Shown: positions 1 through 64,000 of the stretch, one piece after another
Position numbering within the stretch: the stretch's first letter is position 1
Layout: each line of letters starts with the position of its first letter
Assembly: GCA_012841015.1 (NCBI GenBank)
Contig: DUVN01000030.1
Span: 1 to 64,000, forward strand
Reading direction: 5' to 3'
Source: Clostridiaceae bacterium
GTDB lineage: Bacteria > Bacillota > Clostridia > Saccharofermentanales > DTU023
DNA length: 64,000 nt
Program-made: the position numbers and the translations under genes
Notes under the pieces: model-generated
What the model was told of the DNA's origin: nothing
Database searches by the model: none
Seen by the model: the letters and a program-made list of their open reading frames with translations, nothing else

Positions 1-618
1 AAAGGATGTGACACCGCGACGAGAAACGAGACCGTAAGTGGGGCGCATACCGACGATGCCACATAGTGTCGCCGGCTGCCGTACCGAACCACCTGTATCG
101 GTTCCGAGGGCAAAACACGCCTCTCCGGAAGCGACGGCAGCTGCTGACCCGCCAGAACTCCCACCAGGGACACGCGTTGTGTCGTAGGGGTTGCGCGTCA
201 CATGGAAGGCCGACGTCTCTGTTGAATGTCCTGCAGCGAACTCATCCATGTTTGCCTTGCCGGTAAGGACCATTTCTTGTTGCTTGAGAATGCGCCATAC
301 GAATGCGTCGTAAGGCGGTACGAAGTCGGCAAGCATCTTTGAGGCGTTCGTTGTGCGAATACCTGAGGTTGCAATGTTGTCCTTCAGTGCTCCAGGAATA
401 CCGGCGAGCACCGGCAGCACCAGTCCTTTCGCGAATAGCTCATCGACGCGATCGGCTTGCTTCATTGCCACATCGTGTGTCAGGGTGATGTAGGCGCCAA
501 TCACGGGTTCATTTTTTTCAATAGTTGCAAAGACAGCTTCTGTGAGTTCTCGCGAAGAAAAGTCGCGTGCACGCAGGCCGTTTGCTAGCTGTTGTAATTG
601 TATCGATCTGTAATCCAT
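1..618 (-). CDS. gatA: Asp-tRNA(Asn)/Glu-tRNA(Gln) amidotransferase subunit A, truncated by window edge
   Basis: Reverse strand from ATG at 618 reads [29 protein letters not shown]...[14 protein letters not shown]...[38 protein letters not shown], the amidase-signature motif of GatA. Open at window start, so not in the ORF track. Confidence 0.95.
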
Positions 619-631
619 GTTCGATCCCCTC

Positions 632-2722
632 TCACTCGACGACAGGCGGGACAAAGAAAAACTGTTGACGAGACACGGGCGCATTTGAAAGAGCGTCCGC
701 AGCTGTCAGCGCGCGGGTGTCTCGCTGTGTCAACCAAATGTCGTGCGATTCAGATGTGCTGAACGTCGGTTCCAAACTGTCCGTATTGACTTCATGGAGT
801 GCATCGGCAAAAGAGATAAGCTCCATCAAGCTGTCGCTCATACTGGCTTCGTCTGCCGGTGAAATCAGGAGGCGCGAGTCGCTGGCCAACCGTTTGATGT
901 TGAGTTTCAAACGTCGTTTGTTGTCTTTCGTGTCGGCGCGATCGTACTCAGGTCGAATCGAATCGGCAAGACAAATAGAGAGTTCATCAAGCTGAACATC
1001 ATCGACAGCTGAAGGCGCATCTGTCATTGGACACGAAGCATCTCGTATCTTCGGGAAGACGATGACGTCGCGCAACGATTGCTCGCCGGCGAGTATCATC
1101 ACAAGGCGATCTAGCCCGAATGCGAAGCCGCCGTGAGGAGGAGCACCGTACTTAAATGCATTGATGATAAAGCCGAACCGCTCTTCGATCTCCTGTTCGC
1201 CGAGACCGAGCGCTTGGAAAACGCGCGTTTGAATATCGCTTCGATGAATACGAATGCTACCCGATCCGAGTTCCGTCCCGTTCAGGACAAAATCGTATGC
1301 CTGTGAGCGCACACGCAGCGGATCAGACAGCAAATAGTCGAGATCTTCTTTGAATGGCATTGTAAAAGGGTGGTGTTGCGCTGTGTATCGATCATTTTCC
1401 TCATCGTATTCAAACATGGGGAAGTCGGTCACAATAGCAAAGGCGAATTGATCAGGTTTGCGAAGGTCGAGCATGTCGCCGAGTCTGAGACGAAGCGCAC
1501 CTGTCACGCGCCTGACGATGTCCAGTTTGTCGGCTGAGAACAAAACAAAGTCGCCTGGTTCAGCGTTCACGCGATGCAAAAGGTCGAGCAGATGTTGTTC
1601 CTCGACATACTTCGTCAAGATGGAATAAATCTCGCCGGAAGGCCTCCATGCGATCCATGCCATACCGCCTGCACCTTCCGATATCGCGAAATCTGTCAGT
1701 TCATTAATCGTCGAACGTGTCAAATCGTACTGTCCCGGAACGGTGATGGCGCGGACGACACCGCCTGCCTCGACTGCATTACTGAATACAGAAAAATCGG
1801 AGACGGCTTCAAGATCAGTGATGTCGACAATCGGCAAATCGAAGCGTAGATCAGGCTTATCGCTACCGTACAGATCCATGGCCTGAGCCCATGTGAAACG
1901 TGGGAACGGCTTATCGAAAGTGATGCCCTTAACGTCTTCCATCACATGGCGAAGCAAGTTCTCCAACATTGTGAGAACATCCTCCATCTCAACAAAGGAC
2001 ATTTCAAGGTCAAGCTGAGTGAATTCCGGTTGCCTATCGGCGCGCAAGTCTTCATCACGAAAGCAGCGGGCGATCTGGTAATACCGATCGAAACCTGAGA
2101 CCATGAGGAGCTGTTTGAAAAGCTGCGGAGATTGTGGCAATGCGTAAAAAGATCCTGGGTGGACGCGGCTTGGTACGAGATAATCGCGAGCGCCTTCCGG
2201 TGTGCTCTTGGTCAGGATGGGCGTCTCAACATCAATAAAGCCTTGGTCATCCATAAAACGGCGAATCGACGATATGACGCGGTGTCGAAAGCGGATATTA
2301 TCGCGCAGACGCTTGCGCCTTAAATCGAGATAGCGATACCGGAGGCGAAGATCTTCTCGAACGTCGTCAGCCTCAGCGGGATTAAACGGAAGATCACCAC
2401 AGGCCGAAAGGAGCTCAGCATGAGAGACGCGCAGCTCGACTGTACCCGTTTTGATCTTGGGGTTAATTGTTTCCTCATCGCGGAGGAACATCTCGCCCTC
2501 TACGAGCAGTGTTGACTGATTCCTAACACGCTCGGCGAGTGTAAATGCTTCAGGTGATGTGTAGGCGGGGTTAAAGACGATTTGAAGTACGCCTTCACGG
2601 TCAACGAGATCAATAAAGATCACGCCACCCATATCACGCTTCGTCTCTACCCACCCACAGGCAGTCGTCAATTTGCCGACGTCCCGTTCCGAAAAAAGCC
2701 CGCAATAATTTGTTCGTCTCAT
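632..2722 (-). CDS. aspS: Aspartyl-tRNA synthetase fused to a C-terminal GatC domain
   Basis: N-terminal ~585 aa is a bacterial AspRS ([57 protein letters not shown]). C-terminal ~110 aa resembles GatC ([22 protein letters not shown]...[26 protein letters not shown]). Directly upstream of gatA. Confidence 0.93.
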
Positions 2723-3087
2723 ACGCTATCGTCCAATGAATCTATTTTGTGTTTACCGCAATTCTTTTGATTGCCCGTTCGTCTGCTTTTGAGCACACAA
2801 AAAAAGCTCCAAGCTTATACTGGCAAGTGCTTGCATTTTAACACACGAGACTCTTCTCATGTAGTGATCAGTTTTGTGTGTGACACCCATATTTGCGGAT
2901 GCCAGTGCATCGAACACTCAAATCATTGTGACGCCGACGTTTTTATATTAACCCTGCTATCATTGATGTCATACTTCAGGAGCCTTAAACATGTTTTGAG
3001 CTAGCCTCATGTCAATTGACTGGTAACGACAGGAATTGTCAATCAAAGAACCTGAACACGACAATAAATGGGGCGTAAATTTTTCCT

Positions 3088-3609
3088 ATGTATCAACAAG
3101 AGAAAAAGCAAACGCGCTCCACACTCGTTCGACGATCGTGTGCTAGGCTGATCGATTGTTCGATCGCGCTCATTATTTGGCTTACCTTTGATATTTTGTT
3201 TTTGGGAAGTAGAGCGAATAAAAACTTAGCGATGGTGTTTATCGATCAATGGATCGCCGTATGTATTGCATGCGTAGGCGAGATCTTTTTGATTGCTTGG
3301 ACAGGGACGACGATCGGGAAGCGAATTTTCGGCATTTTCGTACTCAAACGTGACCGAGTTCGACTCTCCATAACGGAATCTTTTGTTCGAACGTACTCTG
3401 TTTGGCATCTCGCATTTGGGTACGGGATTCCCTTTGTACGGATCGTTTACCTCGTTAGGATATGGCATGGTATTGGCCAAGGCGTCGCACTTTCCTGGGA
3501 TGATGAGAGCGATTGGGTAGTCGAATTTCAAGGGGCAAAAAGAGCAGGAGGTTACTTTACCGTATTGTCGGTGTTGATGGCAGGACTTTTCATTTGGCTT
3601 TACTTTTAG
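3088..3609 (+). CDS. RDD family membrane protein
   Basis: RRSCARLIDCSIALIIWLTFDILFLG, GTTIGKRIFGIFVL; hydrophobic helices typical of RDD proteins. Confidence 0.75.
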   Translation: MYQQEKKQTRSTLVRRSCARLIDCSIALIIWLTFDILFLGSRANKNLAMVFIDQWIAVCIACVGEIFLIAWTGTTIGKRIFGIFVLKRDRVRLSITESFVRTYSVWHLAFGYGIPFVRIVYLVRIWHGIGQGVALSWDDESDWVVEFQGAKRAGGYFTVLSVLMAGLFIWLYF

Positions 3610-3612
3610 ATT

Positions 3613-3745
3613 GGCCACCAATTCGTGGGAGCACATTGACATAACATCCAACAGCTGGCTGGGCCACCAACTCGTGGGAGCGCACTCAAGGATCGCATAC
3701 GCTTCTTTCGCATACTCGGCAGGGCCAGCAACTCGTGGGAGCGCA
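3613..3745. repeat. Three-copy interspersed direct repeat (array A), unit GGCCACCAACTCGTGGGAGCGCA
   Basis: Units start at 3613, 3662 and 3723 (periods 49 and 61), right after the RDD stop codon; CCAC/GTGG mini-hairpin in the unit. Confidence 0.85.
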
Positions 3746-3979
3746 GCTTCCGGTGTGAGTGGTTGGATACTGTTTGAGGTGAATAAGAGTTCTCGCGGAC
3801 GAGAGGTTGGCATTGTAAGGTTAAATTTTCGATGCAAAGGCGTATAAGACAGAGTTCGCGTTATCATTAGGGAGGCACCACGCTTTAAGGTGTCAGATAT
3901 AGACGCACGAATGCAGTCATCGTCCGATCGATCGATTCGACGGTACAGCCCCTACGTGCATTGAAGGAGTGAGCGTAGT

Positions 3980-4897
3980 TTGACGATGGAACAAAATCAC
4001 CAACCGCTAGTCAGTAATGTCCATGATACTGCCTTAATCTTTGAAGGTGGCGGTATGCGTGCCAGTTACACATCAGGTTTCGTGGCGATGCTTCTCGAAC
4101 AGGAGATTTATTTCGATTATGTAGCAGGAATTTCTGCAGGTTCATCGCTGACCATTAATTATCTATCGCGCGATTTAGATCGCACGAGACGAAGTTTCAC
4201 AGAATTTGCATCAGATCCTTCATTCGGCAATCTGAGGTCATGGCTAAAAGGCGAAGGTTTTTTCAATTCCGAGTACATCTACTCTGAATCGCCAAAACCG
4301 GGCGGAGCGATACCATATGATTACGATGCATTCAGCAGGAATGACGCAGAGTGCGTGATCGGTGCTTTCAATCGTGATCAAGGCAAGATGGTTTATTGGC
4401 GTCGAAAAGACATTCAGTCTTTCAATGACTTGAGCTTGCGCGTACGGGCTTCATCAACAGTACCATTTTTGATGCCTGTGACAAAAATTGACGGTGAAGA
4501 TTATGTCGACGGTGGTCTTGGTTCAGGCATTGCGATCGAGCCCGCTATTGAGGATGGGTATCAACGATTTGTGTTCGTTATGACGCGCGAGCGCGGATTC
4601 CGTCTGAGTCCCCCTGCCAGATTAAAGATCGCTGACTTGCTGTTTAATCATCGTCCGATTGAAGTTGAAGCGATCAAGACGCGCTACATTCGGTACAACA
4701 AGGTACTTGAGCGAATTGAAGAGCTTGAGCGTCAGGGACGGGCGTACGTTTTTTATCCGGAGGCGCTCGATGTCACGCTCATTGAGCGTGATACGCACAG
4801 GCTACTAGAACAGTATCAACGTGGTTATGAGCAGGCATACAGAGAATTGCCCGCACTGTTGCGTTTTCTCGGCGTGAACACATGGGGACTGCCATGA
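3980..4897 (+). CDS. Patatin-like phospholipase family protein
   Basis: FEGGGMRASYTSGF oxyanion motif, GISAGSS (GxSxG), DGG dyad (VDGGLGSG). Confidence 0.9.
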   Translation: MTMEQNHQPLVSNVHDTALIFEGGGMRASYTSGFVAMLLEQEIYFDYVAGISAGSSLTINYLSRDLDRTRRSFTEFASDPSFGNLRSWLKGEGFFNSEYIYSESPKPGGAIPYDYDAFSRNDAECVIGAFNRDQGKMVYWRRKDIQSFNDLSLRVRASSTVPFLMPVTKIDGEDYVDGGLGSGIAIEPAIEDGYQRFVFVMTRERGFRLSPPARLKIADLLFNHRPIEVEAIKTRYIRYNKVLERIEELERQGRAYVFYPEALDVTLIERDTHRLLEQYQRGYEQAYRELPALLRFLGVNTWGLP

Positions 4898-5064
4898 GGA
4901 CTACCTAAAGAAATTATCTTTTGGTCTACTTTGGTGCAAGAACTTCTAGTGAAATCGCATGATGACGATGCATAAATAATAAGAGGAATGTACAGTAAGT
5001 ATGATAGAATAATAAACGGTCATATTGATCGTTCTGATCAAAATTACTTTTTTCAGGAGGTATC

Positions 5065-6141
5065 ATGTACAAAAAACTTTTTATCCCAGGTCCAACAGAT
5101 GTCGATCCTCGCGTGTTGGAAAAAATGGCGACGCCCATGATTGGGCACAGAACTAAAGAAGCAACTGAGTTGCAAAAGAGCATTTCGGAAAAAATGCAGA
5201 AATTGATGTATACGGACGATACTATACTCCTGTCGACTTCGTCGGGGACAGGTTTAATGGAAGGCTCTATCCGCAGTTGCACGCGTAAGCGAGCGGCTGT
5301 TTTTTCCGTCGGCGCATTCGGAAATCGCTGGCATCAGCTTGCAACAGCGAACAACGTTCCTGCCGACATCTTCAAGTCGGAACCCGGGCAGCCTACGACA
5401 CCGGAAATGGTGGATGAGGTACTTAAAACGGGCAAATACGACGTGGTCACAGTTACACACAATGAGACGAGCTCCGGTGTTGTGAATCCGTGTAAAGAGA
5501 TTGGCGACGTGATTCGCAAATACGATGACGTCCTATACCTCGTCGACGCCGTCTCTTCGCTCGGCGGCGACAAAGTGGAAGTCGATGCGTGGGGTATTGA
5601 CTGCTGTATCACATCGACACAGAAGTGTCTCGCGCTTCCGCCCGGACTCAGCCTTTGTTCCATCTCCGATCGCGCGCTCAAAGCGGCGGAACAGGTGGAG
5701 AATAGAGGATATTATCTTGATATTCTGCGCCTTTACAAACGCGTCGCAAAGGATTTCCAATACCCGTCGACACCGTCTCTTTCGCACATGTTTGCGCTTG
5801 ACTACCAGCTTGACCGTATCATGGAGGAAGGTCCTGAGAACCGCTTCGCCCGTCACAAGAAGTTGGCGGACAAAGTGCGCGCTTGGGCATTGAAGCATTT
5901 CGGACTCTTCGCCGCGGAAGGCTACCGCTCTAACACTGTGACATGCATCAGCACGCCGCCCGGTTTCGTGTTCAGCGAGCAGCTGAGCAAGCCGATGCTC
6001 GAGCGCGGTTACAGGCTCGGTGGAGGTTACGGTGATTTCAAGAGCACGACATTCCGTATCGCGACGATGGGAGAACTCCAAGAGGAGACGCTCGATGAAG
6101 TCATCGCGGCGATGAATGAAATTCTCGGATTGGAGGCGTAA
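5065..6141 (+). CDS. Class V aminotransferase (phosphoserine / serine-pyruvate aminotransferase type)
   Basis: LFIPGPTDVDPRVLEKMATPMIGHRTKE, VTHNETSSGVVNP, DAVSSLGG, STQKCLALPPGLS; AGGAGG RBS upstream; followed by serA. Confidence 0.87.
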   Translation: MYKKLFIPGPTDVDPRVLEKMATPMIGHRTKEATELQKSISEKMQKLMYTDDTILLSTSSGTGLMEGSIRSCTRKRAAVFSVGAFGNRWHQLATANNVPADIFKSEPGQPTTPEMVDEVLKTGKYDVVTVTHNETSSGVVNPCKEIGDVIRKYDDVLYLVDAVSSLGGDKVEVDAWGIDCCITSTQKCLALPPGLSLCSISDRALKAAEQVENRGYYLDILRLYKRVAKDFQYPSTPSLSHMFALDYQLDRIMEEGPENRFARHKKLADKVRAWALKHFGLFAAEGYRSNTVTCISTPPGFVFSEQLSKPMLERGYRLGGGYGDFKSTTFRIATMGELQEETLDEVIAAMNEILGLEA

Positions 6142-6143
6142 TC

Positions 6144-7040
6144 ATGGCGTTAATTCTTGCAAATGACGGTATTGATGCATCAGCGAAACAGGCCCTAATC
6201 GACCTCGGTCATGAGGTTGACACGGTGAAATATGAAGGTGATGCGCTTTTGGCGAGACTGGCGGAAGTTGACGCAGTCATTGTCCGTAGCGCGACAAAAT
6301 TGCGAAATCCCGAGATCGATGCAGGGGCAGCAGGCAATCTCAAGCTGATCATCCGCGGAGGTGTCGGCGTCGATAATATCAATGTCGATTATGCTAAGGA
6401 AAAAGGTATCGAAGTTCGCAATACCCCCGCTGCATCGAGTAGTGCTGTTGCAGAACTGGCCCTAGGTCATATGCTTTGCCTCGCGCGCCACATCGGCGAA
6501 GCAAACGTGACGATGCGCCAGGGTAAATGGTTAAAAAAGCAGTATTCAGGCACGGAGATTGCCGGCAAGACACTTGGACTGATCGGTTTCGGTCGGATCG
6601 CGAGGTCCTTGGCCGTTAAATGTCTCGCGCTCGGCATGGATGTAATTTTCCACGATTGTCTCCAGCTTGAAGGCGACAACTGCGAGCAGAAGTGCTTGGA
6701 AGACGTGCTGCGCGAATCAGATTACATTTCACTACACGTTCCGTTTTCCGGCGGAAAACCGCTCATCGGGAAAGAAGAGTTCGACATCATGAAGGACGGT
6801 GTTTTTGTCATCAATTGCGCACGTGGTGGTGTCGTCGATGAAGACGCGTTGGTTGAAGCGATCGAATCCGGGAAGGTGGCGGGTGCCGCTTTGGACGTCT
6901 TTGAAGTTGAGCCGTTCGACAATGAGCGCATTAGGAATTGCAACAAGATCTCCCTGACGCCGCATATTGGCGCCGCGACGGCGGAGGCACAAGCGCGCAT
7001 CGGCGACAACATCGTCGACATCATAAAGGAGAGACTGTAA
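6144..7040 (+). CDS. serA: D-3-phosphoglycerate dehydrogenase family protein
   Basis: IRGGVGVDNINVDYAKEKGIEVRNTPAASSSAVAELALGHML; LGLIGFGRIA; VINCARGGVVDEDAL; LTPHIGAAT. Confidence 0.88.
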   Translation: MALILANDGIDASAKQALIDLGHEVDTVKYEGDALLARLAEVDAVIVRSATKLRNPEIDAGAAGNLKLIIRGGVGVDNINVDYAKEKGIEVRNTPAASSSAVAELALGHMLCLARHIGEANVTMRQGKWLKKQYSGTEIAGKTLGLIGFGRIARSLAVKCLALGMDVIFHDCLQLEGDNCEQKCLEDVLRESDYISLHVPFSGGKPLIGKEEFDIMKDGVFVINCARGGVVDEDALVEAIESGKVAGAALDVFEVEPFDNERIRNCNKISLTPHIGAATAEAQARIGDNIVDIIKERL

Positions 7041-8288
7041 ATGGCTACCGTTAGACCTTTTAGAGCAATACGACCCGACCCCGCACTTGCCGAGCAGGTC
7101 GCATGCTTGCCTTATGACGTGATGAATCGTCAGGAGGCGAAGGCGATGGCGGAAGGTAATCCCTACAGTTTTTTACGCGTCGTTCGCTCCGAACTGGAGC
7201 TCCCGGAAACGGTCGGCGACTACGATGACGCTGTCTATGAGCACGGTTGTGCCAATTTGCGACGGATGATCGAAGACGGCATCCTTCAGAAGGATGAACG
7301 CCCTTACTTCTATGTCTATCGCCAAGTCATGGACGGTCGTCCGCAGACGGGACTCGTCGCGACGGTGTCGGTCGATGAATACATCGAGAACAAGATTCGT
7401 CGCCATGAGTTTACAAGGAAAGATAAAGAAGTGGACAGAACGCGCCATTTCGACGTCTGTAATGCGCACACGGAGCCCATTTTTCTGACGTATCGTCAGC
7501 GCGATGACATCTCTCGTCTAATCAATGATTTCGTGGAATACAACGATGCGACGTACGATTTCAGGACTGACGACGGCATTATGCATCAGCTGTGGGTGAT
7601 TGACGACGCGGAGACGATCGTCGAGCTAGAGACCCAGTTCCGCGACGTCGACATTCTTTACATCGCTGATGGGCATCACCGTACAGCTTCGGCTGCAAAT
7701 GTCTCGCTGAAGCGTCGCGAGGAAAACCCGGACGCACCCGAGGACGCGGAGCAGAACTATTCGATGGCGGTCGTGTTCCCCGACGAAGATTTGTACATCA
7801 TGGATTACAACCGCTTGGTCAAAGATCTGAACGGATTGTCGCAGGATGAATTCTTTAACCGCCTTGGCGCCATTTACGCCATTGAAAGAGTGGAGGACGC
7901 CTTCCACCCGACGCGCAAGGGCGAGATTTGCATGTACTTCGGCGGCGAGTGGTATCGATTGACGGCTCCTGACTCGATCTATGAAGGACTCGACCCTGTT
8001 GACCGTCTCGACGTCTCGATCCTACAGAATAACGTTCTTTCACCGATCCTTGGTGTAGAAGATCCGCGTACGTGTGAACGGATCGATTTTGTCGGCGGTA
8101 TACGCGGTCTAGGCGAATTGAAGCGCCGCGTCGATGATGACGACTGGGCCGTTGCCTTTGCGATGTTCCCGACGACAATGGACGAGCTTCTGACAGTCGC
8201 CGATGCCGAGATGATTATGCCGCCTAAGTCGACGTGGTTTGAACCGAAACTCCGTTCGGGGCTGTTCATCCACGACTTGCAAGACTAG
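7041..8288 (+). CDS. DUF1015 family protein
   Basis: MATVRPFRAIRPDPALAEQVACLPYDVMN...NPYSFLRVVR...IADGHHRTASA, typical of DUF1015; adjoins serA directly. Confidence 0.87.
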   Translation: MATVRPFRAIRPDPALAEQVACLPYDVMNRQEAKAMAEGNPYSFLRVVRSELELPETVGDYDDAVYEHGCANLRRMIEDGILQKDERPYFYVYRQVMDGRPQTGLVATVSVDEYIENKIRRHEFTRKDKEVDRTRHFDVCNAHTEPIFLTYRQRDDISRLINDFVEYNDATYDFRTDDGIMHQLWVIDDAETIVELETQFRDVDILYIADGHHRTASAANVSLKRREENPDAPEDAEQNYSMAVVFPDEDLYIMDYNRLVKDLNGLSQDEFFNRLGAIYAIERVEDAFHPTRKGEICMYFGGEWYRLTAPDSIYEGLDPVDRLDVSILQNNVLSPILGVEDPRTCERIDFVGGIRGLGELKRRVDDDDWAVAFAMFPTTMDELLTVADAEMIMPPKSTWFEPKLRSGLFIHDLQD

Positions 8289-8353
8289 GCGTGCGACCGT
8301 TGCAATGAATCGGGTGGCGAGCATATGATTCTCGATCATCCGTTTATAGTAAA

Positions 8354-9604
8354 ATGGTTGCAAATCAAGAAATAAGAGCCCCCCATGCCGATGATTGTGC
8401 GTCGGCGGGGGGCTTTTTATCTCTTTTTGAAGCGCCGGAACCAATCGTTGGGCTTGCACCGATGGCGGGATTCACGGAATCTTCTTTCCGCTCGATTTGT
8501 GCTGATGAGGGTGCTTCTTTTACGGTGACGGAGCTAGTCTCAGCGCGCGGGATTCGGTTCGATCATAAGCTGACACGGTCGGAGCGCTATCTTATGCCGA
8601 CAAAAGGCGAACGACCGTGGGGCATCCAGCTATTCGGGTTCGATCCTGATGATTTTTCATATGCTATTGAAAGACTCCTGTCTGATCCTGATTATGCTTC
8701 ATCATCTTTTATCGATATCAACATGGGCTGTCCCGTCCAAAAAGTAGTGCGTGACGGAGGCGGTGCCGCCTTAATGAAGACGCCTGAACTTGCCGGAGAA
8801 ATTGTCGCCGCTTCGGTCAAAGCAGCTTCGTCATATGGGACGCCTGTCACAGTGAAAATTCGTTCAGGATTTGATGCCGATCATATTAACGCCCCGACGA
8901 TCGCGCGTATTGCAGAAGAGGCAGGGGCGGCAGCCGTAACGGTCCATGCTCGGACGCGTGATCAATACTATAGCGGTCAAGCCGACTGGCAAGTGATCAG
9001 GCGCGTGCGCGAGACCATATCGATACCTCTTTTTGGGAACGGTGATATAACCTCATTCAACGATCTGATTCGAATGAAGAGTGAGACGCAATGCGACGGA
9101 TTCCTAATCGGTCGGGCGGCGCGCGGCAATCCGTTTCTATTTCATCTCATCAGGCGAGCTTGTCAAGGAGATATGAGCCTTCATACTGCACATCGCTGCC
9201 TGCCTTGTTCGGTATCCTCAGAGAAGAGTCGAAACAGTGTGGGGACACGATCGGCCTACCGCCACTGGAAGGCACCTTGTGGGTACAACGACACCCAGAT
9301 AGCTGAGAGTGGCCGCACTTTAACATTCCAAGAGCAAACACTGCTCGACGTTCCGAGCGACTATTGGTTAGAAATAACGACACGACATCTTGATGACATG
9401 ATATTTAATCTTGGCGAATACACAGCGATTCGCGAAATGCGCACACAATTTGCGCATTACTTTCGAGGGTTTCACGGCGCAAGCGGGCTTCGAAATAGAA
9501 TCATGCAACAAGAAAAACGCGATGGCGTCGTTGCCTTACTTGAAGAGGCGGCACAACAAAGAGAAGCTTCACGTCTAATATTTCGCGATGCGACTCGTTC
9601 TTGA
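8354..9604 (+). CDS. dus: tRNA-dihydrouridine synthase
   Basis: GLAPMAGFTESSFRSIC, DINMGCPVQKVVRDGGGAALMKTPELAGEIV, VTVHARTRDQYYSGQADW, GDITSFNDL..CDGFLIGRAARGNPFLF. Start codon uncertain. Confidence 0.88.
   Translation: MVANQEIRAPHADDCASAGGFLSLFEAPEPIVGLAPMAGFTESSFRSICADEGASFTVTELVSARGIRFDHKLTRSERYLMPTKGERPWGIQLFGFDPDDFSYAIERLLSDPDYASSSFIDINMGCPVQKVVRDGGGAALMKTPELAGEIVAASVKAASSYGTPVTVKIRSGFDADHINAPTIARIAEEAGAAAVTVHARTRDQYYSGQADWQVIRRVRETISIPLFGNGDITSFNDLIRMKSETQCDGFLIGRAARGNPFLFHLIRRACQGDMSLHTAHRCLPCSVSSEKSRNSVGTRSAYRHWKAPCGYNDTQIAESGRTLTFQEQTLLDVPSDYWLEITTRHLDDMIFNLGEYTAIREMRTQFAHYFRGFHGASGLRNRIMQQEKRDGVVALLEEAAQQREASRLIFRDATRS
8377..8418 (+). terminator. Intrinsic-terminator-like hairpin after the serine-type operon, inside the predicted 5' end of dus
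   Basis: AGCCCCCCatGCCGAtgattgtgcgTCGGCgGGGGGCTTTTT: long GC-rich stem followed by T-run. Confidence 0.75.
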
Positions 9605-10008
9605 AGAGATCATTTGGCAAGACGTGATGATCGTATCAACTTGTCGCATATTTGAAAAGAAATACGAGAGCAGTCCACCTGTACCTCTGTTGGTGATGGC
9701 ATTATATAGCCGATAGCAGCCGATAGAGCGGTGTCCCTCCTGTTTGTTTGAAAAGCGTTAGTTTGTTCACTTTAGCAGATTTGGATGGAATCGTCTTTTT
9801 TTTGCACCTGCAAATACATTGCACGATCTGGCCTTCTTCGAGCGAGATTTGCAAAGACTTTTGCAGTATAAAAAGAGAAAACCCTCTGAGAGACCTCTGT
9901 CTTAGGCCTTTCAGTGGTTTCCTCAAATCCTCGGAATGTTGTGAACCAGATCTTCAGCCTATCATTCAGATTGCTTACGATCTTTATCTAATAATACCTT
10001 TCCTAAAC

Positions 10009-10899
10009 TTATTGAAAGTCAATGTATTTCACAGCAATATGAGGGATCGTCTTAGTAAAGGGACTTCCATATGTCTTCAGTCCGTAATATACTCCATAAA
10101 ATGTCACAATGTTGTCTTCTAGTCCGAGTGGCATAATACTGCCATCTAGAGAGTCAACGTATACGGCATCGACCCAGTCATGTCCTTTTTGGGTAACATT
10201 AATGACATAGGCAAGGTAAAAGTGCTCTTCCCTAGCATAATCAACTTTGCCAGTAATTTTCACATACCGACCCTCGTATTTCCTAGGATTACGAGCCAGT
10301 TCGTTATATGAAATGGACTCGCATTGAGCTTTGTATTGTTCCTCGGGCGACAAGTCTGAACATTTGATTTCAAGAGGAACCTCTTCACCTTTGTAATGGA
10401 TAGTTAAAATGGACGTTTCTCCCGCGCGAAGGGTTTTCTCATCAGTAGTGATCCAATCACTAACCCTTTCAGATGTTCCATTTTTATAGTGAGCAGTTAC
10501 GATGACATCATCATCACCCGATCTGATTGTTGTTCCCTCCGTCGTATCTCCCACATATTGAACCGTTATTTTCTCTAAAGCTGAAGTGCTACACTTTACG
10601 ACTATTTCTCTAGAAAAATCACCATAAGTAACGACAACTATCGCATGTTCATCCGCCCTTAAAGTTTGAGGGTTTTCAATTTTCCAATTTTTGATTGTTT
10701 CCTCTTTACCATCACTGGTGATTCCCATTACGATAATGTCTTCATTATTTTTGTCTAAAACAACGCCCTCGCTGGTATCACCTTTGTAAGTTACTACAAT
10801 TGATATAAATTTGTTTCCGCAACCAAATACTGTGATCGAAGAAATACTGATGCACAAGAGCAAAATAACTAGTTTTTTCCAGGAATTAATCTGTTTCAT
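10009..10899 (-). CDS. Lipoprotein with two Ig-like repeats and a C-terminal OB-like domain
   Basis: MKQINSWKKLVILLLCISISSITVFGCG lipobox; two ~75-aa repeats (ISIVVTYKGDTSEG.. / ITVQYVGDTTEGT..); start moved from 10959 to the lipoprotein signal Met. Confidence 0.6.
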   Translation of the reverse strand: MKQINSWKKLVILLLCISISSITVFGCGNKFISIVVTYKGDTSEGVVLDKNNEDIIVMGITSDGKEETIKNWKIENPQTLRADEHAIVVVTYGDFSREIVVKCSTSALEKITVQYVGDTTEGTTIRSGDDDVIVTAHYKNGTSERVSDWITTDEKTLRAGETSILTIHYKGEEVPLEIKCSDLSPEEQYKAQCESISYNELARNPRKYEGRYVKITGKVDYAREEHFYLAYVINVTQKGHDWVDAVYVDSLDGSIMPLGLEDNIVTFYGVYYGLKTYGSPFTKTIPHIAVKYIDFQ

Positions 10900-11270
10900 A
10901 ACGTCATTCTCCACGTTTATCAGTCTGCTTTGCAGACAATCGTTCTTTGTGTTACACATTAGCGAGAGACATTAAAATAAATATATATATTAGGTTTCGG
11001 ATGTGTCAAGTTCTTGGCGTATATCCAATATATATTTGGTGTAATGAAAGGCGGGTGCTGGGTAAATCTTATCTTGCCATGTTGATAAATATTGCTCATT
11101 CCAAAATGTTTGGAAACCATCATTTTTCTACTGTGAAAGCTTTACCGCCATTTACTATGCCCCGTCCCCAACTCTGTCTTGATAACGCCCACTCTCAACA
11201 TGGTATGATATAAAGCGATTGTGAATGAGCGTGCGCACTGACGTGTAGTACGTTTTGGAGGCAAACATAA

Positions 11271-13703
11271 ATGGACAGATACGATTTTTCATCGATCGAA
11301 AAGAAATGGCAAAAGAGATGGGAAGAGACTGGTGTTTTTCATGCGGAACAGCCTACCGCGGAGCACATACCGAAAAAACCGAAATATTACTGTCTCGTTG
11401 AATTTCCTTATCCTTCAGGCGACGGTCTACACGTTGGCCATCCGAGAAGCTATACGGCTCTTGACTTGGTCGCGAGGAAGAAACGACTCGAAGGGATGAA
11501 TGTCCTATACCCTATGGGCTGGGATGCATTTGGACTTCCGACGGAAAATTACGCCATCGCCGAAAAAATCCATCCATCCATTGTCACACGCGATAACATC
11601 GCCCGATTTAAAAATCAACTTCAATCACTCGGGTTCAGCTTTGATTGGTCGCGCGAGATCAATACAACCGATCCCGATTACTATAAGTGGACACAGTGGA
11701 TTTTTCTGCAATTTTATAAGCACAGTCTCGCCTTCAAAAAAGAGATGGCCGTCAACTGGTGCCCGTCGTGTCTTTGTGTTCTTGCCAACGAGGAGGTCGT
11801 CGACGGGAAGTGTGAACGCTGTGGAGCCGAGACGACGCACAAGATTAAAAGTCAATGGATGCTGAAGATCACTGAGTATGCACAGAAACTTCTCGACGGT
11901 TTGAACGAGATCGATTTCATCGACCGCGTAAATACGCAGCAACGCAACTGGATCGGGCGTAGCGAGGGCGCCGAGATCGATTTCGGTTCGACGGCAGGCG
12001 ATCCGATCACCGTGTATACGACGCGCCCTGACACGCTCTGGGGAGCGACATACGCCGTCATGTCACCGGAGCACGCTCTGCTTGACAAATGGATAAACGA
12101 AGGGCTGATCCGGAATGTCGAAGCGTTGACGGCATATAGAGAAGAAGCGCAGCGTAAATCGGAATTTGAGCGCACAGAGCTTAACAAAGAGAAGACAGGT
12201 GTTTGTCTAGAGGGTGTCGCTGCCATTAATCCGGGGACAAAAGAGGAGATACCGCTATTCATTTCCGACTATGTGTTAACGACGTATGGAACGGGCGCCA
12301 TCATGGCCGTTCCGGGACACGACGATCGCGACTATGAATTTGCAAAGGTGTTTGATTTACCGATCGTCTGTGTCGTTGAAGGCGGCGACATCAGCGAAGC
12401 GGCATATACTGATATCGAAGACGGTATCATCGTCAATTCAGGCTTTATCGATGGCCTGAGTGTGCGTGAAGCAATCGCACGCGTTACGGAATGGCTCGAA
12501 GAACAAGGTGTCGGCAGGCGAAAAGTTAACTACCGTTTGCGCGACTGGGTCTTCTCGCGTCAGCGTTACTGGGGCGAGCCGATCCCGATGATTTACTGCG
12601 AACAATGCGGCTGGCAGCCAGTTCCTGAAGCAGAACTGCCGCTTTGCTTGCCAGAGGTCGAATCGTACGAACCGACGGAAACAGGTGAATCGCCGCTAGC
12701 GAAACTGACCGACTGGGTGAAAACGACTTGTCCCGTTTGCGGAGGACCTGCTGAGCGCGAGACAGATACGATGCCGAACTGGGCTGGGTCTTCGTGGTAC
12801 TTTATCCGCTATACCGACCCAACGTGCGAGACAGCGATCGCTTCGCCGGAAGCGCTCAACTACTGGCTCCCTGTCGATTGGTATAACGGCGGCATGGAGC
12901 ATACGACGCTTCATCTCTTGTACTCGCGTTTTTGGCATCGTTTCCTCTACGACAAAGGAATTGTCCCTGTCAAAGAGCCTTATCTCAAGCGCACAAGCCA
13001 CGGGATGATCCTCGGCGAGGGCGGAGAAAAGATGTCGAAATCACGTGGCAATGTCGTCAATCCCGATGACATCGTTAAAGAATACGGTGCCGATACGCTG
13101 CGTCTATACGAAGTGTTTATCGGCGATTTTGAGAAGCCTGCGCCTTGGAGCACGACATCAATTAGAGGCTGTTCGCGCTTTCTTGACCGTGTCTGGGCGT
13201 TGCAGGAACGCGTTATCGGCGGAAAAGAATACAGGGCAGATGTCGAGACGCTTATGCACCAGACGATTAAAAAAGTGACCACTGACATTGACACACTGAA
13301 AGGCAATACAGCCGTCGCTCAGCTGATGACACTTTGCAATCGTTTTTATGAAATGAAAAGCGTCAACAATGAAGAGTTCAAGACATTTCTGCTTTTATTA
13401 AACCCTTTTACGCCGCACATCACGGAGGAGATTTGGGAACGTCAAGGATTCCCTGGTGTTATTACCGACCAGACATGGCCTATCTACGATGAGGCGAAGA
13501 CAATAGAACAGATGGTCGAGATCGCCATCCAAGTCAACGGAAGAATCAAGGCGCGCATAGATATCGCTTACGATCTCGGAAAAGAAGAGGCGCTCGCCTG
13601 TGCGAAGGCGCAAGAGGCTGTCGCAAAGGAGATTGTTGGTCAATCGATCGTCAAGGAAATCTACGTGCCTGGGCGACTCATCAACATCGTTGTCAAAAAA
13701 TGA
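11271..13703 (+). CDS. leuS: Leucyl-tRNA synthetase
   Basis: [25 protein letters not shown] (HIGH-type), [16 protein letters not shown] (KMSKS), editing domain [19 protein letters not shown]. Confidence 0.97.
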
Positions 13704-13784
13704 TAGAAAAATAGGTTTCGCAGGAGATTTATTTGTTGCGATTGATCAAGTTGACAGTTGATCGCAAATGTGTGAAACTTACAG

Positions 13785-14095
13785 GCAATTGAATCATAAT
13801 CAAAGGCAGTGAAGGGAAGAGTACGCTGGCTGGTGACGAACAGAGAACCCGATAAGGTGGAAGCGGGGCGGAGCCGAAAGCCGAACATGGCCCCTGAGTC
13901 GCAGGTTTGAGCGGAGACCGATTGAGGCAGAAGGTCGGTAGATGTAAGGATCTGACGGGTGCGCCCGTAATAGCGCCGGAGTATGATGGTACTCTATGAG
14001 GCTTGTCTCGTGAGGGGCAGGCGAATCCGGGTGGTAACACGACGTTTAACGCTCGTCCCGGAATCCGATCGGATTCCGAGACGGGCGTTTTTAAT
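13785..14095 (+). promoter_or_regulatory. T-box riboswitch leader, probably Met-specific, upstream of metNIQ
   Basis: T-box antiterminator sequence aatccGGGTGGTAACACGACG (14025-14044), then terminator CTCGTCCCGGAATCCgatcGGATTCCGAGACGGGCGTTTTT. Stem I-like region contains GCCGAACATGGCCCCTGAGTCGC with a candidate AUG specifier. Confidence 0.85.
14052..14091 (+). terminator. T-box-controlled intrinsic terminator
   Basis: Long inverted repeat around GGAATCCgatcGGATTCC followed by TTTTT. Confidence 0.85.
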
Positions 14096-14251
14096 TGGTG
14101 GACACGAGAAAGGATAGAAGACGAGAACAATGGGCACACGATAGAAGCAGCTGAGAGTTATTTGCTTTTAGTGAAGGTAAAGGCGATATGTAGTTCAAGG
14201 GCTGTCCATTCTTATGTTGATGTCCGCCAGATTCAAGTGAAGGCAAGGAAG

Positions 14252-15316
14252 ATGTGTGTTATAAGAGTTGAACATCTGAATAAATCATTTTTGTTAGATA
14301 AGACGGTCATTCATGCTGTCAACGATGTATCGTTTTCTGTCGATGAGGGCGAGGTATTCGGGCTGATTGGACTGTCAGGGGCAGGCAAATCGACGCTCGT
14401 CCGCTGTCTCAACTTGTTAGAGCGCCCCGATTCGGGAGAAGTGTGGTTTGATGGGTTAAACCTCGTTGAACAGGATGGAAGTATTCTGCGCGAGAAGCGA
14501 AGCAGGATGGGGATTATTTTTCAACATTTTAATCTTTTCATGAGGAAAACTGTCTGGGAAAATGTTGCTTACCCTTTGCGGATCGCAGGTAAACGTACGA
14601 AAGAGCTTACACCGCGCGTTGAAGAACTTCTCGATTACATCGGTCTCAAGGCGCACGCGCGCTCCTATCCGGCGGAATTGTCAGGCGGTCAACAGCAGCG
14701 CGTCGGCATAGCGCGTGCGTTGGCGATGAGTCCACGCCTTTTACTGTCAGATGAGGCTACTTCAGCGCTCGATCCCGTCAATACTGAGCTCGTTCTCTCT
14801 TTGCTTAGGAAAGTTGTCGACGATCTTGGGATTGCTGTTGTGCTCATCACGCATCAGATGGAAGTGGCAAAAGCGCTCTGCGATCGCATCGCCGTGATGG
14901 AGAACGGGAGAATAATCGAGGAAAATACGGTTGAAGAGCTTTTCTTGCGACCGCGACACGCTGTCACGCGTCACATGACCCGAGGGTTTGACGAGGATAT
15001 GTCGCTCGAACATTTGACGGAATTGATCTCGGCGCCCGTCTATCGTCTGGGTTTTCGAACGCAGTCGGTGACGCGTCCTCTTATCTCCGGAATTTCACGG
15101 AGGTTCAATGTCGACGCCAATATCTTGGCAGGCAACATCAATGCGCTCGTCGGTGGAGATGTTGGCTATCTCGTCGTCTCTTTTGAAGGCGATGAAACCG
15201 CCGTCCGCAGCGCGCTCAGTTCGCTACATGAAGACGGAGTAGAGATTCTCAAACTTGAACCGACGAATGGACATAACGACGGTGCCGGCATCCATATAAA
15301 GGAGGTTGTGCGATGA
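14252..15316 (+). CDS. metN: Methionine ABC transporter ATP-binding protein
   Basis: MCVIRVEHLNKSF...GLSGAGKSTLVRCLN, LSGGQQQRVGIARALA, C-terminal NIL-like domain. Start moved from 14003, which lies inside the T-box leader. Confidence 0.92.
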   Translation: MCVIRVEHLNKSFLLDKTVIHAVNDVSFSVDEGEVFGLIGLSGAGKSTLVRCLNLLERPDSGEVWFDGLNLVEQDGSILREKRSRMGIIFQHFNLFMRKTVWENVAYPLRIAGKRTKELTPRVEELLDYIGLKAHARSYPAELSGGQQQRVGIARALAMSPRLLLSDEATSALDPVNTELVLSLLRKVVDDLGIAVVLITHQMEVAKALCDRIAVMENGRIIEENTVEELFLRPRHAVTRHMTRGFDEDMSLEHLTELISAPVYRLGFRTQSVTRPLISGISRRFNVDANILAGNINALVGGDVGYLVVSFEGDETAVRSALSSLHEDGVEILKLEPTNGHNDGAGIHIKEVVR

Positions 15317-15969
15317 ATGAGTTTGTCCGTGCAACGCTGGAAACGGTGTACATGGTTTTTACGAGCAGTTTCGTTGCCGTTGTCGTAGGATTGCCGCTCG
15401 GTGTCCTGCTCATCTTAATGAGGCCGGAGGGATTGCGCCCGAAGCCTCATCTTTATCGTGTGCTCGATGTCGTCATTAATGTATTGCGATCAATACCGTT
15501 CATGATCCTGATGATTGTTGTCTTTCCGCTATCGCGTCTCCTCGTCGGACGCGCAACTGGTACGACGGCGACGATCGTTCCGCTTGCGATCGTGGCGATT
15601 CCTTTCGTCGCGCGCATCATGGAGCAAGGTTTCCTTGAGGTCGACTACGGTGTGTTGGAAGCGGGGCTCGCTTGCGGAGCAACGATCGGGCAGCTCGTGC
15701 GCACTGTGCTCGTTCCTGAGGCTCTTCCGGCACTCGTGAACGGTATCACGATCACGATCATCAACATCATCGGTAACTCGGCGATGGCTGGCGCAATCGG
15801 CGGTGGAGGATTGGGAGACTTGGCGATCCGTTACGGGCTATACAGGAGAAATCCGGTCAACTTATTGGTCTCTGTGGCGATCACGATCGCGCTCGTTCAG
15901 CTCGTGCAATTCTTTGGGCGTCTGATCGAGAATCGTCTACGACACGACGGTACTTCCACGGCGCTTTGA
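15313..15969 (+). CDS. metI: Methionine ABC transporter permease
   Basis: Overlaps metN by ATGA; FVRATLETVYMVFTSSFVAVVVGLPLGVLLI; EAGLACGATIGQLVRTVLVPEALPALVNGITIT. Confidence 0.93.
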   Translation: MNEFVRATLETVYMVFTSSFVAVVVGLPLGVLLILMRPEGLRPKPHLYRVLDVVINVLRSIPFMILMIVVFPLSRLLVGRATGTTATIVPLAIVAIPFVARIMEQGFLEVDYGVLEAGLACGATIGQLVRTVLVPEALPALVNGITITIINIIGNSAMAGAIGGGGLGDLAIRYGLYRRNPVNLLVSVAITIALVQLVQFFGRLIENRLRHDGTSTAL

Positions 15970-16097
15970 CGAACGGAAGAGAGCTTATGATCTAAGCGTT
16001 CATCACATCAATAACGCCTACAAAACAGAAGGCGTACGAAATATAACCAACCGATCACCAACTGGTGATCCCATCAAAAAATAGTGAGGTAAGAGAA

Positions 16098-16955
16098 ATG
16101 AAGAACAAACACAAGAGAAAGAGTCTACTGATCACAATCGTAGTCGTGCTGTCGGTCCTTTTGCTCGTCACGGCTGGCTGCGACAAGAAGAAAGGCGAGA
16201 CGAAAATCGTCGTCGGCGCGACGCCGTCTCCACATGCGGAGATCCTGAACGAGATCGTCGAAGATCTGGCGAAAGAGGGCGTAACACTCGAAGTTCGCGA
16301 GTTCAACGATTACAAAACGCCGAACATCGCCTTGTCGGACGGCGATATCGATGCCAATTTCTTCCAGCACATCCCATACTTTGTAACAGAGAACCGTGAA
16401 GGGAAGTTTGGTCTTGAAATCCTTGGCGGCGTTCACGTCGAACCGATGGCTCTCTATTCAACGAAGCACGCTTCACTCGAAGATTTGCCGGACGGCGCTG
16501 AGATCATGGTTCCGAACGATACGACGAATGAAGGGCGTGCACTCCTGATCCTTCAAGAAGCCGGCTTGATCAAGCTGAAAGAAGGCGTCACGATTACGGC
16601 GACACCGAAGGACATCGAAGACAATCCGAAAAACTTGAAGTTCACGGAACTGGAAGCAGCGGCTATCCCATCTGCCTACCAAGACGCGGACGGAGCCGTT
16701 ATCAATGGCAACTACGCGATCGAGCACGGACTCAATCCCGTCAAGGATGCCATTCTGATCGAAGGTTCCTCTAGCCCCTACGTCAACATCGTGGCGGTGA
16801 AAGACGGTCGCGCCAGTGAAGAAGCACTGCAAAAACTGCTGAAAGCTCTCCAAAGCGACAAGATCAAGACATTCATCGAAGGCAAATACGATGGCGCCGT
16901 CATCCCGGCCTTCCAGTCGAAAGAAACAGCGGACAAGCTTGGTGCAGATTACTAA
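16098..16955 (+). CDS. metQ: Methionine ABC transporter substrate-binding lipoprotein
   Basis: LLLVTAGCDKKKG lipobox; IVVGATPSPHAEILNEIV; FEDYKTPN-like and DANFFQHIPYF motifs of NlpA/MetQ. Confidence 0.94.
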   Translation: MKNKHKRKSLLITIVVVLSVLLLVTAGCDKKKGETKIVVGATPSPHAEILNEIVEDLAKEGVTLEVREFNDYKTPNIALSDGDIDANFFQHIPYFVTENREGKFGLEILGGVHVEPMALYSTKHASLEDLPDGAEIMVPNDTTNEGRALLILQEAGLIKLKEGVTITATPKDIEDNPKNLKFTELEAAAIPSAYQDADGAVINGNYAIEHGLNPVKDAILIEGSSSPYVNIVAVKDGRASEEALQKLLKALQSDKIKTFIEGKYDGAVIPAFQSKETADKLGADY

Positions 16956-16975
16956 TCGATAGGATCGATATTTCA

Positions 16976-17004
16976 GGAGAGCGGTCGTTTGTACCGCTCT
17001 CCTC
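16976..17004 (+). terminator. Stable hairpin at 3' end of metNIQ
   Basis: AGGAGAGCGGTcgtttgtACCGCTCTCCT, perfect 11-bp stem; no clear U-run, so possibly an mRNA 3' stabiliser. Confidence 0.55.
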
Positions 17005-17267
17005 AGATGAACGACCTTTTTATCAGTTTTCTTCGCTTGGCAGAGCGGGCGAGGAGATAAACACATAATAATATTGATTTTCCTTTCATCTGAAAGGTAC
17101 GTGTTGTAAGGTGGTACCCCGATCAAATCACAGTTGGGGTCCACATGCTTTTTCAGTTGATGACAAAACCGTGTATGGCATAAAATGAAAGTGTATCCTT
17201 TAGAAGACGTGGGGGATTGTGAAATCACCCCCTTCTTATGCGAACAAATCATTTTTGGAGATCTGAC

Positions 17268-17774
17268 ATGGAATCACGTACTGTTTTTGAACGTAGAGAT
17301 AAAGTGAACTATTACCTCGATTTGGCGGAGGTGGTCGGTGAGCGCGCGACGTGTATTCGTCGTCATTTTGGGGCTGTCATTGTCAAGGATGATGAGGTGA
17401 TCTCGACCGGATACGTCGGTGCACCACGCGGACGCGCGAACTGCAACGAACTTGGACATTGTATACGTGAAAGCATGCAAGTTCCACGCGGAGAGCGATA
17501 CGAGCTCTGTCGCAGTGTCCACGCAGAAGCGAACGCGATCATCAGCGCTGCGCGAAGTGAGCTTCTCGGAAGCACATTGTATCTTGTTGGTAAAGAAGTT
17601 CGAACAGGTGAGTACGTTAAAAATGCAATGCCTTGCTCCATGTGCAAGCGCCTGATCATTAACGCCGGGATCAAGGACGTTTACGTCCGTGACACAAAAG
17701 ATAACTACCGCGTCTACGATGTCAACGAATGGGTTGAAAATGACGAGTCGCTGGACGGCGTCTTCGGATATTAG
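17268..17774 (+). CDS. Deoxycytidylate (dCMP) deaminase family protein
   Basis: HAEANAI and PCSMCKRLIINAGI zinc-binding motifs; RHFGAVIVKDDEVISTGYVGAPRG. Confidence 0.88.
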   Translation: MESRTVFERRDKVNYYLDLAEVVGERATCIRRHFGAVIVKDDEVISTGYVGAPRGRANCNELGHCIRESMQVPRGERYELCRSVHAEANAIISAARSELLGSTLYLVGKEVRTGEYVKNAMPCSMCKRLIINAGIKDVYVRDTKDNYRVYDVNEWVENDESLDGVFGY

Positions 17775-18097
17775 GTGAGGCTGTTTGCCGGTTTTTTACG
17801 ATGGAGTAAACTGAAAATTAATGCATGCGGGGGATAGACTAGTCGGCTGACCGATATTAGAAGAATGCTAGCCATTTTCTAAAATAAAATGCAGGGTGCC
17901 GTGTGAGAGGAAGAATGAAGTCGCACTATATCTAGCACTTGACTGCTTGGTTCTTGACTGACCTTGCCGGAGTGCTTTTCGTAGCTATGCAAAAATAGAA
18001 AAGTAACCACAGTCTGCCGTAAGCCCTTTAGGTAGTGTGCTAAGCTGGTCAATAATTGCGTTTTCGTCCGCACCCTCGCTGCACCTCCGTACTCAAA

Positions 18098-18252
18098 GTG
18101 GAAAATTTGTCCACAATCTGCTTGAAATCACGTGAAAATGGACAAAACTTACGCTTTCGGCAGGACTCAGTTACCCAAGGTGTCAATTTTGGCCACCATC
18201 GTCCTGAAAACGTTTGGAGCTGGCCAAAAATGACGCTTTCGGCACAGGTGTT
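18098..18252 (+). repeat. Two-unit tandem structured element upstream of the molybdenum hydroxylase gene
   Basis: Units share inverted-repeat arms (TTTGTCCA/TGGACAAA at 18106/18139; TTTTGGCCA/TGGCCAAAA at 18187/18221) and a conserved ACGCTTTCGGCA tail at 18151 and 18233. Confidence 0.6.
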
Positions 18253-18715
18253 TGAAAGTCAATATGTTGGCTATATCTTGGCAACTGAGACGTGATTTTC
18301 TATCATTTTGTTTGTCTCGGTGTTTTCTAAATATCTGCAATAACGTTTAGTTTTTCTGTCCTAAGTGCGTTGGCCTATCTCCACTAAAAATGTTTTCGTA
18401 TCGGTTTTTTGACTGAAGAACTGCGAAAGGAAATGTTTAACAACAGGGAAAACATAGCATGTCATAGTGAAAAATGATCATTATTATAAAACTCCTGCTA
18501 GGTACTCTATGTGTTCGTCATAAAATGTGATGGTAATTAACCAGCAAATTGGTGTAATCTTTAAAGGTAAGGGCAAGACTAGTAGAAAATGGCTTGTCCT
18601 AGCTTCCAAAAAGGCATACTTGTGTTGACAAGCACATGTACTGAATAGATTTAGAGAGAAGAGAATATTATTTGGGTCGGAAATACAAATAAATATATCT
18701 GTAAGGAGAAAAGTT

Positions 18716-21286
18716 ATGTTCGAACTAAATGTAAACGGTAAAGTCGTATATGCGGAGACAGACAAGCCCTTAATAGCTTTTTTGAGGGATGACTTAAGGC
18801 TTACATCGGTCAAAGACGGGTGCAGTGAAGGGGCTTGCGGGACGTGTAGTGTCTTGGTGGACGGAAAAGTAACGAAGTCTTGTATTCAAAAGGTCTCTAG
18901 ATTTGTCGGTAAGAAAATCTTGACGGTCGAAGGAATCGAGCCTGAGGAGATGGCAGTATACGAATATTGCTTCGGAGAAATGGGAGCGGTACAGTGTGGT
19001 TTTTGCATTCCGGGTATGATCATCGCCGCTAAGGGACTTATCGATGTCAATAATGATCCGACGGTCGCCGATGTGAAAAAAGCCATCAGAGGCAATATTT
19101 GTCGTTGTACAGGCTATAAGAAAATCGAAGAAGCAATCCTGTTGGCGGCAAAATTCTTCAGAGAAGGTCTTGAAATACCGGAAGCCGGTGACAAGCTTGG
19201 CATGAATCAGCGCTATATCAGGCCGGACGCGGCGGAAAAAGTCAACGGAACGGGATTGTACGCGGACGATTTGGAATTCCCGGGGATGTTGCATGCAAAA
19301 GCCGTGCGTTCAAAATACCCTCGCGCTATCGTCAATAAAATCGATATCAGTAAAGCTCTTGAGCATCCCGATTGCGAGAGAATTCTTTTGGCTGCCGACG
19401 TACCCAATAACAAAACGGGTCACGTAATAAAAGACTGGGATGTCATGATTAGGGAGGGCGATACCACGCGCTACGTGGGCGATGCACTAGCCTTGGTGGC
19501 AAGCCGCAATAAAGATACTTTGGAGGAGATTGTAGCTTTAGTAGAGGTTGATTACACTGAGCTGACCCCGATTACGAGTCCGCAGGATGCACTCAGGGGA
19601 GATGCGCCGTTAATCCATGAGAATGGGAATATTTTGAGCAAGTCCATGCTTATTCGCGGAGACGTCGATTCGGCACTGAAGAACTCCAAATATGTCGTTA
19701 CCAGAAAATACAAAACACCTCATCAGGAACACGCCTTTATGGAGCCTGAGTGTGCTGTAGCTGTACCGGAAGGTGACGATGGACTATTGCTTTATACCGG
19801 TTCACAATCTGTTTACGATGAACAGAGCGAAATCGCCGACATGCTGCAAATTCCTCTCGACAAGGTACATTGTCACTCCATGCTTGTCGGCGGCGGTTTC
19901 GGCGGTAAAGAGGACATGAGCGTGCAGCACCACGCGGCATTGATGGCGTGGCATACGAAGAAGCCCGTCAAGGTCAAGTTCACAAGACAGGAAAGCTTGG
20001 CCTATCACACGAAGCGTCACCCCATGGATATAGAAATCACGACGGGATGTGATGAAAACGGCATCATTCAAGGCATGAGAGCGACCCTCATTTCCGATAC
20101 GGGTGCCTATGCGTCGCTCGGCAAGGTGGTTCTTGACAGAGCATGTACGCATGCGGCAGGTCCGTACAATTACCAAAACATCGATATACTCGGCATCGCC
20201 GTCTATACGAACAACATGGTTTCAGGTGCGTTCCGCGGGTTCGGTGTTGGCCAGAGCAACTTCGCCATGGAGCAGAACTTGAATTTGTTGGCGGAAAAAG
20301 TAGGCATTTCCGCATGGGAGATTCGCTATAGAAACGCGATCCGTCCTGGACAGATTCTTCCGAACGGACAGATTGCGGAGCCAAATACGGGTGCTGTGGA
20401 ATGTCTGGAAGCCGTAAAAGAGATCTATGAAAACAACCCGCGTGCAGGTATCGCCCTCGCTTGGAAAAACAGCGGTAAAGGCGTCGGTGTTATCGATACC
20501 GGTCGTTGTATACTACAAGTCAAAGACGGCAAGATACATGTGTTAACCTCTGCGGCTTGCATGGGCCAAGGTATCGCGATCATGTGTCAAACCGTTATCT
20601 GTGAAACCTTGGGAATCTCTCCTAAACTGATCGTACATGAAGCGCCGGATACAAGGACAACGCCTGACTCAGGTACAAGCACGGCATCTCGTCAGACCTT
20701 GGTCACAGGTGAAGCCACAAAGAGAGCGGCTGAACTCCTTAAAGCCGATCTCGATGCTGGCATGACACTGGAAGATCTGGAAGGAAAAGAATACTTCGGC
20801 GAATACCATCCGATAACGGACGGCCTGAAATCGACGAAAGAATTCCCGGTACGCCACGTTGGTTACGGATACGGCGTACAGGTCGTGATCATAAATGATG
20901 AAGGAAAAGTTGAAAAAGTCGTATCCGCTTATGATGTCGGAACGCCCGTCAACATCCAAGCCGTCGAAGGACAAATCGAAGGCGGCGTCATCATGGGTCT
21001 AGGCTACGCATTGACCGAGAATTTCATCTGCAAAGACGGCTACTGCAAGACGAAGCTCGGCACACTCGGCCTCATGAGATCAACCGACGTACCGGAGCAA
21101 GAAGTCATCCTTGTCCAGCCGGAGGGTGTAAGTCCGTTGGCCTATGGCGCTAAGGGTTGCGGAGAGCTATGCATGATTCCCACGGGAGCCGCCTGCGCAC
21201 ACGCTTACTACAAGCTTGACGGAGTCGAAAGAAGGGTTATGCCGCTGGAAAATACCTTCTACGATAAGAAAAGAAGGAAAAAATAA
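18716..21286 (+). CDS. Molybdenum hydroxylase with fused [2Fe-2S] and Mo-binding domains (xanthine dehydrogenase-like)
   Basis: CSEGACGTCSVLVDGKVTKSC and QCGFCIPGMI..GNICRCTGYKKI cluster ligands; GGGFGGKEDM and GAFRGFG Mo-domain motifs; single 856-aa polypeptide without FAD domain. Confidence 0.9.
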   Translation: MFELNVNGKVVYAETDKPLIAFLRDDLRLTSVKDGCSEGACGTCSVLVDGKVTKSCIQKVSRFVGKKILTVEGIEPEEMAVYEYCFGEMGAVQCGFCIPGMIIAAKGLIDVNNDPTVADVKKAIRGNICRCTGYKKIEEAILLAAKFFREGLEIPEAGDKLGMNQRYIRPDAAEKVNGTGLYADDLEFPGMLHAKAVRSKYPRAIVNKIDISKALEHPDCERILLAADVPNNKTGHVIKDWDVMIREGDTTRYVGDALALVASRNKDTLEEIVALVEVDYTELTPITSPQDALRGDAPLIHENGNILSKSMLIRGDVDSALKNSKYVVTRKYKTPHQEHAFMEPECAVAVPEGDDGLLLYTGSQSVYDEQSEIADMLQIPLDKVHCHSMLVGGGFGGKEDMSVQHHAALMAWHTKKPVKVKFTRQESLAYHTKRHPMDIEITTGCDENGIIQGMRATLISDTGAYASLGKVVLDRACTHAAGPYNYQNIDILGIAVYTNNMVSGAFRGFGVGQSNFAMEQNLNLLAEKVGISAWEIRYRNAIRPGQILPNGQIAEPNTGAVECLEAVKEIYENNPRAGIALAWKNSGKGVGVIDTGRCILQVKDGKIHVLTSAACMGQGIAIMCQTVICETLGISPKLIVHEAPDTRTTPDSGTSTASRQTLVTGEATKRAAELLKADLDAGMTLEDLEGKEYFGEYHPITDGLKSTKEFPVRHVGYGYGVQVVIINDEGKVEKVVSAYDVGTPVNIQAVEGQIEGGVIMGLGYALTENFICKDGYCKTKLGTLGLMRSTDVPEQEVILVQPEGVSPLAYGAKGCGELCMIPTGAACAHAYYKLDGVERRVMPLENTFYDKKRRKK

Positions 21287-21393
21287 ACGGCGGAGAACAT
21301 GTCACCAAAGAGCTAAGTCCGCTCAAGATAGCTCGGCGTAATACAGAGAAAACGGAACAACCAAGAATGAGATAATTCTCGATGTCACATTTG

Positions 21394-21443
21394 AAATCCC
21401 TTCTGATCAAGGAACACTATACTTAATCAGAAGGGATTTTTAT
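21394..21443. terminator. Bidirectional terminator between convergent genes
   Basis: AAATCCCTTCTGAT...ATCAGAAGGGATTTTTATT, 14-bp stem between the molybdenum hydroxylase (+) and radical SAM (-) genes. Confidence 0.85.
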
Positions 21444-22552
21444 TGAAGACACTTGTTCAATGCCAAGATCTTAGTCGGCACTCCGAGCTCTGTAAGTCCA
21501 CGGTAAATCACACTTTCAAAATCACCGTAGATCAAATTTTGAGGCAATTCTTCCAATGCTACGGTTAGTGCATCTGTTGAGGGCAGGATTGCAGGATCAT
21601 AAAAGGCTCCGTAGTCTCTGTTTCCGGGTAGAGCTTTGATAATTGAGGCCGTTTCTTCAAGATCAATGTGACGAAGATCACCCAAGCATTGCGTTTCGGC
21701 CCCTGAATTACCCACGTAGAGTTGGCAGTCTGGATGAAGCGTCAAGTATAACTCATCTTGTTCGAGATCAAACAGACGGCTCAGATCGACGCCCGCTATT
21801 AACCGCTTAACGGCACCTTCTATCGTATTCTGCTCGGCAGCTTTGAGGATCGCCTCTTCATCCTGCTTCCATTCACTTAGATATCCTCGGATGGCACTCA
21901 CTGTTTCCATCGAAGCCCTATACGGTTCAAAATCTTTCATATGTACATGAGGGGTAAAAATCGGAGAAACAAAGCCGATGTAGTTTGGCTCGAGCTGTTG
22001 AAGCATCGCTGAAATGGAGGAGGCATCCTCCGCGAAAAAGCGGTTTAGCATGAGTGATACTTCGATGTTGGCACCAGATGACTTGAGGTATGTAGCCGCT
22101 GCCACGGTTGTGTCATACGCTCCTTTTCGCCGAACGATCTCGTCGTGATGTGGGGCATTGCCATGGATTGTTATGCCAAAGGTGTCGTATCCGCAGTCAT
22201 AATAGGCTTTGATGACGGCATCCTTATCTTGGCGACGCATCAGTCCGACACCGGTTGTCATACCATGGTGATAGTTCTTAATGTATCGCGTCTGAGATGC
22301 CGCTTGAAGAATGCGAATAATCTCCGGATGATTCGTCGGTTCATGGTCTAAGGTGAAAGTCGTATCATTCAGAAAATATTGTGCCAACGTTTCCAGCTTC
22401 TCGATGCAAAGCAGCACATCCTCAATGGGCATGAGGAGAGCGGGGCCACCGTTTACATAACAATGCAAGCAACGCGTATTACATCCTGCTACTAGAAAAT
22501 CGATGTTAATCACACTACACTCCAGACCATACACAAAAATTGTGTCAATCAA
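21440..22552 (-). CDS. Radical SAM protein
   Basis: VAGCNTRCLHCYVNGGP (CxxxCxxC). Confidence 0.8.
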   Translation of the reverse strand: MIDTIFVYGLECSVINIDFLVAGCNTRCLHCYVNGGPALLMPIEDVLLCIEKLETLAQYFLNDTTFTLDHEPTNHPEIIRILQAASQTRYIKNYHHGMTTGVGLMRRQDKDAVIKAYYDCGYDTFGITIHGNAPHHDEIVRRKGAYDTTVAAATYLKSSGANIEVSLMLNRFFAEDASSISAMLQQLEPNYIGFVSPIFTPHVHMKDFEPYRASMETVSAIRGYLSEWKQDEEAILKAAEQNTIEGAVKRLIAGVDLSRLFDLEQDELYLTLHPDCQLYVGNSGAETQCLGDLRHIDLEETASIIKALPGNRDYGAFYDPAILPSTDALTVALEELPQNLIYGDFESVIYRGLTELGVPTKILALNKCLQ

Positions 22553-22911
22553 GCTGACCTTAAGATCATAGCATCCTATGAATATATTTGCTGTAAATGT
22601 GTCATCTAAAAAATTACTGACAAAAGCGTGCCAATAACTGACTCTAGGTTCAATATTATTGATACCTTCATCTCAGATACATGTTTTTGACATGCTATTT
22701 ACAGCCTGCATGCAATTATCGTGCAAAATATTGTCCTATACTATACTGCAAGTATACTCTCAACTCGCTGCCTAGGAGTATGGAATGAAAGGATGGTATA
22801 CTCAGATCGCAAAGTTGCACTTGTTTGATGTGCCGACTGTATTCAAATGTGGTGGGCAATCAAACTCAACGCGAATCAAACTATATGTTTTTCATGTGAG
22901 GGGTAGTAGTT

Positions 22912-24861
22912 ATGAACACGCAGGAAAAAGTCGATTTTAATGGCAATGTGACTGATGTCAAGAATCGGATTGGGGTAGCGAAAGAGCCGGACAAAGAGCC
23001 GGACTTGGACCAATCATACTCCGGAGGGAAGAAGATTGCCAGACGCGCCTCAGCCGGCAGTAATCGGCCTTTGACGAAACCGGAAGAATTGGAAGAACTG
23101 TTAATCCAACTGGTAGAAGTGCGAAGTGTTGTCAGCTCTGACGGTGAGCATGACGTTATTGATTTCATCGAGGATTACGTGCGTGGCTGGGAATATTTTC
23201 GTGCCCGCCCAGAACAAGTTGTGCGCATTCCGTCAGCGGGAGACCCTTTAGGCCGCTCTTCGCTTCTCGTCTGTGTCTCCGGTCATGAGTCTAACGATAC
23301 GATCGTCTTGCTTGGACATACCGATACAGTTGAAGTCGACGATTACGGCCTATTGGTGGATCTAGCCACGACACCGGATCGGCTTGAAGAAGCTTTAAGG
23401 TCAGGGCAGCGTCATCTCTACGCGCAGGCGCGCGCTGACTTGGAAAGCGGTGAATACCGTTGGGGACGAGGTACCCTCGATATGAAAGCCGGTGTTGCCA
23501 ACGAATTGATGTTGCTGAGGAGGCTCGCAGGGAATCCTGACAGTTTTAGAGGCCACGTGATCGCCCTGTTTGTCTGTGATGAGGAGGGGAATTCCGCTGG
23601 CATGATCTCCGCCACTGACGTTTTGAGACAATGGCGTGATACCAAAGGACTTGAAATCATTGGCGTCGTCAATACTGACTACCATACGGCTCAGTACCCA
23701 GGTGACGAAGCTTATTATCTCTTTCGCGGTACCGTGGGGAAAATAATGCCCATTTTCTATATTCGTACACTCGAAACGCACGCCGGTGATCCCTTTGCCG
23801 GACTTGATGCTAATCTCGTTTTGGTTGAGCTCATTAGCGAAATCAACCTCAATCCAAAATACAGTGACTACTCCGGCGATGAAATCTCCGTCCCGCCCAT
23901 TACGCTTAAAGTTGAGGATCTCAAGAAAGTCTATTCTGTTAAGACGAATCACGAGGCGTGGACCTTGATCAGTGTACCCTTGTTCGAGCAAACGCCCGCT
24001 GATGTCATGCGGAAGATGCTTGAAGCGGCGAACATCGCGGCGGAGAAATCCTTATCTAGATACTACCGTTACCAGCGCGAATACAACAGACTGGCCTGTA
24101 TCCCGACAGAGACGATTCATCCTTCGTTTGAGGTTATCGTGTTGGCGGAGCTAATCGATAGAGTTGCGTCGCAATTTGGCGAGGAGAGTGACCATCTAGT
24201 CGACCGATATCTCGCCCCCATTTTGAACGAAACCGATACTAGGGAGCAGACACTCCATTTGATCCGACAGCTGGAGCTCCTCTTGCCAGATCGTAGACCG
24301 CGCATCGTCATCGGCTTTGCGCCGCCATTTTATCCTGCTGTCTCTTGTGCCGGCTCGGATGATGTTTTCTATCAGCTGGTGGACCAAGGGATCAGGGCTG
24401 CCATCAACCGATCCGACAGAAGGGAAAGCGTTGCGACTGAATGCGCGCCTGATGCGAATTGCAACGCAGAATCCTTGGAGTCAGACGGTTCCCTCTCGAA
24501 CGTGGCACAAGGATCTGACCTGGCTGTGGAGATTGACTCTGCCAAGGACGGTCCTTACCTACTTGACAATGGCAAAGAACTTAAGGTCAAAACATACTAT
24601 CCATATATTTCCGATCTCAGTTACTTAGCGCTTCCCTATACAGACAATGAGTTGCATATCTTGCAAGACAACATGCCAACGCTCGGTCGTAGCTACCATG
24701 TGCCCCTGCAAACGATGAAAGCGCTCGACCTTCCCGTGATCAATCTTGGTGCCTACGGCTTTGATGCACACAAATGGACAGAGCGGGTTGAACGGGACTA
24801 CAGTTTGCGCATTTTGCCGGAGTTGTTGCAAGGCATCGTCATGGAGATTTTGGGTGTCTGA
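22912..24861 (+). CDS. M20 family peptidase, RocB-like
   Basis: LLGHTDTVEVDDYG, WGRGTLDMKAGVANELMLLRRL, FVCDEEGNSAGM metallopeptidase motifs. Confidence 0.8.
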   Translation: MNTQEKVDFNGNVTDVKNRIGVAKEPDKEPDLDQSYSGGKKIARRASAGSNRPLTKPEELEELLIQLVEVRSVVSSDGEHDVIDFIEDYVRGWEYFRARPEQVVRIPSAGDPLGRSSLLVCVSGHESNDTIVLLGHTDTVEVDDYGLLVDLATTPDRLEEALRSGQRHLYAQARADLESGEYRWGRGTLDMKAGVANELMLLRRLAGNPDSFRGHVIALFVCDEEGNSAGMISATDVLRQWRDTKGLEIIGVVNTDYHTAQYPGDEAYYLFRGTVGKIMPIFYIRTLETHAGDPFAGLDANLVLVELISEINLNPKYSDYSGDEISVPPITLKVEDLKKVYSVKTNHEAWTLISVPLFEQTPADVMRKMLEAANIAAEKSLSRYYRYQREYNRLACIPTETIHPSFEVIVLAELIDRVASQFGEESDHLVDRYLAPILNETDTREQTLHLIRQLELLLPDRRPRIVIGFAPPFYPAVSCAGSDDVFYQLVDQGIRAAINRSDRRESVATECAPDANCNAESLESDGSLSNVAQGSDLAVEIDSAKDGPYLLDNGKELKVKTYYPYISDLSYLALPYTDNELHILQDNMPTLGRSYHVPLQTMKALDLPVINLGAYGFDAHKWTERVERDYSLRILPELLQGIVMEILGV

Positions 24862-24939
24862 GTTATCAATAACTCACAACTTTTTGAAGCTAGCATGTTC
24901 TTGTTGAAGCTGGCGTGTTCTCTTAGCTGGTGCACTTGG

Positions 24940-25311
24940 CTGGATAAGATAATATTACGATTATCATTTTCAACTCAAGAGAGGCAATTAGGATTTTATC
25001 AGTTGCTGCCCTCCTCAAGTGTTTCCCGCAGACGGGGCGCCAAATGGATTTTATCGATTACAGCGATACGGCATTGCCGATACGCACGAGAATTATTCCG
25101 CTGGCAGGCGGAGGCGGACTACCCCAAAATGAGCGGCAGAATCTCCGTGACGATTATTCCTCTTGAGCAGGTGCAGGCGGGCGGCTGTGTGGTTGTCGAC
25201 GGAGAGACTTTGCTGGCTGGAGAAAAGGCATGGGTAGACTGTGTAAACAAGACTGTCCAAGGGAGCAAAGCAAAAGTAGTTCTAGTCCTTCTCCAACGTA
25301 CTGACGGCTAA
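24940..25311 (+). pseudogene. Degraded fragment of a BlaR1-like gene, paralogous to 41879-43714
   Basis: ERQLGFYQLLPSSSVSRRRGAK vs EQRANYSQSLLSSSVSHGRRAK, and GGCVVVDGETLLAGEKAWVDCVNKTVQGSKAKV vs DCCIVFDGENLLAGERAWADFENTTASGRKAKV; intervening sequence deleted. Confidence 0.75.
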
Positions 25312-25318
25312 CGGTATT

Positions 25319-26512
25319 TCACGGACATTCACGGAGCAGTGTCACGTCAATCGCGTCTCCTGTGCGAAGATAAGGCATGCCGGGCAGAAACCGGAACATT
25401 CCCTCCGCCGTGAGGCAGCGCGCCGCGCCTTGTTTTTTGAAGTTTAGAAGCTTCGCTTGGAGTTGACCGTTCTCGTCGCGAGTCAGTTCGACGCCCATCA
25501 GGAAGCCGAAAGAAGGATCTCTGCGTACGTCTTCTGTCAGAATTGCCTTGACTTTTTGACGTGGTGTTTCCGGAAGGTGCAGCCAATACGCAATCACGGG
25601 TCGAATGAACCAGTCCAGCACGTTAAGGCAGCCATAAGGCGGTCCCGGAACGACAACGACAGGCTTATCCTTAATGCGCGCGAGAGCCGTCGGTCTGCCC
25701 GGACCGCAATTGACCCAGTGGAAGAGGATATCGCCTTCTTTTGCCAAGATATCGAGAGCCAAGTCTTCCGAGCCTTTCGAAGAACCGCCATTCACGAGGA
25801 TGAGATCACACGTGAGCATGGCCTCATCGATATTCTCTTTCAAAAGCGCTCGCTCGTCACGTACGATCGGATAACTTCTCATTTCCGCACCGAACGATAA
25901 CAGCATGCCTTGCGCCAGCAGATCATTGCTATTGACGTTCATCCCGCGGTGTAGGGGTTCTCCGGGGTCGACCAACTCCGAACCCGTTGGGATAAAGGCG
26001 ACGGTCGGTCTTCGGTACACGGGAAGCGTTCCGTGGTTGCCCATGGCAATGGCAGCGATATCGGTCGCGCCAAGCACTGCCGGTGCATCTTTAATCAGTT
26101 GATCCTTTTTAATGAAATAACCTTTTGGCAATATATTCATGCCTTTTTGAAAGACGAGATTATCCGAAAATTTGACGCCTCGTTCGTGCGCATTAAAAGT
26201 CACATCTTCAATGCGGATCACCGAATCAAAAGCGTCGGGGAAATCATCGCCTGTATCCGCAAAATCGTATGCGTCTCCTCTCTTCCAAGTATTGGGATTG
26301 ACAGGTTTACCCTCTTGGAAAAGTTCGCTCTTTACACAAACACCGTCCATCGCGGATGCGCGAACAAGCGGGATATCGGAGAGTGCGTACATCGGTTTAG
26401 CAAGTACGCGTCCCCTGCCTTCCGCGATAGGAATTGTCTCTTCCGGCATTTTCTCAGGCCAGTTTTCCAAAAAAATGTTAAGAGCTTCGTCGATCGACAC
26501 GTTCCTTTTCAT
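25319..26512 (-). CDS. moeA: Molybdopterin molybdenumtransferase
   Basis: SIDEALNIFLENWPEKMPEETIPIAEGRGRVLAKPMYALSDIPLVRASAMDGVCV; PTGSELVDPGEPLHRGMNVNSND; VNGGSSKGSEDLA. Confidence 0.9.
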   Translation of the reverse strand: MKRNVSIDEALNIFLENWPEKMPEETIPIAEGRGRVLAKPMYALSDIPLVRASAMDGVCVKSELFQEGKPVNPNTWKRGDAYDFADTGDDFPDAFDSVIRIEDVTFNAHERGVKFSDNLVFQKGMNILPKGYFIKKDQLIKDAPAVLGATDIAAIAMGNHGTLPVYRRPTVAFIPTGSELVDPGEPLHRGMNVNSNDLLAQGMLLSFGAEMRSYPIVRDERALLKENIDEAMLTCDLILVNGGSSKGSEDLALDILAKEGDILFHWVNCGPGRPTALARIKDKPVVVVPGPPYGCLNVLDWFIRPVIAYWLHLPETPRQKVKAILTEDVRRDPSFGFLMGVELTRDENGQLQAKLLNFKKQGAARCLTAEGMFRFLPGMPYLRTGDAIDVTLLRECP

Positions 26513-26526
26513 TGTTACCTTCTTTC

Positions 26527-26815
26527 TTCAGTAGCTGACGGCACTTGCTGCAAGCAGGAATGAACCTTTATTTTCAGTAGCTGACGGCACTTGCTGCAAG
26601 CAGGAATGCGCCTCTTCCTTCAGTAGTTGACGGCACTTGCTGCAAGCAGGAATGAACCTTCTTTTTTCAGTAGCTGACGGCACTTGCTGCAAGCAGGAAT
26701 GAACCTCTTTTTTCAGTAGCTGACGGTGCTTGCTGCAAGCAGGAATGAATCTCGTTCTTCAGTAGCTGACGGTGCTTGCTGCAAGCAGGAATGAATCTCT
26801 TTCTTCAGCGGCTTC
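26527..26815. repeat. 46-bp tandem repeat array (array B), six near-identical units plus a degenerate seventh
   Basis: TTCAGTAGCTGACGGCACTTGCTGCAAGCAGGAATGAACCTCTT starting at 26527, 26573, 26619, 26666, 26712 and 26758; partial at 26804 overlapping the DUF364 stop. Confidence 0.95.
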
Positions 26816-27617
26816 CGACGCTCGCCATATAACCGGCTTGGAACAGAGAAAACACATCAGAGCGTCGGATGGTGAGATCGACACCCTGTTGATCGGTGGC
26901 GCAGAAGCCCGAGAGATTATCGGCGCCGAAGCGGAGTAAAGTGGGCGCCATGCATGTGCTCGGCCCGACGATACAGACCTTGCCGCGTTCACCCGAGAGC
27001 TCGAGGAGGCGAGGCAGAGTCTTATTCGTTATGGTGGTGCCAGTTATGAAGATGTAATCCTGTTCAGGCAGCAAGTATTCGCAAGCTGTGTCGGGATAAT
27101 CGCCTTGTTGGGGATTGCGCTCCAATACGATGAGATCGCTGATAGCGCCAAGCTGTTTTTCGATATGAGGGAAATGACCGACAACGGCGACTTTTTTGCC
27201 TGCAACCTCGTCCTGAAAGGCGATAAAGGCGTTCAATTGTGTGCGTGCAGCGTCATCTGTCGTTCCCGGGCGAATTTCAATGTCGCCAAATCCGCCGAGA
27301 TCACGGATTTTCTCAAACGTGTTGTAGTAGCAATTCAGCGCTGCAACACCGAGCGAAGCTTCCCTGAAATTCCACGATTTGACCATAGCCGCCATATCAC
27401 GAAGCGACATGCCGTCTTCCGGCGCCGGAAACTGTTGACCGGGCCCGCGTTCGCGTAGCGTCATAGCGACGCCCGTGTGCGGCCCTGAACAGACCTCGCA
27501 CCAACTTGCTCCAAGCGAGAAATGGCTGACGTTCCAAGTGTGGTCAACACCCTCGATCAACGCATCATACAATGCCCATGGGTTATTCATCTTACGGTTG
27601 CTCCTGTCTATATTCAT
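26805..27617 (-). CDS. DUF364 family protein (putative heavy-metal chelation domain)
   Basis: LGASWCEVCSGPHTGVAMT; VAVVGHFPHIEKQLGAISDLIVLERNPQQGDYPDTACEYLLPEQDYIFITGTTITNKTLPRLLEL. Confidence 0.8.
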   Translation of the reverse strand: MNIDRSNRKMNNPWALYDALIEGVDHTWNVSHFSLGASWCEVCSGPHTGVAMTLRERGPGQQFPAPEDGMSLRDMAAMVKSWNFREASLGVAALNCYYNTFEKIRDLGGFGDIEIRPGTTDDAARTQLNAFIAFQDEVAGKKVAVVGHFPHIEKQLGAISDLIVLERNPQQGDYPDTACEYLLPEQDYIFITGTTITNKTLPRLLELSGERGKVCIVGPSTCMAPTLLRFGADNLSGFCATDQQGVDLTIRRSDVFSLFQAGYMASVGSR

Positions 27618-27789
27618 TAGATTTGTCCGCCAAGTTTAGGGAGGTGCCGTTCACATCGCGGTAAAGACCGACAAGTGAACGGCTTGTCCATCTGCTTTAA
27701 GTTGCTGTTTCGGAGTTGTTTAATAACAACCGATAACGAAACAGCGTCCTATTTGCGTCCCCCTTTTTGTCCGAACTCCGGCATCGGTG

Positions 27790-28045
27790 TGCAGTTTTTC
27801 AGTTTATATCGATTTATTGGACTGTACACCCGATGCCGGTATGCAGTTTTTCAGTTAGTATTGTTTATTTGTACTGCGCGTCCAGTGTTAGTGTGCAGTT
27901 TTTCAAGTTTATTTGCAAAACTGTACAGAGAAATCTGCTCTCAAGCAGAGCACGCACAGTTTTTCAAGTCTAGTTGAAAAATTGTACAGATAATTGGTTC
28001 TCAGTAAGGCAGTACATTTTTTCAGTTAATATCGATTTTTTGATC
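27790..28045. repeat. Five-unit hairpin-forming repeat array (array C)
   Basis: CAGTTTTTCA(A)GTT... units with CAG(T/TTT) near 27792, 27844, 27896, 27957 and 28015; units 3 and 4 fold as CAGTTTTtCAA..TTGcAAAACTG and CAGTTTTTCAA..TTGAAAAATTG. Confidence 0.8.
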
Positions 28046-29265
28046 TACTTACTGAAATTGTGGCCGCGTGCAGTGCTTAGAAGTTCTTTAGCGTCGTCTT
28101 CGGTCAGTTCGATCTGATAGAAGAGTCCGAAGAAGTCGCGTACCTCTTGAACCATGTTGTATTGAAACACGTCAGGGTAGAGGGTGTTGGCGACGAAGCG
28201 GACGCCTAGATACTGTTGTGAAGAAGGAGGCCGATCGAGCCAGCTGTAAGGAATTCCGGGACCTTCATAGACGCGCCCCTCTTGGACAGCCTTAATGTTG
28301 GCCCAGTTGGGGTTCGTTGTGATTTCTTCATAGGGACTGTTTGGTCCGCCACCCATGAAAATGACGTCGGGATTCCAGTTAATGACTTGTTCTAGGTTGA
28401 CCGGCGTCATTCCGCTTCCACCCGCATCTTCAATATTGGCGACGTTGATCGCGCCGGCGTATTTAAATACGGCGGCGTGAGAGGATGACTCAGGCTCGGT
28501 CGCGAGACCATTCGGTTTTTCGGCATAATACAAGGTCACACGATCGTCTTCCGGAATGGCACTGACTTTTTCATTGACATCATTCAGCGTTTTCTCACAA
28601 TAAGCTGCAAGCTTTTCGCAGCGTTCTTCTTCTCCGAAGACTTTTCCGAGAAAGCGGTAGGCTGATGCGCGTTCCGGGAAACGACCGTTGACGAGGATGA
28701 CGGGGATGCCGAGCTGTGCTTGAAGCTCGTCACATGTTTCGCGAACCTTGTCGGAGATTTCCATGGGACCCATGTAAATAAAGGCTTGAGCGCCGGAGGC
28801 GAGTACTTCCTCCGTGTTCACCGACTTACCTCCGTCCGCGTTTCCGAATACTTTACGATCTTTCAGTCGTGGCAGGTACTTCAGTTGATTAGGGTTCGGT
28901 TCTGAGACGACACCCGCAAGCAGGTCGGGGTTGATGGTGTAAATCATCACCTGTGCCAGTGGGCTGGGGAAATAGACCTTCTTAAAGTTTTCAGGGGTCG
29001 GGACGGTGACTTCTCGATCTCCCATGTCTTTGATGACAACGGTGTCTGCGGCAGGCTCCGTAGCTTTCTCTGACTTGTCAGGCTGCGTGGTAGTCGTCGA
29101 GACGATTGGAGTAGACTTCGAAGCTGGCGGTGCGGTTGTATCGTCAGACGGTTCGGACTGTGCACATCCAGCCAACACAACGATCAAGACGGCCATCACG
29201 ATGGCAAGGTATGACCGCGTTTGTCTTTTTAATTCTCTCATAAGCTTTTCCTTTCTTCCTTTCAT
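28045..29265 (-). CDS. Fec/Btu-type ABC transporter substrate-binding lipoprotein
   Basis: VLIVVLAGCAQSEPSDD lipobox; VVIKDMGDREVTVPTPENFKKVYFPSP; cluster III binding-protein pattern. Confidence 0.87.
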   Translation of the reverse strand: MKGRKEKLMRELKRQTRSYLAIVMAVLIVVLAGCAQSEPSDDTTAPPASKSTPIVSTTTTQPDKSEKATEPAADTVVIKDMGDREVTVPTPENFKKVYFPSPLAQVMIYTINPDLLAGVVSEPNPNQLKYLPRLKDRKVFGNADGGKSVNTEEVLASGAQAFIYMGPMEISDKVRETCDELQAQLGIPVILVNGRFPERASAYRFLGKVFGEEERCEKLAAYCEKTLNDVNEKVSAIPEDDRVTLYYAEKPNGLATEPESSSHAAVFKYAGAINVANIEDAGGSGMTPVNLEQVINWNPDVIFMGGGPNSPYEEITTNPNWANIKAVQEGRVYEGPGIPYSWLDRPPSSQQYLGVRFVANTLYPDVFQYNMVQEVRDFFGLFYQIELTEDDAKELLSTARGHNFSK

Positions 29266-29330
29266 TCTTTTTTCCTCTTTTGATTTTGACGATATGTGTT
29301 TATTACACGACGCGAAGGCGCCGTTTTGAC

Positions 29331-30224
29331 TTAGTTGAAAGAGCTGCTGATCGGCGAATTATAGCGCGATCTCTCCATATTTTCTCGTGAATTGGATGTG
29401 CCGGGAATGCAGGCGTACCGATGGGCTTTGCATTCGAGCTGAAAGCGCTTTACGGCAATCGGAAAATGATACAGCTCGCTCATACTCTGGCTTGTGATGG
29501 CGTCTTCCGGCGAGGCCGTTGCGACGATTTTGCCGTCGATCATCAACATGACATGGTCGGAGGCATAGAAACAATGCGACGGATCGTGCGTCACCATGAG
29601 AACACCGATACCGTATTGTCGAAGCTCATTGACTTTTTCGAGAACACGGTACTGATTGCCGTAGTCGAGGTGACTCGTCGGCTCATCCATAATGAGAAAT
29701 GACGCCTGCTGCGCGAGTGCACGTGCGATCAATACGAGCTGCTGCTGCCCGCCTGACAGCTTCGTGTAAGGCCATTCGGCCAAGTGCTCGATCTGCATCT
29801 GACGCATGCAGGCATCTGCGATGGCGCGGTCTTCTGCTGTTTCCCTTGAGAAACGTTGGTGGTAGGCCGTTCTCCCCATCCTGATAACATCGCCTACTGT
29901 AAAAGGGAACGGTGTCCTATGCGCTTGTGGGATGTAGGCGAGGTATTTTGCACGCTGTGTCTCATGCAGCATATGCAGATCAGTTTTTCCAATTTTAACG
30001 CTGCCGTGACGCGCGGGCAGTAACGCGAGAATCGCTTTGAGAAGTGTTGTTTTACCGCATCCATTTTCACCGAGGATGCACATAAAACGGCCCGGTTTAA
30101 GCTCAAAGGAGACTTCGTGGACAATATCAGGTCCCTTTTCGTATCCGGTCGTCAAGCCTGAAACGCGGAGCGGTACCTGAGAAATCAGCGGCGGTCTGAG
30201 AATTCTGTATCTGTCGGTGCTCAT
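29331..30224 (-). CDS. Fec-type ABC transporter ATP-binding protein
   Basis: LGENGCGKTTLLKAIL (Walker A), LSGGQQQLVLIARALAQ (signature), FLIMDEPTSHLD (Walker B). Confidence 0.93.
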   Translation of the reverse strand: MSTDRYRILRPPLISQVPLRVSGLTTGYEKGPDIVHEVSFELKPGRFMCILGENGCGKTTLLKAILALLPARHGSVKIGKTDLHMLHETQRAKYLAYIPQAHRTPFPFTVGDVIRMGRTAYHQRFSRETAEDRAIADACMRQMQIEHLAEWPYTKLSGGQQQLVLIARALAQQASFLIMDEPTSHLDYGNQYRVLEKVNELRQYGIGVLMVTHDPSHCFYASDHVMLMIDGKIVATASPEDAITSQSMSELYHFPIAVKRFQLECKAHRYACIPGTSNSRENMERSRYNSPISSSFN

Positions 30225-31345
30225 ACACGCCCCGCTCTCTGTTTGAAAATAATGATGAAGAAAGGAATACCTATTAAAGATGTCAGAATGCCGATGGGCA
30301 GCTCAACTGAGAACGCGTTGCGGCAAATGGTATCGCATACGAGGAGATATACGCTCCCTAAAATCGCTGAAACAGGAAGAAGTGTTCGATAGTTGGGCCC
30401 GACGAGCGAGCGTGTGACGTGAGGGATGACGAGACCGACCCAACCGATTTGACCGCAGATCGCGACGCTGGAGGCCGTGATGATGGTGCAAGAGAGAATC
30501 ACTTCTCGTCTGACTCGCTTCGTTTTGACACCTATAGCGCGTGCTTCTTCTTCACTAAACGACATGACGTTGAGCTTGTTTCGGTTGATATAAAGCAGAA
30601 AACAAGCCGGCAAAAACGGGATTAAGACTTGAAGTACGTGTTTCGGAAAAACATCGCTGAACGACCCCATAAGCCAGAACGTGATCGCAGGTAGATGCGC
30701 GTCAGGGTCGGCAAGGTATTTGACGATCGAAAGACCTGCGTTAAATAGGCCGCGAATGAGCATGCCTCCCAGCACCAACGCCAAAATGGGATCAGATGAG
30801 ATAAAGCGTTCAAACCGTGTTGAGAGAATAACGGCGAGCAACGCGAAGAGCAGAGCGGTGATTTGTGTCGTCGCAATCGTACTTGAGTTGATGATGGCCA
30901 GCGCGGCGCCAAAGCTTGCCCCGGCGGAAACTCCGAGAATGTCGGGCGAAACGAGAGGATTTCGGAACATTCCTTGGTAGGCAGCTCCCGCCATGCTGAT
31001 GCCTGCGCCGACCATCAAGACGACGAGTACACGCGGCAGACGAACATTGAAGATGACGATGTCCATATTCGGGTCTGCGATTTGTGAGGAATCTCGGAAG
31101 TGCCAGTAAAAAGTATGCAAGAAATCTTTTAAGGACAAAGGGTAGCGCCCGATGACGAACGAGATGAAAAAACAGGCAACCGGGAGAAGGATGAGCCATG
31201 GCCACCATCTTTGGAAAAAACGGTGTCGGCGCTGTTGGGCGTTCAAAAGCGGTTTGAGCACACCTTTTTCCGCTTTCGCTGTATGCGCTAGTACGTTATT
31301 GTTGTCAAGTGTTATCCCATTTGTGTCGTTCATGCGTTCGTCCAT
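30221..31345 (-). CDS. FecCD-type ABC transporter permease
   Basis: RLPRVLVVLMVGAGISMAGAAYQGMFRNPLVSPDILGVSAGASFGAAL; GQIGWVGLVIPHVTRSLVGPNYRTLLP; ORF start trimmed to Met at 31345 because upstream residues come from a repeat unit. Confidence 0.93.
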   Translation of the reverse strand: MDERMNDTNGITLDNNNVLAHTAKAEKGVLKPLLNAQQRRHRFFQRWWPWLILLPVACFFISFVIGRYPLSLKDFLHTFYWHFRDSSQIADPNMDIVIFNVRLPRVLVVLMVGAGISMAGAAYQGMFRNPLVSPDILGVSAGASFGAALAIINSSTIATTQITALLFALLAVILSTRFERFISSDPILALVLGGMLIRGLFNAGLSIVKYLADPDAHLPAITFWLMGSFSDVFPKHVLQVLIPFLPACFLLYINRNKLNVMSFSEEEARAIGVKTKRVRREVILSCTIITASSVAICGQIGWVGLVIPHVTRSLVGPNYRTLLPVSAILGSVYLLVCDTICRNAFSVELPIGILTSLIGIPFFIIIFKQRAGRV

Positions 31346-31352
31346 TGATTGT

Positions 31353-31496
31353 TGATTCTTGCGCGCCCGCAAGAGCTAAACCAAATGAGCCAATGTAATT
31401 GGTCCGATGTACCTGATTCTTGCGCGTCCGCAAGAGCTGCAATCTCTTCCAGTTCCCGTTCTTTCATCACCTGATTCTTGCGCGCCCGCAAGAGCT
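31353..31496. repeat. Three-copy interspersed palindromic repeat (array D), unit (CC)TGATTCTTGCGCGYCCGCAAGAGCT
   Basis: Units at 31353-31377, 31414-31438 and 31472-31496; unique 36- and 33-nt spacers; each unit folds as TTCTTGCG/CGCAAGAG. Confidence 0.92.
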
Positions 31497-31576
31497 TAAC
31501 ACGCCTACATTCAAACTCTTGACCGATCCTGGATGTTCTAATCCTTTCTTGTGATGGAAGGCATCGAATTGTTGTG

Positions 31577-32317
31577 CTATGCACTGTTATTGTCTTTCTT
31601 TTGCCAGCAGAACCAGCGTCCATCGCCTTCATGAGCATAAATCGCAAAGCGATCGCCCCAGAGCTCAAACAGCTTGCGATACGCGCTGTCCGACAACGAG
31701 AAAGAGGGGAGCCGGTGTTGACTTTGGCGGTCACGGCCAAAATGCTCGGGATTCCACGTGTCGTCACTCTCAGCGCGTTGCTTTTGGAATAGCAGACTTC
31801 CGCGCCCACCCCCGATGTAGGCGATGCCTTTCGGTTTCATGACGCGACGTAATTCCTTGTACGCGAGGTATTGATCGTGCCAGAAGCGTTGCGATCCTCG
31901 ACTGAACACCAAGTCGAACGTATCGTTTTCTGACGGAATAGCATGTACATCGGCGTTGTACAATGTGATGTTTGTCTTGGGCGCAATAGCGCTGATTCGA
32001 TGTGACGCCTTTTGTAACGCATTGTCTCGAAGGTCGAGCAGAGCAATTTCGAAGACGGGTGTCCGCTTGAGGAGTGCTACGCTCATGCCTCCTAGTCCAC
32101 AACCTACATCTAAAACGTGCGCTCTAGAAAGATCGAGTGTTTCTCTTCCGGCTAACGCCGCACATCGCTCGAGTAGCGTCTGCACAATGTCGTCATACAT
32201 ACGTTTGTTCCAAGTCGACTCACTCATCTTGTCAAAAGCGCTGTAAGCGTCACCAGACAAGCCCCTTGTGGTATCGAATGTGTCAAGAGTCTTCGCGATT
32301 TTATCTGTAGCATTCAT
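31577..32317 (-). CDS. Class I SAM-dependent methyltransferase
   Basis: AHVLDVGCGLGGMSVALLKR (motif I), FDLVFSRGSQRFWHD, RRVMKPKGIAYIGGG. Confidence 0.87.
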   Translation of the reverse strand: MNATDKIAKTLDTFDTTRGLSGDAYSAFDKMSESTWNKRMYDDIVQTLLERCAALAGRETLDLSRAHVLDVGCGLGGMSVALLKRTPVFEIALLDLRDNALQKASHRISAIAPKTNITLYNADVHAIPSENDTFDLVFSRGSQRFWHDQYLAYKELRRVMKPKGIAYIGGGRGSLLFQKQRAESDDTWNPEHFGRDRQSQHRLPSFSLSDSAYRKLFELWGDRFAIYAHEGDGRWFCWQKKDNNSA

Positions 32318-32418
32318 CGACTTTTTCCCTAAGTATTGGCTTTATATGCTTCACTTGCCGCGTTCTCTTCCATGCAAATTGTCATGGTCTTCACGTTTGC
32401 AGAAGAAATGTATTTCTG

Positions 32419-32895
32419 TCAGTGATCAGTGCCTTTATATTCATAGTCGCCTGATTGGCCTCCCGTCTTTTTAACTAAAAATATTTTCTCGATGCACATG
32501 CTTTTATCCATTGCTTTGCACATGTCGTAGATGGTGAGCAACCCAGAGGCGCAGCCGGTCAACGCTTCCATCTCGACGCCTGTTTTTCCTTCTGCTTTGA
32601 CTTCGACGTTGCAGATCAGATGTTCAGATGTAAAATGAAAATCGACATTGATTTTTGTCAAGAGTAGGGGATGCGCCAAGGGAATAATACGGGGCGTGTT
32701 TTTTGCTCCCTGTATAGCTGCTACTTGGGCAATTGCCAGTACGTCTCCTTTTTTTAGTGCGACGTCTTGAATGGCTTGGATCGTCTCAGGTTGCAGGCGA
32801 ATCATGCCGCGTGCTAAGGCTGCGCGCTCGGTCACTTTCTTTTGAGACACGTCGACCATCTGACCGCGCTTGTTTTTATCTAGATGTGTAAACAT
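32419..32895 (-). CDS. moaC: Cyclic pyranopterin monophosphate synthase
   Basis: MVDVSQKKVTERAALARG; IPLAHPLLLTKINVDF; GKTGVEMEALTGCASGLLTIYDMCKAMDK. Confidence 0.95.
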   Translation of the reverse strand: MFTHLDKNKRGQMVDVSQKKVTERAALARGMIRLQPETIQAIQDVALKKGDVLAIAQVAAIQGAKNTPRIIPLAHPLLLTKINVDFHFTSEHLICNVEVKAEGKTGVEMEALTGCASGLLTIYDMCKAMDKSMCIEKIFLVKKTGGQSGDYEYKGTDH

Positions 32896-33849
32896 TTAAC
32901 CTCCTATTCGATGCATTGGTAGAGAAGTGCTGTTACCTTCCTCAACATGATGCTTTTCAGGTTTAAGTGATAAGGTTCGGTCTAGGTACGGTTGCAAATC
33001 CTCACCGTTACGTAGGGGCGTTTTCAAATCGATCGAGAGATCGCTTAGAAGACATGGTTTTAATTGGCCGTCAGACGTTAAGCGCAGGCGATTGCATTCG
33101 TGACAAAAGCGACAGGAGAGCGGGCGAATCAGACCGACTCTGCCGATAGCGTTTTCTGCTGTATAGAGGCGAGCAGGTGACGATTTTTCTTGCGTTTCAA
33201 GAGGTGTTAAAGCAACTTTTTCTAGAACTTCGCGAGCTGACATGTAATGCTTTTTTGAGAAATGTGCGGTGGGCCCAATCGGCATCACTTCGATAAAGCG
33301 GACGTCAATCGGATATTTTTTTGTCAACTCGACAAAATCGACGATCTCTCGGTCATTGATATCTTTTAATAAAACGACATTAATTTTTACTTTGAAACCG
33401 ACTTGCAATGCGTTACGGAGCCCGTCTAAAGCAGCTGCAAAGTCACCGCCTCGCGTAATTCGACGATAAGAATCCTGATCGAGCGAGTCGAGGGAAATGT
33501 TCACTCTTGTAAGGCCGCCTGCTTTTAGGCGTTGAGCTTTTTCCAAAGTTAATAACAACGCATTTGTCGTCATCGTCAAATCTTTTATCTTGTGTAAAAG
33601 TCCTAGTGACGCTATGAAATATTCAATTCCCTTTCTGATCAGGGGCTCACCTCCCGTTATTCTGACTTTTGTAATGCCGTTTTCCACAAACAAATGAGTG
33701 ATGTGATAGAGCTCTTCTAACGTCAGTTTGTCGTCGTGGTGAACAGGGAGGACACCCTCCGCGGGCATGCAATAGTGACACCGCAAGTTGCAAAAATCCG
33801 TTACCGAAATTCGCAAATAATCGATCGTTCTCCCATATTGATCTTGCAT
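32896..33849 (-). CDS. moaA: GTP 3',8-cyclase
   Basis: QYGRTIDYLRISVTDFCNLRCHYCMP; VRITGGEPLIRKGI; C-terminal CRFCHECNRLRLTSDGQLKPCL cluster. Confidence 0.96.
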   Translation of the reverse strand: MQDQYGRTIDYLRISVTDFCNLRCHYCMPAEGVLPVHHDDKLTLEELYHITHLFVENGITKVRITGGEPLIRKGIEYFIASLGLLHKIKDLTMTTNALLLTLEKAQRLKAGGLTRVNISLDSLDQDSYRRITRGGDFAAALDGLRNALQVGFKVKINVVLLKDINDREIVDFVELTKKYPIDVRFIEVMPIGPTAHFSKKHYMSAREVLEKVALTPLETQEKSSPARLYTAENAIGRVGLIRPLSCRFCHECNRLRLTSDGQLKPCLLSDLSIDLKTPLRNGEDLQPYLDRTLSLKPEKHHVEEGNSTSLPMHRIGG

Positions 33850-33859
33850 ACAAAGACAC

Positions 33860-34270
33860 TTAGCTCTTCTCTATTTCTATTAAGCCATGATCTTTCAGCC
33901 TTCCGACTAAAAACTCCAAAGCTTTGAAAACGCGAGGGCGAATGTCGCCGCCGATCAGCGCGAACATCATGTCATCTCCCACCTTTAATTGCCCACAGTT
34001 CAACCACACGCGAACGAAGAATATGCCGGGCATTTGCTTGGTCTCAGAGATTGCATCTAAAACCTTTTCCGGCAGGTAGGAGAAAGAAAGACTTTGAACT
34101 TTTTGTTGATTTTTTGCTCCCTCACGAACTTGAGCTCGGGGAGTTGCTCTGACGACACCGTTATGGACTAAGTACATACCGCATTCTTCGGCGTCATGTT
34201 GTTCTTTGGCTTCTTTTAGCCATTGAGTAATGTCCGGCTTTTCCCCTGTAAAAAAATCGTTGTTATTCAT
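33860..34270 (-). CDS. MoaE-like molybdopterin biosynthesis protein
   Basis: ECGMYLVHNGVVRATPR; FFVRVWLNCGQLKVGDDMMFALIGGDIRPRVFKALEFLVGRLKDHG; located in the moaAC operon. Confidence 0.65.
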   Translation of the reverse strand: MNNNDFFTGEKPDITQWLKEAKEQHDAEECGMYLVHNGVVRATPRAQVREGAKNQQKVQSLSFSYLPEKVLDAISETKQMPGIFFVRVWLNCGQLKVGDDMMFALIGGDIRPRVFKALEFLVGRLKDHGLIEIEKS

Positions 34271-34304
34271 AAGACCTTCTTTCGCTGCTCCGTCTCAAAT
34301 CCAA

Positions 34305-34443
34305 GGCTTATTCCTGTAAACGTGGGCACTATGTCATCACCTCGTAATTGTGCGTGTCGATGTCGGGCTTATTCTTGTACACATGGGCACTATCTGAACC
34401 CCATACGGCCTTGCGGGCTTATTCCTGTTCACGTGGGCACTAT
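34305..34443. repeat. Three-copy interspersed repeat (array E), unit GGCTTATTCCTGTWCACGTGGGCACTAT
   Basis: 28-bp units at 34305, 34366 and 34416; periods 61 and 50; unique spacers of 33 and 22 nt. Confidence 0.92.
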
Positions 34444-34572
34444 TGCAAAGAAATCTAGAATAAAAGCATGCCTCTTACAGTTTCATAGGTGATACGTACT
34501 CTGCTGTGGGGACGGGGAGGTGCCGATGACAGTTCATCGTATGTCCTTCGAGTAGTATGGTGACGCCGTCGA

Positions 34573-35157
34573 TTAACGATCTGGGACGATTCCCTTATCA
34601 AAACGGTGTCTGTGATCTTCTGGTTCCGATCCCGATTCGCCGCGAAGCGTCTCAATGGCGTGCGGGAGTGCAGGACTAATCGCATCAAAGCACTCTCTGA
34701 CTGCTTTCGGGCTGCCAGGCATGTTGATAATTAGTGTCTTTTCGTAAATGACCGATACCGCCCTCGACAACATGCCGTGAGGCGTAATGGAGGTGCTGAC
34801 ACGCCTCATCTCCTCGGCAAATCCCGGTGCCATCTTTGTTGAGACCATCATGGTTGCTTCAGGCGTGACATCGCGCGGTGAGAAACCTGTTCCCCCGCTC
34901 GTCAAAATAAGATCGGCGCCGAGATTCAGGCTCATAGAGATGAGCGCACGAGTGATGGAGGCCATGTTATCCGGCACAACATCGATCTTGATGATCTCTG
35001 CCATCGGCTCAAGCAGGTCACGCAAGAGCGGACCGACTCGTTCCTCTGTTGCTCCGATGCTCCTCGAATCGCTAACGATGAGAACACATGCCTTAAACCG
35101 TCTCGTTTCATCAAATCCAGTCATGTACTCTTTGCCTTTTTTCTCAATTGTGTTCAA
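34573..35157 (-). CDS. MogA/MoaB family molybdopterin adenylyltransferase
   Basis: KACVLIVSDSRSIGATEERVGPLLRDLL; LILTSGGTGFSPRDVTPEATMMVSTKMAPGFAEEMR; INMPGSPKAVRECF. Confidence 0.92.
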   Translation of the reverse strand: MNTIEKKGKEYMTGFDETRRFKACVLIVSDSRSIGATEERVGPLLRDLLEPMAEIIKIDVVPDNMASITRALISMSLNLGADLILTSGGTGFSPRDVTPEATMMVSTKMAPGFAEEMRRVSTSITPHGMLSRAVSVIYEKTLIINMPGSPKAVRECFDAISPALPHAIETLRGESGSEPEDHRHRFDKGIVPDR

Positions 35158-35198
35158 GTTTTACAATCGTTTGTTCATGATGTGGATGACAAACCACT

Positions 35199-35247
35199 CA
35201 AGTTGTATTATAATAACACTCGCCAAGTTGTTTTACAATACAACTTG
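35199..35247. promoter_or_regulatory. Divergent promoter/operator between mog (-) and the molybdopterin-binding gene (+)
   Basis: Perfect 11-bp inverted repeat CAAGTTGTATT (35199) / AATACAACTTG (35237), an extra direct copy CAAGTTGTTTT (35224), and a palindromic TATTATAATA -10-like core. Confidence 0.65.
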
Positions 35248-35269
35248 AACGAGCGATTCAGGAGGCGCT

Positions 35270-36277
35270 ATGAAGAAAGTACCTGTTCGTGAAGCGATTG
35301 GTAAACCGCTCTTCCATGACCTAACGGCCATTTTGGAATCAGGTTTTAAGGGCATCCGCTTTAAGCGTGGCCATATCGTGACAAAAGCCGACATCCCTGT
35401 TCTCCTCAGCATGGGCAAAGACTTTCTCTACATTCCCGAAGAAGGGGATGTCGGCGTTCACGAAGACGATGCGGCGCAAGCTCTGGCAGATGTCATCGCC
35501 GATCAATCGGTCACGATAGACGGGCCGGCAGAAGGGAAATTTAACTTCCGCTCAAAAGAACGCGGCTTATTTGTCCTGAACCGTGATGCTTTACGTGAGA
35601 TCAATCGTGTGGGTGATTATACCGTCACAACGATTTGGAATATGATGCCCGTTGAACAAAACGAACTTGTTGCTAGTCTTCGTATCGTCCCTCTTTTAAC
35701 TCAGCAGGCACAAGTCGATCAAGCCGTCAAGTTGGCCCGAGACGACTGGCCTGTTCTACAAGTGTGTCCTTACCGCCCTCTTCGGACGGCCTTTCTTATC
35801 ACGGGTAACGAGGTCTTTTACGGTCGCATTCCTGACGCTTTTGAGGCCGTGCTGAAACCGAAGATCGCCGCATTCGGAGCTGACTACTTGGGCGCAACAT
35901 TTTGTCCCGACGATACCGTTGTGATGGCAAACGCTGTCACCGATTGGATCGATCAAGGGGCTGAACTTATCCTCTTGACAGGCGGCATGTCGGTTGACCC
36001 GGATGATGTGACTCCTACGGTTATCCGTCAGATGGCGACGACTTTTTATTTTCAGGGAGTACCTATGCAACCGGGTAACATGCTGACCATCGCTCAGCGC
36101 AATCAATGCACGCTCGTGGGAGTGCCTGGCGCAAGTATGCACAGCCCTGTCACGAGTCTTGATCTGTTCCTGCCGAGAATTTACGCTGGCGTGACCATCA
36201 GCCGCGATGATGCCATCGCCTTAGGAGAGGGAGGGCTCTCCATGGTTAGGACATTCCGTCCAGCCAAACACGAATAA
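35270..36277 (+). CDS. Molybdopterin-binding protein (MoeA/MogA-domain, short form)
   Basis: AFLITGNEVFYGRIPDAFEAVLKPKI; ADWIDQGAELILLTGGMSVDPDDVTPTVI; GNMLTIAQRNQCTLVGVPGASMH. Confidence 0.82.
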   Translation: MKKVPVREAIGKPLFHDLTAILESGFKGIRFKRGHIVTKADIPVLLSMGKDFLYIPEEGDVGVHEDDAAQALADVIADQSVTIDGPAEGKFNFRSKERGLFVLNRDALREINRVGDYTVTTIWNMMPVEQNELVASLRIVPLLTQQAQVDQAVKLARDDWPVLQVCPYRPLRTAFLITGNEVFYGRIPDAFEAVLKPKIAAFGADYLGATFCPDDTVVMANAVTDWIDQGAELILLTGGMSVDPDDVTPTVIRQMATTFYFQGVPMQPGNMLTIAQRNQCTLVGVPGASMHSPVTSLDLFLPRIYAGVTISRDDAIALGEGGLSMVRTFRPAKHE

Positions 36278-36326
36278 GAAGGAGCAATATTAAAAACAAT
36301 AAAATGATACGCTTAGGAGGTTCAGT

Positions 36327-37121
36327 ATGATCACAAAAAGGATACGCATCATCGCACTGGCTGTTACCTTTTTGCTTGTTGTGCTCACAAGTCTTGTCGC
36401 CTGTGACGGGAAGAAAGAGGAAGAGGAAAAAACGATCGACGTATTTGCCGCTGCTAGTCTGACAGACTGCATGCAAGACCTTGGCGCGAAATTCAGCGAA
36501 AAGAATCCGACGATTAAAGTACAGTTCAACTTCGATTCATCGGGGACACTTCAGACGCAGATCATGGAAGGGGCGCCTTGTGATGTCTTCGTGTCCGCGG
36601 CGCAAAAACAGATGAATGGCTTGGAAGAAGACGGTCTCATTGACAAAGATACACGCTTTGATTTGCTAGTCAACAAAGTCGTTCTGATCGTTCCGAAAGG
36701 CTCTGATCTTGGACTGACTGACTTTGAAGGTGTCGCAGATCCCAAGGTTGAACGTATTGCGCTCGGTGACGCTTCCGTTCCCGTAGGTCAGTACGCTGAA
36801 GAGATATTCAAGCACCTGAATCTGTGGGACTCACTCCAAGACAAAATCACTTTCGGAAACAACGTCCGCATCGTCCTCGGTTACGTCGAGTCCGGCGATG
36901 TCTCGTGTGGTGTCGTTTATAAAACAGATGCCGCCATATCCGACAAGGTAGAGATTGTCGCGGAAGCGCCGGCAGATAGCCATAAGCCTGTCATCTATCC
37001 CGCTGCCATCGTCAAGGATGCAAAAGAAAAAGAATCAGGCAAGCTGTTTCTTGATTTCCTCAAAACAGACGATGCTGCCGCGATCTTTGAACAGTACGGG
37101 TTTACGATGGCAGGGAAGTAA
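36327..37121 (+). CDS. modA: Molybdate ABC transporter substrate-binding protein
   Basis: IDVFAAASLTDCMQDLGAKFSEKNPTIKVQFNFDSSGTLQTQIMEGAPCDVFVSAAQKQMN; lipobox VVLTSLVACDGKKEE. Confidence 0.95.
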   Translation: MITKRIRIIALAVTFLLVVLTSLVACDGKKEEEEKTIDVFAAASLTDCMQDLGAKFSEKNPTIKVQFNFDSSGTLQTQIMEGAPCDVFVSAAQKQMNGLEEDGLIDKDTRFDLLVNKVVLIVPKGSDLGLTDFEGVADPKVERIALGDASVPVGQYAEEIFKHLNLWDSLQDKITFGNNVRIVLGYVESGDVSCGVVYKTDAAISDKVEIVAEAPADSHKPVIYPAAIVKDAKEKESGKLFLDFLKTDDAAAIFEQYGFTMAGK

Positions 37122-37218
37122 CGATACTCGGCCTTAGCTGTTTGCTGTTCTCCGTCGCTTATCGGATGGGCACGACTTCTGAAGCCGATAAAAGGACAAA
37201 TCATAACGGTCTCATCTT

Positions 37219-37282
37219 GGCCGGGTCACTTTCCGACCTAGCCCGGCCTATCGATGCCCCGGCGCGGTTTTACCGCGCCGGG
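37219..37282 (+). promoter_or_regulatory. Two consecutive strong hairpins between modA and modB
   Basis: GGCCGGG...CCCGGCC (37219-37248) and CCCGGCGCGGTtttACCGCGCCGGG (37258-37282, perfect 11-bp stem). Confidence 0.7.
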
Positions 37283-37316
37283 TCCTTACTAGACCGAAGA
37301 TAAGAAAGTACAAACG

Positions 37317-38063
37317 ATGGATCTTTCACCGCTTTGGATTTCACTTAAAGTCTCAGCAACAGCAACAGTCGTCGCCTTTATAACTGGGATTCTCGCTGCA
37401 TGGCTCGTCGTATACATCGACAAAGGTAAGATCTTTATTGATGGACTATTCACGCTCCCTATGGTGCTCCCGCCAACTGTCTTAGGATTCATCTTATTGC
37501 TCATCCTTGGTAAAAACGGCGCAATTGGGCAATTTCTTGATCGGCTAGGTATTCATGTTGTTTTCAGCTGGGTCGGTGCGTCCATTGCAGCCGCTGTGGT
37601 CGCTTTTCCCATGATGTATCGGTCGGTTCGAGCTGCTTTCGAGCAACTTGATCCCGACCTCATCCACGTTGCGCGAACACTTGGGAAGAAAGAAGGATGG
37701 ATCATGTGGAACATAATGTTGCCCAACGCTTGGCCGGGCGTCTTGTCAGGCACTATCCTAGCTTTTGCTCGCTCGATGGGCGAGTTCGGTGCGACGTCAC
37801 TTCTTGCGGGAAACATCCCCGGGAAGACACGGACGATGTCACAGGCCGTTTGGTCTGCCGTTCAGATGAACAACCGCGAAGAAGCTAAACGGTGGTCCCT
37901 GATGCTCATCATCATCTCTTTTGTGGTGATCTATCTAACCAACCATGTCCTCAAACGTGAATCGTCGAGTCAGCGCAGCACATGGCTGGCACGTATACGA
38001 AGAAAAAAGTCAGCGGCAGATTTTGCTCGGAATGAAGAAATTGAAAAACAGGAACACTCATGA
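37317..38063 (+). CDS. modB: Molybdate ABC transporter permease
   Basis: LWISLKVSATATVVAFITGILAAWLVV; LPMVLPPTVLGFILLLILGKNGAIG; RSMGEFGATSLLAGNIPGKTRTM. Confidence 0.95.
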   Translation: MDLSPLWISLKVSATATVVAFITGILAAWLVVYIDKGKIFIDGLFTLPMVLPPTVLGFILLLILGKNGAIGQFLDRLGIHVVFSWVGASIAAAVVAFPMMYRSVRAAFEQLDPDLIHVARTLGKKEGWIMWNIMLPNAWPGVLSGTILAFARSMGEFGATSLLAGNIPGKTRTMSQAVWSAVQMNNREEAKRWSLMLIIISFVVIYLTNHVLKRESSSQRSTWLARIRRKKSAADFARNEEIEKQEHS

Positions 38064-39211
38064 ATAATGAAATGCAATCTGACACGCTTTACAATGAACC
38101 GTCGGAAAAGGCGGAAGTTGTCCGCTTGACAGTCGATGTGAAGCGGAATCTTGGGAAGTTCTCACTCGATATCCAATTTGAGCATGACAGCTCGCGCGGC
38201 ATTCTCGGCATCCTCGGCAGTTCTGGCTGTGGGAAATCAATGACGCTCAAGTGTATCTCCGGTGTCGTCCGCCCCGATCGCGGTTATATTGCACTTGGTG
38301 ACCATGTTTGGTACAGTTCTGCCAAAAGAATCTTCGTGAAACCGCGAAATCGCGGTGTCGGACATCTTTTTCAAGATTACGCACTTTTTCCAAATATGAC
38401 GGTCAGGGATAATGTGCTCGCCGGCATGCGGCAAGAGAAAAGAGAAAACCTTGCGCGTGTAGAGTCGCTTTTGCAATCCTTTTACATTCTCGACCAGGCC
38501 GATAAGTACCCGCGCGAACTCTCCGGTGGGCAAAAGCAACGCGCCGCTCTCGCAAGAGTGTTCGCGAGCAAGCCCTCCATCTTACTCCTTGATGAACCTT
38601 TCTCCGCTCTCGACGAGTATATTCGCTATCAGCTGGAACAAAATCTCTTTGAATACCTTGAACAGTACGACGGCATTGTCCTTTACGTCAGCCATAATCG
38701 CGACGAGATCCGACGTTTTTGTGATCAAGTGGTCGTTATGGAGGACGGTCACGCCATCTCCTACATGCCTGTCGTGAATCTCTTCGAGTCACCGTGGCAC
38801 TTTTCCTCAGCAAGATTGGCCGGTGTCCGGAACTTTTCCCACGCGGAAAAAAGAGATACGTATGAAATATTTGCGAAAGAATGGAATACATCGCTTACGG
38901 TACAATACCCGGTTCCTGATGATATTCGCCTTGTCGGTGTGCGCGAATCGTCCGTCAGAATCGTTATCCCAGACGGGCGCACGAGAGATTCTCAGCAGGG
39001 TGAAGTGGCCTACAACGTATTCAGCGCCACCGTACTGCGTATCGTTTCTGGGATCACATCGGATACGGCAGTGTTGCTTCCTTATGAACGAGATTCCGAC
39101 GAGTTGTTCGGAAAGATGTTCGTGACAATCGACAAAACGCACCCCCCACTTCTCGTCGGTGACCGTGTCGAGATCGCTATCCCTGAAACCGATATCATGT
39201 GCCTTAAATAG
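38060..39211 (+). CDS. modC: Molybdate ABC transporter ATP-binding protein
   Basis: LGSSGCGKSMTLKCISGV; LSGGQKQRAALARVFASKPSILLLDEPFSALD; C-terminal TOBE-like region. Confidence 0.93.
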   Translation: MNNEMQSDTLYNEPSEKAEVVRLTVDVKRNLGKFSLDIQFEHDSSRGILGILGSSGCGKSMTLKCISGVVRPDRGYIALGDHVWYSSAKRIFVKPRNRGVGHLFQDYALFPNMTVRDNVLAGMRQEKRENLARVESLLQSFYILDQADKYPRELSGGQKQRAALARVFASKPSILLLDEPFSALDEYIRYQLEQNLFEYLEQYDGIVLYVSHNRDEIRRFCDQVVVMEDGHAISYMPVVNLFESPWHFSSARLAGVRNFSHAEKRDTYEIFAKEWNTSLTVQYPVPDDIRLVGVRESSVRIVIPDGRTRDSQQGEVAYNVFSATVLRIVSGITSDTAVLLPYERDSDELFGKMFVTIDKTHPPLLVGDRVEIAIPETDIMCLK

Positions 39212-39339
39212 GCGCATGGGCGTTCCGAATCGCTGACAGTCCAGATGTTAGATCATCTGTTTTTGATGGGGATGTGAAACATCAAAAACTGCCAAATACA
39301 TTCGTACAACTTCTAATAACTTTATCTATAAAAATCTAT

Positions 39340-39489
39340 GAAAAACCTTGTAACTCTTAACTCTGTACAGCTTCCTATGATATCCCAACGAAAAACCTTG
39401 TAATTCCGTATAGATTCCTGCGACATCCCGAAGAAAAATCTTGTAACTCCGTACTGATTCTTATAACTTCCCGAAGAAAAATCTTGTAA
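39340..39489. repeat. Four-unit tandem repeat (array F) downstream of modC
   Basis: GAAAAAYCTTGTAACTCCGTA... starting at 39340, 39390, 39433 and 39476 (periods 50, 43, 43). Confidence 0.8.
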
Positions 39490-39889
39490 ATCACATTCGG
39501 CACATCATCAGCAAACCAGCGACAAATATCTTTTGCGCAACACACAATCTCTGCTCCTCCCCCCTCTCTCTTTCGCACAATTTTTCGCTATAAGTCGAAA
39601 AACTGTTATGAAAGGGTGTGTGAAGAGGAAGTTTAAGTGTTGCTGGGTTAAGAAAATGGTTTTAAGTTGAAAATCTGTGCATTGAGAGTGGGCGGGCGGA
39701 TGAGGGGGATGTTTTTGATGTTGAAGGGTTGCTTGAGCGAGGAGAAGGGGTTCGATCTGTGTGTGATTGTGCTTGGTTTTGAAAGAAAAATGAATTCTTA
39801 TTGTGCAGGAATGTGGCTAATCGAGTGTTGATACGTTTTGGCCGGGTGTAAGGCGATGTTTCTGTTTGATTTACGGCAGTTGTTTAACG

Positions 39890-39990
39890 CTCAAGAGATG
39901 AGGTAATTAAGGTGCTTGCGTTAATCGCACCGGGTGAATGACGCGCGCTCGAAACTCAAGTGACGCAGTGATTAAGGAGCTCGCGTTAAT
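39890..39990. repeat. Two-copy 36-bp repeat at 3' end of the DUF559 gene
   Basis: CTCAAGWGAYGMRGTRATTAAGGWGCTYGCGTTAAT at 39890-39925 and 39955-39990; second copy spans the stop codon. Confidence 0.85.
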
Positions 39991-40943
39991 ACCAATGGGA
40001 GGTTGGGGTGCCGGATGAGTCTGTTCCAAGCGGCAAGGTAGATTCTATACACGGTGCGGACTCCGGGAAATCGGGGAACTTCCCGCCAGTGGATTTTGCG
40101 GAAACGTGAGCGAAGGCTAAGTCCTTTCTTGAACAGCAGATCGCGCAAGGCTGCGAAGTTCTCAAAATACTTTCTCGCGCGAATGTAAATGCGTTTTCGT
40201 ATCAGACGGGAGAGTTGGCGCGCCAAGTTCTGAAAGGCTTTGAGGTCGTTCAGTTGTGCGTAGTTCACTGAAACGACTTGATAGCCTTCTGTTTCTAGAT
40301 GAGCCGTACGCTCCCGATCTTTTGATAATGCCGAGGCGCTGCTGTGAAATTCCTCACTGTCGTACTCGATATCGAGCTTACAGGAAGGGACGTAGAGGTC
40401 GGCAAAGTACGTTTTACCTCCTTCCAAAACGATCTTTTCATTGAGAACGATTTCACTAAAGCCGCAACCTCCGAGTGCATTGGGCAAACGCAGAAACATG
40501 TAAAGAATTGACTCCATCGGAGAGCGTGAGTTGTTGGCAAGATAGCGAATGGCACGGAGTGCTTTTCTGCGCCCGCGATGTCCTCGCAGTTCTTCTGCAC
40601 AAGCGCGTAATTCATCGACAGTGCAACGAGGCTGATCACCCCCGCGGTAAGAACAGATCTGAAGTCCGAGATAGATCAATTCATGAATGGTATACTCCTG
40701 AGCGACTTGAAGGAAAATGAGCGGGAGTGTACACGCTTGCCCCTTGACGTATTTCTCGGCGCCGGAGATACTGCACGTGTGTATTATGGCCCGATCGGGA
40801 CGGTAAAGGGGCTTATCTGTGAAGATAACGTACTCGTCAGGAAAATCTATGTCGTGAGGCTCGATGTTGCCTCGGATTGACGGTACTTTCCAATAATCAA
40901 GTGCAGATTTCCCGTAGATATACTTTTTGACGTTTTGGCTCAT
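39972..40943 (-). CDS. DUF559-type (Vsr-like endonuclease fold) protein
   Basis: KTYFADLYVPSCKLDIEYDSEEFHSSASALSKDRERTAHLETEGYQVVSVNYAQL, matching the DUF559 / very-short-patch-repair-like core. Confidence 0.65.
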   Translation of the reverse strand: MSQNVKKYIYGKSALDYWKVPSIRGNIEPHDIDFPDEYVIFTDKPLYRPDRAIIHTCSISGAEKYVKGQACTLPLIFLQVAQEYTIHELIYLGLQICSYRGGDQPRCTVDELRACAEELRGHRGRRKALRAIRYLANNSRSPMESILYMFLRLPNALGGCGFSEIVLNEKIVLEGGKTYFADLYVPSCKLDIEYDSEEFHSSASALSKDRERTAHLETEGYQVVSVNYAQLNDLKAFQNLARQLSRLIRKRIYIRARKYFENFAALRDLLFKKGLSLRSRFRKIHWREVPRFPGVRTVYRIYLAAWNRLIRHPNLPLVLTRAP

Positions 40944-41423
40944 GCCCGAAGTTTAGCGAGAGGCTTCAGATTTTTGGGAGGAAACAATTGCCTTACCTTG
41001 CGATAGCAGTCAATTTGTCGATATCGATAGCGTAAATTGAAGAAGAGAGTGCGCTTTCAAACGGATGTTCATCTCAAAGCTGTTGCATCAACTTTATTTT
41101 TTGATATTAAAATCGCCAAGTGCCGAATGTGGGTTTAAATATGTGCACTCAAAGAGTCATTCATTTCCTAGAGCTGACAGTTTCAGTACCCTTGTAAAAA
41201 GGCTTTTCCATATCTTGCTTTTATTGCAAATGTTCTTTACAACTCCAATTTTCACGTTCGGTCATCTTTAAACGGCGGGAAATTGAACAATTTTGCAGGT
41301 AGCCGAAGTAGTCAACAAAGGATGTAATTTGAACATTTTTATAGGTAAGCCAAGTACAAACGAACAGAAGTACGGCTAAAATTAGAATTATTTGAATTAT
41401 TGCCGATATTTTTCATTCCTTTC

Positions 41424-41476
41424 TTGACTTTTTACTCTAATCGGTTAGAATAAAAGATGCTCGAACGCGTTAGAGT
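41424..41476 (+). promoter_or_regulatory. Promoter/operator of the BlaI/BlaR1-like operon
   Basis: TTGACT-N16-TAGAAT with TCTAATCGGTTAGA (41436-41449) overlapping -10; wider inverted repeat TACTCTAA / TTAGAGTA. Confidence 0.6.
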
Positions 41477-41502
41477 ATTAGAAATTACATGCTAGGACGG
41501 AA

Positions 41503-41886
41503 GTGGGAATGAAGGAAACACCAAAAGTCTTTGAGAGTGAATACCGGTTTTGTCTGATTCTGTGGGAGCACGAGCCTATTAAAAGCGCGGAGCTTGTAAA
41601 GCTTTGCGAGGAACAGTTGGGCTGGAAACCTACGACGACGTATACTGTCATTAAGCGCCTATCCGATCGCGGTGTCGTGCAGAACGAAAACACGATCGTA
41701 ACTTCCCTTATCTCACAGGAGGAGGTACAGGCGGCAGAAATCAACGAACTTTTGGAAAAAAAGTTTGAGGGCTCCCTGCCGGCCTTTATCGCTACCTTTG
41801 CGAAGCACCAGAAGATTTCAGAGGACGAAATTGACGAGGTGCAGAAGATGATCGATCGATACAGGAGAGAGGCGGGAGATGAATGA
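41503..41886 (+). CDS. BlaI/MecI/CopY family repressor
   Basis: EYRFCLILWEHEPIKSAELVKLCEEQLGWKPTTTYTVIKRLSDRGVVQNENTIVTSLISQEE. Confidence 0.92.
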   Translation: MGMKETPKVFESEYRFCLILWEHEPIKSAELVKLCEEQLGWKPTTTYTVIKRLSDRGVVQNENTIVTSLISQEEVQAAEINELLEKKFEGSLPAFIATFAKHQKISEDEIDEVQKMIDRYRREAGDE

Positions 41887-43714
41887 GCTTTTCCTGAAGA
41901 TGATCAATATGGGGATAACGGCGACGTATCTCGCGGTGGCGGTTATCCTCATTCGGGCGGTTTTTCGCAAAGCGCCGAAGCGGGTATTTCCCTTTTTGTG
42001 GGGACTGGTCGCGTTGCGACTGATCATCCCTCTTTCCATTAAAAGCCCGCTGAGTCTGATCCCTAGCGGGGAAACTGTCAGTTCTGAGATTCTGGTTGCG
42101 GAAGAGCCGGCGATCAGTAGCGGTATCGCTTTCGTCAACCGTGTCGTCAATCCCATGATTGACGAGTCTTTGGCGCCTGATCCCGTTACCGGTGTCCATC
42201 CGGTGCAAACTCATGTCTCCGTTGCTGTCGTCATTTGGGTGCTCGGCATCGCGATGATGTTGCTTTATGCCTTGATCGGCACTCTGCGTCTGAGATGCAA
42301 TGTTAAAACGGCGATCCGGGTTCAGCCGGATGTATGGAAAAGCGATGCAATCGCATCTCCCTTTGTGCTCGGCCTTGTGCATCCGCGGATTTACCTCCCG
42401 TTTACGTTAGCCGACTCGGACATGGACTACGTGTTGGCTCATGAACGGGCGCACATTGCGAGAAAAGATCACTGGACGAAACCGCTCGGCTTCCTGTTGC
42501 TTACGTTGCATTGGTATAACCCGGTCATGTGGATCGCATACGTTCTCTTTTGCCGTGATGTGGAGTTTGCCTGTGACGAAAGAGTCATTAAAGGACTAAA
42601 TCGGGAACAAAGGGCAAATTATTCTCAGTCGCTACTCTCCTCAAGTGTTTCCCACGGTCGGCGTGCTAAAAGCCCTCTCGCTTTTGGCGAGATCGGGGTG
42701 AAAGAAAGAGTGAAACAAGTACTGAATTATAAGAAATCGGCTTTCTGGGTTGTTTTGGCTGTTGTCGTGGCCGGTGTCATTCTTGCCGTGTGTTTCTTGA
42801 CCAATCCTCTTAAACCGGACATTACTCCTTCTAAGCCGGAAGTAGATGTGGCGAAACCAACTGAAACAGATGTGTCGAATCCCTCTGAAACGGAAGTGGA
42901 GGATTCTTGGCCGGCGTTGGCGGATACTTGTGAGGATTATTCCGCGGAAGAGGCGGAGGCGGACTGCTGCATAGTATTTGACGGAGAAAATCTCTTGGCA
43001 GGAGAAAGGGCATGGGCGGATTTTGAAAACACGACTGCCTCCGGGCGCAAGGCGAAAGTGCGAATCTATCAGATGTATACCGATCAAAACTGGCGCTATA
43101 GCGTCAAGGAGCTGAGCTACGACGGCTCGACGTATCATCTGCAATTCTATGATCGAGATGAGAATGACAAGGAGTATTTGTTTTCGGAGCATTACCGGTA
43201 TCTGGTGACAAGCGGATACCAACCGGATCCTGAAAGACCTGATTGTTATTTGTATTATCTCCTTTCTGACAGCCCTGACGTGACTGCCGAGGGTTATTTG
43301 GCACACATGTTCAGTTCGTACTACTCACCGGATAGCCTCTATAACCATTGCATGAGACTGTTTAGCCGGCTCATTGACAACGCGTACCTTCTTCAACGTG
43401 GACATGGACTCGCCTTTGCCGACATTGACAACGACGGGAAAGAGGAAAAATGCTGTCTCGGCTATGGGCAAACCTCCGGTGTCGCCACCTTCACTTTGAC
43501 TGTTTTTGAAGGCGAGCAGTTCGAGTATGCCGGACTTTTCTCTCCAGCCCCAAACTGCGACATCAGCTTTTTGCAAGAAGAAGACGGTACGCTGAAAGTA
43601 CAGATGAGAGCTATAGGCACGGAGCATTCGTCTGTAATCGGGAAACTCTATGACATTGTTATGCGGGATGGACATCTCATTCTCGTGGGAGAGGACGGAG
43701 AGATTCTTCCGTAG
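41879..43714 (+). CDS. M56 family (BlaR1-like) metallopeptidase with non-penicillin-binding C-terminal domain
   Basis: VLAHERAHIARKDHW (HExxH), WYNPVMWIAYVLFCRDVEFACDE; C-terminal ~270 aa without recognisable SxxK transpeptidase motif. Confidence 0.87.
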   Translation: MNELFLKMINMGITATYLAVAVILIRAVFRKAPKRVFPFLWGLVALRLIIPLSIKSPLSLIPSGETVSSEILVAEEPAISSGIAFVNRVVNPMIDESLAPDPVTGVHPVQTHVSVAVVIWVLGIAMMLLYALIGTLRLRCNVKTAIRVQPDVWKSDAIASPFVLGLVHPRIYLPFTLADSDMDYVLAHERAHIARKDHWTKPLGFLLLTLHWYNPVMWIAYVLFCRDVEFACDERVIKGLNREQRANYSQSLLSSSVSHGRRAKSPLAFGEIGVKERVKQVLNYKKSAFWVVLAVVVAGVILAVCFLTNPLKPDITPSKPEVDVAKPTETDVSNPSETEVEDSWPALADTCEDYSAEEAEADCCIVFDGENLLAGERAWADFENTTASGRKAKVRIYQMYTDQNWRYSVKELSYDGSTYHLQFYDRDENDKEYLFSEHYRYLVTSGYQPDPERPDCYLYYLLSDSPDVTAEGYLAHMFSSYYSPDSLYNHCMRLFSRLIDNAYLLQRGHGLAFADIDNDGKEEKCCLGYGQTSGVATFTLTVFEGEQFEYAGLFSPAPNCDISFLQEEDGTLKVQMRAIGTEHSSVIGKLYDIVMRDGHLILVGEDGEILP

Positions 43715-43860
43715 GGATGTTGAAGGATTTACTTTGAAACGTTGACAACGATCAGTAGAACAGATCCTTCCTTCAAGGATGGTGAAGGATTCACTTTGAA
43801 ATATTGACAATGATCGGCGGGATAGCTCCTTCCGTCAGGGGATGGTGAAAAATTAGTTTT
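43714..43860. repeat. About 2.5 units of a 62-bp tandem repeat (array G) starting at the blaR1-like stop codon
   Basis: GGATGKTGAAGGATTYACTTTGAAAYRTTGACAAYGATC...CCTTCC at 43715, 43777 and 43840. Confidence 0.82.
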
Positions 43861-43990
43861 GAGCCCACATGAGCGAATAGTGAAAGAGGCGGGCAGTGAC
43901 AAGAGTACCGACCGTTTTAATGCACATTGTTATCCGCTTTTGTCAGTGTTTGAGTCATAAGACAAGAATTACTTATATGCATGCAGAAAC

Positions 43991-44083
43991 ATGTACATAT
44001 GTACGTTAATTTCTATTGACAGAAATCATTTCTCTAAAATAAAATAATATTAGTGAAACAATTGTAATGTACATATGTACATT
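43991..44083 (+). promoter_or_regulatory. SorC-family regulator promoter with two operators
   Basis: TGTACATATGTAC (43992-44004) and perfect 18-bp palindrome AATGTACATATGTACATT (44066-44083), flanking TTGACA-N18-TAAAAT (44016-44045). Confidence 0.72.
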
Positions 44084-44097
44084 GAAAGCAGGCTAAC

Positions 44098-45063
44098 ATG
44101 TCGAACAATTGTGATTACGCTCAACTTTACCGTATTGCTAAACGTTACTACATTGATAACTTTTCGCAAGCGAAAATTGCTGTTGAGGAATCGATCTCCA
44201 GACCACATGTCTCACGTTTACTTGCCAAGGCAAGGGAGCTTGGAATTGTACGTATCAGTGTCCAAATGCCTTTTTCTTACGAGAGTATGGCCATAGCGAA
44301 CAAACTTAAAGAGCGTTTGGGGTTGAAGAGAGTTGAACTGGCTTGTTTTCCCGGTCAAGATGGGTGTTCGGAGGAACGCTTGCCACTCGCAATTGCGACG
44401 CATGCGTCGGTGATTCTTCCGGAATTATTGTCTGAATCTGAGAATATTGGTGTTGGATGGGGCCATACGGTTTATCAGACATCGCTGTTGCTTGAGCGAC
44501 AGCCCTCAAGTCCGGAGAAGACATTTATCCCTCTTCTCGGTGTTTCAGGTGAAGACAACCCCTATCTCCAAATCAATGTGATAACCAATCGTTTTGCGGA
44601 GAAATATGGCGCGAAGAGCTTTTATACAATCGTTCCGGTTGTAAGGGAAAGCGGCGATAAGCCCGGAAGCATTGAGGGACGAAGCTATCGCCGGCTTACG
44701 ATGCAGTGGAAGAAGCTCGATGCGGCAATCATAGGGCTTGGGCCGGCGCCGGAGTTGGGCATGTCTCTTGTCGCGGAAACTTCTGATGAGTACAACCGGC
44801 AGCTTGTTTCAAGTGGAACGGTTGGTGATATTCTGGCAAATTTCTTTTTTTCAGACGGTTCGGTGTTTGACAGCTCTCAATACTATTTCCAAATATCACT
44901 GGAGCTCGAAAGGTTGCGTAAATTGAAGACAGTCATCTGTCTTGCAGGCGGTAGAAAAAAGATTGATGGCATCATTACTGCAGCTAGAAAACGTTTTTTC
45001 AATATTTTGGTTACGGATGTCAACACAGCGACGCTGATCTTAGACCGCATAGAGAAAGAATAG
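44098..45063 (+). CDS. SorC/DeoR-type sugar-binding transcriptional regulator
   Basis: YRIAKRYYIDNFSQAKIAVEESISRPHVSRLLAKARELGIVRISV; NIGVGWGHTVYQ; C-terminal LAGGRKKIDGIITAAR. Confidence 0.9.
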   Translation: MSNNCDYAQLYRIAKRYYIDNFSQAKIAVEESISRPHVSRLLAKARELGIVRISVQMPFSYESMAIANKLKERLGLKRVELACFPGQDGCSEERLPLAIATHASVILPELLSESENIGVGWGHTVYQTSLLLERQPSSPEKTFIPLLGVSGEDNPYLQINVITNRFAEKYGAKSFYTIVPVVRESGDKPGSIEGRSYRRLTMQWKKLDAAIIGLGPAPELGMSLVAETSDEYNRQLVSSGTVGDILANFFFSDGSVFDSSQYYFQISLELERLRKLKTVICLAGGRKKIDGIITAARKRFFNILVTDVNTATLILDRIEKE

Positions 45064-45073
45064 GGAATGACCG

Positions 45074-45475
45074 ATGATGTTCAAAATATTGTTAGTATCC
45101 CATGGAGATTTGGCCGAGGCCATGCTGAAGAGTGCAGAAATGATCTGCGGGACTCAAGAGGATGTGGTGGCTATCGGCCTTCAACCGGAGCAAAGCCCGG
45201 AAGAATTGGAACAGGTTATCGCTGACACTTGTAGCAGATGGAGTCAGGATGATGTCATGGTTTTTACCGACCTTTTTTCCGGAACGCCATGCAATGTTGT
45301 CGCAAGGGTTCTGAAGGAGAAAGGCTTTCAGCATATTAGTGGTGTCAATCTTGCGCTTCTAGTCGAGGCGCTGATGTGTCGTGATTCGATGTCTGCTTTG
45401 GATACGGCCGCTGAACTGATCTCGATAGCCGATACTACCATTGTGGATGTCAACCTTCTCTTGCAAGGGTCATGA
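45074..45475 (+). CDS. PTS mannose-family EIIA
   Basis: ILLVSHGDLAEAMLKSAEMICG (active-site His); VMVFTDLFSGTPCNVV. Confidence 0.92.
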   Translation: MMFKILLVSHGDLAEAMLKSAEMICGTQEDVVAIGLQPEQSPEELEQVIADTCSRWSQDDVMVFTDLFSGTPCNVVARVLKEKGFQHISGVNLALLVEALMCRDSMSALDTAAELISIADTTIVDVNLLLQGS

Positions 45476-45492
45476 CGAGAAAGGAGACGAGC

Positions 45493-45978
45493 ATGCGGAG
45501 CATAGTCCTTGCAAGAATTGATGACCGTTTGATTCACGGTCAGGTTGTAACGGCGTGGTGTAAGACAACTGGCGCGAACGCGATTGTGATTGCCGATGAT
45601 GATTTGGTTTGCGACGAATTTTCTCAGCGTCTTTTAAAGGCTTGTGCGCCGCCGGGTATAACGGTACATACGCTAAGTTTGTCGGATGCCTCAATTTATT
45701 TGAGGAGTACGGGGGAAGGAGACGAGCGCATCATTCTTCTTACAAAGACTCCCGGAGTCATGGAGTATTTGTTGGAAGAAGGCGTAAGCATTGGTCGCAT
45801 TATCCTCGGAGGTATGGGGATGAAAGCAGGAAGAAAGCGTTTTAACAAAAATGTATCGGCAAGCGAGGAAGAAATTTCCAGCATGAAAAGGATAGTCAGC
45901 CGGGGCGTGGACATCAATTATCAGATGGTGCCAAAGGAACGCCCAGTTAACGTCAAAAAACTATTATCAAAAAGCTAG
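45493..45978 (+). CDS. PTS mannose-family EIIB
   Basis: IVLARIDDRLIHGQVVTAWCK active-site His motif; start trimmed to Met with AGGAGAC RBS. Confidence 0.92.
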   Translation: MRSIVLARIDDRLIHGQVVTAWCKTTGANAIVIADDDLVCDEFSQRLLKACAPPGITVHTLSLSDASIYLRSTGEGDERIILLTKTPGVMEYLLEEGVSIGRIILGGMGMKAGRKRFNKNVSASEEEISSMKRIVSRGVDINYQMVPKERPVNVKKLLSKS

Positions 45979-46007
45979 GAGAAAAACGAACAGCGGGAGG
46001 TGTTAAA

Positions 46008-47609
46008 ATGACTGTTCTTCAGGCGATACTAATCGCCATCCTATACTATCTTGCCAACAGCCCTTGGCCTTTCGGCGGCTTGGGTAACTATGCAATCCTG
46101 TACAGACCTATGGTATCCGGCCTCGTGGTCGGTATTATTCTTGGCGACCCTGTAACGGGCACGATCGTAGGCTCCACCATCAACCTCATGTACATAGGGT
46201 TCATCAGTGCCGGCGGATCGATGCCTGCGGATATGTCTCTTGCCGGAATTCTTGGTACGGCTGTCGCGATAACGAGCGGAATCGATGCGGAAGCGGCTGT
46301 GGCGTTTGCTGTTCCTCTTGGACTGTTAGGAGCTCTTGTCTGGGTAGGCCGACTGACACTCGATTCATTCTTTGTCCGCGTTGCCGATAAATATGTTGAG
46401 GAGGGGAAGCCTGAAAAGGTCTGGATTGCCAATATCCTGCTACCACAGATTCTTCTCTTTTTCATGACTACCATTCCCTGTTTCTTGGCGGCCTACTACG
46501 GAACGGCATATGTTAAAGGTTTTATCGACAGCTTGAGCGGTAAGTTTCTTGGTATTTTAAGTACCGTAGGGGGAATGCTCCCTGCCGTAGGTATTGGCAT
46601 GATGCTACTTGCCATCTATAAGGGCAGAGCACGCATCTTCTTCTTTCTCGGTTTCTTTGCGTCTGCGTATTTGGGTCTTGGCATTCTGCCATTAGCCTTG
46701 ATTTTCTTCTGCGTCACGTTATTAATGATGATTTCGGAAGGTGATCTGGATGTTGCTAAGAGGGTCGAATCTCAAGAGGGTGTTGAAGCCGTGACGTATA
46801 AGTACTTGACCAAGAAAGATCTTAGAAAATCATGGTGGAACTGGATGTACTACTTCCAGTCCTGCTATAACTATGAACGGATGCAGGGTGTTGGATTCTT
46901 GCATGCTATGACTTACGTCATCAAACGGCTTTACCACGACGATCCCGAGCAGAGAAAAGCAGCCATGAGAAGGCATGTTCAGTTCTTTAATACAGAGAAC
47001 GCAACGGGATCGGCCGTTATCGGTCTTGTCGCGGCGATGGAAGAGCAAAACAAGGAAAGCGGCAACATAGGGGACGAGGCATTTACATCAATAAAAACAG
47101 GATTGATGGGGCCTCTTGCCGGTGTTGGTGATACGCTCTGGCAGGGTGTCATGATCCCGCTTCTAATATCCATTTTTGTTGGTTTGTCGAAAGACGGCAA
47201 CGTGGCAATGCCCATTGTTTATTCTATTCTGTTTTACATTTTATATTACGGTTTTGGATATTGGCTTCTCAAGCTCAGTTACAAGAAAGGGAGTGAGGCC
47301 ATTTTAGAAATGATGGAGAGCGGCATCTTCAAAAAAGTTGTCGTCGGTGCGGGATACTTGGGATGCGCCGTTATGGGCGGCCTCGTCTCTAATTTTGTTA
47401 ACCTTAGCTGTAAGGTTGAATTTCAACAGACTGCGGAAACGGTCTTTTCATTGCAGAGAGATTTCTTTGATGCGCTGTTGCCGGGACTATTAGCGCTTCT
47501 TCTAACGCTAGGCTGTTACAAACTGCTTAAGAAGGGGTGGGCAACGTATTGGGTATTACTCTTGCTGGTCGCTATCGGTGTGATCGGAGGGCTCGCAGGA
47601 GTCATTTAG
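46008..47609 (+). CDS. PTS mannose-family EIIC-EIID fusion
   Basis: IIC part (NSPWPFGGLGNYAILYRPMVSGLVVGIILGDPVTG) continuous with IID part (LTKKDLRKSWWNWMYYFQSCYNYERMQGVGFLHAM...RHVQFFNTENATGSAVIG). Confidence 0.9.
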   Translation: MTVLQAILIAILYYLANSPWPFGGLGNYAILYRPMVSGLVVGIILGDPVTGTIVGSTINLMYIGFISAGGSMPADMSLAGILGTAVAITSGIDAEAAVAFAVPLGLLGALVWVGRLTLDSFFVRVADKYVEEGKPEKVWIANILLPQILLFFMTTIPCFLAAYYGTAYVKGFIDSLSGKFLGILSTVGGMLPAVGIGMMLLAIYKGRARIFFFLGFFASAYLGLGILPLALIFFCVTLLMMISEGDLDVAKRVESQEGVEAVTYKYLTKKDLRKSWWNWMYYFQSCYNYERMQGVGFLHAMTYVIKRLYHDDPEQRKAAMRRHVQFFNTENATGSAVIGLVAAMEEQNKESGNIGDEAFTSIKTGLMGPLAGVGDTLWQGVMIPLLISIFVGLSKDGNVAMPIVYSILFYILYYGFGYWLLKLSYKKGSEAILEMMESGIFKKVVVGAGYLGCAVMGGLVSNFVNLSCKVEFQQTAETVFSLQRDFFDALLPGLLALLLTLGCYKLLKKGWATYWVLLLLVAIGVIGGLAGVI

Positions 47610-47667
47610 AATTAAGTTTGATGTGAAAACTGGATACACTTAAGATGACAGGAGACTTTCCGCAGGA

Positions 47668-48729
47668 ATGATCAAAGTGCAAATGAATGAATGTATGAAA
47701 GCAGTAGCAATTACAGGTGAAAGGCGGGTTGAAATCCTCTCCATGAAGATTCCCCGCCCCAAGCCCAACGAGGTTCTCATTAACATCCGTGCTTGTGCAC
47801 TCTGTACGTGGGAGCAACGCGTGTTCAAAGGTGAGAAAAAGACACCGCTCCCTCTAATCGGCGGACACGAAATCGCGGGGCAGATTGTCGCACTGGGCGA
47901 AGATGTCGATCCTCAACAGTTTCCCGTTGGAGCAGCTGTCGCCCCTCGTATTATCAAAGCCTGTCAAAGCTGTTCGTTCTGTCGAAGGGGAGTTCCGACA
48001 CAGTGCGTGCAATTGAATACTTTTCACTTGAACGGTCCGGATGTTTACGGGATGGGTGGTCTCGCTGAGTACATCTGTCTTGAGAGTTCCGCCGTGTGGT
48101 GCTTCAATCGCCCTCTTCCATTTGATGAGATGGCTTTGACAGAACCGTTAGCGTGCGTACTGCACAGTATTAATCGGGCAAAGCCATTATTCGGTGATGA
48201 CGCGGTTGTCATTGGTGGAGGCATCATGGGCCAATTGCACTTGATGTGTCTAAATAAAATGGGAGTGAGAACGATTCTCTCCGAGCCGGACAAAAAAAGA
48301 CGCGATTTCGCTTTGTCGCGTGGCTGCAACTATCTTATTGACCCAAGCAGTGAAGACGCTGTGGAGGCTGTTAAAAAAATAACCGGAGGACGCGGTGCAC
48401 AAGCGGTTTTCAATACGACTGCTATCGCGAGTGTCGGCGAAGAAGGAATGAGGATGCTCGAAAATACCGGTCGATACGTAGCTTTCAGCTCGATTCACCC
48501 GGATTTGCCGATAAGTCTGAATCCGAATTGGCTACACTCTTCTGAGGTTGTGTTGACGGGAGCAGTCAATCCGAGTATTCAGTCTTTCGAGCAAGCCGTC
48601 AACCTGCTCGACAAGGAGTGGCTGGATTTGAAAGATTTGATTACGGATACATACCCTGTAGACAAAGCCCAGCAAGCATTTGAGCGTGCAATAGCGGGCG
48701 ATGCCTATCGGATCGTTATCACTTTTTGA
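47668..48729 (+). CDS. Zinc-dependent medium-chain alcohol/polyol dehydrogenase
   Basis: ACALCTWEQRVFKGEKKTPLPLIGGHEIAGQIVALGE; CQSCSFCRRGVPTQC structural Zn site; start could be Met at 47695. Confidence 0.87.
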   Translation: MIKVQMNECMKAVAITGERRVEILSMKIPRPKPNEVLINIRACALCTWEQRVFKGEKKTPLPLIGGHEIAGQIVALGEDVDPQQFPVGAAVAPRIIKACQSCSFCRRGVPTQCVQLNTFHLNGPDVYGMGGLAEYICLESSAVWCFNRPLPFDEMALTEPLACVLHSINRAKPLFGDDAVVIGGGIMGQLHLMCLNKMGVRTILSEPDKKRRDFALSRGCNYLIDPSSEDAVEAVKKITGGRGAQAVFNTTAIASVGEEGMRMLENTGRYVAFSSIHPDLPISLNPNWLHSSEVVLTGAVNPSIQSFEQAVNLLDKEWLDLKDLITDTYPVDKAQQAFERAIAGDAYRIVITF

Positions 48730-48772
48730 ACCGGTGACATGCCATGTATCGTAACAGCTTGAGGTCGATTGC

Positions 48773-49630
48773 ATGACTTTAGTATCGTTGAGAGAAGTAT
48801 TGAGAGGAACGCGCCAGCAGCGATTCGCCGTTGGCGCGTTCAACGCGATGGATCACGCCTTTGCCGAAGGAATTCTACAGGCGGCAGAAGAGATGAGAAC
48901 ACCGGTCATACTAGCGGGAGGCGATTTCCCCGGTCCGGATTACTCGCGCTTTATCCCATATCTTTTGGATCGCTTAGAGCGTTCTGATGTCCCCGTTTGT
49001 CTTCACTTTGATCATGGTTCTAGCTTTGAGGCGTGCGCCAGAGCCATTCGGTCAGGATATTCTTCAGTCATGATCGATGGTTCATTGTTGCCTTTCGAAG
49101 ATAATATCGCTATCACAAAGCGTGTTGTCGATATGGCACATGCTCATGGAGTCGATGTCGAAGGTGAGCTAGGATGCATAGGCTCGAACGCGGGCTCGAT
49201 GGAAGAGGAAGAAACGGGGAGTGTATACACGGATCCCGAATCTGCTAGGGTGTTTGTAAGAGAAACTGGTGTCGATGCCCTAGCAGTGGCGATCGGGACT
49301 TCTCACGGTTTATACCGACAGGCTCCTGACTTGGATTTCGAGAGATTAGAGGCCATCCGTCAACGTGTTGATGTTCCGCTTGTTATGCATGGGAGCTCCG
49401 GCTTGTCTGAACGTGATTTCTCAAGTGCCATTGATGGAGGCATTTGTAAAATTAATGCTTTCACCGCACTGACGATGAAAGTGACCCGGCAAATCGCTGA
49501 GGATTTAAGGGACACAGAACTCGCATTATCGATGAGCCATATGATTTCACTTAAGATGACTGAATATGCGAAGCGGGAAGTGATGCGTCACATACGCATG
49601 TTTAGAACCTTGCCGATAGAGGAGGACTGA
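48773..49630 (+). CDS. Class II fructose/tagatose-bisphosphate aldolase family protein
   Basis: AVGAFNAMDHAFAEGILQAAEEMRTPVILA; VCLHFDHGSSFEAC; VDVEGELGCIGS; LVMHGSSGLSERDF. Confidence 0.92.
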   Translation: MTLVSLREVLRGTRQQRFAVGAFNAMDHAFAEGILQAAEEMRTPVILAGGDFPGPDYSRFIPYLLDRLERSDVPVCLHFDHGSSFEACARAIRSGYSSVMIDGSLLPFEDNIAITKRVVDMAHAHGVDVEGELGCIGSNAGSMEEEETGSVYTDPESARVFVRETGVDALAVAIGTSHGLYRQAPDLDFERLEAIRQRVDVPLVMHGSSGLSERDFSSAIDGGICKINAFTALTMKVTRQIAEDLRDTELALSMSHMISLKMTEYAKREVMRHIRMFRTLPIEED

Positions 49631-49632
49631 AA

Positions 49633-49908
49633 ATGATTTGTCGATTGACTGAAATCGTTAACCCCAGCGGCCTACACGGAAGACCTGCGGCGCAGCTTGT
49701 TGAAGCGGCGAAGAGGTATCGATCAAAGCTCACCATTCGGAATATCACTGAGCACGGAGAGGCCGTCAACGCCAAGTCTATCGTTCGTATTCTCAGTCTA
49801 TCGGCGAGTAAGGGAAAAACAGTGGAACTGTGCGCTGAAGGAGAAGATGAAATACAGGCACTCGAAGACCTAATCAACTTAATCGATAGCGGTTTCGGTG
49901 AAATCTGA
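49633..49908 (+). CDS. HPr family phosphocarrier protein
   Basis: NPSGLHGRPAAQLVEAAKRY (His15 motif); NAKSIVRILSLSASKGKTVEL (Ser46 region). Confidence 0.93.
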   Translation: MICRLTEIVNPSGLHGRPAAQLVEAAKRYRSKLTIRNITEHGEAVNAKSIVRILSLSASKGKTVELCAEGEDEIQALEDLINLIDSGFGEI

Positions 49909-51667
49909 CTTAAAGCATGGAAGGCCGTCACCCATGAGAGACAACAATCACCATGAAGAAATGCTCATTCTTCGAGGAGAGGGCGTATCAGATGGCGTCG
50001 CATTTGGCAACGCTTTTGTTTATCGGGCGGAACAGTATGTTGTGAACGAAGAATACTTCGAGCCGGGTGACGAGGACGCCTTTGTTCAAGAATGGGAAGA
50101 GGCGCGTCATACTGCCCAGGTCGAGCTTGACACATTCTTTTCCGCACTTGAGAACGGTTCGAGTGAAGGGCGCGCCATCTTGGATGTTCACAAGAGCATT
50201 CTGTTTGACGAAGAGATTGAGGAGATGGTTGAAACGACCATGCGCGAAGATAAGATCGTGCCGGCATTGGCGGTGTCTAGGGTGTTTGATCTCTTCATTT
50301 CCATTGTAGGCGAATCGAGCGACCCTCTCATCGCTGAACGCGCTGCGGATCTCCGTGATGTTCGCGACCGATTATTACGTATTATTCGGGGAGAGAATTC
50401 TAGTGATCTCTCACATTTGCCGGAAAACACGATTCTTGTCGCAAATGATTTGTTGCCGAGCGATGCAGCAACGTTGGAGAAAGGGAAGGTTACCGCGATC
50501 GTTAATGAAAGCGGGAGCGCTACCGCACATCTTGCTATTCTTGCCCGTAGCTATCGTATTCCAACAGTACTCAGTGTCCCAAAGGCGACTGCGTTCATTA
50601 ATAGCGGTGAGCACCTTATCGTTGATGGTCATGATGGAGTTGTCGTTGTTAATCCGGACGAGGAAACGGCAAGTGCGTATGCTACCAAAAAACGTCTCCT
50701 CGACAAGAAAACAGCGTTGGAAAACGAATATCAGGATAGAAAAGGGATGCTCCGCGACGGCACAACTGTTCACATCGGAATTAATATCGGGGACGACAGA
50801 GAGGATCCCGGATACAGCAGCTGCGATTTTGTCGGTCTATTTCGAACGGAATTTTTGTACATGGATTCGCAACAGCTTCCCACCGAACAACAGCAGTTTG
50901 ATGTTTACAGGAGAGTTCTGGAGCTTGCGGGCGACAAACCCGTTACGCTACGAACACTCGATATCGGGGGAGATAAGCAGCTACCCTATCTGTCATTGCC
51001 TGAAGAGATGAACCCATTTCTTGGGAAACGTGCCTTGAGGCTTTGTTTTGAAGAAATGGACATGTTCAAAACACAGCTACGTGCCGCCATGCGCGCTTCC
51101 GTGTTTGGTAACTTACAGATCATGTTTCCGATGGTGGCAAGTATTGACGATGTTCGGCAAGCGAAATCCGTTCTTGAAGCGGTGAAAAAGGACCTTGATG
51201 ACGAAGGTTGTCCCTATGATCCGCATGTTCCCATCGGTATCATGATTGAGGTTCCTTCCATTGCTTTCATTGCCGATTTAGTAGTAACCGAAGTTGACTT
51301 TGCGTCAATCGGAACAAACGATCTTTGTCAGTATCTCTGTGCGACGGATCGCGATAACGCAGAGGTTCGAGAGTACTATCAGAGTTTTTCTCCCGCCATG
51401 TTGCGCACAGTACATGGTATCGTTACTGCCTTTAATGCCGCGGGGAAAGAAATCTCAATTTGTGGTGAGATGGCTGCGGATCCCTTGGCGACAAAAGTAC
51501 TCGTCGGGCTTGGGCTAAGAAAATTGAGTATGAATAACGCGTCGACGGCTAAAATTAAGATGGAACTTGCCCAATTCACCTTGGAAGAAGCCGAGGATGT
51601 TGCGAGCGCTGTTATGTTCCTCAAGACTCAAAAAGATATCATCGAATACTTATCATCAGCCTCATGA
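49898..51667 (+). CDS. ptsI: Phosphoenolpyruvate-protein phosphotransferase (Enzyme I)
   Basis: VNESGSATAHLAILARSYRIPTV active-site His; TLDIGGDKQLPYL; MIEVPSIAFIADL; start may be Met at 49934. Confidence 0.93.
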   Translation: MKSDLKHGRPSPMRDNNHHEEMLILRGEGVSDGVAFGNAFVYRAEQYVVNEEYFEPGDEDAFVQEWEEARHTAQVELDTFFSALENGSSEGRAILDVHKSILFDEEIEEMVETTMREDKIVPALAVSRVFDLFISIVGESSDPLIAERAADLRDVRDRLLRIIRGENSSDLSHLPENTILVANDLLPSDAATLEKGKVTAIVNESGSATAHLAILARSYRIPTVLSVPKATAFINSGEHLIVDGHDGVVVVNPDEETASAYATKKRLLDKKTALENEYQDRKGMLRDGTTVHIGINIGDDREDPGYSSCDFVGLFRTEFLYMDSQQLPTEQQQFDVYRRVLELAGDKPVTLRTLDIGGDKQLPYLSLPEEMNPFLGKRALRLCFEEMDMFKTQLRAAMRASVFGNLQIMFPMVASIDDVRQAKSVLEAVKKDLDDEGCPYDPHVPIGIMIEVPSIAFIADLVVTEVDFASIGTNDLCQYLCATDRDNAEVREYYQSFSPAMLRTVHGIVTAFNAAGKEISICGEMAADPLATKVLVGLGLRKLSMNNASTAKIKMELAQFTLEEAEDVASAVMFLKTQKDIIEYLSSAS

Positions 51668-51792
51668 CGATGCCCTTCCGCCTAATTAGGGTTCAAGAAC
51701 ACGTTTTATGTGAAGATTGGTTAGCGTTCGTAATTCTTTTAAAAATGCAATAAATTTGTGGAAAATCAAGAGATTAAGGTCTTGTTTTACCT

Positions 51793-51812
51793 TTACTTTA
51801 ACGTTAAAATAA
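51793..51812 (+). promoter_or_regulatory. Candidate LacI-family operator upstream of the lacI-like gene
   Basis: TTACTTTAACGTTAAAATAA, near-palindrome centred on AACGTT; shares core with 53362-53381. Confidence 0.65.
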
Positions 51813-51833
51813 CAATCATAAAGCAGAAATCGA

Positions 51834-52916
51834 GTGCGAGCGAGATTGAGTGCGAGAATGAAGAGACAGGTCAGCATTAAAGACGTGGCATCTGAGGCGG
51901 GCGTTTCGGCATCGACCGTTTCGTATGTTCTCAATGAGAACCCGAATGTCACAATCAGCGCCGAGACGCGTGAACGTGTGTTGTCGGCGGCGCGTGATCT
52001 GAACTATGTTCCTAATCAGGCAGCCAGAACGCTGGGATCGAGCAGGGTCATGGGAATGACAGAGTCGAAATTGATCGGTATTGTTATTCCTCAGACGGAA
52101 CCGGAGCATTACGGTGCCCGACTCATGTTTAGCAATCCCTTTTACAGCACTTTCCTGAGCGCTATCGAACTGCAGATTCGCAGAGCCGGTTATCATCTGA
52201 TCGTTTCCGGCACAAATCCCGGGCAGAGCTATTTTGAAATTGTTAGAAGCCGTGCGCTTGACGGCGTAATCATTCTCGGCATGTATCCATCGGACGATGA
52301 GGAAGAATATAGAAGTTTCAATGTGCCAACTGTTCTAGTCGACTGCTATGGATGCGATGGCCGTTTTTTCTATGGTGTCAATACAGATGACAGGAAGGGA
52401 GGCTATCTGGCGACGCGATATCTTCTCGAACGCGGTCACCAGAAGATTGCCTTTGTGACGGGTCAGCTGAAGGAACACGGAGTTAATTCTTTACGCTATC
52501 GCGGGTATTGTGACGCTCTTGATGAATTCGGAGTTGTACTCGATCCCGCACGCGTCTTTTCCGGTTATGTCGGGTTTGATTACGGAGCAGAGGCGGCACA
52601 CAAAATGGCCGAGAACATTAACAATGTAACTGCCGTGTTTGCAACGTCGGACATAACGGCTATCGGTGTCATGAATGGGTTTCGTGCGCACGGGATCTCG
52701 GTTCCTGACGACGTGTCGCTGATCGGTTTTGATGATATTGAATACGCTAAGATATGCTATCCGCCACTTACGACGATTCGCCAAAACATAGAGGAAAAGG
52801 GAAGGCGTGCTGCCGGTCTGATCATTGATGCGATCAGTGACCGCCAACTCCCGCGAGTGAAAGAAGTCATCGAACTGGAGCTCATCGAACGGGCGACGGT
52901 CAGGAGCCTTGCATGA
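51834..52916 (+). CDS. LacI family transcriptional regulator
   Basis: VSIKDVASEAGVSASTVSYVLNENPNVTISAETRERVLSAARDLNYVPNQAARTL HTH and hinge. Confidence 0.95.
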   Translation: MRARLSARMKRQVSIKDVASEAGVSASTVSYVLNENPNVTISAETRERVLSAARDLNYVPNQAARTLGSSRVMGMTESKLIGIVIPQTEPEHYGARLMFSNPFYSTFLSAIELQIRRAGYHLIVSGTNPGQSYFEIVRSRALDGVIILGMYPSDDEEEYRSFNVPTVLVDCYGCDGRFFYGVNTDDRKGGYLATRYLLERGHQKIAFVTGQLKEHGVNSLRYRGYCDALDEFGVVLDPARVFSGYVGFDYGAEAAHKMAENINNVTAVFATSDITAIGVMNGFRAHGISVPDDVSLIGFDDIEYAKICYPPLTTIRQNIEEKGRRAAGLIIDAISDRQLPRVKEVIELELIERATVRSLA

Positions 52917-55663
52917 ACGTCGTACATGTGCCGAGCGGACTGTTTCCTCATGTGGAAAGCGGTTTTGAAAGAACACCGTTCCTTGTTGTGGCCGGTGACA
53001 GCATTGTCGTAGGGTGCAGGCTGGATGGCGGAGACGCGGAAAGCGTTCAGATGGAAGTCAGGGATTCGCGCGGCACGCATCAGATTTCGGGTGAACTTGT
53101 GAGAACAGACGACAGAAATCGACGGTACTATCGCTTTTTCTACAAGACTGACGCAAAGGGCGATGCCTTTACCTATCGATTCCTCGTCGGCGATCAAAAG
53201 TGCGGACGTAGGTATGAATGTCCGCTACTTCAAAACGTGACCTTGAGGCCTGTTCAGATGAGAGTCCATGCCGGTCGGGTTGCTCTGACATATGCTTGGC
53301 GTACCCATTTTTATCTTCTGGAATTTTTAACTTCCTCTTGTCTCCAAGTCTCTTTTTATCACTACTTTAACGTTAAAGTAGGGTCAAGTATCGAGGGAGA
53401 GGTACTGCCTGCAGGGTCGAATCATGCTTTGAGTTTACCTCATGGTGATGGAAATATTGGAGTCGGCCATGACAGCGAACAGTGTTGCGACAAAATATTC
53501 GACGGTTCCTCTCCATTCGCAATAGTGAATGATGACGACGTACTCTCTATCCTTCACGGCAAGAGAACTGTCATGCGTATTGATCCCGCCCTGACGCTAC
53601 TTATCGATCGTGCGGGGCGTGTTTGGCATTTTTCAATCAGAGCCGATATAGCAGGCAAGGCTCTGTACGGACTCGGTGAGAAATTCGATGCTGTCAATCA
53701 GCACGGGAAACAGCCTCTGAACTACGTTGTTGAAAAGTTTACACGTCAGGAGGATAAAGCGTACATCCCGATTCCTTTTGTATTCAGTGATGCAGGCGTC
53801 AGTTTCTATTTGAAAAATTCGTATCCGTCAAAATTTGATTTTTCGGGGCAGGCGCAATATGGCTGGTCTTCAATGGAAATTTCCGGTATCTGCCCCGACG
53901 AGGGACACCTCTTTGAAGCCATCGTTGAAGTTGGAAATCCAGCTTATCTTCTGCGGCGACACGTGAGTGAAACAGGGGATATCGTCTTGCCCCCGAGATG
54001 GGCATTCGGCCCTTGGATGTCGTCAAATGGTTGGAAGACGCAGTGCGAGGCACTGGCGCAATTAGACGCGATGGATGCGACAGGCATACCGGCGACCGTC
54101 ATGGTTCTCGAAGCCTGGAGCGATGAAGAGACGTTTTATATCTGGAATGGCGCCAAGTATACACTGTGTGATGACGGCAGTGCCGTGCGCTATGCAGATT
54201 ACACGTTCCCGGAGGACGGTCCCTGGCCGAATCCAAAAGATTTTTGCAAACGGGTGGAAGAAAAGGGGCTGAAACTGATCCTCTGGCAGATCCCTGTTAT
54301 TAAATACGAACCGAAGCCGCACGGTAAACAGCTTGATCTCGACGAGGAATATGCCATCGAGAATCGTCTTTGCCTCATGAATGACGACGGCAGTGCTTAC
54401 CGTATTCCGGAACTGTGGTTTGGCGGTTCTTTAATTCCCGATTTTACCAATCCGGAAACGTATGACTGGTGGTTCGGCAAACGCCGTTACCTTATCGAGG
54501 AACTCGGTGTTGCCGGCTTTAAAACGGATGGCGGCGAGTTCCTTTTTGATCCTAGTAGCCGCTCTTTTGATGGAAGAAGCGGGTTTGAACTCCACAACGT
54601 CTACCCGAATCTTGTGGCTCGCTCTTACCACGCCTTTATCGATGAGACGGCGGGACAAGGGTTCGGTATCACTTTCAGTCGTGCCGGGTTTGCAGGGGCG
54701 CAACAATATCCGATCCACTGGGCGGGCGACCAAGTATCGGAATTCTCTGAACTGAAAGCTCAACTGACGGCGGGGCTTTCTCTGGGGCTGTCGGGGGTAC
54801 CGTTCTGGGGTTTCGATATCGGCGGGTTTACCGGCGTTCCGCCTTCGACGGAACTCTATCTGCGTTCTGCTGCGTTCGGCGCTTTTGCTCCTGTCATGCA
54901 ATTTCATTCCGAACCGCGCACCGGCCAATTCGGTATGACGGAACGCAAACACTGGAATAATGACCGCAGCCCGTGGAATATGGCGGAAATAAACGACGAC
55001 GACAGTATTATTCCGATCTACAGGCTCTTTGCGAATATCCGCATGAATCTGTTGCCTTACATCTGGCAGGAAGCAAGGCATTGTGTGGAGACGGCGCGGC
55101 CGCTCATGGCCCACCTGATTTACGATTTCCCGGAAGATGTTCAAGTCAGAGATATTGAAGATGAGTATCTCTTCGGACGTGATTTGCTCGTTGCTCCCAT
55201 TGTCGAGGAAGGCGCAGTGGAACGCACAGTCTATTTGCCTCTTGGGAGTTGGTACGATCTCTGGACAGGAGAAAAGCATCAAGGGGGAATAGAGATCACT
55301 TGTACGTGCGACCTTGATCGTGTTCCCGTGTATCTACGTGACGGCGCTGCTGTCGCCATAAATCTAAATGATCGTTTGGTAATGGGCAGTCTCGATAGAA
55401 CTGGCTGTATCGGAAATGCGATTGATCGGTATGTAAATCTCGCTTTTCTTCTCGCGGGTGAACACGGCGAACGTGCGTACGTAGACGATATGGGAAACAA
55501 TTTTGTGCTGGCCTGGGACGACGGGCGCGTCGATTTGAAAGGAAAGCAGTCAGTGGCCGTAACAGTTTTTCATCCTGATACACGCCACGCCAACGTAGAA
55601 GGGTGTTTTTTCGGCCGCGCAGTTCCAGGTCTTGTATGGGAACCTAGAGAGGTTAGAGAGTGA
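52913..55663 (+). CDS. Glycoside hydrolase family 31 alpha-glycosidase
   Basis: GLGEKFDAVNQHGK; GVAGFKTDGGEFLFDP catalytic Asp; HWAGDQVSEFSELKAQLTAGLSLGLSGVPFWGFDIGGF. Confidence 0.93.
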   Translation: MNVVHVPSGLFPHVESGFERTPFLVVAGDSIVVGCRLDGGDAESVQMEVRDSRGTHQISGELVRTDDRNRRYYRFFYKTDAKGDAFTYRFLVGDQKCGRRYECPLLQNVTLRPVQMRVHAGRVALTYAWRTHFYLLEFLTSSCLQVSFYHYFNVKVGSSIEGEVLPAGSNHALSLPHGDGNIGVGHDSEQCCDKIFDGSSPFAIVNDDDVLSILHGKRTVMRIDPALTLLIDRAGRVWHFSIRADIAGKALYGLGEKFDAVNQHGKQPLNYVVEKFTRQEDKAYIPIPFVFSDAGVSFYLKNSYPSKFDFSGQAQYGWSSMEISGICPDEGHLFEAIVEVGNPAYLLRRHVSETGDIVLPPRWAFGPWMSSNGWKTQCEALAQLDAMDATGIPATVMVLEAWSDEETFYIWNGAKYTLCDDGSAVRYADYTFPEDGPWPNPKDFCKRVEEKGLKLILWQIPVIKYEPKPHGKQLDLDEEYAIENRLCLMNDDGSAYRIPELWFGGSLIPDFTNPETYDWWFGKRRYLIEELGVAGFKTDGGEFLFDPSSRSFDGRSGFELHNVYPNLVARSYHAFIDETAGQGFGITFSRAGFAGAQQYPIHWAGDQVSEFSELKAQLTAGLSLGLSGVPFWGFDIGGFTGVPPSTELYLRSAAFGAFAPVMQFHSEPRTGQFGMTERKHWNNDRSPWNMAEINDDDSIIPIYRLFANIRMNLLPYIWQEARHCVETARPLMAHLIYDFPEDVQVRDIEDEYLFGRDLLVAPIVEEGAVERTVYLPLGSWYDLWTGEKHQGGIEITCTCDLDRVPVYLRDGAAVAINLNDRLVMGSLDRTGCIGNAIDRYVNLAFLLAGEHGERAYVDDMGNNFVLAWDDGRVDLKGKQSVAVTVFHPDTRHANVEGCFFGRAVPGLVWEPREVRE
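53362..53381 (+). promoter_or_regulatory. Perfect 20-bp palindrome inside the GH31 gene, candidate auxiliary operator
   Basis: CTACTTTAACGTTAAAGTAG. Confidence 0.55.
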
Positions 55664-57462
55664 GTTACTTTGTTACAGGCAATGAATATGTGAGTTTGCC
55701 GACGATTCGTGAAGATAACGCTGCGGTAGAATCCGTCACCTTTCTTCATATGGGTGCGAAAGGAATGATTGAACTTGCCGGTACAAGCGATGTACCCCTG
55801 CTCATGCCTGTCGTTTATGTCAATGGACGGGAGATCCCCATTGAAGATGTGCGCTGGGAACGCCGTTATCACTGGATCCCGCAGTTTTTTGCGCGTGCAG
55901 GTCACCTAGGCTTTGAGGGTGTTTATCTCGCTCCTATCGGTGAGCGCGGTTTTGGGGTTCGCCTCACTGTAAAAGGTGACACCGACGGTGTAACGTTCGG
56001 CATAAAAGGCTGTTGGGGGACAACGTTTCATTCTGTAAACGAAAGCAAACTGATCGATGCGCCGAAGTTTGCGTACGACAGTGGTTGGAATCATGCCTTT
56101 GTCATGGATCAGCGCGCCGGTCTGCCGCTCTTAGCATTCGCACCTCTTTATACGGAGCGGCCGGAGGCCGGCTCTATCGAATGGCGCTACGCGCAGACTG
56201 GCAACGACATCACTTTTCAGTTTACGGAGTCTGCGGAAAATAATCATGAATTTGTCCTGTGGTTTGGGCTCGGCTTTGAGGAAGTGGCTGCGGCTACGAG
56301 CGCTAAAGAAATGTTCCGTCACGGTTGGGATGCGAAGATGAGGGAGACGGCAAACTGGCTCGCGATGCGCGAGCGGACGGTCGGCGATGCGACTCTTGAC
56401 GCGATCTTGAATCTTAATCTCTTTTTCAGTTTTTTCTTTGGCGGCGGTGAGACGCTCGACACGGAAGAATTCGTTCTCGTAACTTCGCGAAGTCCGCGCT
56501 ACTACGTGAGCGCGGCCTATTGGGATCGCGACAGTCTCTTATGGAGTTTTCCCGCCATCCTGCTTGCCGATTCTGAGACGGCGCGGCTCATGCTTAACTA
56601 CGTTTTTACGCGGCAGATTCGCAATGCCGGCATTCATTCGCGCTACATCGATGGAACCGTGCTGGAGCCGGGCTTTGAGCTTGATGAACTTTGCGCTCCT
56701 GTTATTGCGCTCACTCGCTATGTGGAGGAGACAGGCGATGTCAGGATTCTAAAGGACGAAGCCGTGCGGGCGGGAATTGACGTAATTCTAAAGAAACTTG
56801 CCGCGAAACGTCATCGTGAAGTCGAGCTTTATGAGACATTTCTTCAGCCTACCGACGACATGCGTACATATCCTTACTTGACTTATAACAATGTGCTCGT
56901 ATGGTACATTCTAAAAAAACTGTCGTCTTTCTACCCCGAATACGAACATCTGAGAGAAACGGCCGAGCGTGTCAAGTCGGCTATTTTGCAGCGGCTCGTG
57001 CGAGAAAAGGACGGTAAGAAGCTGTTTGTATGGTCATCCGATCTCGACGGCGGCTGGGATATTTATGATGAACCGCCTGGGAGCTTGTTGCTTCTTCCTT
57101 TTTACGGTTTTTGCAGTTTGGATGATCCTGTGTGGAAAAACACAACAGAAGTGATTCGTCACAGAGATTACCCCTTTTCATTTGCCGATTACCCCATCGC
57201 GGAAATCGGCTGCCGCCACGCGCCTTATCCTTGGGTTTTGAGTATTGCCAACAGTCTCCTTTCCGGTGCGTGGGAGAAGGCGAAGCGTCATCTTTCGCTT
57301 TGTCGTTTCGACAACGGCATTGCTTGTGAAAGTGTGGATCCCGTTACAGGCGAGAGCCGGACGGGAGACGCTTTTGCTACATGTGCCGGTTTCTTAGCTT
57401 TTGCTATTGACACTGCCTTTAACGGCAAACGGTTGTGTGGATCGGAGGAGATATCGTTTTGA
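55660..57462 (+). CDS. Putative (alpha/alpha)6-barrel glycoside hydrolase
   Basis: SRSPRYYVSAAYWDRDSLLWSFPAILLADSETARLMLNYVF; ATG overlaps the upstream TGA; locus context. Confidence 0.6.
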   Translation: MSYFVTGNEYVSLPTIREDNAAVESVTFLHMGAKGMIELAGTSDVPLLMPVVYVNGREIPIEDVRWERRYHWIPQFFARAGHLGFEGVYLAPIGERGFGVRLTVKGDTDGVTFGIKGCWGTTFHSVNESKLIDAPKFAYDSGWNHAFVMDQRAGLPLLAFAPLYTERPEAGSIEWRYAQTGNDITFQFTESAENNHEFVLWFGLGFEEVAAATSAKEMFRHGWDAKMRETANWLAMRERTVGDATLDAILNLNLFFSFFFGGGETLDTEEFVLVTSRSPRYYVSAAYWDRDSLLWSFPAILLADSETARLMLNYVFTRQIRNAGIHSRYIDGTVLEPGFELDELCAPVIALTRYVEETGDVRILKDEAVRAGIDVILKKLAAKRHREVELYETFLQPTDDMRTYPYLTYNNVLVWYILKKLSSFYPEYEHLRETAERVKSAILQRLVREKDGKKLFVWSSDLDGGWDIYDEPPGSLLLLPFYGFCSLDDPVWKNTTEVIRHRDYPFSFADYPIAEIGCRHAPYPWVLSIANSLLSGAWEKAKRHLSLCRFDNGIACESVDPVTGESRTGDAFATCAGFLAFAIDTAFNGKRLCGSEEISF

Positions 57463-59639
57463 AGCCGACTTGTATTACATCGTGGACTATTTCCTGTGGA
57501 GCTGACGCTGAACGCAGTTACCGAGAAAGTATTTTTTCAATCGGAAACGGCTATATGGGGACGCGCGGTTTCCGACCTGATGAACGCGGTCAACATGCGG
57601 CGTGGCGCTCAACTTTTCTTGCCGGCTTCTACGAATACATCAGGACGGGGATAACCGATTTAGTCAATCAGCCTGACTTTTCGGCAATGGTGCTCCGGCT
57701 GAACGGAGAAGATACGGGATGCATGCGTGTCGTCGATTTTGCACAGTCGCTCGACATGAGAAACGGGTTGCTTGAATGGCAGTTCGCGCTGGAATCTTCC
57801 GATGGCCTTAAGACACAGATCAAGATGGAAAAATTCATCAGCATGGCAAGCCGTCACGTGGCGGCGTTGCGCCTCTCGGTCATACCGGACAATTGGAGCG
57901 GTTCGCTTCATCTGGAGACGGGGATTGATGCTTCCGTTCAGAATCTTCCGATCGCTGACAATCAACTTCAAGGCAACAGCGAGTTCGTTCAGATGTGGGA
58001 CGTGCCGGAGATATATCCAATCGATGGTGGCGCTTTACTGACAGCCAAGACGTTGCCTTCACGGCGGTCGGTATCGATGGCGTATGCGCTCAATGCCGAC
58101 GAGAGCATCGAGTTGATCGAGGAAGACTTCAGCGTGTCGAGCGTGTTGGTGACAACACTCGAATGCGGAATGTGTTGGCAGGTGGAGAAGGTTGTTGCCG
58201 TTGCTAGCTACAGGGACGGAGACAGCGAAGCGATTGCTCGAAGCGAGTTGGAATGCATCCGTTACGAGAGCTTTGACCAACTTCTCGGCCGGTCGGAAAA
58301 AGCATGGAGCAAGCTGTGGGAGACAAGCGATGTTGTCCTAGAGGGAAATGAGACTTGGCAGGGCGCTGCACGCTACAACATCTTTCAACTCCTTCAGGCC
58401 GTTCCGAAGGATGATCCTCATGCAAGCATCGGCGCCCGAGGGTTGACGCACGGACGCTACAAAGGCTGTTACTTCTGGGACGCGGAGATCTTCATGCTGC
58501 CTATGTTTACGATGACACAGCCGAAAATGGCGCGGGATCTTCTCTTATACCGTTACAATACGCTACCCGACGCTCTTGAAAGCGCGAAAAGCTTTTCCGC
58601 CAAGGGGGCGCGGTACTCTTGGATGGCGTCCGATACGGGATTTGAACAATGTGAGACGTGGGACACCGGGTGCTGTGAAATACACATCACAGCGGATGTC
58701 GCGTTTGCATTCGGAGAATACGCGGCGAGCACGGGTGACGATCATTTCCTCAGCCGCTACGGCGCTGAAGTCTATATACAAACTGCGCGCTACTGGGTGG
58801 ATCGGTTTAACTACAGCGCTAAAGAAGATCGCTATCATATTTTGTTTGTGAAAGGTCCCGACGAGTACTGCGGCGTGACGAGTAATGATTTTTATACGGT
58901 GAGCATGGCGCAACAGAATCTCCATCTCGCAATAGACGCCGTATCCGAGATGAAGCAGCATTGGCCCGACGAATGGGAAGATCTCTCCTCTCGAATTGCG
59001 TTCAACGATGATGAGATTGATGTATGGCAGGACATCGCCAATAAGAGTGTTCTCCTTTTCGATGAGGAGCGCAACCTTTGGATACAAGACGAAACGTTTG
59101 AATATATGGAACCTCTTGATATTGAGAAAGAGAAGGATGGAGATAAGCCACTCTATTTTAAGATTGCTTACGACCGCTTGCAGCGGTATCAGGTGCTTAA
59201 GCAGCCGGCCGTGTTAATGTACATGGCTCTACGTCCCGACGATTTCTCCAAAGATGAGATCGAGGCGGCATGGGATTACTATGAGCCGAAAACGCTCCAC
59301 GATTCGACGCTCAGCTTTGGAATTCATGCGCTCGTCGCTTCAAGACTCGGAAAAATTTCTGATGCCATCCGATATCTTGAAAAGTCTCTCTTTCTCGATC
59401 TTTTCGATGTAATGGAAAACACGGCACATGAAGGCGTCCATATGGCGTCACTCGGCGCGACGTGGCAGGCGCTTATTTTCGGCTTTGGCGGATTATCGCA
59501 CAATGGAAAACACTTTTCGGTTGTGAACAGACTTCCGGAGCAGCTATATACCATGCGATACAGGTTTTTCTTTAAGGGTGAGCAATACGAGGCGGAAATA
59601 CGACAAGGCACTGATCCCGTTGTCAGGATGATTGTATAG
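57459..59639 (+). CDS. Glycoside hydrolase family 65 disaccharide phosphorylase
   Basis: ESIFSIGNGYMGTRG; YKGCYFWDAEIFMLP; DTGCCEIHITADVAFAFGEYA catalytic Glu region. TTG start at 57459 with GGAGGAG RBS, overlapping the upstream TGA. Confidence 0.92.
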   Translation: MKPTCITSWTISCGADAERSYRESIFSIGNGYMGTRGFRPDERGQHAAWRSTFLAGFYEYIRTGITDLVNQPDFSAMVLRLNGEDTGCMRVVDFAQSLDMRNGLLEWQFALESSDGLKTQIKMEKFISMASRHVAALRLSVIPDNWSGSLHLETGIDASVQNLPIADNQLQGNSEFVQMWDVPEIYPIDGGALLTAKTLPSRRSVSMAYALNADESIELIEEDFSVSSVLVTTLECGMCWQVEKVVAVASYRDGDSEAIARSELECIRYESFDQLLGRSEKAWSKLWETSDVVLEGNETWQGAARYNIFQLLQAVPKDDPHASIGARGLTHGRYKGCYFWDAEIFMLPMFTMTQPKMARDLLLYRYNTLPDALESAKSFSAKGARYSWMASDTGFEQCETWDTGCCEIHITADVAFAFGEYAASTGDDHFLSRYGAEVYIQTARYWVDRFNYSAKEDRYHILFVKGPDEYCGVTSNDFYTVSMAQQNLHLAIDAVSEMKQHWPDEWEDLSSRIAFNDDEIDVWQDIANKSVLLFDEERNLWIQDETFEYMEPLDIEKEKDGDKPLYFKIAYDRLQRYQVLKQPAVLMYMALRPDDFSKDEIEAAWDYYEPKTLHDSTLSFGIHALVASRLGKISDAIRYLEKSLFLDLFDVMENTAHEGVHMASLGATWQALIFGFGGLSHNGKHFSVVNRLPEQLYTMRYRFFFKGEQYEAEIRQGTDPVVRMIV

Positions 59640-59659
59640 GGGATTGAGGGGGTGGCGCT

Positions 59660-59935
59660 ATGGACGGCTTCTACAATAAAGGAATATGTGTTTCGGAGGA
59701 TATTTCAGTGATCGTGTTTGATGATCTTGAGAACTCCCAGTATCTGACTTCGGGATTGACGACGATCAGACAGAAAAGATCTTTAAAAGGGCAAAAAGCA
59801 GTTGAGATGCTGCTTGAAATAATTGGAAATCCAAACTTGTCCAGAAATGAGGAACTATTGTCTCTTCATCTGGTTGAGCGCGGATCGGTACAGCTCATAG
59901 CAGATTTAGAGAGTCGGCAGGGGAAATGGAGGTGA
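59660..59935 (+). pseudogene. C-terminal remnant of a LacI-family regulator
   Basis: EDISVIVFDDLENSQYLTSGLTTIRQKRSLKGQKAVEMLLEIIG...LVERGSV matches a LacI effector-domain C-terminus; no HTH upstream. Confidence 0.7.
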
Positions 59936-59940
59936 AAAAG

Positions 59941-59978
59941 GCGGCTTGCACAGTCCTGCAAAAACATGTGCAAACCGC
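59941..59978 (+). promoter_or_regulatory. Intercistronic hairpin upstream of the sugar-binding protein gene
   Basis: GCGGcTTGCACA...TGTGCAAaCCGC inverted repeat. Confidence 0.5.
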
Positions 59979-60071
59979 AGCAAACGATAACCTGGGAAGG
60001 CTCGTTTTGCGGCTTTATCTTAAGTGAAACGAGCAGATAAATCAATGAAACCATTTTAGGGAGGAAAAACA

Positions 60072-61376
60072 ATGAAAAAGCTATTGTCAATGATCGCATG
60101 TCTGCTCATGGTGGTGCTGCTCTTTACAGCCTGCGCCACCGGAAACGGCGACCCAAGCGATACGAAAGGAACGGAAAAAGGCACGGATCCGGCACAGCCC
60201 TCAGAGAAAGAGGTTGAGGCACCCGTCACGATCACGTACTGTAACTTCAATTCGTCGGGTGGTAATGAAGAAACGCTACAAAAAATGGTTGAAGCGTTTC
60301 AAAACGATCATCCTAACATCAAGGTAGAAGTTGAAACGATCGGCTATAACGATTATTTTACGCAAATGCAGACGCGCGTTGCGGGAGGCACGGCGCCAGA
60401 TTGTTATGAACTCAACATAGAAAACTTCGCCGCGTATGCTAACAAAGGTTTGCTTGCCGAAATCGTCGACGCCGATGTCAGTTCGCTTAATGAAACGGCC
60501 CTCAACGCGTTCAAGGTGGACGGCAAACAGTTCGGATTGCCGGAAAGTTTCTCCAATGTCATACTGATCTACAACAAGGATTTGTTTGATCGTGCTGGAA
60601 TCGTCTATCCAACGGACGAGTGGACGCAGGATGATGTTCAGGCTGCGGCAGCGGCGATACGCGCGCTCGGAGATGACATTTTCGGTATCTGGCAGCCGAT
60701 TACGTACAATGAGCTCTTTAAGGTCGTTGCGCAATATGGCGGCAGCCTTTTGAATGAAGATAAAACTGCCTTTACAATTAATTCACCTGAGAATATTAAG
60801 GCTGCACAAGCGCTAGTCGATCGTGTTCTTGTGAGCAATGTGCAGCCCACAGAAGTTCAGGCAGGCGGAATGGGCGATTGGGATATGTTTATGAGCGGCC
60901 GTCTTGGCATGATCCCCACCGGCATTTGGGCCTTCAACACATTTACGGAAAATTGCGATTTTGCATGGGATATTGTTGTTGAGCCTGGCAGTACAAAGAA
61001 AGCGACACATTTCTTTTCCAACTGTGTTGTTATGAATCCGAAGACAGAGCATCCGGAAGCTGTAACGGCATGGCTTACTTGGTTGACTTCCAGCACTGCT
61101 TCCGCAGATATCCGTCTTGAAGCCGGATGGGATTTGCCGGCCCTGAAAAACATGGACGATTTAAAAGCCTATCTCGATATCACGCCTCCCGACAACCGTG
61201 AGGCCGTATTCAAGAGCCTTGATTATCTGGTTATGCCACCGGTCATTGAGGACTATGCGATGATGAGCGATATCATCGGCGAAAAACTGGCAGCAGCTGT
61301 CTCCGGAGATATTACCGTCGAGGAGGCGCTCAATCAGGCGCAAAGCGAGTGTGAAGCGAAGATTACGCTGAAATAA
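60072..61376 (+). CDS. Carbohydrate ABC transporter substrate-binding lipoprotein
   Basis: MVVLLFTACATGNG lipobox; VTITYCNFNSSGGNEETLQKMVEAFQNDHPNIKVEVE; GGTAPDCYELNIENFAAYANKGLL. Confidence 0.94.
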   Translation: MKKLLSMIACLLMVVLLFTACATGNGDPSDTKGTEKGTDPAQPSEKEVEAPVTITYCNFNSSGGNEETLQKMVEAFQNDHPNIKVEVETIGYNDYFTQMQTRVAGGTAPDCYELNIENFAAYANKGLLAEIVDADVSSLNETALNAFKVDGKQFGLPESFSNVILIYNKDLFDRAGIVYPTDEWTQDDVQAAAAAIRALGDDIFGIWQPITYNELFKVVAQYGGSLLNEDKTAFTINSPENIKAAQALVDRVLVSNVQPTEVQAGGMGDWDMFMSGRLGMIPTGIWAFNTFTENCDFAWDIVVEPGSTKKATHFFSNCVVMNPKTEHPEAVTAWLTWLTSSTASADIRLEAGWDLPALKNMDDLKAYLDITPPDNREAVFKSLDYLVMPPVIEDYAMMSDIIGEKLAAAVSGDITVEEALNQAQSECEAKITLK

Positions 61377-61435
61377 CACGCAGGTTCTCCGGGGAGGGGC
61401 ATATTCTTTCCCCGGAGAAAATTCTTCAGGTAACA

Positions 61436-62371
61436 ATGATGAGGTTAAAGAGAAAAAAACAGCGCACGCGCCACTTGGGTCAAGACGGACTTATCGTAGC
61501 TTCTCCGTTTTTGTTGCCGAGCCTGATTGGTTTCGCTGTTTTTTCTTTTATTCCTTTGTTGATCTCTATTTTGATCAGTCTCACCGATTGGAACGGGCTC
61601 GATGAATTGACCGCCAAAGGGTTTTTGCGAGATCACTATGTCGGGCTTGACAATTACAGGACTATTTTAGGAAGTGATGAGTTTTGGAAAGTCTTGAAGA
61701 ATACAGGGCTCTACATTGTCATGTATATTCCGTTGATGCTTGTGGTTTCCATCGCTATCGCGCATTTGTTGAGCAGACCGCGACGCGGTGTCGGTGTGTT
61801 CCGTGTGCTCTACTATATTCCCGTTCTGACGTCTTGGGTAGCCGCTTCCTTGATATGGAAATCTGTTCTCTCACCGAAATTCGGCGCGATCAATAGTGTC
61901 CTTGAGATACTGGGAATTCAGGGGCCCGGTTGGCTTTTAGATGAGAAATGGGCGATGCCCGCCATCGTTCTTGTGTCCGTATGGAAGGACATGGGGTTCT
62001 TTGGCCTGATATTGCTTTCCGGAATAGTCGGGATTAATAAAAGTTACTATGAGGCCGCTGAGATTGATGGCGCAGGCGGCTGGACTAAATTTTGGCGCAT
62101 AACGCTTCCGCTGTTGACGCCCGCCATTTTTTACGTGCTGATTGTCAGTCTCATCAACGCGTTTCAGCTATTCCCGCAGATCATGATCATGACTGATGGC
62201 GGCCCAAATGGAGCAACACAAGTGATGGTCGAACGCATCTATAAATATGGATTCCGGTACTACAAAATGGGTTATGCTTCGGCACTATCGTGGATTCTCT
62301 TTGTCATCATCATGGTCTGCACGATGGTTCAAATGCGCGGACAAAAGAAGTGGGTGAACTTTGACACATAA
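61436..62371 (+). CDS. Carbohydrate ABC transporter permease (MalF type)
   Basis: EAAEIDGAGGWTKFWRITLPLLTPAIFYVLIVSLINAFQ EAA loop. Confidence 0.94.
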   Translation: MMRLKRKKQRTRHLGQDGLIVASPFLLPSLIGFAVFSFIPLLISILISLTDWNGLDELTAKGFLRDHYVGLDNYRTILGSDEFWKVLKNTGLYIVMYIPLMLVVSIAIAHLLSRPRRGVGVFRVLYYIPVLTSWVAASLIWKSVLSPKFGAINSVLEILGIQGPGWLLDEKWAMPAIVLVSVWKDMGFFGLILLSGIVGINKSYYEAAEIDGAGGWTKFWRITLPLLTPAIFYVLIVSLINAFQLFPQIMIMTDGGPNGATQVMVERIYKYGFRYYKMGYASALSWILFVIIMVCTMVQMRGQKKWVNFDT

Positions 62372-63188
62372 AAGACGGTACAATTCAGCACTTTATTACA
62401 TCATTGCCATTCTTGTTGCAGTCGTCGCCATGGTGCCCTTTTTTTGGATGGTTGCTACGTCCTTAAAGGCTAGAGGCGCACTGATGGCCATCCCCATTGA
62501 ATGGATACCGAAAGAACCGACGCTTGGTGCGTATGTTAAGGTTTTTTCACGTTTTCCATTTTTAAAAACGATTGGCAATAGCCTGTTTATTTCTATCACC
62601 TATACTTTGATCACCTTAATTTCTGCATCAATGGCAGCCTTTGCTTTTGCAAAAATTAAGTTTCCAAAAGCTGAACTGTTATTGAAGTGTTTTCTAGCGA
62701 CAATGATGATCCCCACACAGGTAACGATGATTCCACTTTTTGTGGTAATGAATCGCCTCGGTTGGATTAACTCATTTAGAAGTGTCATTCTACCATCTAT
62801 CTTTCGTCCGTTTGCCATGTTTCTTTTGGTGCAACAAATGCGAACGATACCGGATGACTTTCTAAATGCTGCGCGTATTGATGGAGCGAGCACATTTCAG
62901 ATTTACCGCCACGTAGCGCTTCCCCTTTGTGTCCCGACGCTCGCTACACTTGCCATCACTACGTTTATGGAATCGTGGAATGACTATCTCTGGCCACTTC
63001 TGATGTTAACCGATAAGACAAAAATGACACTTCCAATTGCTCTTGCGACTTTAAACGGGCAATACGCGACAGAATACAATGTCCTCATGGCAGGAAGTTT
63101 AATGTCCATGATTCCAATTATTCTTGTCTACATTTTTGCTCAGCGATATTTCAAAAAAGGGATGATAGCAGGGGGTATTAAGGGCTAG
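62361..63188 (+). CDS. Carbohydrate ABC transporter permease (MalG type), TTG start
   Basis: NAARIDGASTFQIYRHVALPLCVPTLATLAI EAA loop; overlaps the upstream gene. Confidence 0.93.
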   Translation: MTHKRRYNSALYYIIAILVAVVAMVPFFWMVATSLKARGALMAIPIEWIPKEPTLGAYVKVFSRFPFLKTIGNSLFISITYTLITLISASMAAFAFAKIKFPKAELLLKCFLATMMIPTQVTMIPLFVVMNRLGWINSFRSVILPSIFRPFAMFLLVQQMRTIPDDFLNAARIDGASTFQIYRHVALPLCVPTLATLAITTFMESWNDYLWPLLMLTDKTKMTLPIALATLNGQYATEYNVLMAGSLMSMIPIILVYIFAQRYFKKGMIAGGIKG

Positions 63189-63270
63189 TTCATCAAAACA
63201 ATCTAGTACGATAATTTTTGAGAGTAGAGATTTTTGGTTGGGAGTTTTCTAAAACAACTGGAGAAATGAC

Positions 63271-63927
63271 GTGACGATAAGTGCTGTTATTTTCGATCTT
63301 GATGGGGTTTTGACATCAACAGACCGTTTTCATATAGAAGCCTGGCAGACTACATGTGACAAGTGGGGGATACCATTTTGTGCGTCTTTACGCGATAAGT
63401 TGCGTGGAGTAGGCCGAAAAGAATGTGCTCTTCTCATTCTCAATGAAGCGGGAATCACTCTGTCAGAAAAAGAGCTTAAGCGTTTTACTGATGAGAAAAA
63501 CAGGCTCTTTATTTCGCTTCTTGATTCAGCCGGTGAGGATGACGTCCTCCCCGGCGTAATGAAACTTCTAACGAAACTGAAGTCTCAATACCTTCTTGCT
63601 GTTGCGTCGTCAAGCAGAAATGCAAAAGCAATTCTAGAAAACACAGGCCTGTTGTCATTTTTCGATGTTGTCATTGACGGTACGATGATCACTCGTTCAA
63701 AACCGGATCCTGAGGTGTTTCAAAAAGCTGCAGAGGCCATTAATAAACCATACCACGAATGCCTTGTTGTCGAAGATAGTATGGCGGGAGTGGACGCTGC
63801 TTTGACACTTGGTTGCCCGGTAGCCGGTGTTGGTTCTGCGTGTATGGCGAGCGAGGTGACTTATGCATTGATAGAGACGAGAGAACTTGGAGAGATTTTT
63901 TTGAAAGATAACCAAGAAGCCAGATAA
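63271..63927 (+). CDS. pgmB: Beta-phosphoglucomutase family HAD hydrolase, GTG start
   Basis: VIFDLDGVLTSTDRFHIEAWQ; VASSSRNAKAILENTGL; SKPDPEVFQKAAEA; VVEDSMAGVDAAL. Confidence 0.9.
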   Translation: MTISAVIFDLDGVLTSTDRFHIEAWQTTCDKWGIPFCASLRDKLRGVGRKECALLILNEAGITLSEKELKRFTDEKNRLFISLLDSAGEDDVLPGVMKLLTKLKSQYLLAVASSSRNAKAILENTGLLSFFDVVIDGTMITRSKPDPEVFQKAAEAINKPYHECLVVEDSMAGVDAALTLGCPVAGVGSACMASEVTYALIETRELGEIFLKDNQEAR

Positions 63928-63981
63928 TGTTATGACCGTAGAAAACACCTTGTGCAGGCGAAGCGTAAAGGAAGGGTAGAA

Positions 63982-64000
63982 ATGGCGACAGTAACGCTTA
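63982..64000 (+). CDS. 5' end of a gene starting MATVTL, possibly a UgpC/MsmK-type ABC ATPase, truncated by window edge
   Basis: Only six codons visible; N-terminus and position after a sugar ABC operon fit MsmK/UgpC. Confidence 0.35.

What the first reader, a model, noticed from the sequence alone, without database searches (positions are those of the whole stretch)
3613..43860. Many intergenic spacers carry private, non-shared low-copy direct-repeat arrays
Seen directly: at least eight intergenic regions (3.6, 18.1, 26.5, 27.8, 31.35, 34.3, 39.34/39.9 and 43.7 kb) each hold 2-7 copies of a repeat unit found only at that site. Periods are 43-82 bp. Arrays tend to start or end at a stop codon (A at the RDD stop, B overlapping the DUF364 stop, G at the blaR1-like stop, the 39.9 kb pair across the DUF559 stop). 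Units are unrelated between sites, but the layout is alike. Inference: either a locus-local duplication process repeatedly acts on gene ends, or there is selection for arrays of short RNA/DNA hairpins in 3' regions. A dispersed mobile repeat (REP, BOX, MITE) would instead share its sequence between loci. This is the best candidate in the window for an undescribed phenomenon.
Basis: partly seen in the sequence, partly recalled or inferred. Interest (0 to 1): 0.72.

Follow-up and report, generated by a model that had tools for sequence, protein, structure and literature searches.

The report
Private CRISPR-spaced mini-arrays between genes
The repeat arrays between genes are real, but they are three different things: ordinary local duplications, two dispersed repeat families, and an odd class of about two dozen one-off mini-arrays that share the exact 28+33 base spacing of a CRISPR array, each with its own repeat, as if spacers had been inserted at many non-CRISPR places.

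Summary
The arrays exist and are far above chance: no dinucleotide shuffle of the spacers gives one at the same threshold. "Private" is wrong for three of the nine. The 18.1 kb pair belongs to an 82-bp-period palindromic family (28 clusters in 1.45 Mb of this genome, none in 0.9 Mb of relatives). The 27.8 kb array belongs to a hairpin family (11 clusters here, also in two related species). The 39.9 kb pair is conserved in related genome G002. Three arrays (26.5, 39.34, 43.7 kb) are ordinary tandem duplications; two of these include a gene's 3' end and are absent in a relative. A decayed, cas-less type I-E CRISPR in the same genome has the same 28+33 unit. In one array a duplicated spacer is 91% conserved, so spacers were different at birth rather than decayed copies. 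My best explanation, not proven, is scars of Cas1-Cas2-like spacer integration at non-CRISPR sites. No cas1, cas2 or cas6e was found in this genome, and no protospacers in phages.

The parts
3608..3745 (.). 61-class array: 28-nt repeats at 3608, 3657, 3718; spacers of 21 and 33 nt; just after the RDD gene stop
   Evidence: unit absent from the orthologous spacer of G002
31350..31500 (.). 61-class array: 28-nt repeats ACCTGATTCTTGCGCGTCCGCAAGAGCT at about 31350, 31411, 31469; spacers of 33 and 30 nt; between a methyltransferase gene and a FecCD permease gene
   Evidence: array found nowhere else in 14 genus genomes; the orthologous G011 spacer holds a different array
34303..34443 (.). 61-class array: ~28-nt repeats GGCTTATTCCTGTNNACGTGGGCACTAT at about 34304, 34365, 34415; spacers of 33 and 22 nt; upstream of a MoaE-like gene
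18090..18244 (.). two units of the dispersed 82-bp family (imperfect 55-bp palindrome plus ~27-bp linker)
   Evidence: 28 clusters in own genome, 0 in relatives; spacer replaced by unrelated DNA in L058/G002
27785..28059 (.). five units of a dispersed hairpin family, TGTGCANTTTTTCAATTAATATCGAATTTTTGTACTCG
   Evidence: 11 clusters in own genome, also G001 and G002
26517..26808 (.). 46-bp whole-unit tandem array, 6.2 copies, between DUF364 and MoeA genes; unit carries the 3' end of the DUF364 gene (TGAAGAAAGA)
   Evidence: G011 has a 16-nt spacer and no array
39358..39492 (.). 43-bp whole-unit tandem array, 3 copies
   Evidence: no other locus in own genome
39890..39990 (.). repeat pair (65 bp) over the stop of the REase-like (MTES_1575) gene; conserved in G002 with 61 bp spacing
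43701..43849 (.). 62-bp tandem array, 2.4 copies, first unit overlaps the end of the peptidase M56 (BlaR1) gene
   Evidence: single copy in G002

Best explanation
The finding lumps three processes. (1) Ordinary local tandem duplication, often taking in a gene's 3' end (26.5, 39.34, 43.7 kb). (2) Dispersed palindromic repeat families (18.1 and 27.8 kb). (3) A separate class of truly private arrays (3.6, 31.35, 34.3 kb and about 21 more in this genome) with CRISPR unit geometry: ~28-nt sharply bounded repeats every 61 bp, unrelated ~33-nt spacers, 2-4 repeats, and a different repeat at each place. For class 3 I think it most likely that a type I-E-like Cas1-Cas2 integrase, carried by the lineage in the past, inserted ~33-bp fragments at non-CRISPR intergenic sites, duplicating ~28 bp each time, sometimes repeatedly at the same site; the arrays have drifted since. 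Shown: the geometry, privacy, random spacers, spacers that are stable once present, an orphan I-E CRISPR with the same unit in the same genome, and one orthologous site shorter by two 61-bp units with a single repeat. Inferred: the enzyme, the direction of change and the source of the inserts.
For: Spacing between successive copies of private short repeats in 1.45 Mb: 61 bp 31 times, 62 seven, 60 three, no other value above 4. Identity is about 0.85 inside a ~28-nt core and 0.25/0.24 in the flanking spacers, so these are not tandem duplications. 61 is not a multiple of 3, so not repeats of an encoded protein. The genome's orphan array at C21:191.5 kb has GGATTACCCCCGCCTGTACGGGAACAAC with spacings 61, 61, 60, 61, close to the I-E repeat of G023, which has exact 61-bp spacing and carries cas6e and I-E cas2. 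In the 4-repeat array L194:8346, spacers 1 and 3 are 29/32 identical and repeats 1 and 3 about as much; the 39.9 kb spacer is 28/29 conserved between two species. Spacers therefore do not decay faster than repeats, and unlike spacers were unlike at birth. Own L051 array upstream of a thioredoxin-reductase-like gene: gap of 141 bp against 19 in G002, a difference of 122 = 2 x 61, with one repeat-like copy in G002. 61-bp pairs make up 25 of 103 here against 2 of 50 in outgroup clostridia (p = 0.0014). Private repeats resemble the I-E repeat more than shuffles do (z 3.0-6.3; reversed control z -1.4).
Against: No Cas1 in own genome (89.8% complete) and in only 2 of 14 genus members, where array periods are 64-69; no I-E Cas2 or Cas6e in the genus. 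No spacer source in phages, and none for three private spacers in IMG/VR. Off-target integration in the laboratory needs high Cas1-Cas2 levels, as I recall and as cited in PMC11788318, so two dozen natural loci is a lot. Repeats within an array differ by 0-25%, unlike active CRISPR. The resemblance to the I-E repeat is not specific: a repeat from G011, probably I-B, gives z 4.2. G002 could have lost units at L051. Some spacings are 49, 50 or 58.
Confidence: 0.42

Rival explanations
1. The 28-nt repeats are functional sites (protein-binding or RNA elements) held by selection at a fixed spacing of about six helical turns. Arrays grew by duplication and the spacers then drifted to randomness.
For: Fixed spacing; partial palindromes (mean folding energy -4.9 against -3.3 for random intergenic DNA); scattered compensatory changes, e.g. 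L028.
Against: Each locus has a different repeat, so two dozen different ligands with one spacing would be needed. Spacers do not decay faster than repeats where this can be seen. Hairpin conservation is only marginal (p = 0.077). Orthologous spacers in relatives lack the unit or hold a different array.
Confidence: 0.25
2. They are old, genuine type I-E CRISPR arrays and fragments, whose repeats diverged after the cas genes were lost.
For: Same 28+33 unit; weak in-register similarity to the I-E repeat; one undoubted decayed I-E array in the genome.
Against: Between loci the repeats are close to unrelated while copies within a locus are about 85% alike. Independent decay from one shared repeat would make copies within and between loci equally different. 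L040:6566 has two identical 28-nt repeats unlike any other locus.
Confidence: 0.1
3. Nothing but ordinary local tandem duplication with fast intergenic drift; the 61-bp peak reflects a preferred duplication length.
For: True whole-unit tandem arrays exist here, some at 62 bp (43.7 kb, L027, L049:16544, L163).
Against: Duplication copies the spacer too. Spacer identity is 25% in arrays whose repeats are 85-100% identical, and spacers are stable.
Confidence: 0.13
4. An undescribed integrase or transposition process, not Cas1-Cas2, makes ~28-bp target duplications around ~33-bp inserts.
For: No cas1 in most of the genus, although repeat-spacer pairs occur in relatives, some at 61 and more at 63-67.
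Against: Cas1-Cas2 already explains this exact geometry; no candidate enzyme was looked for beyond Cas families.
Confidence: 0.1

Closest known systems
Type I-E CRISPR arrays (orphan / cas-less)
   Same: ~28-nt partly palindromic repeats, ~33-nt unlike spacers, 61-bp unit
   Different: each array has its own repeat, only 2-4 repeats, copies diverged, no cas genes, no known protospacers
Spacer integration at non-CRISPR sites ('neo-CRISPR'; Nivala, Shipman and Church 2018, known to me from memory and from citations in PMC9456107 and PMC11788318)
   Same: new repeat-spacer-repeat units at arbitrary chromosomal sites
   Different: laboratory overexpression there; here about two dozen old natural loci, many with three repeats
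STAR-like elements and other 'false CRISPRs' (PMC5294841)
   Same: short intergenic direct repeats that look like CRISPRs without cas genes
   Different: STAR elements share one signature sequence over many loci; false CRISPRs there were chosen for lack of spacer diversity; these have diverse spacers and private repeats
REP/BIME-like palindromic repeat families
   Same: fits the 18.1 kb (82-bp) and 27.8 kb families: dispersed, palindromic, intergenic, clustered
   Different: fixed 82-bp head-to-tail spacing; no link to a RAYT transposase tested
VNTR / minisatellite tandem repeats
   Same: fits 26.5, 39.34 and 43.7 kb
   Different: nothing notable except that two units begin at a gene's 3' end

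Membership tests
Type I-E CRISPR array | direct repeats of about 28-29 nt at constant period (about 61) | tested here: met
Type I-E CRISPR array | unique, mutually unrelated spacers of constant length (about 32-33) | tested here: met
   spacer identity 0.25/0.24; length mostly 33
Type I-E CRISPR array | one repeat sequence shared by the system's arrays, near-identical copies | tested here: not met
   different repeat at each locus; 0-25% divergence within arrays
Type I-E CRISPR array | type I-E cas genes in the genome | tested here: not met
   no Cas1, Cas6e or I-E Cas2 in the 90% complete genome
Type I-E CRISPR array | spacers match phage or plasmid DNA | tested here: inconclusive
   no convincing match in phages or, for three private spacers, in IMG/VR; one spacer has a 23/24 self match in cysS; plasmids not searched
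Type I-E CRISPR array | leader next to the first repeat | not tested
   orientation of the arrays unknown
Non-CRISPR-site (neo-CRISPR) spacer integration | empty site with a single repeat copy in a relative | tested here: inconclusive
   L051 against G002: 122 bp shorter, one copy; polarity not proven
Dispersed REP/MITE-like family | same unit at many loci | tested here: met
   met for 18.1 and 27.8 kb; not met for the 61-class arrays
Minisatellite tandem repeat | whole unit repeated, including the part between cores | tested here: not met
   not met for the 61-class; met for 26.5, 39.34 and 43.7 kb

The most novel reading that the evidence does not exclude
In an uncultivated clostridial genus, CRISPR adaptation, or an unknown integrase with the same 28+33 footprint, has seeded dozens of private mini-arrays throughout the chromosome's spacers. 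It would leave a natural genome-wide record of off-target spacer integration, with a unit length that may follow the CRISPR type of each species (61 here; 63-67 in some relatives).
Probability: 0.4. Interest if true: 0.8.

Novelty: new variant of a known kind. Interest (0 to 1): 0.58.

Why it matters
If class 3 comes from spacer integration outside CRISPR loci, then CRISPR adaptation reshapes ordinary intergenic DNA in nature, new CRISPR loci can be born from arbitrary sequence, and the question of where CRISPR arrays come from can be tested in living lineages. If not, two dozen unrelated sequences spaced at exactly 61 bp need another cause.

Tried and rejected
Rfam: no match in the window or in L189. 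Conserved RNA hairpins in the 61-class: marginal only. Gene 3'-end specificity: weak. Coding repeats: rejected for 61, 82, 46, 43 and 62 bp, which are not multiples of 3. Specific descent from the I-E repeat: similarity is not specific to I-E. Base pairing of the 82-bp palindrome: many positions are symmetric but not complementary, so a DNA-level symmetric site is likelier than an RNA stem. Spacer sources: phages, IMG/VR, own genome, with only the cysS near match and a 20-nt viral match for an I-E CRISPR spacer that does not extend. Literature on natural off-target spacer integration: nothing direct in the held library; the 2018 paper itself is not held.

Full report
WHAT WAS CHECKED. The window is C10:1-64000 of a 1.79 Mb, 30-contig, about 90% complete draft genome. 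Thirteen other species of the genus are searchable; one of them, G002, is 'Clostridiaceae bacterium AS08sgBPME_361'. I took 1.45 Mb of the own genome, about 0.9 Mb of relatives and 1.35 Mb of other clostridia, called genes, and scanned all spacers for local direct repeats against dinucleotide shuffles.

All nine arrays are there and shuffles give none at the same threshold. But 'private' fails for three. The 18.1 kb pair belongs to an 82-bp-period family with 28 clusters in the own genome and none in relatives; its unit is an imperfect 55-bp palindrome plus a 27-bp linker. The 27.8 kb units belong to a hairpin family with 11 clusters here and members in G001 and G002. The 39.9 kb pair has an orthologue in G002, spacer included.

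ORDINARY DUPLICATIONS. 26.5 kb (46 bp x 6.2), 39.34 kb (43 bp x 3) and 43.7 kb (62 bp x 2.4) are whole-unit tandem repeats. At 26.5 kb the G011 orthologue runs from the DUF364 stop to the moeA start in 16 nt with no array; at 43.7 kb G002 has one copy of the gene end. Over all private arrays the 3' bias is weak: 20 of 45 against 13.5 expected.

THE 61-BP CLASS. The other three (3.6, 31.35, 34.3 kb) belong to a class with one geometry. Among private short repeats in this genome, successive copies are 61 bp apart 31 times, 62 seven times and 60 three times; no other distance exceeds four. The repeat core is about 28 nt with sharp edges, and the ~33-nt spacers are no more alike than random DNA, 0.25 and 0.24. 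Twenty-seven arrays have this spacing; one of them, L189, is the CRISPR described below and two (L049:16544, L163) are whole-unit 62-bp tandems, leaving about 24. Most have two or three repeats. Each locus has its own repeat; the whole 31.35 kb array is found once in 14 genus genomes. Outgroup clostridia lack the peak (2 of 50 pairs against 25 of 103 here, p = 0.0014). It is not coding: 61 is not a multiple of 3.

SAME UNIT AS A CRISPR IN THE SAME GENOME. At C21:191.5 kb lies a decayed orphan array of GGATTACCCCCGCCTGTACGGGAACAAC with spacings 61, 61, 60, 61. Its repeat matches the type I-E array of G023, also with exact 61-bp spacing, in a genome that carries cas6e and I-E cas2. The private repeats resemble this repeat more than shuffles do, but a different CRISPR repeat (from G011, probably I-B) does as well, so this speaks for a general palindromic CC...GG layout, not for descent.

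WHY NOT DUPLICATION PLUS DECAY. In the 4-repeat array L194:8346, spacers 1 and 3 are 29/32 identical, the same divergence as repeats 1 and 3. The 39.9 kb spacer is 28/29 conserved between species. Spacers are therefore not fast-decaying, and arrays with 85-100% identical repeats and 25% identical spacers were born with unlike spacers. At L051 the own array (three repeats) is 122 bp, two units, longer than the G002 site, which has a single repeat-like copy. Loss in G002 is not excluded.

TURNOVER. The orthologous spacer often holds something else: at 31.35 kb G011 has an unrelated array with 50-bp spacing; at 18.1 kb G002 has other DNA with a 65-bp repeat pair.

WHAT SPEAKS AGAINST. No Cas1, Cas6e or I-E Cas2 in the own genome and none of I-E type in the genus. 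No protospacers in phages, and none for the three private spacers scanned in IMG/VR. One spacer of the 31.35 kb array has a 23/24 match inside cysS, a single case among 47. Hairpin conservation is marginal. Some relatives show repeat-spacer pairs at 63-67 rather than 61 (13 against 9 at 60-62; own 4 against 25, p = 0.001), which might reflect other CRISPR types but rests on small numbers, and the excess at 63-67 over the outgroup is not significant (p = 0.11).

VERDICT. Mixed finding: two-thirds ordinary or dispersed repeats, one-third a well-supported, unusual class. That the 61-bp class is real and CRISPR-shaped is shown. That it arose by Cas1-Cas2-like integration is my best inference, about 0.42. 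No paper found in the held library describes dozens of natural private arrays of this kind; the closest are 'false CRISPRs' (PMC5294841) and the laboratory work on non-canonical spacer integration, known here only through citations.

Noticed in passing
G000:C21:191.5 kb (L189:11533-11800): Decayed orphan type I-E CRISPR array (about 5 repeats, 61-bp period) without cas genes, next to a REase-like (MTES_1575-type) gene.
   Followed up: partly
28 clusters, e.g. L026:11996-12386, L032:5407-5773, window 18090-18244: Species-specific 82-bp-period family: imperfect 55-bp palindrome plus 27-bp linker in head-to-tail arrays; absent from 0.9 Mb of relatives.
   Followed up: partly
L189:11990-12400, L191 ~9500, L249:17500-17900: Arrays upstream of the multi-copy MTES_1575/DUF559-like genes look like repeated copies of the gene's own start region (ATGAGCGATTAC...).
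   Followed up: no
window 31445-31468 and G000:C30:98674-98697: A spacer of the 31.35 kb array matches the inside of cysS at 23 of 24 bases.
   Followed up: partly
L150, L265, L058 (G002), L155 (G006), L009 (G009), L014 and L217 (G011): Repeat-spacer pairs in relatives lie more often at 63-67 bp than at 61, close to the unit length of I-B/I-C type CRISPR arrays.
   Followed up: partly
L004:2056-2143 (G005): G005 has its own 27-bp, 3-copy array downstream of the DUF364 gene, where the window has the 46-bp array; the next gene is different there.
   Followed up: no
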